Source: Tribonema minus
Taxonomy: Eukaryota; Sar; Xanthophyceae; Tribonematales; Tribonemataceae
Direction of reading: 5' to 3'
Length of the DNA stretch: 64,000 nucleotides
Assembly: GCA_017506865.1 (NCBI GenBank)
Contig: JAFCMP010000553.1
Location: forward strand, 372,001-436,000
In this document: positions 1 through 64,000 of the stretch, piece after piece
Layout of the letters: each line of letters opens with the position of its first letter
How positions within the stretch are numbered: the stretch's first letter is position 1
The notes under the pieces: generated by a model
Databases searched by the model: none
What the model was told of the DNA's origin: nothing
What the model saw: the letters and a program-made list of their open reading frames with translations, nothing else
Program-made: the position numbers and the translations under genes

Positions 1-110
1 CACGCCCGACACAAGTAACGTCACACCTCACTCACAACAAGTAATCACTTCAAATGCGACACGAACTACCACGCGACTAACAGTACACACGCACCGCCGC
101 CGCGACGCAG

Positions 111-945
111 GTCAAGATGGTCATGGCGACCAACAGGCCCGACATTCTGGACCCCGCGCTGCTGCGGCCCGGACGCCTGGACCGCAAGATTGAGATCCCT
201 CTGCCCAATGAGACGTCACGACTGGACATCTTGAAGATCCACGCGGCGCCCATCACCAAGCGCGGCGACATTGACTACGAGAGCATCGTCAAGCTCGCGG
301 ACGAGTTCAACGGCGCGGATCTGCGCAACGTGAGTGTTGCGTCTCTTCTGAGGCCTTGAGCTGCACGTTTGAAGCTCCGGCCACGTGGCAGTGTAGGTTG
401 CAGGAGCTCTTGGAACTATAACGACAGTTTGAGGCTGGGATGTGAGGCATTGCGATGATTCATCTAGTGCATTTGAACTTGCTGACCAATCAGAGACCCC
501 AAGCATGTGAATTGCCTAATAAGAGTGTCAGGACCACGCCGACAGTCCAACGGGTTGCATCTCTGCGACTCGAGTTTGCCTGCAGGTACACAAGAGGTCC
601 ACGTGCTGTTCACAGTAAGCCGGCTCATGTACATACAGAGTACATGGCACTCTTGCTGACGAACACTCGCACCGCAGCGAAAGCCCTCCTTCAGCAGAGT
701 CCTCTACAATGTCTACATACCCATTACCAGTGGCGTCAAGGAGCATCCTCGCCCCCTGATCTCACCCGCCCCCCATGTGCACTGCGACCCCCTTACCCCC
801 CCCGCGTCAGGTCTGCACTGAGGCAGGTCTCTTTGCCATTCGGGCCGAACGCGACTACGTCCTGGAGGAGGACTTCATGAAGGCAGTGCGCAAGATGCTC
901 GACAACAAGAAGCTCGAGTCCAAGCTCGACTACTCCAAGGTCTAA
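111..945 (+). CDS. PSMC6: 26S proteasome regulatory ATPase subunit RPT4 (3' part)
   Basis: This is the C-terminal part of an AAA+ ATPase of the proteasome 19S base, which unfolds ubiquitylated substrates and feeds them into the 20S core. Two exons are visible, 111-329 and 811-945, joined by a GT-AG intron (donor GTGAGT at 330, acceptor CAG at 808-810). The first holds the MATNRPD and [10 protein letters not shown] segments, the sensor-1 and arginine-finger region, and then the AAA lid ([10 protein letters not shown]). The second reads [17 protein letters not shown] and ends in [11 protein letters not shown]. This tail is diagnostic for RPT4 among the six RPT paralogues. The reading frame is kept across the junction (219 + 135 nt). 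The N-terminal coiled coil, OB fold and Walker motifs lie upstream of the window, so the gene is partial only because of the window edge. Confidence 0.95.
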
Positions 946-2307
946 GCCGCAGGCGCCGCACGCGCATCCCGCATGAGCTCTCCCGACTGCCTCTCGAGAC
1001 GCCGTGGCTTCAATGCCTTCTGGCCATCAGTGCGCTCGGCGGCACGCATGTGCAGTCGCGTGTCGAGGGCGTCAACTGCACCGCAAGCTCAAGTTCTGCA
1101 GACCGCTTCGCCACGCGCGCAAATATTTGAGCATCTGGCTGCCCGGGCTTGCGCGCCACAAGGAGGGGGGTAGGTTGATGTTGGCGTGCTGGCAGTGGAG
1201 GCAGCGCTCAGCTCTTGGTGCGCTTCATAGTACAGGCTGCATGTGCAGATGGGGTTGGGGACTCCAGGGGTTATGCACCCTCGCAATGAAAACAAAACAA
1301 GCTAAGATCGCGTGGAGTCTGCATGTGCGTTGTGGGTGTGAAATGCGTGTTACCCTGAAGCTTGCAAAGCTTGCATCTGCTGCCACGCGTGGCTGGGCCC
1401 TGCGCTGTGCATACGAGTGACGTGGTCTCATCCTGACGTTCCATTACATGCAAGCAAGGAATGGAGCGACTTCAACAGTAGACTATCGTCAATAGTGCGT
1501 GTTTATTTGCGATGGCACCCCATTCATACTGCAAATATTCCATACCGCGATCACGCGTGATGGCACATGCCGTGTTCGTGCTGTGACCAGGCACTCTGCT
1601 GGCAAAGCACACATATTGACCGTCCTAATCAGGGCTGCCTTGTGCCCCTGGAGCAAGAATGAACAAGCGCACATGCAGAGGTGTGCCATGAGAACGAACA
1701 CACCTTACATAGGCCTTCAGCGGTGACACAAACTGGTGCCGATTGCATCCAAACGAAGGATGCCTTTCCTAAAGTGCTGCAGGGTCACTCCCCCTACACT
1801 ATGTGATGTTATGACAACGATTGCACATGCTGCTGAAACTGCAGATGCTCTCATGGGATTTGACACAAGTATGTCTGATGTTCATACACCGTGTTTGAAG
1901 CCAGCACTATAAGGAAATGCCGGGCACATGACGGTGTGTGTCAATTCACGCACCATACCCTCGCAAGCACAACAAAAAGTTGCCCCACACACAGATGAGA
2001 ACCGCAAGCGTAGAGCAACCAGGAGAGGCAATGAGAAGCCCTTGAACGTGCACACAAACCAGGTCCAAAGTAACGCAGGCAGTGCAGGCGCGCAGTGTTT
2101 CGGATGTAAATTTGTGTGACCCTTTTAAGGACATCCCGGATCTGCCAGGGCGCCTAATAATACCCCAAGTGACCCCATGTACATGTGTAGCCAATGTCTA
2201 TGCCCCCTGGCCCCCCCCTCCCCCCGGGTTTGACCCCCCCGCCGCCGCACTGACAGTGGACAGCGGCGGTTGGGGGGCGCATCAAAAAACGCATTCTGAA
2301 CATCCGC
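946..2307. other. Intergenic stretch between convergent genes
   Basis: This region separates the 3' end of the RPT4 gene from the 3' end of the light-harvesting gene on the other strand, so it should hold both 3' UTRs. I see no exon with conserved content. Short ORFs here lack recognisable motifs and overlap each other on both strands. A C-rich run lies at about 2206-2240, just past the light-harvesting stop codon. Confidence 0.6.
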
Positions 2308-5300
2308 TTAGAAGAGGGTGGCCTTGCCAGTAGACTGCTCCAAGATGTTCTGGCCGAAGATCGCCGTCTGGCCGATGAGGCCGATGGACGCAAGCATGGC
2401 CAGGCGGCCGTTGTTCAGTTCCTTGGTCTGGAAGCTGTTTCAGGGGGCGCGGGGGGAGGGGGGCGGGCATTGACAGCAGAATGGTGAGCTTCGTGCAATG
2501 ACATACCTCAAAATGCGAGCTCTGTGCATGATGCACCAAGCTGTCTGCCTAAATTGCTCCAGGATGTTACAAAGATGTGGGAACTGGGTGCATGTAGCAG
2601 ATGTGTGCTGTCAATCGGTCTTGGAGACGTTGAAGGCAAAGCTAGAGCTGGTAAGTAAGCGTTGATACGCCCAGTTGATAAATTGTGAAGTGACCTTGCT
2701 TCCAACTGTTGCTGTTGCACAGTATTACATGGCACTGCAATTAATTAGCGTAGGTATCATAATCATGACCATTTCATGTACATCACAGCATCAGGAGGCT
2801 CAGCCATGCTGGTGATGCCAGCCCAGAGTACGAATCTAACATGATGGAACTAAACCCGAAGGGCAGCTTAGGGTACGAAACTGAATTGCTGATGAAGTCC
2901 GAGCTGAGTGGCCTACGGTAGCCGCCGATGCATTGTGATCATCATCATCATTATCAGCAGCCAAGGAAAACGACGAACTTGATGCAACCTGTCAGATAAG
3001 ACTACGGCTCTACTGTGTCACAGAGGCTGCGTGAGATCCGTCAGGTTGGCACTGCCATTGCAAGCACGCTGAGCTCTAACCCTAACCCTAGACACGCTTG
3101 CAGGATGCGCAGCATTCCGCTTCCACATGTGCCGACTGCTGAAAAGCAAGGACGTGCATGAGACTGTTCTTGAACTGCCCGATTGGTTGGTCGCTCGTGA
3201 ATCAAGAGTGTACACTAATTGCCATCATGCAACGCCAAAGTCACTCCAAACCCTAGAAAAGTTCCCCCTAACCCTACATGAGCCTGCCCTCCGAACCATT
3301 GCCCAGCCGACACTTTAAAATAGTGATCACAAGACTGCTGCACCGATAGTGCGTTGCGTCTCAAGCAGATGTGAGTGGCATTTGTAAGTGAGCAGTGACG
3401 AAACCCCTTCGAAATCACTGCTTGGAATGCGTCTCGTCCCCGCTGCAGCAGCACCGCTCCCTGACAAGATTTCTGCATCTTGCGCTTGCACATACATGCA
3501 TCCTCCAGACTCAGCGATTAACTGCTGTGCCATGATGCAGCTGCAGCCTGTTCTTACAAACTTGCGCTGGATCAGTCAGCCTACAGAAGCACTCAACACG
3601 CCCTGTACATGACCAGTACATATGCAGTACAGCGATGTTGGCCCTGGTCCACAAGGTTTCACCAGAGTCTATGGGGTGTAGACTATGCGCCCACAGAGAC
3701 CATGCACGCATAAGTGCGCGGCAGCTTGAGTACGCAAGGCGCACAGTCAGCACGCAGCTGCAGTACACAAAGAGTACACTGCCATGCCAACGGGCCAGCT
3801 GGAGTACACCTAGAGTACACTAACCTGCAAGGAAAGCTGCACGAGTATGCAAGAAGCACAGTACACAAAAAGTACAGTGGTCCAGCTGGAGTACACCCAG
3901 AGTACACTGACCTCTTCCACTGGTCATCCCCCTCGTCCATGAGGTCGCCCGAGCCGATGTAGTCGCCCGCCTGGAACCCCGGCCTCTCGCGGATCTTGGC
4001 CTGCACAAACTCGATAACGCCGCAGAACGCAAAGATCTGCGCCCAGCCCCAGAATGGTACCTGCCCCGCGGCCGCGAGGGGGTTGGTCCCTGCGTTGGGG
4101 AATACCGGGAGGTGGCACCCCGCCTCCGTGAACGCCCATCCGAGGACTGCCAGCATCGCCGTGCGGCCGTGCCTCAGCTGGAGAGATGGGGGTGCGGAGA
4201 GAGGAGGGGGATGCGTCAGCAGCGGCGTTGGCATGGTGTGGTGAGTCTTGGCTTCACCACTGAGCTAGAGGGCTTGTTTTTGTGTACACTTGGCAGAGAA
4301 GCCGTGGCCCCTTTTGGGTGCCAGATTACGTGCGGCCGTGCCGCAGCTGGCGAGGTGGGGCGCAGCGCAGAGGGGTGCTCAGATGGCTTGGCTTGTGTGA
4401 GAGAGACGTGTCAAGTGCTGTCTATGGTGCACCGTGTATGCAGGGACTGCAATCGAAGGGCTGCCAGCATTGTTGTACAGTGTAGTGACCAGCTGTGTGC
4501 ACGGGAGCGACAGCGGTGCGCACCCGCGAGCAGTAGCGACAGAGACGTCCGCCAAGGGCAGCCTGGCTGGGGCTGGTGCTCAGCTTAAGGGAGCCTATAC
4601 GAGTCCTCAAATCGAATGCTTATTGGCTGCTGCTGGAAAAATCATTGCGTCGGTGCAGAGAGGTCAACCCGATGAGAACCGGCGCACGCAGTCAGTCCCC
4701 ACTGTGCTTGCAACATCTGCCTGCCGCTTGACCACGGTGCAGCGCTGCAGCTTGCCTTCAATTAGATGCCATGGTGACATAGATCATCAGCTGCAATACA
4801 GCAACAGCATACATGGCGTACCTCGGACTCCCTGTACTTGGTGATAGTCTCAGGGGACGCCTTGCTGGCGAAGCCCAGAGGGTCGAAGAAGCCCAGGGGC
4901 GCGCTCACGCTGCACACAGCACAAAACAAACAAGGTGGTCAATAGCTATGTCAGGTTTGTCTGCATAATGCACATTGTGTGTTGCTGCTGCGTGCTGCTG
5001 AGTAGTCCATAGTATAGCAAAGTAATTGCCATTACTCATCGCTGTAGCAAGACGGTTGCGTTGACGCGCCGCCGAATGCAGCCGCATCCAAAGAAGCACT
5101 CCCGTGCTCCTCAGACCGTTGGCCACAAGTGCGAGCCGCTCCACGAGTCCTGCTGTTGCAACGTCTTCACCTCCAACGCTGCCGCTGCTTCACTTGCCGC
5201 ACGCTGGTGCGCTCGTTGCAGCAGATCCGCGAGACGAGAAGCGTCGCACGTCAAGCTGCTCTCTCACCAGCACCCGCTAGAATACGATGACACGCCGCTA

Positions 5301-6014
5301 TACTAGCGGGGCCTCTGCTATTGGCACGTCGCAAACCAGCTATTGCTATCAAATTACGCTGCCTAATTGCTCTGCATCTGTAATCACAAAGCCGCGAAAC
5401 TCACCCTGGCATCTCCTTGACGGACATGGTGACCGCGGAGCTAGCGGCCTTGACGGCCGCGAGCCTGGTGCCCATGAAAGGCGCGGGCGCGAACGCCGCG
5501 GCGCTGCAAGCAGGCGACAGGCAATGGGAAGTGACAGGCAGTTAGATGGCCGCAGCGCATCCAATTGACTGTGGGGGAGCCGTGGCTGCACCACCAAGCA
5601 GCACCGTACGCTGGCCACAGGGGTCTATAGCGGGACGACGAGCGTGTGCAGCCCCGTCCAGGGGAGGCAACGCTAGCACTGCGCTTGCAAGACCGGCGAT
5701 ACCTCCCGGCGGCAGCTGAACTCCATCCAACGTGTACATGAGCACACAGGCCTGTTGCAGGTGTCAGCGCTGCGGTCACGGCACACACACAGCCGCACAC
5801 GCTGCTGACGCCTGAAATCTCCTCCCCAGTCCACAGCAAGGCTTTGCGTGCCATCGGCTCCGGCTCCACCAGCGCGCCCGCTGTTGCTCCCATTGCACCC
5901 CCAAGCCAAATGTTCATGCACCCAGTAAGCGGCCGCGCCTGCACAGCTGCCGCAGCTGTCACGGCCATCAACTCACCTGGCAACCATGGCGGCGAGGGCG
6001 AGAGACTTGACCAT
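2308..6014 (-). CDS. Fucoxanthin-chlorophyll a/c light-harvesting protein
   Basis: This encodes a thylakoid antenna protein of the LHC superfamily that binds chlorophyll and fucoxanthin. Five exons join in frame: 5977-6014, 5405-5503, 4822-4909, 3912-4177 and 2308-2434 (618 nt, 205 residues), all with GT-AG introns. The N-terminus MVKSLALAAMVASAAAFAP is a signal peptide followed by an ASAFAP-type motif and a short transit peptide. This is the bipartite signal used for complex red plastids. The mature part has the chlorophyll-binding helix motifs ESELRHGRTAMLA (about residue 75) and KELNNGRLAMLA (about residue 168), each with the paired Glu and Arg ligands, and a middle helix VPFWGWAQIFAFCGVIEF. 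The length is normal for the family. The start is set by the signal peptide, since no other upstream Met fits. The first two codon junctions are phase 2 and rebuild Ser and Gly codons cleanly. Confidence 0.94.
3780..3915. repeat. Duplicated donor-side segment in light-harvesting intron 4
   Basis: About 60 bp next to the exon 4 donor are present twice. One copy (CCAGCTGGAGTACACC, then AGAGTACACTGACCTCTTCC) runs up to the real donor at 3906-3911. The other lies at about 3792-3830 and ends in AGAGTACACTAACCTGC, where the donor is degraded. A second copied edge in the same gene is the exon 4 acceptor side: GTGCGGCCGTGCCTCAGCTG at 4161-4180 is echoed by GTGCGGCCGTGCCGCAGCTG at about 4331-4350. Confidence 0.8.
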
Positions 6015-7480
6015 TGTGCCTTCCTGCTGGTGGATGGTCAAAGTCACTTACTCTAGCAGCACGTCCACCTCGCAGATCAAAAAATCCAAAGCTTCAAGAA
6101 AATCTATGTGCTACCTACATACCATCCTGCCTCTGAGGGCTAGTCACCGCTTGAAGTGTGGCATGCACTGTTCGGGCCTCTAAAGCTCTGTCAGATGCAT
6201 ATTTGTACTTTTATTAATTTCGCTTCGCAAGGGGCGCCAAAAGCCCTCTCTTTGGATGTGCACTTAATGCAACATTCCTTCTCCGAAGAGAGACTATAAC
6301 GCAAACAGGCTTCCCCCTCTTCACACTACCACCAACACCCCACAACCAAACCCTAGTTAGGGTTGCCCAGCCGTGAGGCACACTTGTCCCGTCTTGAAAA
6401 AGATTTATGCAGGCCTGGGTCGCCTATTTGTACTCATGGATACTCTGATCCTCAACTGAAATCATATATGCAACTCAAGGCTACTCAATGACTACTGATG
6501 CGAAGGGTTGTGCATGCCATCATGCGTGGGAGCTCTCAGCCGGTCGCACAAAGTCACCTTGCAACATTTGGTTAAATCGCATTCTGGCGTTGCCATTTTT
6601 GTAGTGGAATGCAGCAATGTCATCTGCGGACCTGCCTTTGAAGCGCATCGCACAATGGTGCGTGTGAACTTTAATCGAACTGTATGTGAACTTCAACCGC
6701 ACACGAGGGGCAATGACCAGCATCCCCATTCCTTGATGCGACCTGCAGGCAGCAACCGCCGTATCAGAGGGCACTTGTGGTGATGAAGCTTTACAGCTCG
6801 GTGCGCCATTGATGTCAAGACAGCCATATGTAGGCCTGTCGCACTTCTGAGCATTATTAGACCACGCCTGAAAGGCACGTACTGGTCGCATAACATCCTG
6901 ATGAAAATGATTCAAAGATCGTAGAGCTCTAGGTGACAAGGAGCGGTTAGGCGCAAGTGCTTTCCACTAATAACCGTGGTCGCCGCTGCTGCAGTCATTG
7001 GCCACAAGTCAAACAGTACCATCATATCCACAGTAGTCGCAAAGACTTCTGTGTGCAAGCTTTTAGCGTTCGAGGCATGGGTGTTCAGTATGAAAAGGTC
7101 TCACGTGTTCAGTAGACTAGCTCCAGTTGGTGGCCCAATCTTGTCGGGAGTGCGTGTCCTGTGCCGCAGCTGCATTGGCCACTTCATCTCGGGCATGCTT
7201 CCGGTGTAACACATGCAGAACTGCTGGTCTTGTATAGTTCATACAGGCTTCTGCAGAAGTGCACAGCCAACTTCGACACAGAAAAGTCCTGCTCGCCTCA
7301 GCCTCCTGATTGCTGAAGTTCACATCGTAGGTACACTACAAAAGAACGTGCCAAACTGGCAGGTTTTTTGCAGCCGGAGCATGACATCGCCATATCAAAA
7401 TTGAAGACAAATGCACTAAGTAGGCAACAACGAAACGCATTGAGCACCAGCAGACCCCGTCAAAGCTTTGACTTCAACGC
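6015..7480. other. Region between light-harvesting and methyltransferase genes
   Basis: This holds the promoter and 5' UTR of the light-harvesting gene on the left and the 3' UTR of the methyltransferase gene on the right. At 6203-6246 lies one copy of a dispersed short repeat (TTGTACTTTTATTAATTTCG...GGGGCGCC). A CCCTAGTTAGGG inverted pair is at 6351-6362. Short ORFs at 6508-6939 lie on both strands and have no recognisable content. No further gene is supported. Confidence 0.55.
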
Positions 7481-10400
7481 TCAACGCTCTGTGCGGCGCC
7501 ACACGGTGGCGTCGCTAACACCCCACTGAAACTTGCGTGCGTGCTCCCTAATCAAAAACCCCTCGTGGCGGCGGCTCTCCAGCTTGAACGCCCCCCCCCC
7601 CTCCATAATCTCCTTCAGGGCTTCAAAGCTGCCGCCGCCGCCGCTGCCGCCGCCGCCACCGCTGCCGCTGCCGCCGCCGCCGCCGCTACATCTGCTGGCG
7701 TCGCACAGCCACTCGCTGCGCGGCGTGTACTCTTGGAGCCAGCTGTACGGCGAGACGATGACGGCGGCGCCGCCGGGTCGGACGAGGCGCGGCAGCGCTC
7801 CGAGAAACGCGCGCGGCGCGGGCAGGCGGCACAGCAGGTTGCTCGCCAGGACGGCGTCGAACTGCGCGCGCGGGTAGGTAGGTAGGTAGGTATGGTGAGT
7901 GGGGGTAGGGGTATGTGCCGGAGGGTGCTAGAGGGGGGAGGGGAATAGGGGGGCGTGCAAGGGGCGTTGGGGAGTGGCTGTCTGTTGAAGTTTGGGTCTG
8001 TTTACACAATGATAGTAAGCTTGTGTATGTCGCCGAGGGGTATGTATGGGTGCCTTGACTCTCGCTGCCTGGAATCTGACTGCGTCGCCGGCTTGGGGTT
8101 TGTGCCATTCGCCAACATGGTATACGATGACAACTTGCAACTACGGCCATGGCCGTTGAGTGCACTGTTTATTGCGTGATGGCCATATTCAGCATCTGAC
8201 TTCACCCTCTGACACCTTGTTCTCACATTGAATTGCTTTGAACTCACATGCCTGAGATATGGTCTAGACATGTCAGATGCACGACGTCTGACTCCCACCT
8301 TTTGAAGTGGCCAATGCCGGCACCGCACTTGCACCTGCTACTAGAGTGTACTTGAAGAGTAAAACAATTGAAGAACTTGAACACTGTTGTCAGCTGCAAG
8401 CATGGCGGACTCCTGAAAATCAAAGAGTGGTAATTATGCACGGATGGCGTACCGCCCTGTGGGAGACTCAGCACATGTCACAAAACACCGCAACCCCCGA
8501 CTAGAAAGGCGTACGCATGTATGTATGTTACTCGTACCTGTCCCAGGGCGGCGATGTTGAGGTTACAGGCGTCGCCGCGCTCGAACTTCACGCGTGTGAC
8601 GTCCACGCCCTGCGGCGCCTTGGCCACCGCATCGCGGAAGACGTCTCCTTCGACGAGGCTCTTGTATGGGGCTTCGCCGCGCGTTCGCATCGCCTCCGCT
8701 GCGTCGACGAACGCCTGGCTGAAGTCTATGCCGACGACCTGCGCAACCTCAAGAGCATGTGTTGAGCTTGAGCTGTACAGTGTTGAACTTGAACTTGTCT
8801 ACGCCGACGACCTGTGCAGCCTCAAGAGCCTGTGTTGAACTTGAACTTTCTACGCCGACGACCTGCGCAACTTAAAGAACATCATGTGTTGACGTTGAAC
8901 TCTCTACGCCGATGGCCTGCGTAACCTCAAGAGGTTGAAGTTGGTGACGCTACGGGTACCGGCCTGATGAGCCATGTGGAAGCTCCCCGCATACATGTGA
9001 TAAGGAGCTCCGCCTGGGACAGTACATGTTCCAGGTCATGCCTGAGCAACGGTAGCCGCGAGTTCATCCTGCTTACCTATGTACATACACTTCGATCGGT
9101 GTATGGCTCATCATAATCGATATTCACAAGTATAGAGCATCATATGACCAAGCCACATGGCCATGTTGGCAGTACGCGTGCATGCAACTGTGGAGCAGCT
9201 CGGGAAAGGTGGTCACTGAGGCAGAGATACTCAGTACATGAGGGGAGCCTTGCGTGCATTGCCGGCCCAGCCATACTGTGACCTTAGCGCAGACGCTCAG
9301 CACCAGCTCCAGTGACAACGAACAAGAATTATCTGGTGTACTAATAACCGGCCTTGAGAAATGAGATGTCTCATGTGCATTTTAACGTAGCTGCTGATGT
9401 GAGATTGCTGGCGGCTTTCAGTTCGGCCGAGTGCCATGATTGCTACGCGCCCACACCTGGCCTCCGCATGAAGCAGCCTAGACATTCTGCGTTCCTTGAT
9501 GCCTGGTGGACTTGCTGTGACCATCCGCCGCACTTGCAATGACCATATGCAGCAATTGCAACCTCGGCTTGATGAAATTGTATAGAACGCAGTGCTAGGT
9601 TTAGTTGGTGGCACGGACAGACGCAGCGGTGCATCAGAACAGCCGCTGCTGTAAGGTCTCGCCCTCAATAGCATCACAGTATATTAGCACAAGAAGCGAT
9701 TACTCATGCAATTCATTTATCATTTCATACCTTACTACTTAGCATGAAAACTTCAAGTATGTACCTCATCAAAGCCGTGTGCCAGCTCCAGCGTAGCCCC
9801 CCCAACAGCACAGCCAACGTCCAGCGCTCTCAACCCGCCGCTGCCACCGCTGCCGCTGCCCCGGCCATGCGCTGCAACCGCTTCGATGCATAGCCGCGCG
9901 CATCTGGTTGGAAAGTTTATGGCATCTGGAGGTCCTGCTGCCCCTCGTGGCATTACGTCCTCGGCGCTGCGTGCATTACAAAGGGGATTGCACGTGTACA
10001 AGACATGAGGAATTAATGGCTGCGGGTGCAGAGGGGGAGATGCACATGACAGCTTTTGTTTGAAGTTGCCATGCTGCAGGTGCTGTGTGCGGCACAGAAC
10101 GTCAACTTCCAATGAAGCAACAAAGCTGTGAAAACTTGGAAGTTATTCATGTGATTGTGACTGAGTGCCTGCCAGAACTGTACATGTACAGCAATGTGTC
10201 AGAAAATAGGGTCAAAGAGTCAAACTCATGGATGATCGAATCCGCGCATGCGCAGCTCATGTGTGCAAGTGTTGCTGAGGCAGAATGATCGCACCCGGCG
10301 AGAAGGATTTCATGTTACCAGCCGGAGCAGATCCGAGTCAGTCCGCAAAGTTCTGTACATCAAAGCCACTGCAATTCATGACGCGTACATATGCAACGTA

Positions 10401-10583
10401 CCTGCCAAAGTGAAACTGCAGGTACTCGTCCACTGCTCTTGAACTCTCATACACCGCACTGCCACTGGCAGTTGTGCTCCTGACCGTGGACATGGTTGCT
10501 GCTAAGGTCCTTGCAGCAGATGGTCCGCACAACAACGATGTCCTGTATCGTGCGGCTGCTCGCCCTACACCAGCCACAGTCAT
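7481..10583 (-). CDS. ovoM: 4-mercaptohistidine N1-methyltransferase-like (ovothiol pathway)
   Basis: This is an S-adenosylmethionine-dependent methyltransferase of the family that methylates 4-mercaptohistidine to ovothiol A, often fused to OvoA as its C-terminal domain. Four exons join in frame: 10402-10583, 9765-9966, 8538-8738 and 7481-7861 (966 nt, 321 residues). Family blocks seen in order are YESSRAVDEYLQFHFGSAED, NFPTRCARLCIEA, the SAM-binding LRALDVGCAVGG, FDEVVGIDFSQAF, FDAVLASNLLCRL, SPYSWLQEYTP, and the C-terminal FLIREHARKFQWGVSDATVWRR. A Gly/Ser-rich insert (about 20 residues, encoded by the GC-triplet run at 7630-7684) replaces a short loop after SEWL. The first 30 residues are Arg/Ala-rich and may be an organelle presequence; Met31 is an alternative start. 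No OvoA sulfoxide synthase lies nearby. The family call rests on remembered motifs. Confidence 0.85.
8725..8945. repeat. Four tandem copies of an exon edge in the methyltransferase intron
   Basis: The acceptor side of exon 3 (read on + as TATGCCGACGACCTGCGCAA) recurs three more times in the intron: CTACGCCGACGACCTGTGCA at about 8799, CTACGCCGACGACCTGCGCA at about 8849, and CTACGCCGATGGCCTGCGTA at about 8905. TTGAACTTGAAC-type spacers separate the copies. Only the copy at 8725-8760 joins the coding frame. Confidence 0.9.
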
Positions 10584-11964
10584 GTGAGCAGATGTACATC
10601 ATGTTCACTCTCAGCCCCTCCCTTGAAGTTTGTGGCGTTCCATCAGATGTAACGGAATTTCAGCGATTAGAATGATTCCTTGTTCTCGTTGAGAGATGAG
10701 ACTCAAGGAGAGATGGTCTCTGCAGCTGCGTTGTGCCGTGATCTGTCATCATATTTCGCACACGAAAGCAAGTCATAGAGAGTTTGGACAGATAGCAGTG
10801 CGCTGATGGTGTCTCAGATGGCCTCCTTCTAACCGGAGCAAACTAGGTTGCGGCCGAGGAAGCAAGCCACGATGGCGATCAGCGAACTGCCACCCGAAAT
10901 CACGCTGCATATGCACGCTGGAGTGGAAGCTACAGAGCGGTGAGATGCTTTGACTGAGCAAAGTCCACGACTGATTCCTGTGGCACCTGCACTCATGGCG
11001 ACAACACCTTCTGATGAAAGCAGCATGAACGTGCGTAGCTGAAGGCTTGCTTCTGATCAAACATCTGTGTATGTTCATGTGACAAAACGGATGCTGCTGT
11101 TCTCGATGTGATCGTAACCGCCTGCATTTGTCCATACTTGCACTACCTTGCACTTCTCGCACCTCGCAACAAGTACCTTTTACCTGATCCAGTTTGGTCT
11201 CTGAGTGCAAATGCTGCACCTCAACGAGGCACCGTCTACGGTCTCCTGAAATGACATCGAACAGCATAACCGGAAAAAGAATCAATACTGTGAAGACTAC
11301 CAGTGTGTGCAGCACGTTGCAGATCGGCCGCTGCGCTTCAAAGCCGTTGCAGTCAACCGCTTCCGTCTGCTCGCACTTTTGGCAGAGTTCTCAAGCTGGA
11401 ACAAGCCCTTGTCAAACCTACCGCAATGCACAATGTACATGTGCCGAACGATAATCATTGCTGCCTCCAGGTCATTCAGGACACAGCTAAGTCCACCTCA
11501 GGACAGGCACCAGGAGTCGGAGCCGGGAACTGAGCTGATGTGGAAAGCGGCGGGTGTTTTTGGAGCGGAGAGCGAATCAGCAGGCACGGATGCAGTGGCC
11601 GCAGGTATGACTGCTGCGCCGCAGTGCGGTCCGACCTTCTTCAACTTCTTGCTTGGAGTTAAGCGTAGACTGTGCCAGCGGATGCAACAGCCGCACATGC
11701 GACTGCTGCATCAGAGCACCGCCGAGAAGTTCGAAGGCAAGCATAGGCTACAGTTGTCAGATGTCGATTCAAGGCAACCTCAACGCGCGCAGTTGGCACT
11801 GCTGTACGGGAAGTAATTGAAGGGAATGTCAACACTGGCACTCAGTGCTGGTGGACGGAGAGCAGTGTAGACACCACTGCACAAGCGGCAGCAATCTGTG
11901 GATTATGTAGCGGAGGAGCAGCACTCGTGCACGGGCCCTCTGGGGATGGCGGGTAGGCAGGTGA

Positions 11965-11998
<34 letters not shown>

Positions 11999-13368
11999 CG
12001 TGCTGCATGCGACAAGGCAAGGTGTGGTCATGAGCGTCTGCAGCGAAACCTAACCCTAACTCTAGCTCAAACCCTAGCCATGATGTCGCTGTTGCATCAC
12101 GATGGCGCGGTGATGCTGGTGTCCTGCCTGACGCCACCGGGCGCTGCACTAAAGTTGGCGGTGCGGTGTAATTTACCCAGTGGTGGCAGCCAGGAATGCA
12201 CAGGCTCAATCATGGCTGCAGCAGGTGCTATTGTGAGCCGCTGTGGGGGTTGCTACCTAGACCGTGTCCATACGGAAGAAAAGAAAAGGCAGCGCGATGA
12301 CGCAGTACACCCCCTAAGTAGACCCTGGTGATGATGGGTTAGGGGTTAGGTGTAGAATTGGAATTAGCATTAGGGGTAGGGTTAGGGTTAGGATAAGGAT
12401 TAGGTTTGGGTTAGGGTTAGCGCTAGGGTTAGGCCTGCCGCCAGCGACGCACCAACTACAGACGGACCCTGCTGGCAGCAGGTGCCAATGCTCAGGTAGC
12501 CGCAGGAGCTGCTGTACCACCCGAACCCCACCATGCTGGTGGTCAAAATCAGCATGTAATTACCGACTGCAGACGAGCACTGCTGCGACTCCTGCGACCT
12601 GACCGAAGGTCTGACCGCCACACCCTGCATGCATCTCAGCAGCTGCAGTCAGCATTGAATGGAGGGACTGTGTCTTTGGGGGTAGGGGCAGGGTGGTGGT
12701 TGGAGGTAGCCCTTACATTAAGAGTTAGCAATAAGAGAAGAGCACGTGTGAAAGCATGGAGTGACTCTCCAGTGGCATCGGTGCTGTGTATTGCCACCTC
12801 TCCAAGCAGCCTCCGCAGCACCAGGTCATCCTGCAGTACTGCAACTTCACAGTAGCTCTGTACTTCAGCTCTCTGCGTGTGCTCTGTCCCTCTGCGGCAT
12901 TCCCACGTGGTACAGCCTTCATGTTGTAGAGTTGAAGTAGACTTTAAGTAGCTGCGTACTCCATACATACCCATACAGATGTGCTCATCGTTGTCCTGAC
13001 TGCGCGCCACACCTCCCAGGGTCACAGCAGCAGCCGCCGAACACCACGTCACCTTCCGGCGCCATCAGTTTCATGGCGTCAATACATAGAACCCAACGTC
13101 ACCCGCACCGCGCACCGCAACTCCCAGGGTAACCGCAGCAGCAGCAGCCGAGCGGCCCGTCAACTTCCGGCGCCGCCAACCCCATGGCCTTGTTCACACG
13201 CGTTCACACATCGCGTCTTTCAACTGCAACTCTAGCTGCTGCCGCCACCACCACACGCAATCATGGTGTCAATCTCACCTCCAATGTCGCCCGCACTGCG
13301 CACCGCAACCCCCAGGGTCACCGCAGCAGCTGCTGAGCGGCACGTCAACTTCCGGCGCTGCCAACCTC
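10584..13368. other. Gene-poor stretch with telomere-like words
   Basis: This is the upstream region of the methyltransferase gene and of the large + strand gene. An uninterrupted + ORF at 11307-11816 (169 codons) has no recognisable motif and may be a fortuitous GC-rich ORF or a small gene. Telomere-like words cluster at about 12045-12080 and 12335-12435 (GGGTTAGGGTTAGG and variants). From about 13010, three imperfect copies of a segment (CCAGGGTCACCGCAGCAGC ... CTTCCGGCGC) lead into the first exon of the large gene. Confidence 0.5.
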
Positions 13369-14660
13369 ATGGCGTCGTTCAAGCACACGGAGCGCACTTC
13401 GCGTGCACCGCCACACGGACACGGAGGCCTGCGGCGCGTGGGCAGGGCAGTCGCTTTTGCCATCGCGCGCGGCAGGGGCGCGCCGGCCAGTCTGGGCAGC
13501 GATGCTCAGCCGCTCACGAGCGAGGTCGCACAGGTGATCATGAATTCATCATTCGTAAATTCACCAACCGGATGAACATGAGTTGATTGGCGAATGCGGG
13601 CTCACTATTCTGACAGCTGCTGCAAGCTGTGTGTAAGAAGTACCTGAAGTGGGAGTCTCGGCAGCGATGCTCAGCCGCTCACGCGCAAAGGTCGCGCAGG
13701 TGACCATGAAATCATGGATGAATGAATGAACGATGCATTCATGCTGATTGCGTGAGGATGGGCGAGTGAAACACGAGTTCAACGGGCAGTGTGGCATGGC
13801 TCATTGGTCTGACACATGCTGCAAACTGTGTGTAAGAGGTGCTTGAGGTAAGACTCTCGGCAGCGATGCTCAGCCGCTCACGCGCGTGGCCGCAGAGGTG
13901 ATCATGAATTCATGGATGAATTGACTGCGCCATCATGCTGCCGTCGCAGCGGCAGCTGAGTACACCATGTCTGAGCGGTCTCCATACCTACATGCGCTTG
14001 TGTTGAACGCTGCTTTGTGCTTGCAAACCACATCTGCAGCTGGTGGCGCGCCAGCCGTCGCGGCGGCAGCTCGGGGACGCCACCCCTGAGCCTAACTCTA
14101 ACCCTACCCTAACCCTATCCCTCTATACCTACATGCACACACTTGTCTTGACTGTTACCTTTGTGTTGGTGAACTGCATCTGCAGCTGGTGGCGCACCTG
14201 CCGTCGCGGCCGCAGCTAGAGTACACCATCCCTGAGCCTGACTCTAACCTTAACCTCACCTTAATCCTGACCTTCTATGCCTACCTACATACACTTGTCA
14301 TTGACTGTTGCCCTTGTGCTGGCAAACCGCATCTGCAGCTCATGGCACAACTGCCATAGCTGCGGCAGCTCACGTATGCCACCCCCGAGCGGGCTCCATA
14401 CGTACATACACTTGTGTTGAATGCTGCTTTATGCTTGTACACCGCATGTACAGTTGGTGGCGCGCCTGCCGTCGCGGCGGCAGCTGGAGTACGCCATGTT
14501 TGAGAAGTATACCTACATACACTGTTGTTGACTGCTGTAAGAGAAGTACACCTGCATACACTTTTGTTGACTGCTGTAACTGCTTTATGCTTGTCATCTG
14601 CAGCTGGTGGCGCGTCTGCCATCGCGGCGTCAGCTTGAGTACGCCATGCCCGAGCGATCT
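13010..14660. repeat. Tandem arrays of exon-edge copies at the 5' end of the large gene
   Basis: Three arrays follow one another. At about 13015-13360 a CCAGGG(T)...CAGCAGC...CTTCCGGCG unit occurs three times. At 13492, 13655 and 13856 the exon end GGCAGCGATGCTCAGCCGCT recurs, each time followed by a possible GTGA donor and a GATCATGAATTCAT-like intron start. From about 13940 to 14650 the exon start CTGCAGCTGGTGGCGCG ... GCAGCTGGAGTACGCCATG occurs six times at about 100-150 bp spacing (near 13940, 14036, 14184, 14334, 14450 and 14602). The sixth copy is the only one that runs on into a long open frame. One copy carries an in-frame stop (GCCATAGCTGCGG). Confidence 0.85.
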
Positions 14661-17600
14661 CTGTATAAGCCTGGCACCAGCATCACATTTGGCAGTACCA
14701 TTACACTGCAAGCCAAGCACGGCGGTGAGCAGCACACTGAGTAATATAGCGTTAACACTGGGTTGGGGTTAGGGTTAGGGTTGCGGTCACTGCCTGCAGC
14801 GGTCAGTGATCACAGAGCACCCTACAGATTGGGATGTCAAGGCCGCCCCAATTACCGTCGTATGTAAGTCTACACATGTGCATGCCTGGTACTTCAGATA
14901 TGATTGTCGCCTTCTGCAGCATCAGGGGGTGCAAGCCGAACACAGTGTGCAGCTCACTGAGTGCATCAACGTCAGCAATGCCTGATGCAACAAACTGCCA
15001 TGTGTGACGCACATTAGCATGTGAACTTTCGCCGTGATCTGCCTTTCTTGGGCACAGTTTGTCTATGTTCGCAGCCGTTGCCTCTCAACCCTAGCCCTAA
15101 TCCTGCTCTAACGCTAACCCTAGGCTTCATACGCACCTCTACTCGCCGAACCCCGAGGACTGGGCGTCCACTCTTACCCTAACCCTAAACCCTGTCTGTC
15201 TCTAAAGCAGAAACTGTGTGCTGCTGAGGCGTTCTCGTCTGCGGTTGCCAGTGTTCCTGCAAAGCAGTGCCTCACCCCCGCAGCAAGTACCTCATTTTGA
15301 AGCGGCACCTTGGAGTTGATGTGCAATATGTGCGTGCAGTATGCTGCTTCCACAACAGACCTGAAACGCTGCCCACGCACCTTCGAGTGCTTGAGCTTGA
15401 CTTTCCGCACTCGCTTCTCGCACCTCGTGCGGGCCTGCGCCCTCGCCGCATAACTTCAAGTACCTGAAGTTGGCATTCATCATGTTCGTGCAGGCCACCT
15501 CATGTGCTCCGTCGGCCACCCCGCGCGCGCCTGCGCCCTCTCCCGCATAACTTCATCCACTTGAAGTTGACTTTTGCCTCATGTCATGTTCTGTGCAGGC
15601 CACCTGATGTTCTCCGCCGGCCACCCCGCGCGCGCGTGCGCGCTCGGCGCGCAGCCCAATGCGCTCATGACGGTGTGGAGCCTGGGCGCGCAGGAGGGCG
15701 CAGCGCCGTTGCGCTACGGCGACGCCATCCTGCTGCAGGTTTGTACATACCTGAGCTAGGAGGATATGTTCAGGTGTAAAGTGTTTGTGTAGTGTAACGG
15801 GTGCGGAGCCTTCGTTGCCGCTGTGCTGTCAGACGCCATCCTGCTGCAGGTGTGTGCGTGCCTGCCCGGTCTGTCTGTACATATCTAATTCATGAAGAGA
15901 CGGCTTCGCATGCACACCCCCTGCATGGACACCGACGCAGAGTCATCTGCATCTACCATATCTCAAAGTACCGTACTGATATGCCAGCTGTGCGGCATGG
16001 CTCTCCTTTTAAGAGGTTTTAATAGGGCAATCGCATACCCTACAAACCCACTCATGCCTCTCCGTACATACCGTATACACCTATGCAGGTTGGGCGGCAC
16101 GAGGTGTTCGGCTCGAGCCTTAGGTGTGGCTCCTTGCATACCTTGTGTACCCACTCATGCCGCTCGATACATACCGTATGCACATGTATTATACATACCC
16201 CTGTACAGGTGGGGCAGCACTAGGTGTGCTTGGCTCGAGCCTCTTTGCTTGGCTCGAGCCTCTTTGCTTGGCTCGAGCCTCTTTGCATACCCTACATGCC
16301 CACCTCATGCCTCTCGATGCATACCGTGCATACCCAATACAGGTTGGGCGGCATGAGGTGCTCGGCTCAAGTCTCATGGTAAGGCCCTCCAGCGGCACAG
16401 AGACCAAGGCCATCATTAGCGCGGCTGAGGTGGGCACGTGCCACAGAACAGCGCGCAAGAGGTATGTATGTACCGTATAGTTGAGAAGTTGAAGTATGTG
16501 CTCATGGTACTTTTTGTGGATTCTCGCTTAGGGCGCGAAAGAGTACATCATGCGTGTACGTTGGAAGCATATAGATGTTTGATGGGTGCCCCAAAGACAG
16601 AGCAGTGATTTGAGGTGATGCTTTGAGCGGCAGAAGTAAAGAATGTTGGCTTTGCTTTCTTATGCGTGCTTATGGGGCACTCTTGGGCTACTGATGCTTT
16701 CGCAGCACGTTCAACAGCACTGTGCGCAGATGTCCACTTGTTTTCATGACATGTGTACAAGTGCTGAATATTTTCTGAAGTAGCTTATTCGGAGTTGCAG
16801 CTGGCGATAGTTTTGGAGCAGGCTTTCACGTATTCCTTTCTTGTGTAGGTAATGGTAGTTGCATCTGCACACAGCCGCCCAGTGGCGGATGCAGGGACCG
16901 CAAGCAGCTCGGCCAGCAGCAGCAGCAGCACCAGCACCAGCACCAGCACCAGCACCAGCAGCACCAACACCAGCAGCACCAGCAGTCACAAAACTGCTTA
17001 ACCTGCTATGCATGTCCAATTTTTGTCATAGTCCTACGTGTGCAGTTGTTTCATCGCGAAGGATGCGGCAGCGTAACACCATGAATGAATGACTTGATGA
17101 CCTGCAAAAGTGAATGGCAAAGATTGACAAGCTCATACATCTGCCCGTAACTTGCTCGCCATGCGGGCATCCGCAGCGAGATTGTTCCAATGCTGCGCTG
17201 CCCCTATGTGGCTTGTACTGTGGTACTTGCGGTACTTTATTTACTTGCGCTTGAGGGGCGGAATTCCTATGAAAAATGCAAGATATGCAGCTCTTGTGCT
17301 AGTGTCAAGCATGTGCTGTTGTACGGATTTTTGAAGCTGACATTTCCACATGGTTGCTGATCGCTGCTGCAGCGTGGGAACTCCTGTGAACATCAACTTC
17401 CGCTCCAAGAATCTCGAGAAGGCCAAGCACCTGGGCCGCTGGGTCATCGCGCGTGCACGCACACGCAGCAGCGCTCAGGTATATAAGGGCGCCGCTGCAC
17501 TTACTTATTTCCGCTTGAGCAGCAAAACCCCTATTTCACATCACGTGATAGCTGTACTGCCCTGCCGACACCTGCTGTGTAAATCTTCAACTTGAACTTG

Positions 17601-20600
17601 CTGTGCGGCTGCGTCGTCGCACGCAGGCGCACCCGCAGCAGCGCTCAGGTACTGTGCGGAGCACTGCTGCACACTGTCTTCACAGTCTGACGCACTCTAG
17701 TGCTAGAAGTGCAGATTCAACTTTGAACTTGCCCAAAGGCAGCTCGTGCGCATGTGCACTTGGGGCAGCGCTCAGTCGTTTCGGGGCGCCGCTTTACTAC
17801 CTCAAAAGCATTGCACGTCACCAGTGACGTGTCGCGCGCAACTTTAACTTGAACTCTGGGCTTGCTAAGCATCCGACTTCATTAGTGCATCGCCGATTGC
17901 AGAGCTTGACTCGCCACTAAACTCTATCATTCCACATTCAATGAACATCAACAGGTGACGCGCCTGCTTCAGCTGAAGCTCACACGCTCCGGGCTTCCAT
18001 GGCATGGCTCGCCCTTCAGACTCCGAGCGAAGCTGCAGAGTGCGCGCCTGGGGGGAAAAGAGATTACGTAGGCAGTGTTTGTCGCGGTTTGAAGGGGGAG
18101 GCAGCGCGTCTCACCAACAATACTTTATCATTCGTGATTGGCCGTACCCATCATAGCCCTGACGTGACCCTGACCATGACCCTAGCCCTAACTGTGCGCG
18201 TTCCAGCATTGATACACCGCAGTGACCGATGCGATGTGGGTGTGCTCATCCTTCCTCAACAGCTGTGGGGCCGCACCTGCTTCAACGGGGTGCAGTTCAG
18301 GCACGTCACCGATACCGCACTTCAAAGGTTAATCAGAACTTCAATCCACGCCGTGCGCTGAGCGCTAACATCACCTCAAATACCTACCTACCCCAGGGCG
18401 GCGAGGTGTGCCACATGGACGAAATCGTCCTGCAGCAGCAGCGGCTGAGCCTCGCATCGCACGGGCCGAGCACTGCCAGCCTCATCTATTAACCTACCTA
18501 CCCCCAAGGCCGTACTACTGAGCGCTGACACCTCCTCACCCTCCAAATTCACCCATGTACCTACCTACCCCAGGGTGGCGAGGTGTGCCACATGGACGAG
18601 ATAGTTCTGCAGCAGCAGTGGCTGTGCCTCGCATCGCACGGACCAAGCACCGCCAGCCTCATCCCATGCGGCAGCGGCCTATCAGGCCTGGCATCAACGG
18701 CTCAGCAGAAACAGGGGGGCAAGGGGGGTGGGGGTACCCCCGGATCTGCCCCCGCGTCCGCTTGGGGGTGGGAACCCCCCATGTCAGATGAGATGGCATG
18801 CATGTGGAGGGTGCACCTGGTGTCGATGCCGGTGAGTACAGATGAACTGCTATGTGTACCGTGCAGTACATGTGTATTTTTGAGCGTACAAGGGCAGTCA
18901 TGGAGTTGAGGCTGTGCACCACAATGATGGCTAGCGTGCATGTGAAGGGTGTACATGGTGTCGCTGCCGATGGCTGCAGCTGTACTGCTGAGAGTACATG
19001 TGTACTGCTGGTTTGTGCCCTCGGAGCAGTTGAGTTCACAGATGCATGTTCGTCTCAATGCCCTACAAAGGGGCCTAGGAATCGTCACTGCACTGTGCAG
19101 GTGCATGTGGAGCGCGATGGCACGTCTGTCTGCAGCATCACCAGTGTTCAAGCTCTTAAGACGCAGCGCAGGCTAGGTTGCTGTGCACCCTGAGAACAGA
19201 CTGGACACCTGGCCTCTCATGGGGAGGTCATAAACACAGCTCCATGAGTGCAAGAGCATGCTGCCGACAGCCATGCTGACGTTGATCACAGTGCATACGG
19301 TCTCCCAGCAAGGCGGCTCATGACCTCTTGACGCTTGTCACTAGTCCACATGAAGCCTGAACACCCCTTGAACCCACCCCCAAGCCTACCAAAAGTGATG
19401 ACTCTGACCCAGCCCTATCCCTAACCCTATCACTCACCTCACCCCAGGCCATAGCTGGTCCTAAGTTAATGGTTTGATGCTCAATTTGCTTCTGCTTGAG
19501 GGGCGGAAACCCTATCACAGCGATGTGTTTCTACTTGCAAGGTACGTACTGCAAATCTGCTTGTCCGTGCCGTCACTTGCTGCCAGGTGGACACGCTTGC
19601 CTAGATTGCGGCGCAGGACTCCAACCCTAACACAGACCCTAACCCGACCTTGGCCCTACTCTATGTATGTAATTGCCAGGTGCAAGCGCCTAATTAGGTT
19701 GCGGTGCAGGACTGAGCTCTAACCCTACGACCCACATCAACCCTAAACCACCCTAACCCTTTGACCAATCCTAACCGCAACCCTGTATCTAACTTTAAAC
19801 CACTTGATGCAACTGCCAGGCGGACAGGCTCACAGAGGTGGCGGGTCAAGAATGTGACTGCGCAGGTTACCCTAACTCTAAACATCCCTAACCCTCTGAC
19901 CAATCCTGACCCTAACCCTGACTGTTTGCCGCACTCATGTAACTGCCAGGTGGACACTCTCACAGAGGTGGCGGGCCAAGAGCGTGACTGCGCTGCACAA
20001 GAGCAGCTGGCCATCAGCAAGAGCCGGCGACTGCAGCGGCACGCCGAGCGGGTGGCGCGCGCGGCGGAGGCGCGCGCCGCCGCTGCTGCGCGGCCGTTGT
20101 CTGCATGCCAGGTCAGTCGCACTTGACATTGCCATGCAACCACATAGAAGTATTCAAGTTGCACTAAGTAGGCTGACGCTGCTGCTGCTGCTGCTGCTGC
20201 CGCTGCGCAGCCGTTGTCAGCATGCCAGCTCTTCCAAACACACACTCAACTGATGTACTTTGCGCGCCGCCGCTGCTGCGCGGCCGTTGTCAGCATGCCA
20301 GGTCAGTCGCGTTTCATACGTGCTGTCCAAACACATACTTGGAAGTACTCAACTAAGCTGACGCTGCTGCTGCTGCGCGGTCATTGTCTGCATGCCAGGT
20401 CAGTCACACTGTACACTGCTGCGCGAACACACATTGCACCATGCTGGCGCTGCTACTGCTGCTGCTGCTGCTGCTGCTGCAATACGCACACTTGACCAGG
20501 CTGATCTCGCTTGACTTGACCACACATGAGGGGGGAAGCTCTTCAGCAACAGTGCATTTGGCGCATTTGAACCCGAGAAGAACGCGTGCCCAATCATCTC

Positions 20601-23600
20601 CATCCATTGAGTTTCGGTCTTTATGGAAGTACTCGCCGATGACGCGCTCTGCTGAAATGAATTTGGGCAGCTTTAATAACATACTTTTGAAATATTATCA
20701 ACTGTGTTGACGGTCGTCACTGACGCCTTCGTAATACCGCTATACCATTTGTCCTCAGGCCGGGTCTGGCAGTGTAGCAGCGTCTCTGCATCCTACGATG
20801 GAGGCACGCTACATTGAAGCCAGCCGAAGGTGAAGTTCACCCTTGATCATTGAAGTTTGGTGTTGATGACCGGTTGTTGCTACGTAGGTCTTGGGTTATG
20901 GTCATGACTATTGGATTTTCATCTTGCCTTCGTTCCTCAGACTGTTATATTGTTCGCTGGCAGTGCCGCAATGGGTGCCACTAGGGTTAGGATCAGGGTG
21001 TCGAACCGTCACCCTAGCTCTGTCTGTCATGCTCTATAACTGATCACCGGCTTCAGATTCTCTTTGCATACGACAGCTGTAGACTAGGGCAGGTATGCTA
21101 ACTCTCAGGCATGAACGTACGGACGTGTGCTGCCGAGGGTTAGTCTAGCCCTAACCCTAACCCTGAGTTAACTTACGGACCTGTGCTGCTTAGGGTGATG
21201 CTAACCCTAACGCTTACCCTAACCCTGACCCTAAGGTAACTTGATGATGCAGCACTGATAGTCGGCATGCCGGTTGTGTCCCCATCGAGCCTATGTGCGC
21301 TTGTTGATCACATCGACATTGTGTTTCACCAAATAAAAGTCTCTACAATGCATCGCTGGTGTCAAAGCACGACAACGCTGGGCCTGATACACTGCGTTCG
21401 GGCCAGCGTTTGGGTGGCGATACTTCAACTTCGAAGTGCTGCGGAGCACTGTGTCATGGAGCCACTCCCGGCCTTCAAATCACGCCGCAGACGACCCTTA
21501 GCAACAGCGCAACATTCTCATGGCACTACGAGGGCTTGCAAACACGACCCGGCCGCAAGCCCGTTGTGCGCTGGCTGTCTCACCTTACAAATTTGCTGCG
21601 TGATACGTGCCCGCCTGCTCTTTATCAAAACCCGAACCCTGACCCTAGCCCTGACCCTGCGTGACGCGCACCTTGCGTTTTGTTATACGTACCTACCCAG
21701 GTGTGCGCGGCGCGCCAGACGGTGTGCAACTTCACCCGCCGGAGACAGGGCGCTAGCGGCAGTCTACGGGCCTAACAGCTCTTGGGGCAGGTATGTATAC
21801 TGTGCAAACATGCTGAGCATTGCACTCGCAGCAGCTCACAGGGCAGGCATGTGTGCTTCACAAAGATGTTGAGCACTGCACTGGCAGCTCACGGGGCATG
21901 TAGGTATGCACCGCAAAGATGCTGAGCACTGCACTCATAGGATCTTGTTGAAAGCCATTTTCGGATGGGAAAAGATTATGATAGCAGTGATTAGAGGTGT
22001 GCCAACAACGCCATAATCTGGAGCTGGTACGGCCACGTCGATGGAAGACTCTGCGGCTGGTGTCTGCGTGTCCAAATCCTGCACCCCCTTCCCCCCTCCA
22101 AAAGCTAATAAAGGGCAGCGAATTCCATTGCTCAACCTCAACGAAAATTTCTTACATTGCAGGCTAGCTGAAATGTCAAATAAAGGCAACAGCAAGGTGC
22201 TTTGCCGTCAACAAACCTGTGTCGATCGTGCCCAGCTGCATGTTGAGTGGTAAATTGCTGAGCACTGCTGTGCTGCTTCACCTGCAGAACCAGCATGGTG
22301 CTGTGAATTCCGCTGCAGCAGCAGGGCAGCAAAACCACTTCCACGTGCCTCTGTGGTCCCTGCCCCCTGCACGCTGCGCGTAGGTTGTGCAGTGCTCTGC
22401 TCCTTCAACTGCTGATGAGACAGCGCAAACAAGACAGACAAAATTATATTATGCTGCATGCTGCTCACTGAAGCCGACAGTATCAGCAGGCAAATATAGC
22501 CAGCAGCAATGTCCATGCGCGCGTTTGCCACAGAAAAGAAGCAGCGCAGCAAGCCAGACGAGGCAGGGCCAGTGCCTCCAAGCGGTTGCGACACCGCGGC
22601 ACTCGATCGGACAATGACGACGGCGGCCAGAGCAGCGGCGAGAGCACTGAGGTGAGCAACGTCAGTGTCGCTTTTGCTGCATGTGGGCAGAACCCTAACC
22701 CTAAGTTTTGATGGACTTGAAATTGATGTTGGTCAACGTACGTGAACCCTGCCCTACTAGAAATCGTAGGGTACCCTATATTGAACTCCGCCGCTAGCAC
22801 TATGGGCATCTTGGCTGCACGCCTGGACGATCATGTAAGGTTTAGGGACTAGGGTTAGGGTTACAGTAGGGATTACTTTAAAGGAGGGATTACGTTCTTT
22901 GTCAGCGACTGCATGCTGCCAGCAGCATGATGAGCTGAGAGCGACTTAGCGGGCCCTTTGGCTGCTTACGCGTGAGGGTCCGCTTGTAAATGTGGGGTAA
23001 CTGCTGCATGCTGCTCCGCAATTGAAGCCCTTCTACCAATGTAAGACAAGTAGAAGAATACAACTCAGATAGACATGACACTCACCATAGTAACCCTGAA
23101 TGCTGCTGCCGTCCGTGTGCAGGAGCGGAATTCGCGCCTTGGTTCACTGGCCAGTGTGCATGTGAGTGAGTCCCAAACGTTATGAGTCATCAAGTCAATC
23201 AACGAGTAGAAACGCGTAGCCAAGTCACTCAACGAGTGGCGTATGGTGCCCCCTGAGACACATGCTCAGCTACCATGACAATGATGTTGAAGTTGCCTGC
23301 CTGGCCGGAGGATTGCTTGCAGTATGTGTGAATGTTGCCAGGTGTGCTGCCCCATGTAGCAAGCCACTACGAAGCTGCAAGCACGAGTGCGCATGCAGTT
23401 GGTGACAGCCTGGTCGACCAACACCTCCTCATTACCCTCAAAAGCCAGCAGATGCTACGTCCACGGATGCCACGTCCACTGGGGGGCTCACTTCTGGAGA
23501 GTGGGCTTGCCCTTTCTCTCTTTGGCACGTCGGCAGCATTAGCAAGCCTTGCAGCAGACTATGCACTTCTTCATCACTTGCTGCACGTGCGTTGCCGCCG

Positions 23601-26600
23601 CGTGAAACGCCTTGCGCATCCAGGCACGCCAGTGTCTGCAACTTTTTTGTTGCTGCCGCAGCAAGCGCCTTTTGCGTTCAGGCATCTTTGAAGTTCACGC
23701 GGGAGCGTCACCTGCCTGCCGTACACCCCATGAGACAGGTCTGAAAGTCACTGTTGGCAAGCACAGCGGCCACAAACATCAGCGCTCGCAATGCGCCGCA
23801 AGTGCCGCGCTCAGCGATCCAATGCATACCAACCCTAAGCCTTGCATGCTCGCGCTGCTGCTTTGCAAACTTCAACTCTACCCCCTCTAGGACGTTGGTC
23901 CCGACAAGTTTGCGGAAATACTGCGCATCGTCAGGGCCATGCGCGTGATAGCGCGCGCCGTGCGACGGCTGCACGCGTCCAAGTGGCCGCGCCGCTTCGT
24001 CAAGCTCGACGCGGAGGCCGTTTCAAAGGTGACTCACTACTTGAACATCAAGTACCTTCTCCTGAAATATCACATGGTGCAGTGCAGAGTGCACACGTAT
24101 TGTTGATGGGGGAGCCGTTTCAGAGGTGACGTTCCTACTTCTGAATACTTCCATCTGCTGGTGCATGGCTGCATGCATTCAAGTGGCCGCGCCGCTTCGT
24201 CAAGCTCGATGCGGAGGCCGTTTCAAAGGTGATAACCCAACTTCAACTACCTTTTTTGATAAATCGAATGATGCAGTGCAGAGTGCACGCATGAGTCCGA
24301 TGCGGGAGCCCTTTCAGAGATGACGTTCCTACTTCTGAATACTTCCATCTGCCGGTGCGTGGTTGCACGCCTCCGAGGTGGCCAAGCTGCTTCGCAAAGC
24401 TCACGCGGAGGCCGTTTCAAAGGTGACGCACCTACTTCTACTTTGCTGTGCTGCTTCATGGAACTTTGGTTGTGCGGCGCAGAGGGCGCGCTTTACGCTC
24501 ATTTCGGAAGCCGTAACGCGACGTTCCCACTTGTGCACATTTCCATCCGCCGTCGCCGTCGCACAACTGCTTGCGTCCATGTGACCGCGCTGCTTCATTG
24601 AGCTCTCGATGCGGAAACCAGCTCAAGAGTGGGTGACGCAACGGCGCAACATTGTGGACGGCAGCGACCTGTCGGCATGTCCCATAATCTGCGATTTGCA
24701 AAGCAGTATGAGCGTGAAATTAGCCACCACCTCCGTTCTGTTGGTGGCACATGTGACGAGCGGCATGCCGTGACTGGCCAGACAGAGCACAGCTCAGCAG
24801 CATGACTCAGCACACACACTTGCTGGATCCTTCAGATGCTTACCAGCAGCCTGCGGGTCAGGTAGCAATGGCAGAAGGTAGCAATGGCAGAAGGGGCTTT
24901 GAGGCGCTAAGCAAGCGCACATACGCATGGCAGCCAGCCGCCCAAAGAATCATTCAAATCTCCTTGACAGCAAAGTCTTGACAGTACCGTCAAGCGTCAC
25001 AGATGGGATCAGAGACCCGGGGTCTAGAGGTGCCCTCAGATGAATCGTGCTGTGGCGGCATGAATGTACTTTATTTACATCCGCTTTAGGGGCTGAAACC
25101 CTGTAAAAATGCAAGAAAGGGGCTGAAACCCTGTAGAAATGCAAGATGCGCAGCTCTTGTGCTTGTGTCTAGCATGTGCTCGCAGCGCGTGTGTCAACGC
25201 AGCTGAAAGCAACCCTCACCCTAACCGTAACCTATTTGCACGCTCACTGATCGCCAGGCCGTCTACAGCTGGGCCTTCACAAAGACTGCGTCCTGATGTA
25301 TGACAGATTTTTTGCATTGTGCATGCCCAGCATCATCATGGGCTCAGTCATTCACCGTGCAGCCCGAGCCCGAGACACCAATCGAAATCCACACCACGCT
25401 GAACATCGCGGCTGCATGAATGACGTGTGTATACATGCCTACCCCACGTGGCGGCCGCGCAGGTGGAGGCCGTGTATAAGATCAAGGAGGAGCGGAAAGA
25501 GCAGGTGAGCTGGCTGAGCGTTGCTGCATTTTTCCGCAGTATCCCTTACTTCAACACCATCTTTGCGCGTGCAAGCCGTTGCATGTACTGCAATGATGCT
25601 AGAGTGCAAGTCCTGCACTTTAACTGCAATGGTTTTGAAGTGCAGGTCGGAGGAGCAGGTGAGCTGGCTGAGCGTTGCTGCATTTGTCCGCAACTGCTGG
25701 CCTGTTTTCGGTGGCAAGGCTCCTTCGCAGTTGTCAAACGCTGCAGCTGCAACGCTCGGCTCAGTTAACAAGTGCCTACTCAGTTAGACCTGACACCAGT
25801 AATCAGAAACGATACATGTCGCGCGCTTTAACATCATCTTTGCTCGTACATGCCGTTGCGCTGCGTTTGTGCCGCGCTGCATGCGCAGCAGCAGCGTCGC
25901 TCGTCGTCTGCTGCGCCGCCGCTGCGCAATCAATCACTCGCTCCGCCGCCGCTGGCTGAGCCATGTCGCAAGCACCAGTCGCAAGCCGGGCGTGGCGCGA
26001 GCACGTATGTGCAGCACCGCTCAAACGTATTGTGTATTTTGTTTTAATGTTCTACTACGTCGAAGTACATGTATAAAGCGGGGGTCGACGAACGCTTTCA
26101 TATAATGATGGCATGGCGCCTGAAGCAAGTGGAGGTGCCCGCTGCTGAGCGCTGTCGGTGTTCCGCACAGTGTAGTTAATGTAGCCCATTTGCCGGCGAA
26201 TCTCAACACAGTGCAATAGGCCGGGCACCAATGTGAGCCAGAAGTCATGCAGTGGCAAGGGTGGCTTGGCGCCACTGGCACAGCGCAACGAGCAGCAGCG
26301 CTCAAAACGCGCCCCTTCTGTCCGGTAGACTGTGGGACTGAATTCTCAAAGGATAAGCATGGCAGTGGCAGACCCGCCGAATGCTTTTTTAACAGCATTG
26401 CTTGAACCAAATCTCAATGTTCAATGGTGACATGCCACCCCCGCACACCGCCCCGCTGCGCAGCCTGAGTCTATGCTGTGCCGCGGCAAGCGCGCCTACG
26501 AAGTGGCATACCCACCGCATGCTTCATTGCATAGCAATGATACTTAAACCTAACTTCAACGGTGACTTGCCACCCTGCTGCGCAGCCGGACTCCATGCTG

Positions 26601-29600
26601 TGCCGCGGCAAGCGCGTCTACCTGGCGCTGCTGGCGGAGCGCGCGCACGCAGCAGCGCTCAGTAGATCGCCGCCGCCGCGTCCGCGCATGATCATCCGGC
26701 GCCCGTCGACAGCGCCCGTCGTCAGAGCAAGTTACGCTGTAGATGCGACGCCACCGCCGCCGCCGGCAGCAGTCGCAGCGGCGGCGATGGCATCCTTCAA
26801 CACGGAAGAGGGGCGGCCCGTGCCGGCTGCCGTCGCGGCCGCCGCCGCCGCCGCCATCGCCGCCGCCGTCGCCAGGGACAGCAGCTTCGCGGTGCTGCGC
26901 CGCAAAGCGCTGGCGCATGCGCACGCAAACGCACGCCCTGTAAGCGCGCCCGCGCAGAGGCGTGCCAGCATCGCCATCGCCAGCGACATGAGCGCGCACT
27001 ACCCCATCGCCGCCGCCGCCGCTGCCGCCGCCGCTGCCGCCGCCGCCGCCATCGCCACCGGTGCCGCTGCCGCCGCGGCGGCCGCACGTGCTGGCGGCAG
27101 CTCTGCCGCTGATTCAGTGGCAGAGCACATTGTTACAGTTGGCGCTGCAAGCGCTGCTGCTGGTCGTGGTGCAGCCAAAGGGCTTGCCGCTGCTGCTGTT
27201 ACGCCGATGACCGCTGCTGCCGCTGCTGGCGGCGCTGGCGCCACGGCGCGTACCGTCGCTGCTGCTGCTGGACCAGCTGCGTCGCCTTCGCTCGATAAAA
27301 GTACTGGTGCGTCCGCCGCAACAGCTACTGCGAGCCGCTCCTGTGCCACAGGCAGTGTCAGTCGAAGCACTGGTACGAGCAGCACCGCTGCTGCTGGTGG
27401 CGCTGGCGCAATGCCTGCTGTCGTTGCACCTGCGAAGAGTGGCAGTGCTGCTGCCGCCGCTGCTGCCGCTGCCGCCGCTGCTGCTGCGGCAGCAACACTA
27501 CTTCCGCCCGCTGCAGCAGCAGCACCCCTGGCCAAGCATCGGCAGCAGGGTTCGCTCCTCACCGAATGTAGTACCAACACTAGGGCCAAGCAGTCTGACA
27601 GCTCAAGCACCAGTGCTCAGTCGCAACGGCAGCAGATCCCGCCCAACTCAGAAAGTGCAGTGTCGGAAGCCTCGCAGCCGAGCAGTGCACAAGACGGCAG
27701 TGATGTCAGCAAATCTCTGCAAGGGGATGCCCCCCCGAACGAGCGCGTACAGCTAGCGCCGACCATTGGTGACATGGGGCCAGACTCTCACCCCAACATT
27801 CAGGAAAATCACGGTCACAACACCGCCAGCGCCGCCACCGCCACCGCCACCGCCACCGCCGCCGCCGCCGCTGCCGCCGGCTGGCAGCGCAGCGCTGCTG
27901 CACGGCTCAAGGTCAGGCACAGCGTCCCTGACAACTTCTATGTGAGCGCTGAGCAGGAGGGCTCGGTGGCGCGTGCGCGCGGCGACGGCGGCGGTGGCGC
28001 AGTGCTGGCGCGCAGCAACACGTTCTCGAGCCTTGACGCGCTGCTGAGCGCTGGCGTATCGGAGCGTCAACTTCAACTGCAGCAGCAGCAGCAGCAGCAG
28101 CAGGCGCCGCCGCGCGTCCTCACCACCCCCCGCAGCGGCGGATTGCACGTGCAGAGGCACGACTCAATGCGGGGGGGGACTGCGGCGCGCGTCAAGCGGC
28201 AAGACTCGGGACTCACTCACGCCAGCGGGCGCGGGTCACGAGTCGTCAAGGCGGGGCAAGACCTGGCGCCTGAGGGGCGCGCTTCGCAGCTGACGCGGCA
28301 GGGGTCGGGGCGCGTGCTGACAGAGCACGCGTCGCAGCTGAAGAGGCAGGGCTCAGGGCTGGCGGCAGGGGGGCGTGGGCCGCAGATTGTACGGCAGGAC
28401 ACAGGGCTGACGCCGAAGGCGCTCGAGGAGCGGTACAAAGACAGCAACTTCAAGGAGTTTGTGGACAGTGAGACGGCGCCGGGGGGGTGGCTGATGGTCC
28501 TGAAGGAGGGGGTTGTGGAGCTCGTGCAGGATCTGGAGACGGCCAAGGCGCACGCGACGCAGCTGCAGTACATGACCGGGTGAGTGTACTGCATGTGTAC
28601 TGCATGTGTACTGCATGTGTACTGCCTGTCAAGACAGTGCTTGATTTTAGCACATGACCTCGAGGTGTACATCTTCGGAAGTATTTACATACTTGCGAAC
28701 AGGGTACTCAATGTGCAAAGGATCCGTGCATGCATGCTCATACGTGCATATAGTTTACTTGATGTACAAAGAGCATGTGCGTGTTCATGCATTACGAGGC
28801 ACCCCAGCAACTGCTTTTCGCACGTCAAGCATACATGGAATGAACTGCGCCAACAGAAAACGAACTGCGTTTGTAAGACTATTGCCTTGATGCGACTGAC
28901 CCCGTGCTCACAGCAACCAATGTATAGCATGACCAGAACATGAATTGCGCAAGACTACATGTAGTCTTCAAAATGAAGGTGTGACTGGCACTGTTCTCAC
29001 AACAAATCATGTGTGTGCGCGCACTGCAGCGCTGAGCGCGAGAGGCTGAAGCAGCGGCGGCGCACCATGCAGCGCGCCAAGATGATGAAGCTCAGGGTCA
29101 GCATGATCCACGCAGCGGTGGCAGCACACAGGAAGGGAGGGCCAGCACCCGAAAGCACCTCCCGCAAACAGGTTCGCTGCAAAGGATGCCGTTCGTCGAT
29201 ACATGGACGGTGATGTTGTTTGTGCCGTGTGCGACCGGTTGCACTTGCATGCATATAGGTCCATTTCATCCGCAGCAGTGCTCTTTACGCAAGCGGCAAC
29301 ACACGTACATCTCCGATGACAAGGTAAAACCAAAACATGTCTCTCTGGAGTACTACTAGTACTTCTTGAAGTACTACTGGTAGCAGGCTGACATCCACCA
29401 TCTGAGCTCTTTTGCGCCCTAAGCGAGAAAAAAAATACCACTGCTCTTCGCATTCACTCACGCCGATCTCACTGCGCACCGCGTGCGTGCCATCGCTTGC
29501 TCCCCACTTGCAGCGACGCTCATCCGCAAACGACGTCACGCAGACGTGGCCCGCAAAACAGCCCCGCGGCAGCGCTCGCCCGCGCGACAGCGCTCACGCC

Positions 29601-30215
29601 GCCGCCGCGCACCCAGCGCATCATATGCAGCTCCCGACAACATCCTTCGCGAGGGTCGTGCTGGCGGCGGCAGCAGCAGCAGCAGCGCGCAGCAAACCCG
29701 CCACGCCGCCGGACACCAGCGAGCGGCACGTCGTCATAGCGGCGGCGCCGCAGCGGCGGCGCTCCAATCTGTGTGTGGGCGGCGCGCTGCCGGCAGCAGC
29801 GCTCAACAGGAGCGCCATCGCCGCGTACCACCGGCGCGCGCACTCGGAGTCTTCCGCTGACAGCGAAAGCAGCGCCAGCAGCAGCAGCAACAGCAGCGGC
29901 GGCGGCGGCGGTGGCGGTGGCGGCAGTGGCGGCAAAGGCAGCAGTGGGTCCACACCTCAGGATATTGCTGGCGGCGCCATGCATGCGTACGCGTATGCCA
30001 CTGTCGGTGGTTGCGGCGGCGGCGGCGGCAGCGGCGGCATGAGCAGCGATGGTGAAGACGGTGAATGGCTATCCACGGCGCCGCTGTCTGACAGGCAGCG
30101 CATGCGCCTGTTGCGGTATGCGAATCCAGAGATGTTTAAAGAGAAGCGCCCATCCACCTCTTCAGGGCCGCAACAGCGGCACAGCCGCAGTGGTTCAGGG
30201 GCCACGCGTAAATAG
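13369..30215 (+). CDS. Large multi-exon protein, unrecognised, low-complexity C-terminal half
   Basis: I do not recognise this gene. Exons supported by matching phases are 13369-13533, 14604-14724, 15599-15738, 16343-16461, 17373-17478, 18263-18304 (weak donor), 18574-18831, 19950-20111, 23891-24028, 25463-25504, 26586-28579, 29030-29171 and 29514-30215; 22486-22650 is possible. Their sum is 4131 nt, a multiple of three. The N-terminal part has repeated beta-rich blocks such as YKPGTSITFGSTITLQAKHGG, PLRYGDAILLQ and GTPVNINFRSKN, faintly like MIR/beta-trefoil repeats (inference). Exon 8 (LQRHAERVARAAEARA) and exon 9 (FAEILRIVRAMRVIARAVRRL) look helical. The 1994-nt exon is dominated by Ala runs, a Gln run and Ser. 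It ends with a conserved-looking stretch (ERYKDSNFKEFVDSE), and the next exon is highly basic. The last exon is Ser/Gly-rich. The start codon is a guess: the frame is open further upstream. Confidence 0.5.
15485..16380. repeat. Exon-edge copies around exons 3 and 4 of the large gene
   Basis: The acceptor plus start of the exon at 15599 (GTGCAGGCCACCTGATGTTC) has an upstream echo at about 15490 (GTGCAGGCCACCTCATGTGC). The exon end GACGCCATCCTGCTGCAGGT at 15721-15740 recurs at about 15832-15851. The start of the exon at 16343 (CAGGTTGGGCGGCATGAGGT) has two upstream copies at about 16085 and 16207. A 19-bp word (GGCTCGAGCCTCTTTGCTT) is tandemly amplified at about 16231-16286 within the second copy. 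Confidence 0.85.
17220..17313. repeat. Dispersed ~100-bp repeat, copy 1
   Basis: The stretch GTACTTTATTTACTTGCGCTT, then AGGGGCGGAATTCCTATG, then AAAAATGCAAGATATGCAGC and CAAGCATGTGCT, reappears with changes at 25065-25180. Partial copies of the middle part (TTGAGGGGCGGAAACCCTAT) occur at about 19495-19514 and 17510-17535. It lies in introns of the large gene and carries no ORF. It is probably a short non-autonomous mobile element. Confidence 0.65.
17450..17790. repeat. Donor-side copies after exon 5 of the large gene
   Basis: The exon end and donor (CACGCAGCAGCGCTCAGGTA) at 17462-17481 is repeated as CACCCGCAGCAGCGCTCAGG at about 17632-17651. A more decayed copy follows at about 17760-17775 (GGGGCAGCGCTCAG). 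Each copy is followed by a similar GGCGCCGC word and a TTGAACTTG-type spacer. Confidence 0.7.
18394..19130. repeat. Copies of exon 7 edges in the large gene
   Basis: A block of about 100 bp beginning CCCCAGGGCGGCGAGGTGTG (about 18392) is repeated at about 18570 as CCCCAGGGTGGCGAGGTGTG, including GCCACATGGACGA and the GCCTCGCATCGCAC word. Only the second copy stays open to a donor (GTGAGT, 18832). The donor end of that exon, GCATGTGGAGGGTGCACCTG at about 18799, has decayed echoes at about 18937 and 19102. Confidence 0.85.
19585..20400. repeat. Copies of both edges of exon 8 in the large gene
   Basis: The exon start TGCCAGGTGGACACTCTCAC (19944) has three upstream echoes at about 19583, 19674 and 19813, separated by CCCTAACCC words. 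The exon end GCGGCCGTTGTCTGCATGCC, with its GTCAGT donor, recurs downstream at about 20207, 20280 and 20378. The flanking GCTGCTGCTG runs have expanded. Copies of both splice edges thus flank one exon. Confidence 0.85.
24010..24440. repeat. Copies of the exon ending at 24028
   Basis: The exon end GGAGGCCGTTTCAAAGGTGA (24013-24032) recurs at about 24213 and 24407. Decayed intermediates (GGGAGCCGTTTCAGAGGTGA, GGGAGCCCTTTCAGAGATGA) lie at about 24110 and 24307. The second copy also repeats the preceding 30 bp of exon (AAGTGGCCGCGCCGCTTCGT). The units are about 95-200 bp long and share the intron words ACTTCTGAATACTTCCATCT and GATGCAGTGCAGAGTGCAC. Confidence 0.9.
25065..25180. repeat. Dispersed ~100-bp repeat, copy 2
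   Basis: This matches the element at 17220-17313: TGTACTTTATTTAC, AGGGGCTGAAACCCTGTA, AAATGCAAG, then GCAGCTCTTGTGCTTGTG and AGCATGTGCT. An inner segment (GGGGCTGAAACCCTGTA...AAATGCAAGA) is itself duplicated here. Confidence 0.65.
26440..26640. repeat. Ghost copy of the start of the large low-complexity exon
   Basis: The acceptor and exon start CTCCATGCTGTGCCGCGGCA at 26591-26610 has an upstream copy at about 26469-26488 (GTCTATGCTGTGCCGCGGCA), including the preceding CTGCGCAGCC acceptor and the following AGCGCG(C/T)CTAC. The upstream copy loses similarity after about 60 bp. Confidence 0.85.
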
Positions 30216-31614
30216 TACAGGGGGACGTCAGAACCTCACTTGCACTTCAATTTGGCGTCTCCGCACCTGTGCGTGTTGTGTGTGCGAAATGAGATGGATC
30301 CCTCACAGCTTGCGGCCAACAGAGACGCTGAATGCGTTAGCACATGGTCACCCCGATTGGTGCACTAAAGTCTCTTTCGTGCCGTCAACCGGTGACTTTA
30401 ACTCCATCTAAGCATGGACGTGGGGTAGCACGGCCAAGATGCGCAGCAGGATTCGTATGATGGCAAGTACGCACTCTGCAGTAACCAAGATAATAATCAT
30501 ACATGCTGAGTGCCGTCAAGTCCTCACTCAGATTCAAGCTTTTGCTGACGCTTGGGCACCGCGGTACCCTCCCCTCCCCCCCCCCCCCCCCCTTCCCCCC
30601 TGCAAACGTGCGTACTGACCAGCTGTGAGCATTGCAATGCCGTGGTATGTGCAATGCAGTGACAACTGCGCATGCATTGTCTGGCAGAGCAGTGTTTATG
30701 TGGCGCTGGAAGGCAGGCATTGCACACTCGTAGCGCAATTGACACCTTTCAGTAGACCATTGCGATGCTTCGACAGTTCTTCAAAGCATACAGTGTGTGC
30801 ATGCACAAGTACACAACATTAGAGCAGCAGAACACCAGCTCCAAGCTTTGTTACGCACCAAGCAGACGATTGCGATGCTTCAGCAGTTCTTCGAAGTGTA
30901 CAATGTGTGCATGCACAAGTACACAATACAGAAACGCAGCGGAACACACGAGGTTCAAGCTTTGTCACATGCACAAAGCACCGTCTGCCGCTTGCAAGAC
31001 AAAGTCCCGTCAAGCGCAAAGCATGTGCCATCTTCATTTGCAACTCATCAATGCATCTCTCAGGGGAGGCGTGCTGCGCTGCTCACAAACCCCCAAGTGC
31101 ACCCCTCCCACACATCTCTCATATCTCTTTTCCCCCATCACATCAAATGCACGCATCATAAAGGCTGCAACTTCAAGCACTCGTAGCAGCGAGAAGCGGC
31201 GTTGCTGGCCATGCGGACTTGAAGTTGACGTAGAGTCAAGTATCCTCGCAGCAGTGCCATGCTCGCTGTGTGTGCACTGGAATGGCTGCTAGCGGTCCAA
31301 AACAGACATTCGTCACTCATTTCGGTTGGCGTTTTCTGTCTCTCACTCTGATCGTTGTGTGCTGACTCTCTGTCTCTATTTTCCAACATCCTCTCTCGGT
31401 GACCATTGCGCTGTTCCACCTCTCCATCCGTCCTGCTTGAACTACGGTAACACTCTGAGATAGTCACCGAACACGTTCAAATACTACCGGTTTTGATGCG
31501 TGCGATCCATGCGCGTGTGAGCAAGGTGGTCAAACCCCTCTCTCGCTGTTCTCGTTTTCTCCACGACGAAAAAAACTGCTGTGTCAGTTGCAGTTGAAGT
31601 TGAAGGTTGCATGT
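30216..31614. other. Region between convergent genes
   Basis: This region contains the 3' ends of the large + gene and the J-domain gene. A C-rich homopolymer run lies at about 30570-30593. At about 30760-30930 a segment is duplicated (CATTGCGATGCTTCGACAGTTCTTC and CGATTGCGATGCTTCAGCAG, each followed by a TGTGCATGCACAAGTACACA word). No convincing exon is seen. Confidence 0.5.
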
Positions 31615-34600
31615 TCAGACGCTCCCCTTGTAGGTGTGCTCGTGCAGAAAGTTGAGCAGGTAGATGGCCTCAGAGCACAGCACCAGCCAGTGCTTGAAGC
31701 TCTTGAGGTTGGTGCTTATAGTGGTCCACTCCGCCGCTGGTATGGCCTTGTGCTTCGCCTGCATCAGTGCTCAGACGAATTGCAAACAGAAATGTCAGCC
31801 CCACATGAGTTTAGTTGATGATTGAATTTTGCATGTGTAAAGATACTACAAAAAAGTTATTTAGTTGATGATTGAATTTTGCATGTGTGAAGATACTACA
31901 AAAAAGTTATCGAGGACTTCAAATTGCAGACTAGGGTGCTGCAACAGTACAAATTTTGTAGGAACACACATGACCTCTGTCAGAAGTAGTGCAACAGGGT
32001 ATATTTAGACACCACTTCGATATGCCGATAAGGTCCGCAATGTATGCGAGTCTCACTGAGACGCTCTACTGCAATGCATGGCAGAAACCAGCGCAACTGG
32101 AAGAAAGCGTATTTGCACTACTGTGGCACGTCGGAAGGCACACTGACACAATGACCTGCAGTACTCAGATATATCTCACAGTATAAATCGTTGAAGCAAA
32201 GCAGGGTCTTGAGTGACACCCACCCCAGGGCACAAATGCCATTTTGTGCTTTGCTTGATCACGGTTGTCAGGCCGCATGGTGGTCATCACTAATCAGCAA
32301 TATACACCAAGTGAACACAACAAAGCAATATACACAAAGTGACCAAAACCAAGCAAGCTGAAGTAGTGAAAGACATCCCAGACCTGCTGGCTGGTACGTT
32401 GCGACGGAGACCTCAGAACGCACGAGCTTGTCAAGGTAACAGCGCATGAGGCACCAATGGAAATCCATGCCAAGGTACAGATGCGACCTGGAGTTTGCGT
32501 GATCAGCATTGTCAAGATCCACGGTCGCTATCACTACACATACGAACTGACCGCACCAAAGGGCTGAACAGAAATGAGATGCTGTTACCCTCTGCAGCAG
32601 CAGTTACAAAATTAACCTGCTTGTCGGGGTTATAGGTGCTTTTATACATAATATAGAATTAGCTCCAAAAAAAGGTGGTCAAATTGTTCGTGCTGCTGTG
32701 ACCAAAAGAAAGGGCTGAAGTGAAGTGAGATGCTGAGTGACCCTCTGCAGCAGCAGTTACGAAACTCACCTGCTTGTCGGGGTGGTAGTGCATGACGCAC
32801 GTCAGCAGCGTGCGCTTCAGCTTGTCAGGCTCCGTGGGCCCCATGACGTGTGCGCTGTTCCTGGGGTTGAAGTCAGAGCCAGGGTTAAAGTTAGGATGCG
32901 TGCACGGAGGGTTTAAGTTCCAAGGTGTTCAACTTCTCGGCGTGCAAGTTCCGGGATGGTCAACCTGAAACAAAAGATGTTGCCGGAAATTAATTTAATG
33001 GACGGATTTCTTTACAAAAGACGCATGTGCTTCCTTCAGCTTGCGGTCCTGAAGCAACTGAATTTCCGAACCAACTGCATTTCTGAAACAGATATCCAGG
33101 GGTATTATAAATTGGAGTGTGTGTTTCTGGGGCATACCTGGGCGGGTACTTGGCGTAGAGGTGCGCGATGAGCCTGCGGATGCGGTGCACGTTGGCGCTG
33201 CAGTTGTCCTTGGCAATGCGCTGCAGCTCCTCAATCTCCACCTGCAGGTTAAACACCAGTTTGCAGATCAAAGTTGCAACATACTTCTTCCCCGAAGTAG
33301 CGCAAAAAGTGGCCATACACGCATAAATCGTAGCGTGAGCACAGGAACCTGACTGGTCAAATCGCAGGCAACAACACGGCAGATGACGTCTCTGGTGTGT
33401 GTTTGCAGGTGTGCCTGGAGTGATCCCATCACGTGCACCCTGACGTTGCTACAGGGGAACATGAAAGTGCAGTAGCATACATGCGTACCTTCGGGCGTGC
33501 TTTCATCACTGCCTCCTCCCCATTGCTCAGCGCGTCCGCACTTCTGGCGGCGCACTTCAACGATCTACTCCGCGCAAGCTTCAATGCGAAGTTCAAGTAG
33601 TGGTACACTCAGGGAATGCTTCCGCAGCAGACAGCGTGCCGCCACTCGAGCCCGTACGCCAAGGATATTGATGAGATGAATGCTTACACACCTTGAGGTC
33701 TGTCTTGATGGCTGCCTTCTCCTCATCGCTCAGCGCGTCCGCACTTCCAGTGGCGTGCTTCAACTAGCTACTCCGCACATGCTATCTACATCGAGCACAT
33801 GTACTCAGGAAATACTTCCGCAACAGACCAGACAGCGTGCCGCCCTTCGAGCCCATACGCCACAATTTGATTAGTGATGAGTTGAATGAATACATACATA
33901 CCTTGAGGTCTGTCTTGATGGCTGCCTTCTCCTCATCGCTCAGCGTGTCCGCAGTGCCCGCCGTGCCCAGGCGCTTGCACTTGTCAAACACGCGCAGGGC
34001 GTCGTTGAACCACCCCACGGAGGTCAGGTCGCGCGGCGCGAGTGACTCTCCGAGCTCCATGGCCTGTTGAAATTGAAGTTGAGGGGCGCGCACCACACAG
34101 GCCTCAGCTGCTTGTCGGCAATCTCACTCAAGCGCATGACGTCAGCGCAAAGCACACTAAGCTGAGCTTTACTAGTGCATGGACCTCAATGAATATCAAC
34201 TGCAACTCCAACCTTCATTATGGCTGTGTGATGCGCATTTGTCTTATGTTGCGCCAGTGCAAATCGAAACAACTGCAAAGCAAGCATGCGCCAAATGTCG
34301 GCCTGTCACTAATTAACCTACCTCATAGCAATGTGCTTCGTGAAGATAGTGCATCTGTGAAGCCCGTTGTCCACATTACACCACGCGCAGGCTTTGTGTA
34401 CAGCCCATATGATGAAGGTAATGTGAACACAGTAACATCTTACACGATTGCCATTTGGTGCATGCACATGACATTTCCTCATCACACCTTCAACTTCAAA
34501 TACATCAGTGCGCTATCACCTTGGCCTACTTTAATCAAAGCTCAGTGGAGCCTCCTGTGCATGCAGCCCAGCAGACCACAACAGGCGCTGACCGTCTCGC

Positions 34601-35156
34601 TGCACTGCATTTTCAATGAACATTGTTCATGGCCTTCTCCCGCAGGCGCAGAACGTGTCCGCCATGTGCCTTTGTCACAACTTCAACCTCATATAGTCTC
34701 AGCACACACACCGCGAAGCCCTCTCATTCATGATGACCTGCCTTACTTCATCTACGCATGCAACCCAGTGCACTGGCTATATATGTAGCTGCCCCTGACC
34801 TTCTCGCTGCACAGCATGGCCTTCTCACGCAGGCACATGACGTCGGCGTACAGCACGCTGAGCCGTGCCAGCGCGTGCGCCTCGCCCTCAATGTCCTGGC
34901 CACGCGTCAGCAGCACCGCCTCCTGCGCAGCAGCGCCAGCAGAATGGATGCGAGGCGAGTCAGATCGCGGTGCTACATTCTTCCTCAACTTCAAATTGAA
35001 TAAACCAGCAGGAAAGATGATCCACGGGTCTAGTTATGGTGCTGACAATTCCTGGCTGCTGCGGGTTTGAAGTTTGATGCAAAGGCATGCGTGCCGCGGC
35101 ACGGGTCGCTTGCGCTCTGTCACTTCGCCCCCAGAGAGGTCAAGATCCTGCTTTGC
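31615..35156 (-). CDS. Protein with HPD J-domain-like C-terminus (5' end not found)
   Basis: Exons with matching phases are 34800-34922, 33902-34063, 33138-33241, 32770-32860 and 31615-31758. A short candidate (35124-35156, weak donor) lies upstream. The visible protein, about 215 residues, begins with a helical TPR-like stretch (ALARLSVLYADVMCLREKA). It continues through DLTSVGWFNDALRVFDKCKR and ends with KLKRTLLTCVMHYHPDKQ and WLVLCSEAIYLLNFLHEHTY. The HPD tripeptide after a helix of the right length is the signature by which DnaJ proteins stimulate Hsp70 ATPase, here at the C-terminus rather than the usual N-terminus. This suggests a co-chaperone-like role (inference). The upstream exons are not found. 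The region where they should lie holds a retroelement relic and a poly-G run. The stop at 31615-31617 is clear. Confidence 0.65.
31811..31910. repeat. Two-copy tandem duplication
   Basis: A unit of about 49 bp (AGTTGATGATTGAATTTTGC, ATGTGTAAAGATACTACAAA, AAAGTTATTT) is present twice with one base difference, in the last intron of the J-domain gene. The near-identity implies a recent duplication. Confidence 0.95.
32570..32800. repeat. Ghost exon 5' of the HPD exon with destroyed donor
   Basis: The segment GACCCTCTGCAGCAGCAGTT, ACGAAACTCACCTGCTTGTCGGGGT at 32740-32785 includes the donor of the HPD exon (ACTCAC on +). It is copied at about 32587-32632 as TACCCTCTGCAGCAGCAGTT, ACAAAATTAACCTGCTTGTC. 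In the copy the donor has become ATTAAC, which is unusable, and the coding match ends after GTTATAGG. Confidence 0.9.
33480..33965. repeat. Three tandem copies of the exon 33902-34063 end
   Basis: The exon edge CCTTGAGGTCTGTCTTGATG GCTGCC...TCATCGCTCAGCG occurs at 33901-33950 (functional), at about 33690-33741 (near identical) and at about 33485-33535 (decayed). The spacing is about 205-210 bp, and each unit also contains ATACTTCCGCAGCAGACAG-like sequence. In the outer copies the match stops inside the exon. Confidence 0.9.
34090..34900. repeat. Copies of the exon 34800-34922 in the adjoining intron
   Basis: The coding stretch CGCAGGCACATGACGTCGGCG, CAGCACGCTGAGC (34832-34864) is echoed at about 34126-34160 as CTCAAGCGCATGACGTCAGC, CAAAGCACACTAAGCTGAGC. 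The stretch CTGACCTTCTCGCTGCACAGC, ATGGCCTTCTC (34796-34827) is echoed at about 34586-34640 as CTGACCGTCTCGCTGCACTG, ATGGCCTTCTCCCGCAGGCG. The copies are decayed and carry no usable splice site. Confidence 0.75.
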
Positions 35157-35468
35157 CTGGAACATGTGAGTCAACTGCACACAAGCATCACCCTAACCCG
35201 GCGCGAGCGGAGAGTCAGACCGCAGTGCTGCACACTTTCTCAACTTCAAATTGACTGCTGCGTCAGAGTAGAAGCACAAGGGCTGAATGGTCGGCACGAA
35301 AGGACCATGCCCGGGTTAAATACAGTTTTAGCGTCAGGGCTAGGTTTGGCTTGCTACAGCGCTCACACTCGGACTATACATAGAGCAGTCCTGTCAGAGC
35401 TGGTGAGTGCATGGCGCAGACCCTGCTTGATCTTACAAGCCCTGGGTGACCCCTCGGGGGGTACATGC

Positions 35469-35611
35469 GGAGCGCGAATGCTGGGCTGTGTTGCTGCGCC
35501 GGTATCCGAGCTCTTAGGGCGCAGTGCAGACTAGACTGCTGCGTTGAAGAAAACTTTTTGATTTCATAGGCAATCCGGCCTCCCTTGCGCTTTTAAAATA
35601 CAAGTCCATAA
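35469..35611 (+). mobile_element. 5'-truncated 3' relic of the 54175-63945 retrotransposon family
   Basis: Sequence from GGAGCGCGAATGCTGGGCTG to CAAGTCCATAA matches the last 16 codons and 3' UTR of the full element (63809-63945) with scattered differences. It encodes MLGCVAAPVSELLGRSAD, against MLGCVAAPVSKLLGHSAD in the intact ORF. It is flanked by a perfect 8-bp direct repeat, GTACATGC at 35461-35468 and 35612-35619. This is the expected mark of target-primed reverse transcription with heavy 5' truncation. There is no poly(A) tail. Confidence 0.93.
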
Positions 35612-35636
35612 GTACATGCAGGGCTGAATTGCTTCT

Positions 35637-35662
35637 GGGGGGGGGGGGGGGGGGGGGGGGGG
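35637..35662. repeat. Poly-G run
   Basis: An uninterrupted G run of about 26 bases begins shortly after the retroelement relic and ends at GGCTTGCAGCG. Its true length is uncertain in any assembly. Confidence 0.9.
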
Positions 35663-36258
35663 CTTGCAGCGCCATTGAGCACGCCTACTAATGAATAATA
35701 ACAAGTGCGGCATTGCGACTGTCCAACAATGAGGTACAGGCTCAGTGGTGTCGGGGAATCCCACATCTGGTTGAAATTTCTTCTTTTAGGCAAAGCTGCT
35801 ATGCCAGAGGGAATGCATGTGCACTGTCATCAAGCACACCAGTGTTGGGAAAACGAGTGTCAGCGTTTTTTAGGGTAGGTGTGTCAAAGCTTAATGACAC
35901 TAACAATGGAGTATTCCTCGATGTCATTTCAGGCAGACTGTGGCCAATCATAATGTCCCCCCAGCTAGCGTGCGGCATGATGAACATATGTGCGCAACGT
36001 GTTGGTGCATCACAACCTGACCCCAGCCCTAAGGCCATTTTTTATGGCACCAGAAATCGGGCGCCAGAAAAGTGACGGACCCGTCCTTTTTGCCGCGCCT
36101 TCCTTTTCCTGCTTCGCCTGATTCATGGTGTGGGCAGGATCGGCAAAACGTGGCTTTTTTCACGTGTGCAGTTGGCGCGTATTTTGCTGTGCGAGTTTGA
36201 AAATCGATTGCGTGCTGCGCGGTCACAACACACGACGACGCAGCGATCCACTACAACG

Positions 36259-38578
36259 ATGACCTCCAACACCGTGGAATCGCTGGGCTTCACCATCACG
36301 GCCGGTGTGGAGTGGGCGTTGAAGATGCTATACGCCCAAAAGGCGTCTGCAGAGACGCTCAAAATATTTCAGACAGTGCCGATTGCATATGCGGCGTCGG
36401 CCGTCTTGCATAGTGGTAGAACGCTTGCGCAGAAGCAGCGCAACGAGTACGCCTATCGGTCCTACACGAACGTAGCTATGCCTGGATTTCTGAAGTGGCT
36501 CAGCGAGGCTGCGAACGACAACCCGCCGAGTTGGATTACGAGGGAAATCATGCTGCAGACGACGTTTAGCGGTGAGTGAGAGCGTCAGAAACTCGCTGCC
36601 AGAGTGATGTGCTGCTCAATTTGTTTGATTGCACTCTGATGGGCATGCCCGCTTGCTGTCACAGTGGGCAAGGCTAAAAAAGCCGACGGCAGCAAGGCGC
36701 AGGCGCCGAAGACGTTTTTGCCCGACAAAGACTCGCTCTGGAGCAAGTGGGCGGAGGCATGCAAGAACATACAAAATGTCTATCTGCCCCTCTTTGCAAG
36801 GTGAGCATGCCTTTTTTGAAAGCAGACCAGCTGGTCAAGTTGTCGCATGCTTTCATCTGCGATCATCTGTCCTGATGTATGTGTACATGTTATTGCACTA
36901 TGGTCTGTTGCTATATTGAACATGCATGCCGTAGAATGCTTCTGCACAGCGTTAATGCGGAGGATTCAAGACAGCGCGGTGTCTTCTTCAGTGTGTAGGA
37001 TGTAGAATGCGGGCATAATAACATAAAGAGCAAGTCAAAGCGATTGGAAGTATATGCCATTGACTGCAAGCCGGACGCTGTGGTTGCTGCCTTTCTGTTG
37101 CAGTCTGTTCCCCTCTGGTGTACCTTCGGGACAGCAGGAAGGTGACATCCTCGAAACGCTGCGCTGTGCACTCTGGGCCAAGGACAAGGGCGAGCCAGAG
37201 GGCCCTGCAGCAGCAGGCCAAACAGCAGGTACATAGCAGCTGCAGCATTGTGCACGAAGTGTGCACGACAATGAGCTCAATGTGATGTGGTACCTCGTCT
37301 GCATGCAGCTGAGCACAGTGTGGTTTGGTGACTGCAAGCAGCGCCCGCATCGCATGCGCCGCTGTACGTCATGCTGGTGCACAGGAGGACCTCTTGACAT
37401 CACAATGCCCCATGCTTTCAGCAGCCTCAGACCATATGCTGCTATGCCTTGCTGCTTCTTGTCATCATTGTCGCCACCAGGTGATGGTACGGAATTGTGC
37501 GGCCATTATGGCGCCGATGGTGACGGGTCACTGATGGCCGGCACTGGTGCTGCTGCTGCTGCGGCAGTGCTCAACACCAATGCAGCCACTACAGCAGGCA
37601 CCAGCGCAGTGACGCCTAGCGTGGCCAAGCCTATGCCGGAGAACTGGCTGCCGCGATACATGCTTCTCTTCATTCTTTATGGACCCCTGAGCGACCGGCC
37701 CTTGACTGAGTTTCAGCTCGTACCATCAAGTGGCCCAACGTGCGCGGCAGCTGCGGGTGACACCACTGGCGGCAATGATTCCGACGGTGCCTCTATCATC
37801 AGCAGCGGCACCAATGACGCGTCCAGCAGCCTATCCTCAGCGCCTGTCATCAAACGCTGCGGCCTCACCAGTCGCCGCAGACTGAAGCAGCAGCAGCAGA
37901 AGCAGCTGAGATCGGAGCGCGGGCTGCCGAGCTTGTCAGATGAGGAGAGGGCCAACAAGCGGCAGGTCGTGGCAGCGTTGAAGGCATCCACAAAGGAGGC
38001 GCGCGCACTTCGCAACGCAGTGAAAACACACGCAAATGCTGTTGCTAGAAAGCAGCAGCTGGACGAGTTGAAGCTGCGGGTTGAGTTGTTAGCAGGCGAC
38101 CCAGTGCGTGAAGCGGAAGCCAGGGCAACCTTGCTAGCATTCCTGGATGGCGGAAGCAGCAACGGCCATAGCTTTGACAGGGCCAACAAGGACGACAGCA
38201 GCGATGGCGACAGCAGCAGCTGCAGCAGCGGCCACGGCGCCGCCCGAAACCGTCACAGCAGTGGCAGCGGCAGCAGCGTGGGCGTCAGCGCTTGCGGCGG
38301 TGGCAGTGGTGGTTCCGGCGACCTGCTTGGCAGCAGCGCCGGTGGCGGCGACAACGGCGGCGGCAGCAGCGCCCTCAATATCGGCGGTGCTTCTGCACTC
38401 ATGGACAGTTTTGGCGGCGCGCAGCGTAGCGGCGACGGCGCCAATGCTGCTGCTCCTGCGGACGGTTTTGGCGGTGGCGGCGCCGGAAACGGTTTTGGCG
38501 GTGGCGGCGCCGGAAACGGCTTTGGCGGTGATGGCAGCCACGGCGGCGGCGGCAGCATTGCGCGCGGCGGCGGTATGC

Positions 38579-38609
<31 letters not shown>

Positions 38610-39396
38610 TGGCGCTGCTATTCCTGGAGGCGGGTTTGGCAGCAGCAGCAGCCGCGGCGGCGGCGGCAGCATTGCGCATGGCAGCGGTGTGCACAGCGGC
38701 GCCGGCGCCGGCAGTGGCGCTGGCCTTGCTACGTTTGGAGACGGTTCTGGCGGCGGCGGCAGCAGCGGCGGCGGCAACGGCGCGCTTGGCTACGGCGTGC
38801 GCAGCGGCGCCGGCAGCGGCGGCGGCAGCGGCAGTCCTGCTTTTCTTGGAGTCGGCTTTGGCGGTGACAGCAGCGGCGGCGGCAACGGCGCCCTTGGCAA
38901 CGGCGTACGCGACGGCGCCGGCGCGCTTGGCTACGGCGTACGCGACGGCGCCGGCGCGCTTGGCTACGGCGTACGCGACGGCGCCGGCGCGCTTGGCTAC
39001 GGCGTACGCGACGGCGCCGGCGGCGTCGGCGGCGACGGTGCACTGGCGGCTAATCTTGGAAGCGACTCTGGCGTTGACGGCATTGGAGGCACATTTGGCA
39101 TTGACGGCAGCGGCGGCGGCAGCAGCACGCGCAGCGGCGGTGTGCGCGGTGGTATTGGCAACGGTGGTGCTGCTGCTCTCGGAGACGGGTCTGGCGGCGG
39201 CGGCGGCAGCGGCAGCGGCTTCAATCCCTTCAGCGCTGGCGATGCTGGCGGTCGCGGCTTAGATCGTAGTGCAGTTCATGCAGTCCTCGCTCGAATGCGT
39301 GGCAATGCTCAGGCCCCTAGTGCCGCTACAGTTTCCCGCGGCCATGACAACTCGAATGCACCTGCTTCGGTTTTGACCAATACTGCGAAAGTATGA
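36259..39396 (+). CDS. Gly/Ser-rich protein with unrecognised N-terminal domain
   Basis: Four exons join in frame: 36259-36571, 36665-36800, 37104-37228 and 37481-39396 (2490 nt, 829 residues), with good GT-AG sites (GTGAGT, GTGAGC, GTACAT donors). The first about 200 residues look like a folded domain (MTSNTVESLGFTITAGVEWA, FLKWLSEAANDNPPSW, LPDKDSLWSKWAEACKNIQN), which I do not recognise. Then come ENWLPRYMLLFILYGPLSDRP and a basic helical stretch with SLSDEERANKRQVVAALKAS. The last about 430 residues are Gly/Ser/Ala repeats, including a four-unit GALGYGVRDGA minisatellite at about 38887-39018. The start is the first Met after a basic, UTR-like stretch; an in-frame Met at 36130 would add 43 residues. 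Function is unknown. Confidence 0.65.
38887..39018 (+). repeat. 33-bp coding minisatellite
   Basis: Four tandem 33-bp units encode GALGYGVRDGA, the first with N for Y. The units are almost identical at the DNA level, so the array expanded recently inside the Gly-rich region. Confidence 0.9.
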
Positions 39397-40340
39397 TCAA
39401 TTTATGGCTGCGGCTGCCGCAGCGTCATGCAGTGCACCTGTGTCAATCTGACGTGAGTCACTGCATAGCTCTGGCAGTCAGCCAGATTTTCAACTTGCCT
39501 TTGACTGTCACATCGCCTAGTGAATAATAGAAATGCCATACAAAGCAGACTTACTGTACACAGCACGCGCCCTGCCAGTATATATTGCATCTGCTTGACA
39601 TCGTGTGATAATCATCTCAGTCTATGTGCTGGAAAATTCAAGTACAATGAAATGAATACAATAGGCAAAGTACAAAAAATCGTTGTCCGATGACAAAAAA
39701 ACAGGGCTGTTGCAGACCCTCACTGCACCGACCTTGGACATCTGACAATGTGTCCAGAACATCTAATGGTACTTTTTATCAATTCTATAATTGTACTTTT
39801 TATTAATTCTCGCTATAATTGTACTTTTTTTTTTTTAATTCTCGCTGACGGCGCAAAAAAGCCCAGATGAATGGTATCTAAGCTTGCTGTACGTACGGAA
39901 TCTACATGTCGTGTGACAGTATGAAAGTGTCTTAATGAGAACCACTCAAACGACTATATTTGTACACAATTCATGTACCTCGGAGTATGCATGCATGGGG
40001 TCTCACGCGCACGCATACAGCTGTTATGTCAGATGGGTGTGTCGCACGGTATGCAATTGTTTGAACATTCATACACAACCAACATCAAACTATCAAGTAC
40101 AATTGCGGTCCGCAGGTCTCAGTGTGAGCACGGACTATGAGTGCTACTCCAGTTGTTGCTGACAACTGGCAAGGCATGCAACATCAAGTCGAAGTTCCAT
40201 CTTGTGATCATAGTTTTTGAACTTATTTATCATTATTGTGATCACATGTGCGACAGGCATTGAATGGATGCAAAGTCATCCACCATCATGACCGTATCGT
40301 GAAGTTTGAAAATAGTGACAATGACTGTTGGCAGAAATGC
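39397..40340. other. Intergenic, AT-rich, with a tandem short repeat
   Basis: This lies between the stop codons of the Gly-rich gene and the transposase. It is markedly AT-richer than the flanks. At 39768-39866 a short dispersed repeat (GTACTTTTTATTAATTCTCG) is present three times in tandem and ends in GGCGCAAAAAAGCCC. Single copies lie at 6203-6246 and 16506-16546. No coding sequence is supported. Confidence 0.6.
39768..39866. repeat. Triplicated short dispersed repeat
   Basis: Three units of the form (T)GTACTTTTT(A)...AATTCTCGCT are followed by GACGGCGCAAAAAAGCCC. The same order of words (GTACTTTT, ATTCTCGCTT, GGGCGC, AAA) is seen at 6203-6246 and 16506-16546. It has no ORF and is probably a miniature mobile element or its end. 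Confidence 0.7.
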
Positions 40341-43120
40341 TCAGGCGCTAGATCCTGAGCGGTGGACCAACCACTGCACCCTACCGCGCTGCCACATGGC
40401 GTTGAAGTGCGTAATAAGCTTTGATCTCAGTGAGGCAAAGTTGCTATCAACTTCAACCCTCTCCTGAGGCATGTTGTCCCTGCCATGCCCCATCCTTGCA
40501 AAATCAGCCGTGGGGTTTGCAAGCCATGGCTCGTGCATGCCATCAGCCCCAGCCCAATCAACACCCCGCTCAAACTCCTCCAGCCCATCGTAAGCATGCA
40601 GCATGTTATGCAGGATGCAGCATGTGAAAAAAATATTGTCAATCCTGTCAATTGAATGGTACTGTAGGGGAAGTTTGAGGATTCTAAAGCGACCCTTCAG
40701 CACACCAAAGAAGCACTCCACATCTTTGCGCACACTCTCCAGCCATTTGCTCCAGCGGAGCTGCTCTTGGGTCAAGCATGCCTTCAGTGGACATATGAGG
40801 CATCGCCACTGCAACACAGGAAAACAGAAGAAGCCAATGCACGTTCTTGATGAGTCAATGAGCAGTCATGACATCAAACAAATGTGACAGCATATGGTAG
40901 CCCACAGTCTGCTGCAAGCGTATTCAGTTGAACCAGCAAAAGCACGCACTGGAGCAGGCGCAGCACAGTGGCTGCAAATTGTATAATGGACATGGTGTTG
41001 TGCAGCAACGGTGATGACGTTTGATGATCGATTTTGGCGTCAGGTCCAACATATTGCTTGAGTCACAACAAACGCAAGCTCTGCGGTGCGGTGCTCTGAT
41101 GTGCAACATCAGTCTGTGGCTCATGCTGCACGCAGCATCATTTGCTGCAAGCAGCGTTACAAACTTAAGGCATATGAAATCATTGACATCAGAGAGTCCA
41201 ATTGCAGTCACAAACAAGTGCCTTCAACATGACAGCTACACAATGCGCTGTGGAGTGCGCTTTGCGATATGAGACTGTTCTGTCGTACGATTAAGTTCAA
41301 GTCGGATAATCTGGTTTTGAATGTGGGGTTAGGGTTAGACTAAGGCTTAAGTGACAATGCAGCAATGAGCAACTCGCCTGTGAGCACTTGAACTGAACAC
41401 ATTTGACACAGCTAGATATATATATATATACCCTGTTCACGTACAACATTGCTGACCTTGTGGTAGCCGCCATCCACAATCAGGTACACGCCACGTTGTG
41501 TCACCGACCTCCCGTCTGCATCGACCAGATTGTACTCCAGCTCCGTGTAAGAAGGGTCATTCTTGACCTTTGACACGAGTAAGTCAAAACGTACTATGGT
41601 CTTGTCGTTCCTTGAGCCTGGAAAGCCCTTGGTCACTCCCAGCACCCGCCCCGAATGATCCACAGTCACCTGATAGGCGATGGTAGGGAATCCTTCCTTG
41701 CCGGTGTAGTACTGGGTATGTGCCGCAGGTGTCTTGTCCCATGGTACATGGGGTGACATCAGCTGAGCCAATGGCGCCCGGAAACCCCAGGTCAGCGTAG
41801 TCCTGCATGACCTTGTTCAACTCCGCTCCTGTTGGCATGTGGATCCACTCATCGTACATGTCCCGCGCGAAGCTGCCGCAGAAGGCGTGGAACGCCCGCC
41901 AAGTTGTTGACTCTGACATGCCTGAGACGATCTCAATGTCATCCATGCAATTTCCCCTGCCCAGTATCTGCAATATCCCAAGAACCTGCGGCAGCGAAGA
42001 GCAGCATAATATGTATTGTCGGCGTTCGGCCCTGCTGATGCCATCATGCGCGCTCATGTTGGCATCAATGCAGACAACATTTGAAAGGCAGAATGCAGAT
42101 GATGCTATTATGCTGGTTGCATGCCAGATGTATACGCAGACTCCCGAAGATGACAGGACTGCAACTTTGACAATGCATGTACAACAAGTGGCAACAGCTG
42201 GCAAGGGCTCATTTCAGAGAAGCTGCGAAGCTAGGCAGTATGCGTTGGCAATACCAGCAGCAGGACGCGCGCGAGATTGCAGTGCAGTTGCAGATGGCAC
42301 ACCAAGCGCAGGCGCAATGCAAAGGCGTGCGCGTCACGTCCGAACGCGTCACACAGCAGCTTCTGGCACGCTCAGAGCACGCTTGCACCACAATGGTGCC
42401 TGGCGTCCAGTGACGCACTGTATGTATAGACAGGCAACAGTCAATACCTTCCAAAAGGAGCACTGCACATGAGCAAAGCTCACATACATGGCACTGTAGA
42501 ACATTGAGTTTCAGCTCATAGCAATAGTTAAAAACAGCTATTGCACAGCAGCTGAGCTGATTATTGACAGCGACACAGCGCAACTGCCGCTCCTATTCGT
42601 AGTGTAGCAAAAGAAGCTTGTATTCCATAGTAACCATGGTTTCCCAACGGCACATGTTGGCACATTATTCTTGAAGCTGTCACAGTGTGTGCAACGATTG
42701 CCGTTTACGGACGGTGAATTTGCAGGGCACCTGCGGCTAGCATGAACAATCATGCGCTACCAGCGTGCAATGTACCTTGAGATCCAGGGGAATGCATGGA
42801 CGCCCAGCAACATCCGCATCCGCGCACGGCAGCCAGCCCTTCTCCCGCACCAACGCCACAAGCTCCTTGAACATGGGGTACGGAAGGCGAAAGCAACGCC
42901 TGAACTTCTTCGCCTCCCTTGACGTGGGGTCCAGCAGCTGCGCTTCATTGTCCAGCATCGTCATCCACGCGGTTCTGCGATAGTCTGGTCGCTCATACAC
43001 TCTGCGGCAGCGCTTGCGTCGAGGTGTGCTGTCATCCAACAGCTCCCGTGCGACCACCGCGAACTGAGCTTGGCGATTTATCGTCTGCAGCAGGGCAGCT
43101 ATGATGGAGGCGTCCGCCAT
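40341..43120 (-). pseudogene. Harbinger/PIF-type DDE transposase, one frameshift
   Basis: This is a nuclease of the HARBI1/DDE_Tnp_4 family that cuts and pastes Harbinger DNA transposons. The exons are 42776-43120, 41457-41985 and 40341-40808, all phase 0 with GT-AG borders. The N-terminal part (RRCFRLPYPMFKELVALVRE) is followed by VLGILQILGRG. The catalytic region has GAIGSADVT (first Asp), KGFPGSRNDKTIVRFD (second Asp), DGGYHK and RKDVECFFGVLKGRFRILK (final Glu). Exon 2 is 529 nt, one base too long: an extra C in the CCCC tract (+ strand GGGG, 41750-41753) shifts the frame between ADVT and HVPWDK. Apart from this the protein is well preserved, so the event is recent or a sequencing error. 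I found no clear terminal inverted repeats or TTA target duplication, and no MADF/Myb partner gene. Confidence 0.87.
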
Positions 43121-43849
43121 AGCCCCCACGTCCCTTGTTGGCCTGCTGTGACCCCACCTCCACCTGCTCTCGATTGACGTTACAGCCTTCCCCAGGCACT
43201 TTTCGCCGGCACGCCAGGCCACAGCAAAGTGACCGGCACTTTGCTGCACATCCAGAAGATACAGAAGATGGATCATGTGTAACCTGCAAATCAAGCAGCA
43301 TTGAGGCAGACACATGTAGTCCATATCAGCTTAAAGTTTGGCCATGCACGAACTTGCACAGTAGCGAGTCATGTGCTCAAATGCATATGCACAAAGCGAG
43401 ATTAAAGGTTTCATATCTCGGTTCAGCGGACCCTTCACGTCCTGTCGAATCCTTCCTGCCTAGAAATGAGTTGCTGAGAGCACATGCGTCTGGCCACCTT
43501 TACTGGCCTGCTGCATCACTGCAGCTCTCGGTGACTGAATCATGCGTAGCAAGCACCGGTGCAGCGGCAGGCATCTCAGACAGCTGAGCATGACTACTCC
43601 AACGCAAACGATTTATTATTCTGGGCCGGGCAAGGGTGGTGCGTGCTTCGCCGGCCCTTGCGGCTGCTGTGCCTTGTGCAGCCGATGGAACCAGTGATGC
43701 ATGCAGCTTACCTTCGCACGCCTCTGGCTGCTACTCGGGGCTGCTGCTCTCTCTGCTGCTCTCACATGGATGAAAACGCCGTAGAAGTTGTATATTATGT
43801 CCTGGACCGCATGGGGGTTGAGCACACGATAATCGGGCGATAACTATAT
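43121..43849. other. Transposase upstream region and retrotransposon 3' UTR
   Basis: About 43600-43849 is probably the 3' UTR of the minus-strand retrotransposon. Its end (read on minus) CCCGGCCCAGAATAATAAAT loosely resembles CCCGGCCTCCCTTGGGCCTT...TAAAT of the larger element. The rest is upstream of the transposase. A short + ORF at 43559-43843 falls in the UTR and has no family resemblance. Confidence 0.45.
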
Positions 43850-46800
43850 CTACGGAGGGGCCGGCGGTTCGGCGCTGGCCGGCGAGGGCCGCGGCACTTG
43901 CAACAGTGCGATGCGGCGGTAAGCACTGACGTCGCCATCAGGGGCAATGACTGCGTTCCAGTTGTCGATCACGACACGTGTGAGCGCGCGCTGTAGCGCG
44001 AGGGAGGCGCGGCGGCGCCAGAAGGCAACGCGCTGCGCGAGATTGTAGCTGCCCTGCGAGCTCTGCTCGGCGAGTGCGTGTAGCAGCGCTTGGGTGTCGC
44101 GTGACATAGCGCCGAAGTGGTCAAAGGCTGCGGAAAATAGGGTGTGTGTAGTGGGGTCCAGGGCCCCTGAGACTACGTATGTGTCTATCTTTTCCTGCGA
44201 AGCCGATTCAAGCACGCGCTGCACATCGCGCGCGCCCCCCTGAGCCTGACGGAGGCGGGAGGGACATGAGCTGTCACGTATGGTGACGTCTATGCAACAA
44301 GCTACTTCAAAGCCGCCGCGCAGTTTAGTGCACCGGCCTGCCGCTACCGCGTCGGCGCTCGGCTGCACTTTAGGGACTGGAAGGCAGATCTGGTTGCTGC
44401 CGAAGACGATGTCCATGAACTTGTTGAACCCGTGGCGCGCCGCGTAGCGGCGGAAGGGGGCAAGGGTGTCCCGGTCGAGACCGCGGAGGTGGGCCACCTG
44501 CTTGAGCAGCTGAAAAAGCGCGTCTGCGAGCAAGTTGTGTCGCGTGACGTTGAGCCCTTGTGTGCAGCGGCGCAGGTGGGCACCTGACTCCACTGTTTTA
44601 TGGCACTTGGGGCACCGCGCCGCAGCGGAGGCGGGGCGCTCCACGCCCAGGTGGCGCCGCAGCGTCTCGCGGAATTCCGGCGGCGACATGGTCTCCGCTG
44701 GGTCAGTGCTCGGCAGTTGCGCCAAAAAACCCATGGCCCCCTTAGAGGCACCGCTGCGCCACGCCGCGACTGCTTCCAACGCATTTGCTGCTTCAAGCCG
44801 GCGCAGCTGCGTGGCGGCGAGCGCTGCGTCTAGCACCCGTGATAGCGCGGCTTGACGCCGCGGCAGCACGGCGGCCGGCGGGGCCTGGGCGGAGCCTGGC
44901 TCGCGCGCCGCCGCTGGCGCAGCGCGGCGCGCGCCGGCGCGAGTCCGCATGCCCAGCCCCGCAGCTCCGCCTGCCCGTTGCAGCAGATCGCGCAGTGCCC
45001 GCCACGCGCCGTCGTCCTGGCGCCAGTCCTGGTACCAGACCGAGGGCAGGAGCAGTGCGAGGGCCGCTGCGGCATCATCGCTGCCGCTGCGCAGCTGCTG
45101 CAGGCAGGTAGCTATCTGAGTGAAGGTGAAGCCGTAGCGGGCGTGCTCCAGGACGCGGCTGCGTGCCGCCACTGGAAACGCCGCCAGTGCCGGTCCCATG
45201 CACTCGAGGGTACGCGCAGCAAATGCGGCATATGCACGCGGCGCCGCGCCCAGCACGCCAAAGCCGCCGCTCCCCAGCCGCAGATGCACGCGTACCTGCT
45301 GATGTGCTAGTAGCGTCACCGGGGCCTCGCCACCCCAGTCTGTGCCGCGTACCCATGCCACTGCCGCCGCCCACAGAGAGGGCGGTGCCGCCGCCGCCGC
45401 AACCGCCGGCGGGCTGCGGCAATCGCCACCAGCCGCCGGCGCGCCATCGTGGGCCGGCGGCGTAAGGCCCGCCGATGGCTCCTGCGCCAGCGCAGCCACG
45501 GCCGCCAGCGTGATGGCGTCGAAGCGCCGTAGCTCCTCGTGCGTGAGGGATGGCGCCGTGTTGCGCGCGACATGCCCTGCGCGGGCGGGGACAGCAAGAC
45601 GCAGAATCGAGAAGGCAGCCTGCACATCCTCCATCTGCACCAGCTCCGCCACCAGGCGGTCGGTGCCGGGGGCACGAAGGGTCGCCGCTACGTGTGTGCG
45701 CACGAAGTCCTCGGTGCCCACCGGCACCCCCATCAGCGTGACGCCGTCGTCACATACTGGTACGGGGACATCGGCGGCGGCGAAGACGGCGGCGGCGCGC
45801 TCGCGAGCGCCGCCTGAGGCCGGCACCAGCGCTGCGCATTTCGTGACATTGACCTGAATGTTCAGCTCGCTCAGCGCCTGTTGTATGAAGCAGAAAGCGC
45901 GGCCAACGTGGCCGAGCACTGGCGCGTCACAGCTGGGCGTCATGATGGTGAGGTCATCGAGGTAGCCCGGAAGCGCCAGCTGCGGGAACTTGGCGCGGGC
46001 AGCCAACATGGTGCCGCGCAGTGCCAGCGCGAACAGCAGCGGCCCCAATGGGTCGCCCTGCTGCACGCCCTGTTGGGAGAGGATGATGGCGGCGTCGGCG
46101 TGCCCATCTAGGCCAAATTGTAGCCAAGGGGCCCGCCCGGGGCCGTAGATATGCTCGACGTAGCCGTACAGGCCAGGCAGATGCTCGGCCACCGCAGTGA
46201 GGACTGCCGAGCGCGACAGCGCGTTGAAGGCATTACTGCCGTCAATGGCAAGGAGCACGCCGCCGCACTCATGCGTGAGCTGTGCCATGAGCGCCACCCT
46301 CTCCGCGCCCCCCCGCGCGCCGACCCCAAACTGGCCAATGGGTTCTAGCAGCGCGGAGACACGGTCTCGGGTGTCCGTGCAAAAGGTGCGGGCGAACAGG
46401 CGGCGGATGGTGTCGCCGCACGCGATGGGGCGCGCCTTCGCGCCCACAGCGCTGAGGCGCGCGGCTGCATGGAGGCGCCAAAAGGGGGCGGGCAGCGTGG
46501 CGGGGGTGGAGTACGCCGTGGTACCCAGCCACGCCAGTAGCTCAAGGAGCCAGTCAACCATGCGCCCCGACGTGTGCGCCATGTGCCGGACGCACTGCTG
46601 GAGGTGGGAGTTGCGCAGCCCAGAGGGACCGGCGGCCGAGCCAGGGTTGGCGGCGAGGATGGCCTCACGTAGCCCGTCCGCTGTGAACGAAGCGCAGTTG
46701 AGTGGTGCCGGCGCCGCCAGCGCCGCCGCCGCCACTGAGCTGCGCGCCCGCGATGCCGCGGCATCCAGCTTCGCAGGCGCATCGCCAGCTGGGTGTTTAG

Positions 46801-47263
46801 CCTGCAGTTTATGCAAGGTAGCGGAGTCGCGGGGGGCAGATGTGTCAGTGCCCTCCGCCAGCAGCCGCGCGGCGCGCCCGACGCCGCCCGGCTGCCGCGC
46901 CGTCGCCGCCGCGCGCTCGCGGACTGCCGCCGCCGCCTCCGTCATGGACCTAGCGCGACGCGCGCACGCACGGGCGGCACCACGGCGGCAGAAGGCCAGC
47001 GCTGTGCGCGTGAGTAGCTCCAGCTCGCCTGCCGCGAAGGCCGCGAAACGGTGCGCCCGCGGCAGGGAGCCGTCGGGCACCGTTCTGCAGCGCGTTTGTA
47101 GTTTAGAAGTTGAACTTAGAGTGGCAGAGGCGAAGGGCAGAGGCAGTGGCACCAGCAGAAGTGCGGAAGGCTGACGGGGTAAGGTGCATTGCGTGTTCAT
47201 GATGCTGCTGTGTGCTGTGAGTGGCGTGGTAGTGTCGAGGTAAAGTGACATGCTGAGCGTCAT
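43850..47263 (-). mobile_element. Non-LTR retrotransposon ORF: reverse transcriptase + restriction-like endonuclease
   Basis: A single open frame of 1137 codons copies RNA into DNA at a nick made by its own endonuclease. Reverse transcriptase motifs are present in order: RPIACGDTIRRLFAR, IGQFGVGARGGAERVALMAQ, LLAIDGSNAFNALSR (Asp about 341), QQGVQQGDPLGPLLFALAL and GYLDDLTIM (catalytic Asp pair 436-437). A thumb and a long linker follow. The C-terminus has a CCHC zinc motif, CPKCHKTVESGAHLRRC (about residue 880), and a restriction-like nuclease core, ACCIDVTIRD ... SQEKIDTYV. This places it with the RLE-bearing early-branching LINE clades. No APE domain, OTU domain or N-terminal zinc fingers are seen, so the 5' part may be lost. 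The first about 60 codons overlap sequence resembling host intron (TTGAACTT), so the true start may be internal. The ORF has no stops, so the copy may be young. Confidence 0.93.
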
Positions 47264-47325
47264 AACTGCAACAGATACAGAACTGATTTACAGATGTCTA
47301 CCCTGCCCTATCTTCTTGCAGGCCC

Positions 47326-48534
47326 ATGTTCCATATCTTCTACCTGCTCTTCTTGTACCTGAGGTTTGGAGGTGGTCGCTCAACGTGGAAGCGAGACGGG
47401 AAAGACCTCGATAAACAATTTAAAGATTCGGGAGACGCTGCCCAGACCGCTCCCATCAGCGCCGCTGAGCTGGATGCAGCACCCTTTGCGGGAGAGAACA
47501 CTCCTGCTGCCGACAACACAGTACTGCGACAGCGGCGTCCGCAGGTGCAATCGAATGGGATGCCCAGCCTATCCAGCGTGCTGCTGGATGAGCAGGAAAA
47601 GTTGCTGAAGAGGGCGGTGATCTACAGCAGGCTTGATTCGTTGCGCTTCCTGAGCTCGATCGCAGCGGACCTCGACCTCGTGTTTGATTGGCTTTTCGTT
47701 TATCAGGTTCCCAAGGTCTTAGAGGCTTCGGCGTTCGCGTTCGCAGCTATGGCCACCTTGAGCTGGTGGCTAGTGGTCTTCGAAGGCCATTTTTTATTTG
47801 CTCTTTTCAGAAATGTAGAACATCTGCTCATCTACCCCCATCGGCCTTTTGCGTTGGGCCAGCGGATCACGCTCAACATTTTTTTGGAGGACATCCCGCA
47901 ACTACTTCTTACGGCGATTGCTTCCGTCACGGGCAATAATGTCAGCACCATCGCGGCACTTAACATTGCCACATCCGTGGTGGGCTTGCTGGTCAAGATC
48001 GCTAGATTGCTGCAGGACCCATACGCAATACCCACTCCTGTGGAATTGGAGAACGGTGAAGGAGGGCATCAAGACATCAGCGTGATGAGAGTCGCCGCAG
48101 TTCGGTCAAAGGAGGCGAAGCGGCTGACAGGAATAGCAATGGAGCTGCAGCGGCTGCATCCGATGTTTCAAACGGTGGATGTGGAGCTGCCCCGGCTGCA
48201 TTGGAGCACAGCAGCGGGTGCGCACCATGCAGCAGCCCTGTTCCGCTTTCTATGTGCAGCCGGCAGCAAACGTGATGCTGAGCGGTTGTTGCCAGGGAGC
48301 ACGAGATCTCAAGAGCTGGACTACTCAGGTGCGTTATTCCTGCTGTCGCTTGTGAGTTCCTTTGTTACCACTTTATACACTCTAGTGCTGTCCATGGCGA
48401 CTTGCTGTTACAGCAACATCCTTGCCAGCAAAAGTACGACACCGTTGCAACGCTGCATGTACAGAGGTGTGAAAGCCACAACCGAGTCTACTGGTCACAG
48501 CCGCAGCGTTGGGAAGAGGATTGAAGGAATGTAA
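47326..48534 (+). CDS. Multi-pass membrane protein, possibly XK-related-like
   Basis: An open frame of 402 codons has a hydrophobic N-terminus (MFHIFYLLFLYLRF), an acidic/polar linker, and then membrane segments. These are DLDLVFDWLFVYQVPKVLEA, FAFAAMATLSWWLVVFEGHF, a segment with IFLEDIPQLLLTAIASVTG, TIAALNIATSVVGLLVKIARL and, near the end, ALFLLSLVSSFVTTLYTLVL. The LEDIPQ motif inside a helix, after an aromatic membrane pair, resembles XK-related scramblase-like proteins (weak, from memory). A strong splice acceptor (CTTCTTGCAG, 47311-47320) stands just before the Met, so this may be an internal exon whose upstream exons lie beyond the antisense retrotransposon. A further membrane-like stretch (AVIIPYFLMLLYVIYG, about 48655-48705) after another acceptor may be a following exon, with a donor near 48466. 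Confidence 0.5.
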   Translation: MFHIFYLLFLYLRFGGGRSTWKRDGKDLDKQFKDSGDAAQTAPISAAELDAAPFAGENTPAADNTVLRQRRPQVQSNGMPSLSSVLLDEQEKLLKRAVIYSRLDSLRFLSSIAADLDLVFDWLFVYQVPKVLEASAFAFAAMATLSWWLVVFEGHFLFALFRNVEHLLIYPHRPFALGQRITLNIFLEDIPQLLLTAIASVTGNNVSTIAALNIATSVVGLLVKIARLLQDPYAIPTPVELENGEGGHQDISVMRVAAVRSKEAKRLTGIAMELQRLHPMFQTVDVELPRLHWSTAAGAHHAAALFRFLCAAGSKRDAERLLPGSTRSQELDYSGALFLLSLVSSFVTTLYTLVLSMATCCYSNILASKSTTPLQRCMYRGVKATTESTGHSRSVGKRIEGM

Positions 48535-49413
48535 TGCCACAGCGTATCTGCCCTCAATGTGCATGATGCCTGTAGGAATGTGTTTAGCTCATTACGTGTA
48601 TTCAAGCTATGTTGCTGGAGTTCTACTAGCTTCCACAAGACGATGCGCACAGGGGCTGTCATCATTCCGTATTTCCTAATGCTACTGTACGTCATATATG
48701 GTAACAGCAACAATAAGCCCCAACGGGCTATGAATATCAAGAGCGGGCATGCATGTGTGAGCTGGCGCCTCACTCTGGGCGGCATCGCATGGCAGAGGCG
48801 CTTGCGCGGGTTTTTGCGCTCTGCCCACTATCACAGCGCTGCGAATGTATGTCAATTTACGCTGAGGAAAGTCATGCGCTAGCGATTAGCTCCATTGAAG
48901 TCTATACCAACCCTACATAGTACTTCTATGATGCCTGCTTTCGATGAACGTGATAGTGCAGGCCTTCTACGTGAACTCGTGGCTGCTGCTGCGTTTAAAG
49001 ATCGACAATGTGCAGGCCATGCTCGCATTGTTAACACTACACTCGCAGCAGAACCTCAACCAAAAGCAGTCACACGTTTTACACAATGGTAGGGCAACAT
49101 GAGGCCTCAAATAACGCCAAGTTCGTGATGCAATGTGAGCTCAAGGAATCGATAGACAGGGGCGTAACAGAAGTGAGTTGGCTCTCGTAAGAGATAGATC
49201 GATCAGTACACGGATATCAGAGCACCATGGATGCAATGGAGCTGCGATGCACGACGTAAGGTACTGACTAGTCTGCCATAATGCAGTCATTCCAGTAGGC
49301 ACATGTGCGCGCTACATACATGTGCCTTAACATAAAGGTGGAAGCAGCCACTTCCGCTGGCCTGCAATCCAAGATCTACTCAAGCAGGATGACTCAGCTC
49401 AGAAGAGGCTGCA
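48535..49413. other. Intergenic or intronic, no firm gene
   Basis: Apart from the possible extra membrane exon at about 48575-48710, nothing recognisable is seen. The short ORFs overlap on both strands without motifs. Confidence 0.4.
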
Positions 49414-50207
49414 GTGCAGGCTGACACTCAGCAGCACCCCGTATTTCCTGTGCATAACCAGGGTGATGATGACGTGTGCAGCAGTAGCCCCTTATCATCT
49501 TATCTTGTCCCATACCTTGTTGCAGGCCGCGGCTACGTTCCTGCAGCTGCATTAGCAGCAGCAGCCTCCCTCGTGGGACAGACAATGTTGGGCAGGTCAG
49601 TACATATTGGGCCTGCAGAGGTGCCAGCTGAGCTATGGCAGCTAGTGGAACTGACGGAGCTGCGCATCGCTGTGTGACGAGGATTCAAAGCCTGCCGCCA
49701 GATCTCGGCAATCTGACAAAGCTGAAGGTCCTAGACCTGCAAGATTGTTGGTCCCTCACAAGCCTTCCTGCAGCACTCTGCAAGCTGGTAGGATTAACCG
49801 CACTGGGTGTGCATGATTGCCACATGTTGACATCCCTCCCGACTGTCATGCAGCAGCTTACGGGGCTGACGAAGTTGACTATCTCCCGTTGCACATCACT
49901 CAGTTGCCTGCCAGATAGCTTTAGCGGTATGACAGAGCTGCAGCTTGTCTCCTTATGGGGGTGCCTGTCACTTGCAACATTGCCAGCTTCTTTTTCCGAT
50001 TTGAGCGCGCTTGTGAGCTTTGACCTTACTTGGTGCTCATCGCTGATGGGCTTGCCAGACATGACCACCCTGACAGCACTCAAGCAGCTCAACCTAAGCG
50101 AGTGCTCAGCACTCAAGCTCTCCGATACTGAGTTTATAACCATTTGTAGTCTGCCTCAGCTTGGCAATGGGCTTACTCTGCCAAAACACATCAACAAGCT
50201 TTTGTAG
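49414..50207 (+). pseudogene. Leucine-rich-repeat protein with a one-base frameshift
   Basis: At least seven 24-residue plant-type LRRs are visible: LTKLKVLDLQDCWSLTSLP, LVGLTALGVHDCHMLTSLP, LTGLTKLTISRCTSLSCLP, MTELQLVSLWGCLSLATLP, LSALVSFDLTWCSSLMGLP, LTALKQLNLSECSALKL, and an upstream one. Such solenoids usually bind protein partners. The upstream frame (49414-49677) ends in AELWQLVELTELRIAV-stop, while the downstream frame resumes with CVTRIQSLPPDLGN. Splicing the two with one missing base at about 49671 restores an exact 24-residue repeat, so this is a real frameshift or a sequencing error, not an intron. The repeat pattern (LxxLxxLxLxxCxxLxxLP) is that of plant disease-resistance-like LRRs, but no NB-ARC or kinase domain is present. 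An acceptor-like TTGTTGCAG at about 49517-49525 could mean the gene begins upstream. Confidence 0.7.
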
Positions 50208-51066
50208 CTGATGAAGTGGGTGCGGCCGGTCAATGCGCCTGGTCAACGATGACTAAGTTGCCCTGTTAATGTGAGTTGTAAGAAACTTGAAGCAGTTACT
50301 CTCTTCAATTTGTGTCATGCCCCGTCTCACAAATGCGAGAACATTGCACTTGCCGGTTGTCATCCCACCACAATGGCATGGAATTGCAATGCTGGTTCAA
50401 TGGTGAGCGCATAATCAGTGAGCTTCAACACCTTAGATATAAACAGGCTTGTGAGTCAGTTGCGGGCGCTGGTGCAATAGCGCTGTACAGCGCTGCTGTT
50501 TAGAGTTTGTATCACGGTAGTGCGTGTGCGTCACTGCATTGCATTTAATTAGACACTTATAGACCCACAATGGCGCAGGTAAGACGCTCGCTAGTTTTTT
50601 TGCAAATTAGTGTTTTGTGATTGGAATTGATTCCGGAATACGAAATGCTGGGTGAAACGCACGTGAGGGAGCCGTTCAGGCGCGGGGCTCTGAAGTTACC
50701 TCCATGGTTGTCTCACCATGTTCTATCATGTAGTAGTATAAGTTTTTGAAGTTATTCATTCGTACATGAAGCTGTGTATCAGCATCGACCACTGTATAAG
50801 CGCATGTGACTTAAGTCATTTCTGGCGCGCCGCAATGCTGCGGATGGGGGATCCTCTGCATGAACATCGGGGACTGGGGTGAGTGTCAGGTGACCAAGGG
50901 CTGCATGTTGAAAACTCTCCAGCCCAGTGTAGCACTGGTTCTCCTGCGCAAACTTCGCCAGCTCACCCCACTGATGGTGACGCACACATGCGCTCGGTAA
51001 AGCAAAATGCTCAGCATGCATACAATTGACATAATTATCAAAGGCGTACACCAACAGCAGGCAAGC
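50208..51066. other. Left flank of the intronless gene block
   Basis: No conserved exon is recognised. An ATGGCGCAG followed by GTAAGA at about 50570-50585 could be a tiny first exon, but no partner is found. Base composition becomes AT-richer to the right, entering the virus-like block. Confidence 0.4.
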
Positions 51067-51381
51067 ATGAAATTGGCAAAATGCAGCATTTGCTTTGATA
51101 TTGTAAGAGCACCAGTTATATTGACTTGTGGCCACGCATATCATGACGCATGCATCATCGAGTGGCTCATAGAGCAGTGGGGACGAGGTCAGTGCCCTGT
51201 CTGCCGCGCACACATCTCCTTCATAGCACCAGATGCCGCCGAGGTATCCGTACCTCCACCTCTCAAACTTTCGAGCTATGCTTTGCGCGACACTGCGGAC
51301 GCTGTGCACATTCTGCTCAGAGGGGGGCATCTAGGAGACGGGGCTCCATCTCATCAACTATTCGGCGGCGCTTCTTGGTGA
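51067..51381 (+). CDS. RING-finger protein (probable E3 ubiquitin ligase)
   Basis: This is an intronless short protein of 104 residues from Met51067; an in-frame Met at 51007 would add 20. A RING finger starts almost at once: KCSICFDIV, then TCGHAYHDACI and GQCPVC. It has the C-x2-C, C-x-H, H/D-x2-C and C-x2-C zinc ligands at normal spacing. Small RING proteins recruit ubiquitin-conjugating enzymes, and they are common in large DNA viruses of algae as well as in hosts. The tail (SVPPPLKLSSYALRDTADAV) is unrecognised. The last 65 bp overlap the 3' end of the convergent nuclease-like gene. Such compact overlap is not seen for the surrounding intron-rich host genes. Confidence 0.8.
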   Translation: MKLAKCSICFDIVRAPVILTCGHAYHDACIIEWLIEQWGRGQCPVCRAHISFIAPDAAEVSVPPPLKLSSYALRDTADAVHILLRGGHLGDGAPSHQLFGGASW

Positions 51382-52231
51382 TGTCGGTGCACGTGGTGAA
51401 TTCCACAGACGCATCACCGATTGCTGCGATCAGCTTGGCTTCGTTCTTCTTCAGCTCAAGCTTTTCCTTGTCTATAGTCCCGAGCCTAGCGCGTACGCTG
51501 ATGAGCTGCATTGCCAGGTTGTCCTTAGCGCGCAGCAGTTGGGCCACATGCGTCGCGTCGTCGCTGGCCCGGCTTCCTATGCCGAACGCTACCGTGGAGA
51601 TGACCATGGGCAGCAGGCGGCACAACTCGTCGATGTCGCCCTTGAACCAGATTATAGACCGGGTGGGGGTGACCGACTCGATCTGAGGCTTCATCTGCAG
51701 TTTGCGGTTCGTCCCCACGCCATCGCGTCGGCAGAAGACGAACACCGCCTCGCTGCCCTGCCACGCTCGCACATCGTCCTCAAACTTGGTAAAGTCCTCA
51801 ACGGTGAGGGCCGTTTTGTCTTTCATCTCGATCACGCAGCTATTATTCTCGCGGTCACGGACCAGCACGTCACCACCCACCTTGCCCCGTGAATCCTTCT
51901 CGGTGATGTGGTACACCTCAGCAAATGCAGAAGTAGAGCGTAGCATGTCGACAAGCGTGGCCTCCGTCTGTCGGCCTTTGCTGGAAAGCTTGGACTCCAC
52001 CTTGCTGATGTTCTCGCGCTGCTGCATGCTCGCAGACAGTTGCTGCACTGATGATGTTACATCCCGCATGCTGCTCGCCATCGTCTCTTGCATGAGTGAG
52101 AGAGCCGTGTCTCTCATCGCTACGCGGTGAGCTTCATGGCCGAGCAGAAGCTTGGTGAGCACGGTGGCAGGTTCAGGTGCGTAGAGCTCATTCCACACGC
52201 CGAGGGCAGTGGCAGGCATGTCGATGTCCAT
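51317..52231 (-). CDS. PD-(D/E)XK nuclease-like coiled-coil protein
   Basis: This is an intronless frame of 304 residues from the Met at 52229-52231; an upstream in-frame Met at 52285 is possible. The N-terminal half is helical (MRDTALSLMQETMASSMRDV, SVQQLSASMQQ). A compact alpha/beta core follows: KGRQTEATLVDML, then GKVGGDVLVRDRENNSCVIEMKDK. It shows the E ... GD ... ExK order of PD-(D/E)XK endonucleases. The C-terminus is a coiled coil (LRAKDNLAMQLISVRARLG, KEKLELKKNEAKL) ending in TKKRRRIVDEM. Nuclease activity is an inference from the motif. RmuC-like or virus-encoded nuclease-fold proteins are the alternatives. It is divergent from the MYND gene, sharing a 168-bp promoter region, and tail-to-tail with the RING gene. 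Confidence 0.6.
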   Translation of the reverse strand: MDIDMPATALGVWNELYAPEPATVLTKLLLGHEAHRVAMRDTALSLMQETMASSMRDVTSSVQQLSASMQQRENISKVESKLSSKGRQTEATLVDMLRSTSAFAEVYHITEKDSRGKVGGDVLVRDRENNSCVIEMKDKTALTVEDFTKFEDDVRAWQGSEAVFVFCRRDGVGTNRKLQMKPQIESVTPTRSIIWFKGDIDELCRLLPMVISTVAFGIGSRASDDATHVAQLLRAKDNLAMQLISVRARLGTIDKEKLELKKNEAKLIAAIGDASVEFTTCTDITKKRRRIVDEMEPRLLDAPL

Positions 52232-52399
52232 GTTGCTCGTGTTGTGCGCAGAGTGAATCGAACTCACGGCGCAGCCATATACCATATATCTCCGACGTAT
52301 ATCACAACCCGAATCACCGAATCACATCGTCTGAATCATGAATCTGTATCCCGAACTCCTGAATCTGGATGGTTTATTCGCCAAGTGTTCACAGCCGCA
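52232..52399. promoter_or_regulatory. Candidate bidirectional promoter with GAATC repeats
   Basis: The gap between the divergent nuclease-like and MYND genes is AT-rich. It has two TATA-like words (CCATATACCATATATC, CGTATATCAC) and five GAATC pentamers in about 55 bp (52311, 52319, 52333, 52340 and 52361), two of them as CCGAATCAC. Host promoters in this window do not show this pattern. The regulatory role is inferred from position and repetition only. Confidence 0.35.
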
Positions 52400-52771
52400 A
52401 TGCAGGGTGTGTGTGAAGTTGAGTTATTGAAGCAGCTACGCCGAGAGGTGGTGGCAAGGGGCGCGTTTGTTCCTCATGGCAGATATATGACGGATATGCC
52501 ACTCGTGCGCACGCGCGCGGACGGTGATGACAAGCAGTGCAGCAGTGTCACTTGCACAGCGAACGGCATTAAGAGGTGCTGCGGATGTCGCGATGCGTAC
52601 ATTTGCAGTCCAGCGTGTCAGGCGGCTGACTGGGGCGATCACAAGACGTTTTGCAACATTGTCAAACAGGCTCGTGTCGATGCGATTGCAGTTGTCGCCG
52701 CCACCACAAACTCAATGCACCCGTCTCCGTCAGCGCTATTGTGTTCGCTCATCCTGTGTTTGATGTGTTGA
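52400..52771 (+). CDS. MYND-type zinc-finger protein
   Basis: This is an intronless protein of 123 residues. The start at 52400 is chosen because the longer in-frame start would overlap the divergent gene. A short helical N-terminus (GVCEVELLKQLRREVVARG) precedes a MYND zinc finger. The finger has CSSVTC, CCGCRDAYIC, SPACQAADWGDHKTFC, giving the C-x4-C, C-x2-C, C-x3-C, H-x3-C ligand series. The final stretch is hydrophobic and Cys-rich (ALLCSLILCLMC). MYND fingers mediate protein contacts and are frequent as small stand-alone proteins in giant viruses of algae and protists. The 3' end overlaps the convergent LamG gene by 23 bp. Confidence 0.77.
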   Translation: MQGVCEVELLKQLRREVVARGAFVPHGRYMTDMPLVRTRADGDDKQCSSVTCTANGIKRCCGCRDAYICSPACQAADWGDHKTFCNIVKQARVDAIAVVAATTNSMHPSPSALLCSLILCLMC

Positions 52772-54068
52772 CGTGTCGCATACCAGGTCTAACAACAAAA
52801 CCATATGTCTTGCTTGAACATTTTAATATCCTCCAAGTGATGATTGCTGTGATAAATGCGGTACCGACACACGGAACCAAGATGCTCGTGCAAGTCGGCG
52901 TCGTACTGACAGTGGTGGCAGTTGATAACGTCGAAGCAGCATTATCACAGGCGTTAGAGCATGTGGTTATTGTCTTTGAGTTGGCATCGATGAGGTTCTG
53001 CAGAGCTTGCTTTGAAGAGCTACATGACGCCACCGATGCCAGAGCAGTCTGTGCGTCACCTTTAGCTGTCTCCAGCGCGGCGTGCGAGTCCTCTAGAGTT
53101 GCAGTCAATGCTTTGAGTTGAATGTTGACATTTGCAGCTGTGGCATTGGAGTCATCAAGTGACTTGGTCAGCGCTTTGACTCGATTGCCACAGTCATCCT
53201 CAGCAGCGCGTGAGTCTGCCAGGGACCTTGTCGATGCAGTGAGCTGGTCACCGCTGTTGGCAATTGTGGCATTTGAGTCATCTAGTGACTCGGTTAGCTT
53301 GGTGATCTGGACATTGTAAGCGTCAGCGGAGGCGCGCGCATCTGCCAGGGTGGTGGTGAGTGTCTCAATCTGGGCACCGTTGCTGGCCACAGTGGCATTG
53401 GCATTCTTGAGTGCGAGGTCTAACGCCGCTGTGACGCTCGTTACATCTGCTTCCACCCGAGCCTTCCCGGTTTTGAACAGTGCAGGAGCGAAGTTGGTAG
53501 TGTATTGCACAGAGTCATACATTCCAAAGTCACAAATAAATCCGTTGAGGCCTTGTAATCCCTTGGTAAGACGTTCAGAACGCCAAAGCCCGATGTCAAG
53601 TGTTTCACCGAGCACAATTTTTGTGGCCGCAATGTCGACAAGTTTTGTGCCATCTTGATAAACTCGAGCACTAGTTCCATCATTCACCACAGCAAAGTGC
53701 GTCCATGACTTTGTCATAACTGTTCTTAGTCCTGCCGTCGCTACGACCAACTTGTTGTTGCCATCCAAATTCAGAGTGGTGGGGCTCACCTGGATGCCTT
53801 GTTGAGATGGAGCACTATGGCGGGTGATCTGTTGGTATGCGGTCGGATTGTTTGTCAACATGTAAGCCCAGAACTCATATGTCCAAGTTTTCATTGCTGG
53901 TATAACAGACAGTGTCAAACAAGCTCCATCTGATTTCAACCTCATACTAGTTTTATAGGCGACATCAGGCACGACATCAGTCGACAGAGACGCTGATGCC
54001 TTAACGACGCACTTGAGTGTATTCTCAATAGGGTCAAACGTGCCATTGAGAGGAAGTCTGATATGCAT
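52749..54068 (-). CDS. LamG/concanavalin-like and coiled-coil protein with C-terminal membrane anchor
   Basis: This is an intronless frame of 439 residues. Residues 1-210 look like a jelly-roll LamG/concanavalin-like lectin domain (TWTYEFWAYMLTNN, SWTHFAVVNDGTSARVYQDG, LDIGLWRSERLTKGLQGLNG, FICDFGMYDSV). The FWAYM / WTHFAVV / VYQDG / GFICDFGMY series is typical of this fold. Residues about 215-350 form a coiled coil with about four related units (LTESLDDSNATIANSGDQLT, LTKSLDDSNATAANVNIQLK). Near residue 400 lies a membrane helix (TSILVPCVGTAFITAIITW), followed by basic residues and a short tail. A surface or virion protein is plausible: LamG plus stalk plus anchor is common in large algal viruses, though a host surface protein cannot be excluded. 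Confidence 0.68.
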   Translation of the reverse strand: MHIRLPLNGTFDPIENTLKCVVKASASLSTDVVPDVAYKTSMRLKSDGACLTLSVIPAMKTWTYEFWAYMLTNNPTAYQQITRHSAPSQQGIQVSPTTLNLDGNNKLVVATAGLRTVMTKSWTHFAVVNDGTSARVYQDGTKLVDIAATKIVLGETLDIGLWRSERLTKGLQGLNGFICDFGMYDSVQYTTNFAPALFKTGKARVEADVTSVTAALDLALKNANATVASNGAQIETLTTTLADARASADAYNVQITKLTESLDDSNATIANSGDQLTASTRSLADSRAAEDDCGNRVKALTKSLDDSNATAANVNIQLKALTATLEDSHAALETAKGDAQTALASVASCSSSKQALQNLIDANSKTITTCSNACDNAASTLSTATTVSTTPTCTSILVPCVGTAFITAIITWRILKCSSKTYGFVVRPGMRHVNTSNTG

Positions 54069-54921
54069 TTTGCCGTATACAGTACTTGCATATAATTTCC
54101 TACAGCATGACGTAGGAGACGCTGTGTCTTACTGCGTTGAAACATACTTAGTTAACTGATGTTCCCTAGTACTGGTTAGCCACCGTGCTTAGCGCCCTGC
54201 TGCTCGGGCGAGCGGCAGGAGGAGGCAGCGAAGGAGGAGCCGCTGGCGGAGCGGCGGCGCGGAAGGCGAGGATGCACAGGGGACACTGAGGGCACAGCAG
54301 CACCGCACGCTCAACCTGTCGGCCTGGCTACAGCCGAGGACTAGAGAGCGGATTTTCGCTCCACCGCGGGCCTGACCGAACAAGGCCAGACACGCAGCGT
54401 GGGTCGCCGGTGTAAGCAAGTAAGCCTCGCATTGATATTGCTAAAGCTACCTACGCACACAGCGACATCGGCCGAAGCACAAGAAGGGCAAACTAAAAAA
54501 AAACAAACAAAAAAAAACAAAACATCAGACGATATCGCCGTCGACGGATCGGGAAGGGGGAACCTAGGGCACACTGGATCGCAGGGCAGTAGATAGCAGT
54601 TCACCAGATTAAGGTTTGAACGCTTGCTGACCAGCTTGATTTGCAGCCGCACAAGGGACCTCGCCTGGCAGAGACTGACTGCATTCAGCACACGCACAGA
54701 CACGACAGGACCACGACACTGCAGCGGCAAGGACACGAATTGCACAGCATTGCATTCAGCCCAGCTGCCTTGTGTTGGTCAGAGGCAGAGAGCTTGAGCA
54801 CACCGACTCGTTCCACCACCGCTCGTTTCACGACGGCGGGAGAAGCACCTCAACAGATACACCAGAGCAGGACGGGATCTTGAACTGAAAGTGGTATAGT
54901 TGTGCAGGGGAGTATTCGCGG
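54069..54921. other. Junction of the virus-like block and the large retrotransposon; its 5' UTR
   Basis: About 54175-54921 is probably the 5' UTR of the large retrotransposon. GTACTG at 54169-54174 is repeated just past the proposed 3' end (63946-63951), giving a 6-bp candidate target duplication. An A-rich tract (54494-54522) and no conserved ORF are seen. The left part is upstream sequence of the LamG gene. Confidence 0.5.
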
Positions 54922-54951
54922 TTGGCAGCCGCGCATTCGAGACCGAGCCTG

Positions 54952-54985
<34 letters not shown>

Positions 54986-57900
54986 CTCGCGCCTCAAAGT
55001 CGCCTTTCAAAGCTATGGCTCTCCACTGGCTTACCAGCCCTGCCTCACGTGGGGAGGGGTCACCTCTGAAACGCAAACGGGAACAGCGCAACCACGGGCT
55101 GAATACTGGCTTGTGGTGGTGGCAGGTCAAAGCTGCACGCCAATCTGACACACGCCGCAGACGCCGCCATGGTGTTGGCCGTTGGGTACGCCTAGTGATA
55201 CCGCCGCCGCCACCGATCCCGGGCCCGCCGCCAATCCCGGGCCCGCCGCCGATCCCGGGCCCGCCGCCGATCCCGGGCCCGCCGCCGATACCGGGCCCCC
55301 CGCCGATACCGGGCCCGCCGCCGATACCGGGCCCACCGCCGATACCGGGCCCGCCGCCGATACCGGACCCGCCACCGATACCCGGCCCGCCACCACCTCA
55401 GCTGATGGCCCAGAGCTCTAGACCGCGGCCGATGCCAGAGGTGCCAGTGTGCAGTCAGGTTGCAGAGCTGTGCAGAAGCATGCGCAGACTACACTTGTCG
55501 TCAGCCGACTCGGACGAGCCTCAGGGCAGTGGCAGCCACGCGCACGTCAAGAAGCGCCGCCGCCATCTGTCTAGCCCAGGTGCCGCTAATCACTGTGACA
55601 GGGGATGCTCACAGACGAAGCGCCCGCGGCATCAGCCTGCCAGTGACTCGGAGTCTCAAGCGGCGAGTTTACGGGAGGCACTGCCGCCAGCAGCGATGAT
55701 TGTACTGAGCTTGGTGGTACTACCGCCACCAGCGGCAAATAAACGCCGTCGGGCGACACTGCCGCCGGATTCACCAGTAGCGACAACGCCAATGCCAAAA
55801 CGACGTTCGCGGCGGAAAACGCCTTTAGTGACGGCTGCCACTGCCGCACCAGCGGCGGGGCCCGCACCGGCCAACCCGGTGGTTGCACAGCCACGGACGA
55901 CTGTCACAGCCGCCGCTGCATGCGGTCGCAAGGTTACCTCCGACTTAACGGCGGCGGCAACGCCACGTGCGGCAGACATGGTGCCAAAACCGCCGGCAGG
56001 CGCTGCCGCATCAGATGGCCAACGCGGGGCAGCTGCATCCCGGCGGGGTCGGCGTCGCGGCGCCAGCGCCGGGCCGCCCCTGGGACGCCTCGGAAGCATT
56101 GGCAGCATCAACCGCCCAGAGTCGCCGTCTGGCAAACTGAGTGCGCTGGCAAAGGCGGTCACCACGACCGTGCCCGTACCGATGGAAGTTGGCGAACCTA
56201 CCAGTGGGCCAGCGGGTCACCAGAGACGGATCACGTCGCGGCCTTCGCAGCCAGCTAGCAGCGGCGCCTCTCCCCAGTGGCATCCCGGTCCTCAGCCGAT
56301 GGAGGTCACCGCAGCGGAAACCCCATGTACTGCAGACATGGTGACAACAGCACCAGCGGCCGCAGCGGCTGCTGCACCGGGCGGCGAACGTGGGGCGGCT
56401 GCACCCCGGCGGGGTCGGCGCCGCGCCAGCGCCCAAAGCACTGGCAGCGTCACCCGTCCAGAGCCACAGTCTGGCGGTGCGCTGGCAAAGCCGGTCACCG
56501 TGACCATGCCTGTACCGATGGAAGTTGGCGAACCTGGGCCGGCGGGTCACCAGAGACGAATCACGTCCCGGTCTTTGCAGCCAGCTGGCAGCGGCGCCTC
56601 TCTGTCAGGCGGCAGCGTCACCTCTGACGGTAACAGTCGCAACGGGCACCCAATATCCGGCATCACCGCTATGACAGTTTTGGCGCCCGCCAAGACACCC
56701 GCTGCCAACCGGAAGGTCAATATCCCGGGGCTGGACTGCCGCATGTGCGACAAGTTCATAGTGCGAGCAAATCCTCGGGCCCCGGGAAAGAATTGCCCAG
56801 CGGCACACGCATGTGCACACCAGCGCACGCGCCACACAGGGAAAGGGAAGCAATTTGCAGAACTGCATGTTCAGCTTTTCCTAGACCACCGACCAATATA
56901 CGGCGGCCTAGAGCAGGTCTGCGACGGGTGCGGCAACCTCTTCATCAGACGCACAGCAGCAAGCGCCACGACACCATCTGGTGATCTAGGGGCCCTGGAC
57001 CAGTGCGACGTGTGGCGCTGCGCCGACTGCCTCGCAGGCCCGGTCGCCGCGACAGCATGCACACTGTCAGGCTGTGACCGTGCATCAGGCCATGATCACA
57101 TTGCTGACATACACACCCGACCAACGACATGCGCGGCGGCAGCGGGTGGTGCAGCTGTTGGTGGGGGGAATAGCCTGAAGCCAACAGCCGCGCTGCTCGC
57201 CGCCGCTAGCAAATGTGGTCCCATACGCAAATTCCTCGGATGCGAGCACCTGGGGGTAGACCCCAGGCAAGCCCATGCATCTACGTTGGACGGTGTGGCA
57301 GATGCGCCGCTGCCGAGACTGACCCGGAGCAGCACAATGGGTGTGCTGCCTGGCGAAAGTCGTGCTAGCGATAGCGGCGCAACGATGTCAAGCAACGATC
57401 GTGTGCCCAGCACACCTGGCAGTGCCGCAGCTGCTGTCGCAGCGGGCGCTCAGTCTAGCGAATGCCCCAGGGACCCGACGGGATCACACTGGCAAGGCCT
57501 GCTGGGGGCGGCTGGCGCACTCGCGCGCAGGGTACGTGCACTGGCCCTTGCCCCCAATCGGGCACGCGTCACGGTGCTTTGCGCTTGGCCGACGGGTACC
57601 AAGCTTGGACCCTGCCGCACGTCACGCCGACTGCATATGCGGCCGGCGCCCAGCGACGCGCCAGCAACACAGACCCTGCTGGGCCGGACTTCCTGCGCAC
57701 CGCTGGTGAGTCAGATGCATGACCTGACGGTCACGTTCAGCTTGCTCTCCCTCCGAGAAGAAGGTAATGACCTGGCAACGGTGTTTGACCAACTCTCCCT
57801 TAGGGAACCGGTCGTTGCCAGGTCGCCTCGCCAGCCAGCCGGGAAACGTGGTGAGTCAGACGTAACGCAGGCTGGTGATAACAGCACCCACGCAACAATG

Positions 57901-60900
57901 ACCGAGACAGCACCTGTCACGGCTATGGTTGCCAGTGGAAAGCGCAGTCGACGCAGAGGTAAACACAGACGGCGGACGCAGGAGCGACAGGCCCAGTGCG
58001 ACAATTCTCGTGCACCCCTGGCACCAGCCACCACACCGCCGAGGGGCGGTGCCTCTGCCCCCTCAGCACCAATATCCGGGCCGGCGAAGGTCACCACCGT
58101 GACGGTGGCGACCCGGATACCCTCAACCGTGTGCCATACAGTCACCGTGGAGGAGCAGCAAGACGCGCTGGCAAAAGCCACCAACTATGGTTTTTCCACT
58201 TGGCACACGGGCCTGCAGGCACTCCACAAACAGGCGCTTGGGGAAAACACAGCGACGCTAGCACGTGGTGGGGAGCTTCGCCCCGTGAGCAACGTGGGCA
58301 ACGGCAACTGCCTGATTCATACAGCTCTACACGGCATAGACAGCGTCGCAGTTGAGCACGGACTGCCGGCCCCAGCACTGGTGATTGCCATGCGAGAGGC
58401 ACTGCTGGACGGGATGGTGGCATACGTCACGCAGGGGGCGGGCAAACAAGGGGCCAGCATGTCATCGATGCGTCAACTGACCGCGCATGCAGCAGCCCAA
58501 CCTGCGTGTACACGTGAACAATTCGACACGTACGGGACACGCGCTCGCTGCCTCGCAATCGAGTACGGCACAAATGAAACGGACAGCGCGGACAGCGGGC
58601 ACACGCTCCTGCTGCAACGCCTACAGGAAGAGGGCGTGTGGGGACGGCCCCTCGGTTTGTCTGTGTGGGCCATTGTTGCAGCGGTCTACGCGGTCTCGGT
58701 GACGGTGTGGCAGGCCGAGCCTCAGGCCACTGGCAGCACGCAAAAATCAACAGGGCTGGTGCTGGCACAACTGATGGGGCTGCCAGCGGTATTCGCACCG
58801 GCAACTCCAGCTCAGCCTGACTGCCATCTGGATGTGCTGTGGACGCCGCCTGGGCTATATACAAATGTGGGACACTTTGAACTGCTTGTCGCCCCTGCGG
58901 CAGCTCCGCCCTTGCCAACCACTATGACAGCGTCGGCGACCACTCAAGCTAACAGCACCCACATCACGGCTCCGAGTCGGACACAGCCCCGTACTGCGCT
59001 GCAGTTGCCACAGCAGCCTGAGCCACTGAGGTGTCCTTTATGCACACTGGCATTTTGGCAGCTTGGTCAGAAAGAGGACAGCAAACAGCGAGGCAAACTG
59101 TCAGCTGCGAGCCGCATGGCACCGGTAGTGGCCCACTTCAACGGTGGTAGCTGCACGAGGTCGATGCTGAACCCTGAGGCGAGCACATCACACTGTCAGC
59201 AAAATCTGGCGGCAGCATACGCCAAGGGCATCCGGCAGCAGGTTGATCACGACCCATCCGGTGACCGTGCCCCTTCAGGCAGCAGTACCTGCAACACTGG
59301 GGCACACCATGCCAAGCGTGTGCAGGAGATGAGCACCATGTATGGTTGCACGGCAGAAGACTTCCTACGGGCGGTAAGGAAGCTGAGTGCATGCACAGGT
59401 GCCTGCGGTCTGGTCCATATGTCAGCCAGCGCGGGGCAGAGGCAATGCGCGCTGACCTCGCCATGCCACACGTGTCGACGGAATGGAAGCGCCCCCACGC
59501 GCGCACGCCCGGCAGTACCCCCGGGCCAGTCCGAGGGCGGGGGTGCGGGTAGCGACGGCGCGGCCGCGGCGGCGGGGGCTGCCGCAGCGACACCTCCAAA
59601 GCCACCGGCGGTGCCGGCTAGTGGCGCTGCCAACTCAAAGTCCAGCAAGAAACGCCCGGCGGCCACGGCAACCGGCGCGCAACGCCGGCGCCGAACGGCA
59701 GCTGCTGCAGCACCGCCTGGCAGCGCCGGCAGCCGCACTCAGTCTAACAGCCTAAGGCTGCAGGACAGCAGCCCCCCCCACGGGACGGCCGTGGGATGGG
59801 CGGACATGGACTTGGACCCGCCGGACGATGCCGCGTCACCGCCCCCCCCGACCACCACCACCAGTGGCAGGCCCTCAAAGCCCCAGTCACGAGCATCCCT
59901 GGCTTGGGACCTCTCGACGCCCTCGGTCGTCCACGCACTTGACCAGACCAATGAGGCGGATCTACTGCTGCTACGGTTCACCACGACTGCCAACCCCTTC
60001 CGCACTCAGCTGCAGTGCACCCAGTGGGCACGGCTAGTGGAGCACGCCACACGACTACTGGCGGACGCCACAGACAGTGCACGTGAGGCGGCACGGGTGC
60101 GCCTCCACCATGGTGCCGGGGCGTTTGCTCATCAGGTTTCTCAGACTCTAGTGCAGCGCGGCTACAGGCTGCTGCACCTGCTAGCAGCAATGGCCTTTGG
60201 TAGGCAACCGGAGGGAACCGGTATGCCGCCTGCGGCCCGGCTGGCAGCGTTGCTGTCTGGCGACTTTGCGGAGCTACTGAGAAAGACGCTGTCAGCAGCA
60301 GCGGCGCTGCGGGCCCCCAAACCAAACAACGCAGCTACGGCGTCGGCACAAACGAACTTCGATGCCGACTGGACGGAGGCTGACTCCAGGCAGCAAACAG
60401 CATGCGCTGCCCTCTCAGGCAAGCGACGGGGGGTAGGCCTGGCTGCCGCACGACTAGAGGCGCGTGAAGCATGCGCCCCAGCAGACGAGGTCACGGCACA
60501 GGTGCTGGCAGCAAAGCACCCTGAAACTGGCACCCGGCCCGGGGTAGTCGATACGCCAATGGAGCAAGTGCGCGGCCTGGTACGCGACGCCCGGCGGCAC
60601 TGCTTGCACGGCGCAGGGGTGGCAACGACCGCCGGGCCCGCTGGCAGCGGCAGTCCCGTCTTCGAATCGGGTCAGGCGCATGATCGCAGCGATAGGCCTG
60701 AGGATGCTGCCAGCGCAGCCGGACGGCGCCTCGAGGTGGAGGCGACAGACATACTGTCGACCTTGTCCGCAGCAGGGGCGGGGAAGGCAGGAGGGCTGGA
60801 CGGCCTACGCTATGAACACCTCTTGATGGCCGCTGGGCCTGGTGCACCAGTGAAAGCAGCCACCCGCCCCGTGGGCAGTGCCTCGCCAGGACTAGCTGGT

Positions 60901-63867
60901 GATTCAGAATCGGATGTGATGGAACCGGCATTCGCCCATCACCTGGCCAAGGTGTTCACGACGCTGCTTGTTGAGCCCGAACTGCTGCCGGAGCAATCGC
61001 AACGGCTTCTCCGCGCCGCGGCCCTCTCAGGCATAGGACAGAAGCGGCGTCCGATCGCCTGCTCCAGTGTCTGGCGCAGACTCCTCGGGTCCACAGCGGC
61101 ACGGGGTGTCAAGGGCAAAATATCGGGGCTGCTGGCCTCCATGTCGCAGTTTGGCGTAGGATACCGGTCTGGCGTCGAGCATGTGGCAGCGCGCGCGCGC
61201 GTGTGGCACGAGCTGTATGGCACCACAATCCAGCTGGACTGTGAGAACGCATTTAACAGTGTGGATCGCGCCGCCATTGTGCGGGGACTTATGCTCTTCT
61301 GTCCGGAGCTGCTCCCGCACTTTGAGTCCGTATACTGTGGTGACACTGCCCCAGAGATGCGAGTGGAGGTGAACGGTGAAGCTCGCATTATCTGCTCCCA
61401 CCTAGGGTGCCAGCAAGGGGACCCTCTAGGGCCGCTGTACTTTGCAGTGGCAGCGGCATTCCTACTCTTCTACCCTGATGGAGTGAGTGCGACGCCCGGC
61501 AGTATGCCGGCCTACGGCCACAGCACAGCGGAACCGCCAGCCCCGCACTGCGCTTTCCTGGATGACCTCAACGTGCTGCAAGCTGCCTACTTCGACGATG
61601 CAGCGGCCGCTGGGGTGGCAGAGGTGATCCGTCGGCTTGCGGCAGGGGGCCTACGCGTTCGACCAGACAAGTCGCTGGCCATTGCCATGCGCGGCACAGT
61701 GTTTGATGAAGCGGCCAGAGCACGCCTGCGCGCCCTTGACATACCGTTTGTGGACGCCACCATGCCAGAATCCAGTCAGGGCTTTACGTCGGTCGGGGTA
61801 CCGGTAGGGCACCCAGCCTATGTGCATGCTGCCATGAGCAAGCATCTTGTTGACGCAGGGACATGGCGATTGTCGTGGCAGCTAGCTGGGATGGCGCGGC
61901 ATCACCTACAGGCAGCACAATTCATTCTGCGCAGGTCACTGACAAAGCGCATGGGCTTCTTAGCTCGGGTCGTTGACACGGCTTTGAGTGAGACATGGCT
62001 GCACGCATTTGACGGGTTCTGTGCATGGACGCTTGAACGCATGCTGCACCTGCACGGCTGCGCTACCGCGGCAGTCATGAAGTCACACCTGCTGGCCGCC
62101 TGCACTGCTGGTGACAATGAGGTAGCCAGCAGTGGCAGCGTGCTGGTATTGCCGCGCTTGGGCCCGCCAGAACTCACGGACATCGCAGTGCCACTGCGGG
62201 CGTCACGGTTGCCGGAGCGACGAGGCGGTCTGGGCATGCCGCTTTTGGGGCTACTGGCACCAGCCGCATACACGGCCCAGGCATGCACAACACTGCGGCC
62301 TGCAATAATTCATGCCACTGTGGCAGCAGGGGCCCTGAGGCTCGGCACTGACGAACACGGCGCAGTCACCTGGTTCGCGCAGCACTCATGCGCAATACGC
62401 GAGGACCAGGGACTGCCGCCAATCATCGAGGCCGTGCGACGCTCTACGCGAGCGCTGACAGCTGATGGCGGCGAAAAATCACGCACAGCTGTGGCCGAGC
62501 AGCTCCCAGCATCGTTGCTACGGTGGGCAGCGGATACAACGGCCGCAGCGTCGACGCTCCCCACTGCGGTGCAAGCGATCTACGCCGCAACTGCCGTCAC
62601 GGAGACGGGGACCACTGAGCCAGCCCCACACACCCACGGCATTGTGCCTGGCGCCGAGGCGGCCGCTGCGGCGGCGACCGTACCTGGCCCTCAAGCCGCT
62701 GCCGCGGCTGCCTCTTCCACGCCCGCTAAAACACAAACTAGCGCGGAAGAAAGCAGCTGCAGCGGCGGGCAGGAGGACGACGACGACGACTGGGAGGCCT
62801 ATGCTGACGAGATCTGCAGAAAGGTAGTGCCCCGCCGCCGGCGCGGTCACTTCACGCACGGACTACAAGCCGGCCTTTCAAATGTTCTTCGACGTCAATA
62901 CGAGGACTGCCTGGTGGAGGACCTAGAGGCTGCCTCGGCTGGTGCCGTGGGCAAGCCGACGCAGGCTACACTTATTGGTGACTTGCGTGACACCAGCCGC
63001 CGCCGCCAACAGGCTAGCGCGCGGGTCCTGGCGCAGCTGCGCAGCCAGCGTGCGTCCGGGGCAATGGCGTGGATGAGCGTGCCACCCGCTGCCAATGACC
63101 GCCCGGGTGCGGCGCCCATGTCCAGTATGGCAGCAGCCACGATGATTATGGTTGCGATCTTTATAGACGGGTGGGGCATACAGGGCGAGGTGTGCCCATG
63201 GCGGTGCAGTGACGTGAGCCCCACCTCCACGCATGCGATCAGCTGCCCCAGCCAGCACATACGGGGGCACAACGCGACACACACTGCCCAAAAGCGGTGC
63301 CTACAGCGCATCTTGAGACAGCACCATGTCTCTATTGTCCGCAATGAGGACGCTAGCGTCTTCAAGGTACCGGGGTATCGGGCGGACACAGTCATTGACC
63401 CAGGGTGTCTGCACTTTAGCAGTGCATACCGTAACAAGGGAATAGTGCTAGACACAAGTGTGCGCGCACCCACAGCGAGCTCGTACCTGACAGGCAAAAC
63501 AAATGCCTCGAACACGGACGGCTATGCTGCTGGGGTGGGGGAGGACGCGAAGGTCAAGCACCACACCGGCACCTTGACGTCATCTTGGGCTTTTGTGCCA
63601 TTCGTGCAGGAGTCGTACGGACGGCTGGGCAAGCAGACAAGCCTTTTTGTTAAGGAGTTGGCAATGCACTCAGCACTGTGCTCAGGGGGGGGGAAGGCAG
63701 ATGTGTTACGCAAGGCCGGGTTAGCTAAGCGTCAGATCCACATTGAGCTGAGCATATCGCTGGCGCGGGAGTTGGCGGAGCGCGTCATGGCATACACACG
63801 TGGAGCGCGAATGCTGGGCTGTGTTGCGGCGCCGGTATCCAAACTCCTAGGGCACAGCGCAGACTAG
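54922..63867 (+). CDS. Retrotransposon polyprotein: zinc fingers, OTU protease, reverse transcriptase, endonuclease
   Basis: This is one frame of 2981 codons. After a Pro-rich leader with about ten PPIPGP units come basic Ala/Pro-rich stretches. Zinc-finger-like Cys/His clusters follow (CRMCDKFIV ... CAHQRTRH; CDGCGNLF ... CADC). Next is an OTU-type cysteine protease: VGNGNCLIHTALHG with Cys about 1130, and NVGHFELL with His about 1318. A further CPLC cluster lies near residue 1370. Reverse transcriptase follows: RPIACSSVWRRLL, SQFGVGYRSGVEHVAA, IQLDCENAFNSVDR (Asp 2106), GCQQGDPLGPLYFAVA and CAFLDDLNV (Asp 2214-2215). The C-terminus has CPWRCSDVSPTSTHAISC and a restriction-like endonuclease core, GYRADTVIDPG ... 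GIVLDTSVRAP. The frame passes through a T run of about 29 bases (Phe run), so Met55015 beyond it is a likelier start. OTU domains presumably process the polyprotein or remove ubiquitin (inference). Confidence 0.95.
54958..54986 (+). repeat. Poly-T run inside the retrotransposon leader
   Basis: About 27-29 consecutive T bases would encode a Phe run in the long frame. It sits between the first in-frame Met (54922) and the next (55015). It more probably belongs to the 5' UTR. Confidence 0.85.
55203..55395 (+). repeat. 18-bp minisatellite encoding PPIPGP
   Basis: About ten tandem units of CCGCCGAT(A/C)CCGGGCCC encode repeated Pro-Pro-Ile-Pro-Gly-Pro in the N-terminal leader. The units differ mainly at the ATA/ATC codon and in one PDP variant. 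Confidence 0.9.
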
Positions 63868-64000
63868 GCTGCTGCGTTGACGCAAGCTTTTCGATTGCAT
63901 AGGCAACCCGGCCTCCCTTGGGCCTTTATAAATACAAGTCCATACGTACTGAGTGTAACATGTCATCACCTCTGCCTCTGGCGCACGGCATCCTCCACGG

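Follow-up and report, generated by a model that had tools for sequence, protein, structure and literature searches.

Decaying intronic copies of exon edges in Tribonema minus are consistent with local tandem duplication

Exon edges are repeated within introns of three genes in the window

The window, the whole 64,000-nucleotide stretch of Tribonema minus contig JAFCMP010000553.1 analyzed here, carries an LHC gene and two further genes, d and e, in whose introns segments crossing an exon edge recur (Table 1); we call the extra copies ghosts. Models of gene d were kept only where exons match homologues, many short low-scoring exons being discarded, and its junctions were set by those homologues, except for acceptor 14604, which was placed by eye. 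For gene e, only the open frame and consensus sites served to set junctions. None of the four matches retrieved for gene d was near-identical, and Pfam searches with the gene e protein, with 186 residues of gene d and with its Ectocarpus homologue gave nothing above cut-off. A repeat copy spans 10 of the 28 junctions in the three genes; donors and acceptors are both affected, on both strands, as an earlier, sequence-only reading of the window had claimed.

Table 1. Exon-edge copies and related repeats in the window (window coordinates)
Feature	Interval	Strand	Basis and remarks
LHC (fucoxanthin chlorophyll a/c protein) gene, exon 4	3912..4177	-	Spliced model equals T. minus database protein
Ghost of LHC exon 4 acceptor 4177, in upstream intron	~4329-4360	-	Repeat 4160-4191/4329-4360
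Repeat just within LHC intron 4, adjoining donor 3912	3761..3913	-	Strict repeat scoring; includes ~2 exon bases and is not scored as spanning
Acceptor-like site ~8739 of an unnamed gene; three more copies end near 8811, 8863 and 8916	8739..8920	-	TRF 54-bp unit x2.9 and sequence view; junction by eye, no homology
Gene d acceptor-plus-exon-start unit, acceptor 14604; four upstream ghosts, all with AG	14039..14661	+	Acceptor assigned from reading frame, not homology
Gene d acceptor 15599; ghost acceptor near 15494	15421..15645	+	Homologue junction and repeats
Gene d donor 15738; ghost donor 15849	15720..15865	+	Homologue junction and repeats
Gene d acceptor 16343; ghosts near 16089 and 16209	16033..16385	+	Homologue junction and repeats; 16209 copy by eye; homologue alignment picked 16089 or 16343 depending on setting
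Gene d donor 17478; ghost near 17648	17431..17672	+	Homologue junction and repeats; uncounted, as the strict-scoring repeat extends only 3 bases past the junction
Gene d acceptor 18574; ghost acceptor near 18397	18371..18663	+	Homologue junction and repeats
Gene d donor 24028; ghost donors ~24228 and ~24422, period ~200	23966..24442	+	Homologue junction and repeats
Gene d donor 25504; ghost at 25658, 97.5% identical	25499..25692	+	Homologue junction and repeats
Acceptor-type repeat preceding gene d long exon	26448..26621	+	Strict repeat; junction by eye only
Gene e donor 32770; ghost donor ~32617	32557..32783	-	Open-frame junction and repeats
Gene e donor 33902; ghost donors near 33692 and 33489, period ~203	33487..33958	-	Open-frame junction and repeats

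Self-comparison under lax or strict scoring revealed direct repeats in all 12 intervals listed by the earlier reading. Lax scoring (+1/-1, cheap gaps) returned 44 pairs at most 3 kb apart over the whole window; since its alignments stretched through unrelated sequence, all counts are based on strict scoring, which returned 39 pairs in positions 1-36000, with offsets of 73-678 bp and identities of 67-98%. The repeats at 3760-3913, 19739-19993 and 26448-26621 are seen under strict scoring alone; lax scoring alone brings up 34117/34818, a weak pair belonging to the final interval of the list. Repeats cover 13.6% of positions 1-36000 versus 4.8% of 36001-64000, and coverage was zero in each of three dinucleotide shuffles of 1-36000 in 300-bp blocks. 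The same stretch also holds arrays that have no modelled junction (25088-25146, 30751-30980, 31810-31910 and 34954-35254). Telomere-like CCCTAA words show no association with the repeats: 6 of their 25 sites lie near one, and 5.2 were expected.

Repeats span splice junctions about as often as shifted positions

The distribution of repeats was examined in LHC genes across the genome. From 48 LHC loci, a subset of 92 LHC profile matches, 170 introns were modelled, and 74 of them (148 junctions, 38 loci) remained after exclusion of introns that were shorter than 120 bp, had weak splice sites or had fewer than 8 flanking profile positions, and of duplicate loci. Ghosts occur in only 8 of these 74 introns, far from the "almost every intron-rich gene" of the earlier reading. 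Repeats span 9 of the 148 junctions, where circular shifts predict 7.6 (P=0.36), and the claim that copies center on, or are anchored at, splice sites finds no support in this sample. Because the strict filter may lose ghost-bearing junctions, three looser sets were also run, in which 14 of 168 (relaxed; 10.0 expected, P=0.12), 15 of 192 (loose; 12.7 expected, P=0.28) and 12 of 187 junctions (one-sided; 11.2 expected, P=0.45) were spanned. There may thus be a modest excess at junctions, reaching some 1.4-fold at most under the relaxed filter. In genes d and e the excess is weak (7 of 16 junctions, against 3.2 from shifts, P=0.037) and post hoc, since these genes were noticed for their ghosts.

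The repeats also lie away from junctions. Among 67 LHC repeat pairs, with a median offset of 164 bp (middle half 99-343), 22 are intron/intron and 10 fall wholly outside the models. Repeats cover 448 of 5543 intron-interior positions and 143 of 2852 exon-interior positions (5.0%), or 71 of 2852 (2.5%) when exon/exon pairs are left out; some of the exon-interior coverage comes from the exonic portion of copies that cross an edge. Seven pairs are wholly exonic, with offsets of 640-1440 bp, and may reflect similarity within the LHC protein itself. At 30 kinase loci, which include the near-duplicates L041 and L043, repeats cover 0.9% of the Pfam-matched coding stretch versus 5.1% of the flanks, and in 3 of the 30 a repeat joins the Pfam match to the flank.

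These data bear on the possibility that duplication is directed to splice junctions, with introns growing from their edges; AG|GT words, R-loops or paused splicing are examples of what might direct it. The excess in genes d and e and the relaxed LHC set speak for it; the strict, loose and one-sided LHC sets do not, the reach of the repeats into exon and intron varies widely, and many pairs are intronic or outside the models. Nor do intron borders carry a repeat signal, and the AG|GT priming proposed earlier is not borne out: matching runs across the two ends of an intron have a mean of 2.34 bases in own and 2.33 in swapped pairs (P=0.40), and runs of at least 6 bases occur in 4 own versus 2.4 swapped pairs of the 74 LHC introns, with no sign of AG|GT or target-site repeats. 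This comparison concerns intron borders, the copies being too decayed for exact duplication edges. Slower decay of exon-anchored pairs would in itself produce a small excess at junctions, with no targeting involved. We therefore consider junction-directed duplication unlikely.

One copy is constrained and the ghosts decay

Each of the 13 donor ghosts is found downstream of its real site, and each of the 14 acceptor ghosts upstream. The earlier reading held that the copies commonly lose GT or AG; in fact 26 of the 27 real-ghost pairs retain it (12 of 13 donors and 14 of 14 acceptors). Such retention is not remarkable, as about 23.6 of 27 would keep the dinucleotide by chance at the change of ~6.5% estimated for ghosts (37 of 566 sites, polarized LHC set). 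Identity within pairs is 89.6% on the exon side and 84.1% on the intron side.

The ghosts could also be functional, as alternative exon edges or as decoy splice sites under selection. The retained GT/AG is in line with this, as are the third-position excess of unpolarized real-ghost mismatches (34:29:67 by codon position) and the scarcity of exon-side gaps (13 bases without a ghost partner, versus 131 on the intron side, insertions in ghosts being uncounted). Polarization with LHC paralogues outside the window, in contrast, assigns 37 changes to the ghosts, spread 15:9:13 over codon positions, and 6 to the real copies, all at third positions (0:0:6), so that ghost changes are even and about six times as many. 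Thus, in these LHC genes, one copy is kept while the others decay, as had been suggested, and the spread of ghost changes, set against the third-position-only changes of the real copies, indicates that this decay is neutral. The polarized set scored 11 of the 12 LHC pairs (L019, with fewer than 15 exon bases, was skipped) as 11 comparisons in 6 genes, two of which contribute several ghosts each; pairs within a gene are not independent, and one L013 gene is counted twice, so that the 6 real-side changes represent at most 5-6 events. The coding constraint expected of alternative exons is not seen in the polarized LHC ghosts, and some pairs, from L017, L013 and gene d donor 24028, have gaps of 1 or 2 bases in their exon part. 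A function for the copies thus appears slightly less probable still than junction-directed duplication. Splice-site replacement, another part of the earlier interpretation, finds no support where an outgroup is available: conservation is seen in the outer copy, and it is the ghosts that decay.

Introns with ghosts are longer

Growth of introns by repeated local duplication, as the earlier reading proposed, is supported by the LHC genes. The copies are neighboring direct repeats, and a related locus, L012, lacks the extra copies: L012 has one copy of the unit in an intron of 660 bp, and its paralogue L013 has three, two of them ghosts, in an intron of 966 bp. This is the one pair studied in detail for a locus without extra copies. 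Moreover, ghost-bearing LHC introns have a median length of 817 bp (n=8) versus 426 bp (n=66) for the others (one-sided P=0.007), although L070 is an exception, its ghost-bearing intron being the shortest among five paralogues. Five of the eight ghost-bearing introns are at positions common to ghost-less paralogues, and the other three are without a same-position partner. L013 also repeats another, unmodelled donor, one copy of which is without GT. The segment at 1811-1860 of L013 had been considered as a coding end with ghosts but no splice site; this was rejected, since the frame there has no stop and the last bases read CATCAG|GTGCGC, indicating an unmodelled donor.

Could the copies reflect the gain of introns at AG|GT, whether through tandem genomic duplication of the Rogers type or through the insertion of introners? 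The candidate is a 298-bp intron of L077, which is absent from four close paralogues and has GCGCAGGT at each end. As a fresh gain it is weakened by L026 and L029, whose introns share its profile position and phase, so that the other paralogues may have lost it, and by the absence of genome copies: searched against the genome, this intron, the only one tried, matched only itself, rather than the many copies expected of an introner. No self repeats were seen in L077. Own intron ends are, as stated, no more similar than swapped ones, and the studied ghosts sit in existing introns; intron gain is thus a very improbable source of the copies. False expansion of tandem copies in the assembly, which consists of 554 contigs with some near-duplicate stretches, is the least credible explanation, as the copies differ by 2-33% and each ghost has changes not shared with the real copy, neither being expected from false joins, and the repeats occur on many contigs.

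Discussion

Of what the sequence-only reading had described, the repeats, their presence at both types of site and on both strands, and the decay of copies stand, but not their centering on junctions, the loss of GT/AG or their near-universality. From its interpretation, intron growth by local duplication survives, without anchoring, AG|GT priming or splice-site replacement. Our preferred reading is that local tandem duplication is undirected and is tolerated when the added copy ends up within the intron, and we regard this as probably correct. Noncoding DNA of T. minus would often duplicate locally in tandem, by what we infer to be slippage, microhomology-mediated repair or unequal crossing-over, and largely regardless of splice sites. 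Selection would remove most duplications inside coding exons, and those that are fully intronic or intergenic would be neutral. Duplications that cross an exon edge would be tolerated, since a normal mRNA can still be made from the outer junction copy while the inner one becomes intron; conservation of the outer site suggests that it is the one used by the spliceosome. The inner copy would then decay neutrally, leaving the intron longer by one unit, and later unequal exchange could raise the copy number. Since one partner is held by selection, copies of exon edges would stay recognizable for longer and so stand out. That edge-crossing duplication is a main route of intron growth, with near-perfect decoy junctions rejected by exon definition or by the order of synthesis and forming a reservoir for splice-site replacement or new introns, seems doubtful, if somewhat less so than junction-directed duplication.

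The open-access literature searched yielded no description of decaying exon-edge copies. The nearest case is the potato RdRp gene, in which a tandem genomic duplication crosses an intron-exon boundary (Ma, Lan and Niu 2016, PMC4974935); the same paper reports an 83-bp duplication within intron 1. There, as in T. minus, the duplication is local and in tandem, and the duplicated segment takes in an existing junction together with its splice signals. In potato, however, a new intron and an added exon resulted, whereas in T. minus the extra copy is absorbed and the old intron only grows; moreover, ghosts affect several gene families. In the Rogers model (with Hellsten et al. 2011 and Gao and Lynch 2009, as described in PMC4974935 and the review PMC3443670), introns are gained when an exon segment containing AGGT is duplicated. 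Here too tandem duplication adds intronic sequence, but the T. minus ghosts show no new intron and no AGGT-bounded unit was found. Direct repeats near splice sites are also the subject of Rogers and Bendich (2025, PMC11782384), whose repeats are of 4-30 bp and pair both ends of one intron. Both systems have direct repeats at intron borders; the T. minus units, in contrast, are of tens to hundreds of bp and repeat one same end, and exact repeats through both borders do not exceed chance in the 74 LHC introns, a narrower test than theirs. Introners, finally, are described by Gozashti et al. (2022, PMC9860276) as elements whose copies form new introns in many genes; ghosts likewise add intronic DNA, but the L077 intron, the sole one tried, is single copy.

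Ghosts offer a readable record of intron lengthening. Unlike repeats confined to introns, a copy anchored in an exon can be compared with a partner that selection maintains, which allows intronic duplications to be dated and polarized. They are also natural decoys, with near-identical junctions ~80-560 bp apart of which, judging from conservation, only the outer one would be used, and RNA sequencing in T. minus could directly test the rules of splice-site choice on them. Both gene annotation and the reading of mechanism call for caution, in that repeats at splice sites need not signal a splice-directed process. A helicase gene, itself found because of its ghosts, has four clear copies of one donor unit.

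Results

Repeats and genes in the window

The window is nuclear DNA of the xanthophyte Tribonema minus, since the spliced product of its light-harvesting (fucoxanthin chlorophyll a/c; LHC) gene is identical to a T. minus database protein over 205 residues. It corresponds to positions 372001-436000 of contig C550 in an assembly of 158 Mb. Self-comparison under lax scoring found 44 direct-repeat pairs no more than 3 kb apart; stricter scoring of positions 1-36000 gave 39 pairs (offsets 73-678 bp, identity 67-98%), and block-shuffled sequence gave no repeats in any of three trials. All 12 intervals in which a sequence-only reading had reported duplicated exon edges hold at least one pair from the lax or the strict list. 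Gene junctions were set independently of the repeats where possible (the gene d acceptor at 14604 was placed by eye, unlike its other junctions, which follow homologues), and at 10 of 28 a repeat copy runs through the junction, extending five or more bases to each side.

Window genes used for junction placement
Gene	Position	Strand	Basis of junctions
LHC gene	2308-6014	minus	five exons, spliced; T. minus database protein
gene d	roughly 14.6-28.6 kb	plus	homologues from Ectocarpus, Scytosiphon and one further source
gene e	31.6-34.9 kb	minus	open frame and consensus splice sites

Decay of the intron-side copies

We paired each placed junction (the real copy) with its duplicate (the ghost), which gave 15 pairs in the window and 12 in LHC genes. 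In every one of these 27 pairs the ghost is on the intron side. Decayed copies had been thought to have changed GT/AG; in fact GT or AG is retained in 26 of the 27. With the nearest paralogue as outgroup, 11 LHC pairs (566 exon sites) show 37 ghost-side changes, distributed 15:9:13 over codon positions 1:2:3, against six real-side changes, third positions throughout (one gene, L013, being counted with two ghosts); two sites were undecided. LHC ghosts decay as non-coding DNA does, and the earlier proposal that one copy is kept while others decay holds for them. Unpolarised mismatches in the window and LHC pairs are in excess at third positions (34:29:67), in part because of real-side changes, and exon-side gaps are few; one real copy can serve as partner to several ghosts and is then counted repeatedly, but some window ghosts may be under weak constraint.

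Repeats and splice junctions

LHC loci were picked by Pfam match, not by repeats, and modelled with our own spliced-alignment program, which was checked on the window LHC gene; its profile came from 120 LHC homologues, plus 43 first-pass models added before the 48 loci, all in the genome of the window, were modelled. Of 170 introns modelled, 74 in 38 loci passed filters. Repeats cross nine of their 148 junctions, against 7.6 expected when repeat maps are circularly shifted (P=0.36), and cover 448 of 5543 sampled intron-interior positions. Two looser filters gave 14 of 168 (10.0 expected, P=0.12) and 15 of 192 (12.7 expected, P=0.28), and junctions judged singly 12 of 187 (11.2 expected, P=0.45). 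The excess in genes d and e (7 of 16 against 3.2, P=0.037) is post hoc, because both were chosen for their repeats. There is therefore no clear junction excess of repeats, and the claim that copies centre on splice junctions is not borne out, although a modest excess may exist. Exons are avoided, clearly in kinase genes, where repeat coverage at 30 loci is 0.9% in the coding match as against 5.1% in the flanks (a match-to-flank repeat occurring in three), and more weakly in LHC genes, where coverage of exon interiors is 5.0%, or 2.5% without pairs wholly inside exons, figures that include the exon sides of edge-crossing copies.

Intron length and turnover

Growth of introns by local duplication, as first proposed, is upheld by the LHC paralogues L012 and L013 (aligned coding pieces 84-93% alike): a unit of acceptor plus 63 exon bases occurs once in L012 and three times in L013, and the introns measure 660 and 966 bp, respectively. 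Introns with ghosts are also longer (median 817 bp, n=8, against 426 bp, n=66; one-sided P=0.007), an exception being L070, whose ghost-bearing intron is the shortest among the five paralogues of its group. A later L013 donor (1811-2386, gene strand), outside the gene model and the counted junction set, is repeated at least three times, as three copies of CATCAG followed by GT or GC (GT being lost in one) and a fourth, partial copy downstream. In a helicase gene (L065; C157:538601-541000), met in the Pfam table because of its repeats, one donor-spanning unit stands in four clear tandem copies, all with the ACAG/GT junction intact.

Among the five LHC paralogues L070 and L074-L077, coding exons are mostly 90-97% identical and introns could not be aligned at the threshold used, a pattern suggestive of rapid intron turnover. 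One 298-bp intron (L077:1550-1847) is missing from the close paralogues L070, L074, L075 and L076, and has GCGCAGGT at either end; gain and loss are both possible, because an intron occupies this position in L026 and L029 too.

Discussion

These findings are most simply accounted for by local tandem duplication without direction to splice sites, putatively arising in repair events, combined with purifying selection on exons. A duplication across a donor or acceptor would be harmless while the outer junction serves splicing, and the inner copy would become intron. Mismatches make up 10.4% in exon-anchored pairs but 15.9% in intron pairs, so that the former diverge at roughly two thirds the rate of the latter and stay recognisable longer, which can account for the earlier impression of junction-centred copies without splice-linked machinery; this slower decay alone would produce some junction excess. 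The suggested priming of duplication at AG/GT finds no support.

Among the published cases compared, the nearest is the potato RdRp gene, in which duplication across an intron-exon boundary created a new intron (PMC4974935); in T. minus, by contrast, no new intron arises. Tandem duplication is listed among intron-gain mechanisms in a review (PMC3443670), and the short direct repeats described at intron borders in another study (PMC11782384) differ from ours in size and placement. Serial exon-edge copies as a general intron feature were not found described in the open-access literature searched.

Other repeats were also seen. Short interstitial telomere-like words (CCCTAA/TTAGGG; window 12335-22851 and elsewhere) occur at 25 sites in the 323 kb scanned, whereas mononucleotide shuffles gave 4.6; the window holds 17 of the sites, and the words showed no association with the duplications. 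Tandem repeats of 27-114 bp, possibly coding, lie in G/C-rich sequence at window positions 38148-39256. Near-duplicate stretches between contigs (C90/C179, C223/C144, C296/C490), exemplified by loci L041 and L043 (95% identical over 3.8 kb), are haplotypes or segmental duplicates.
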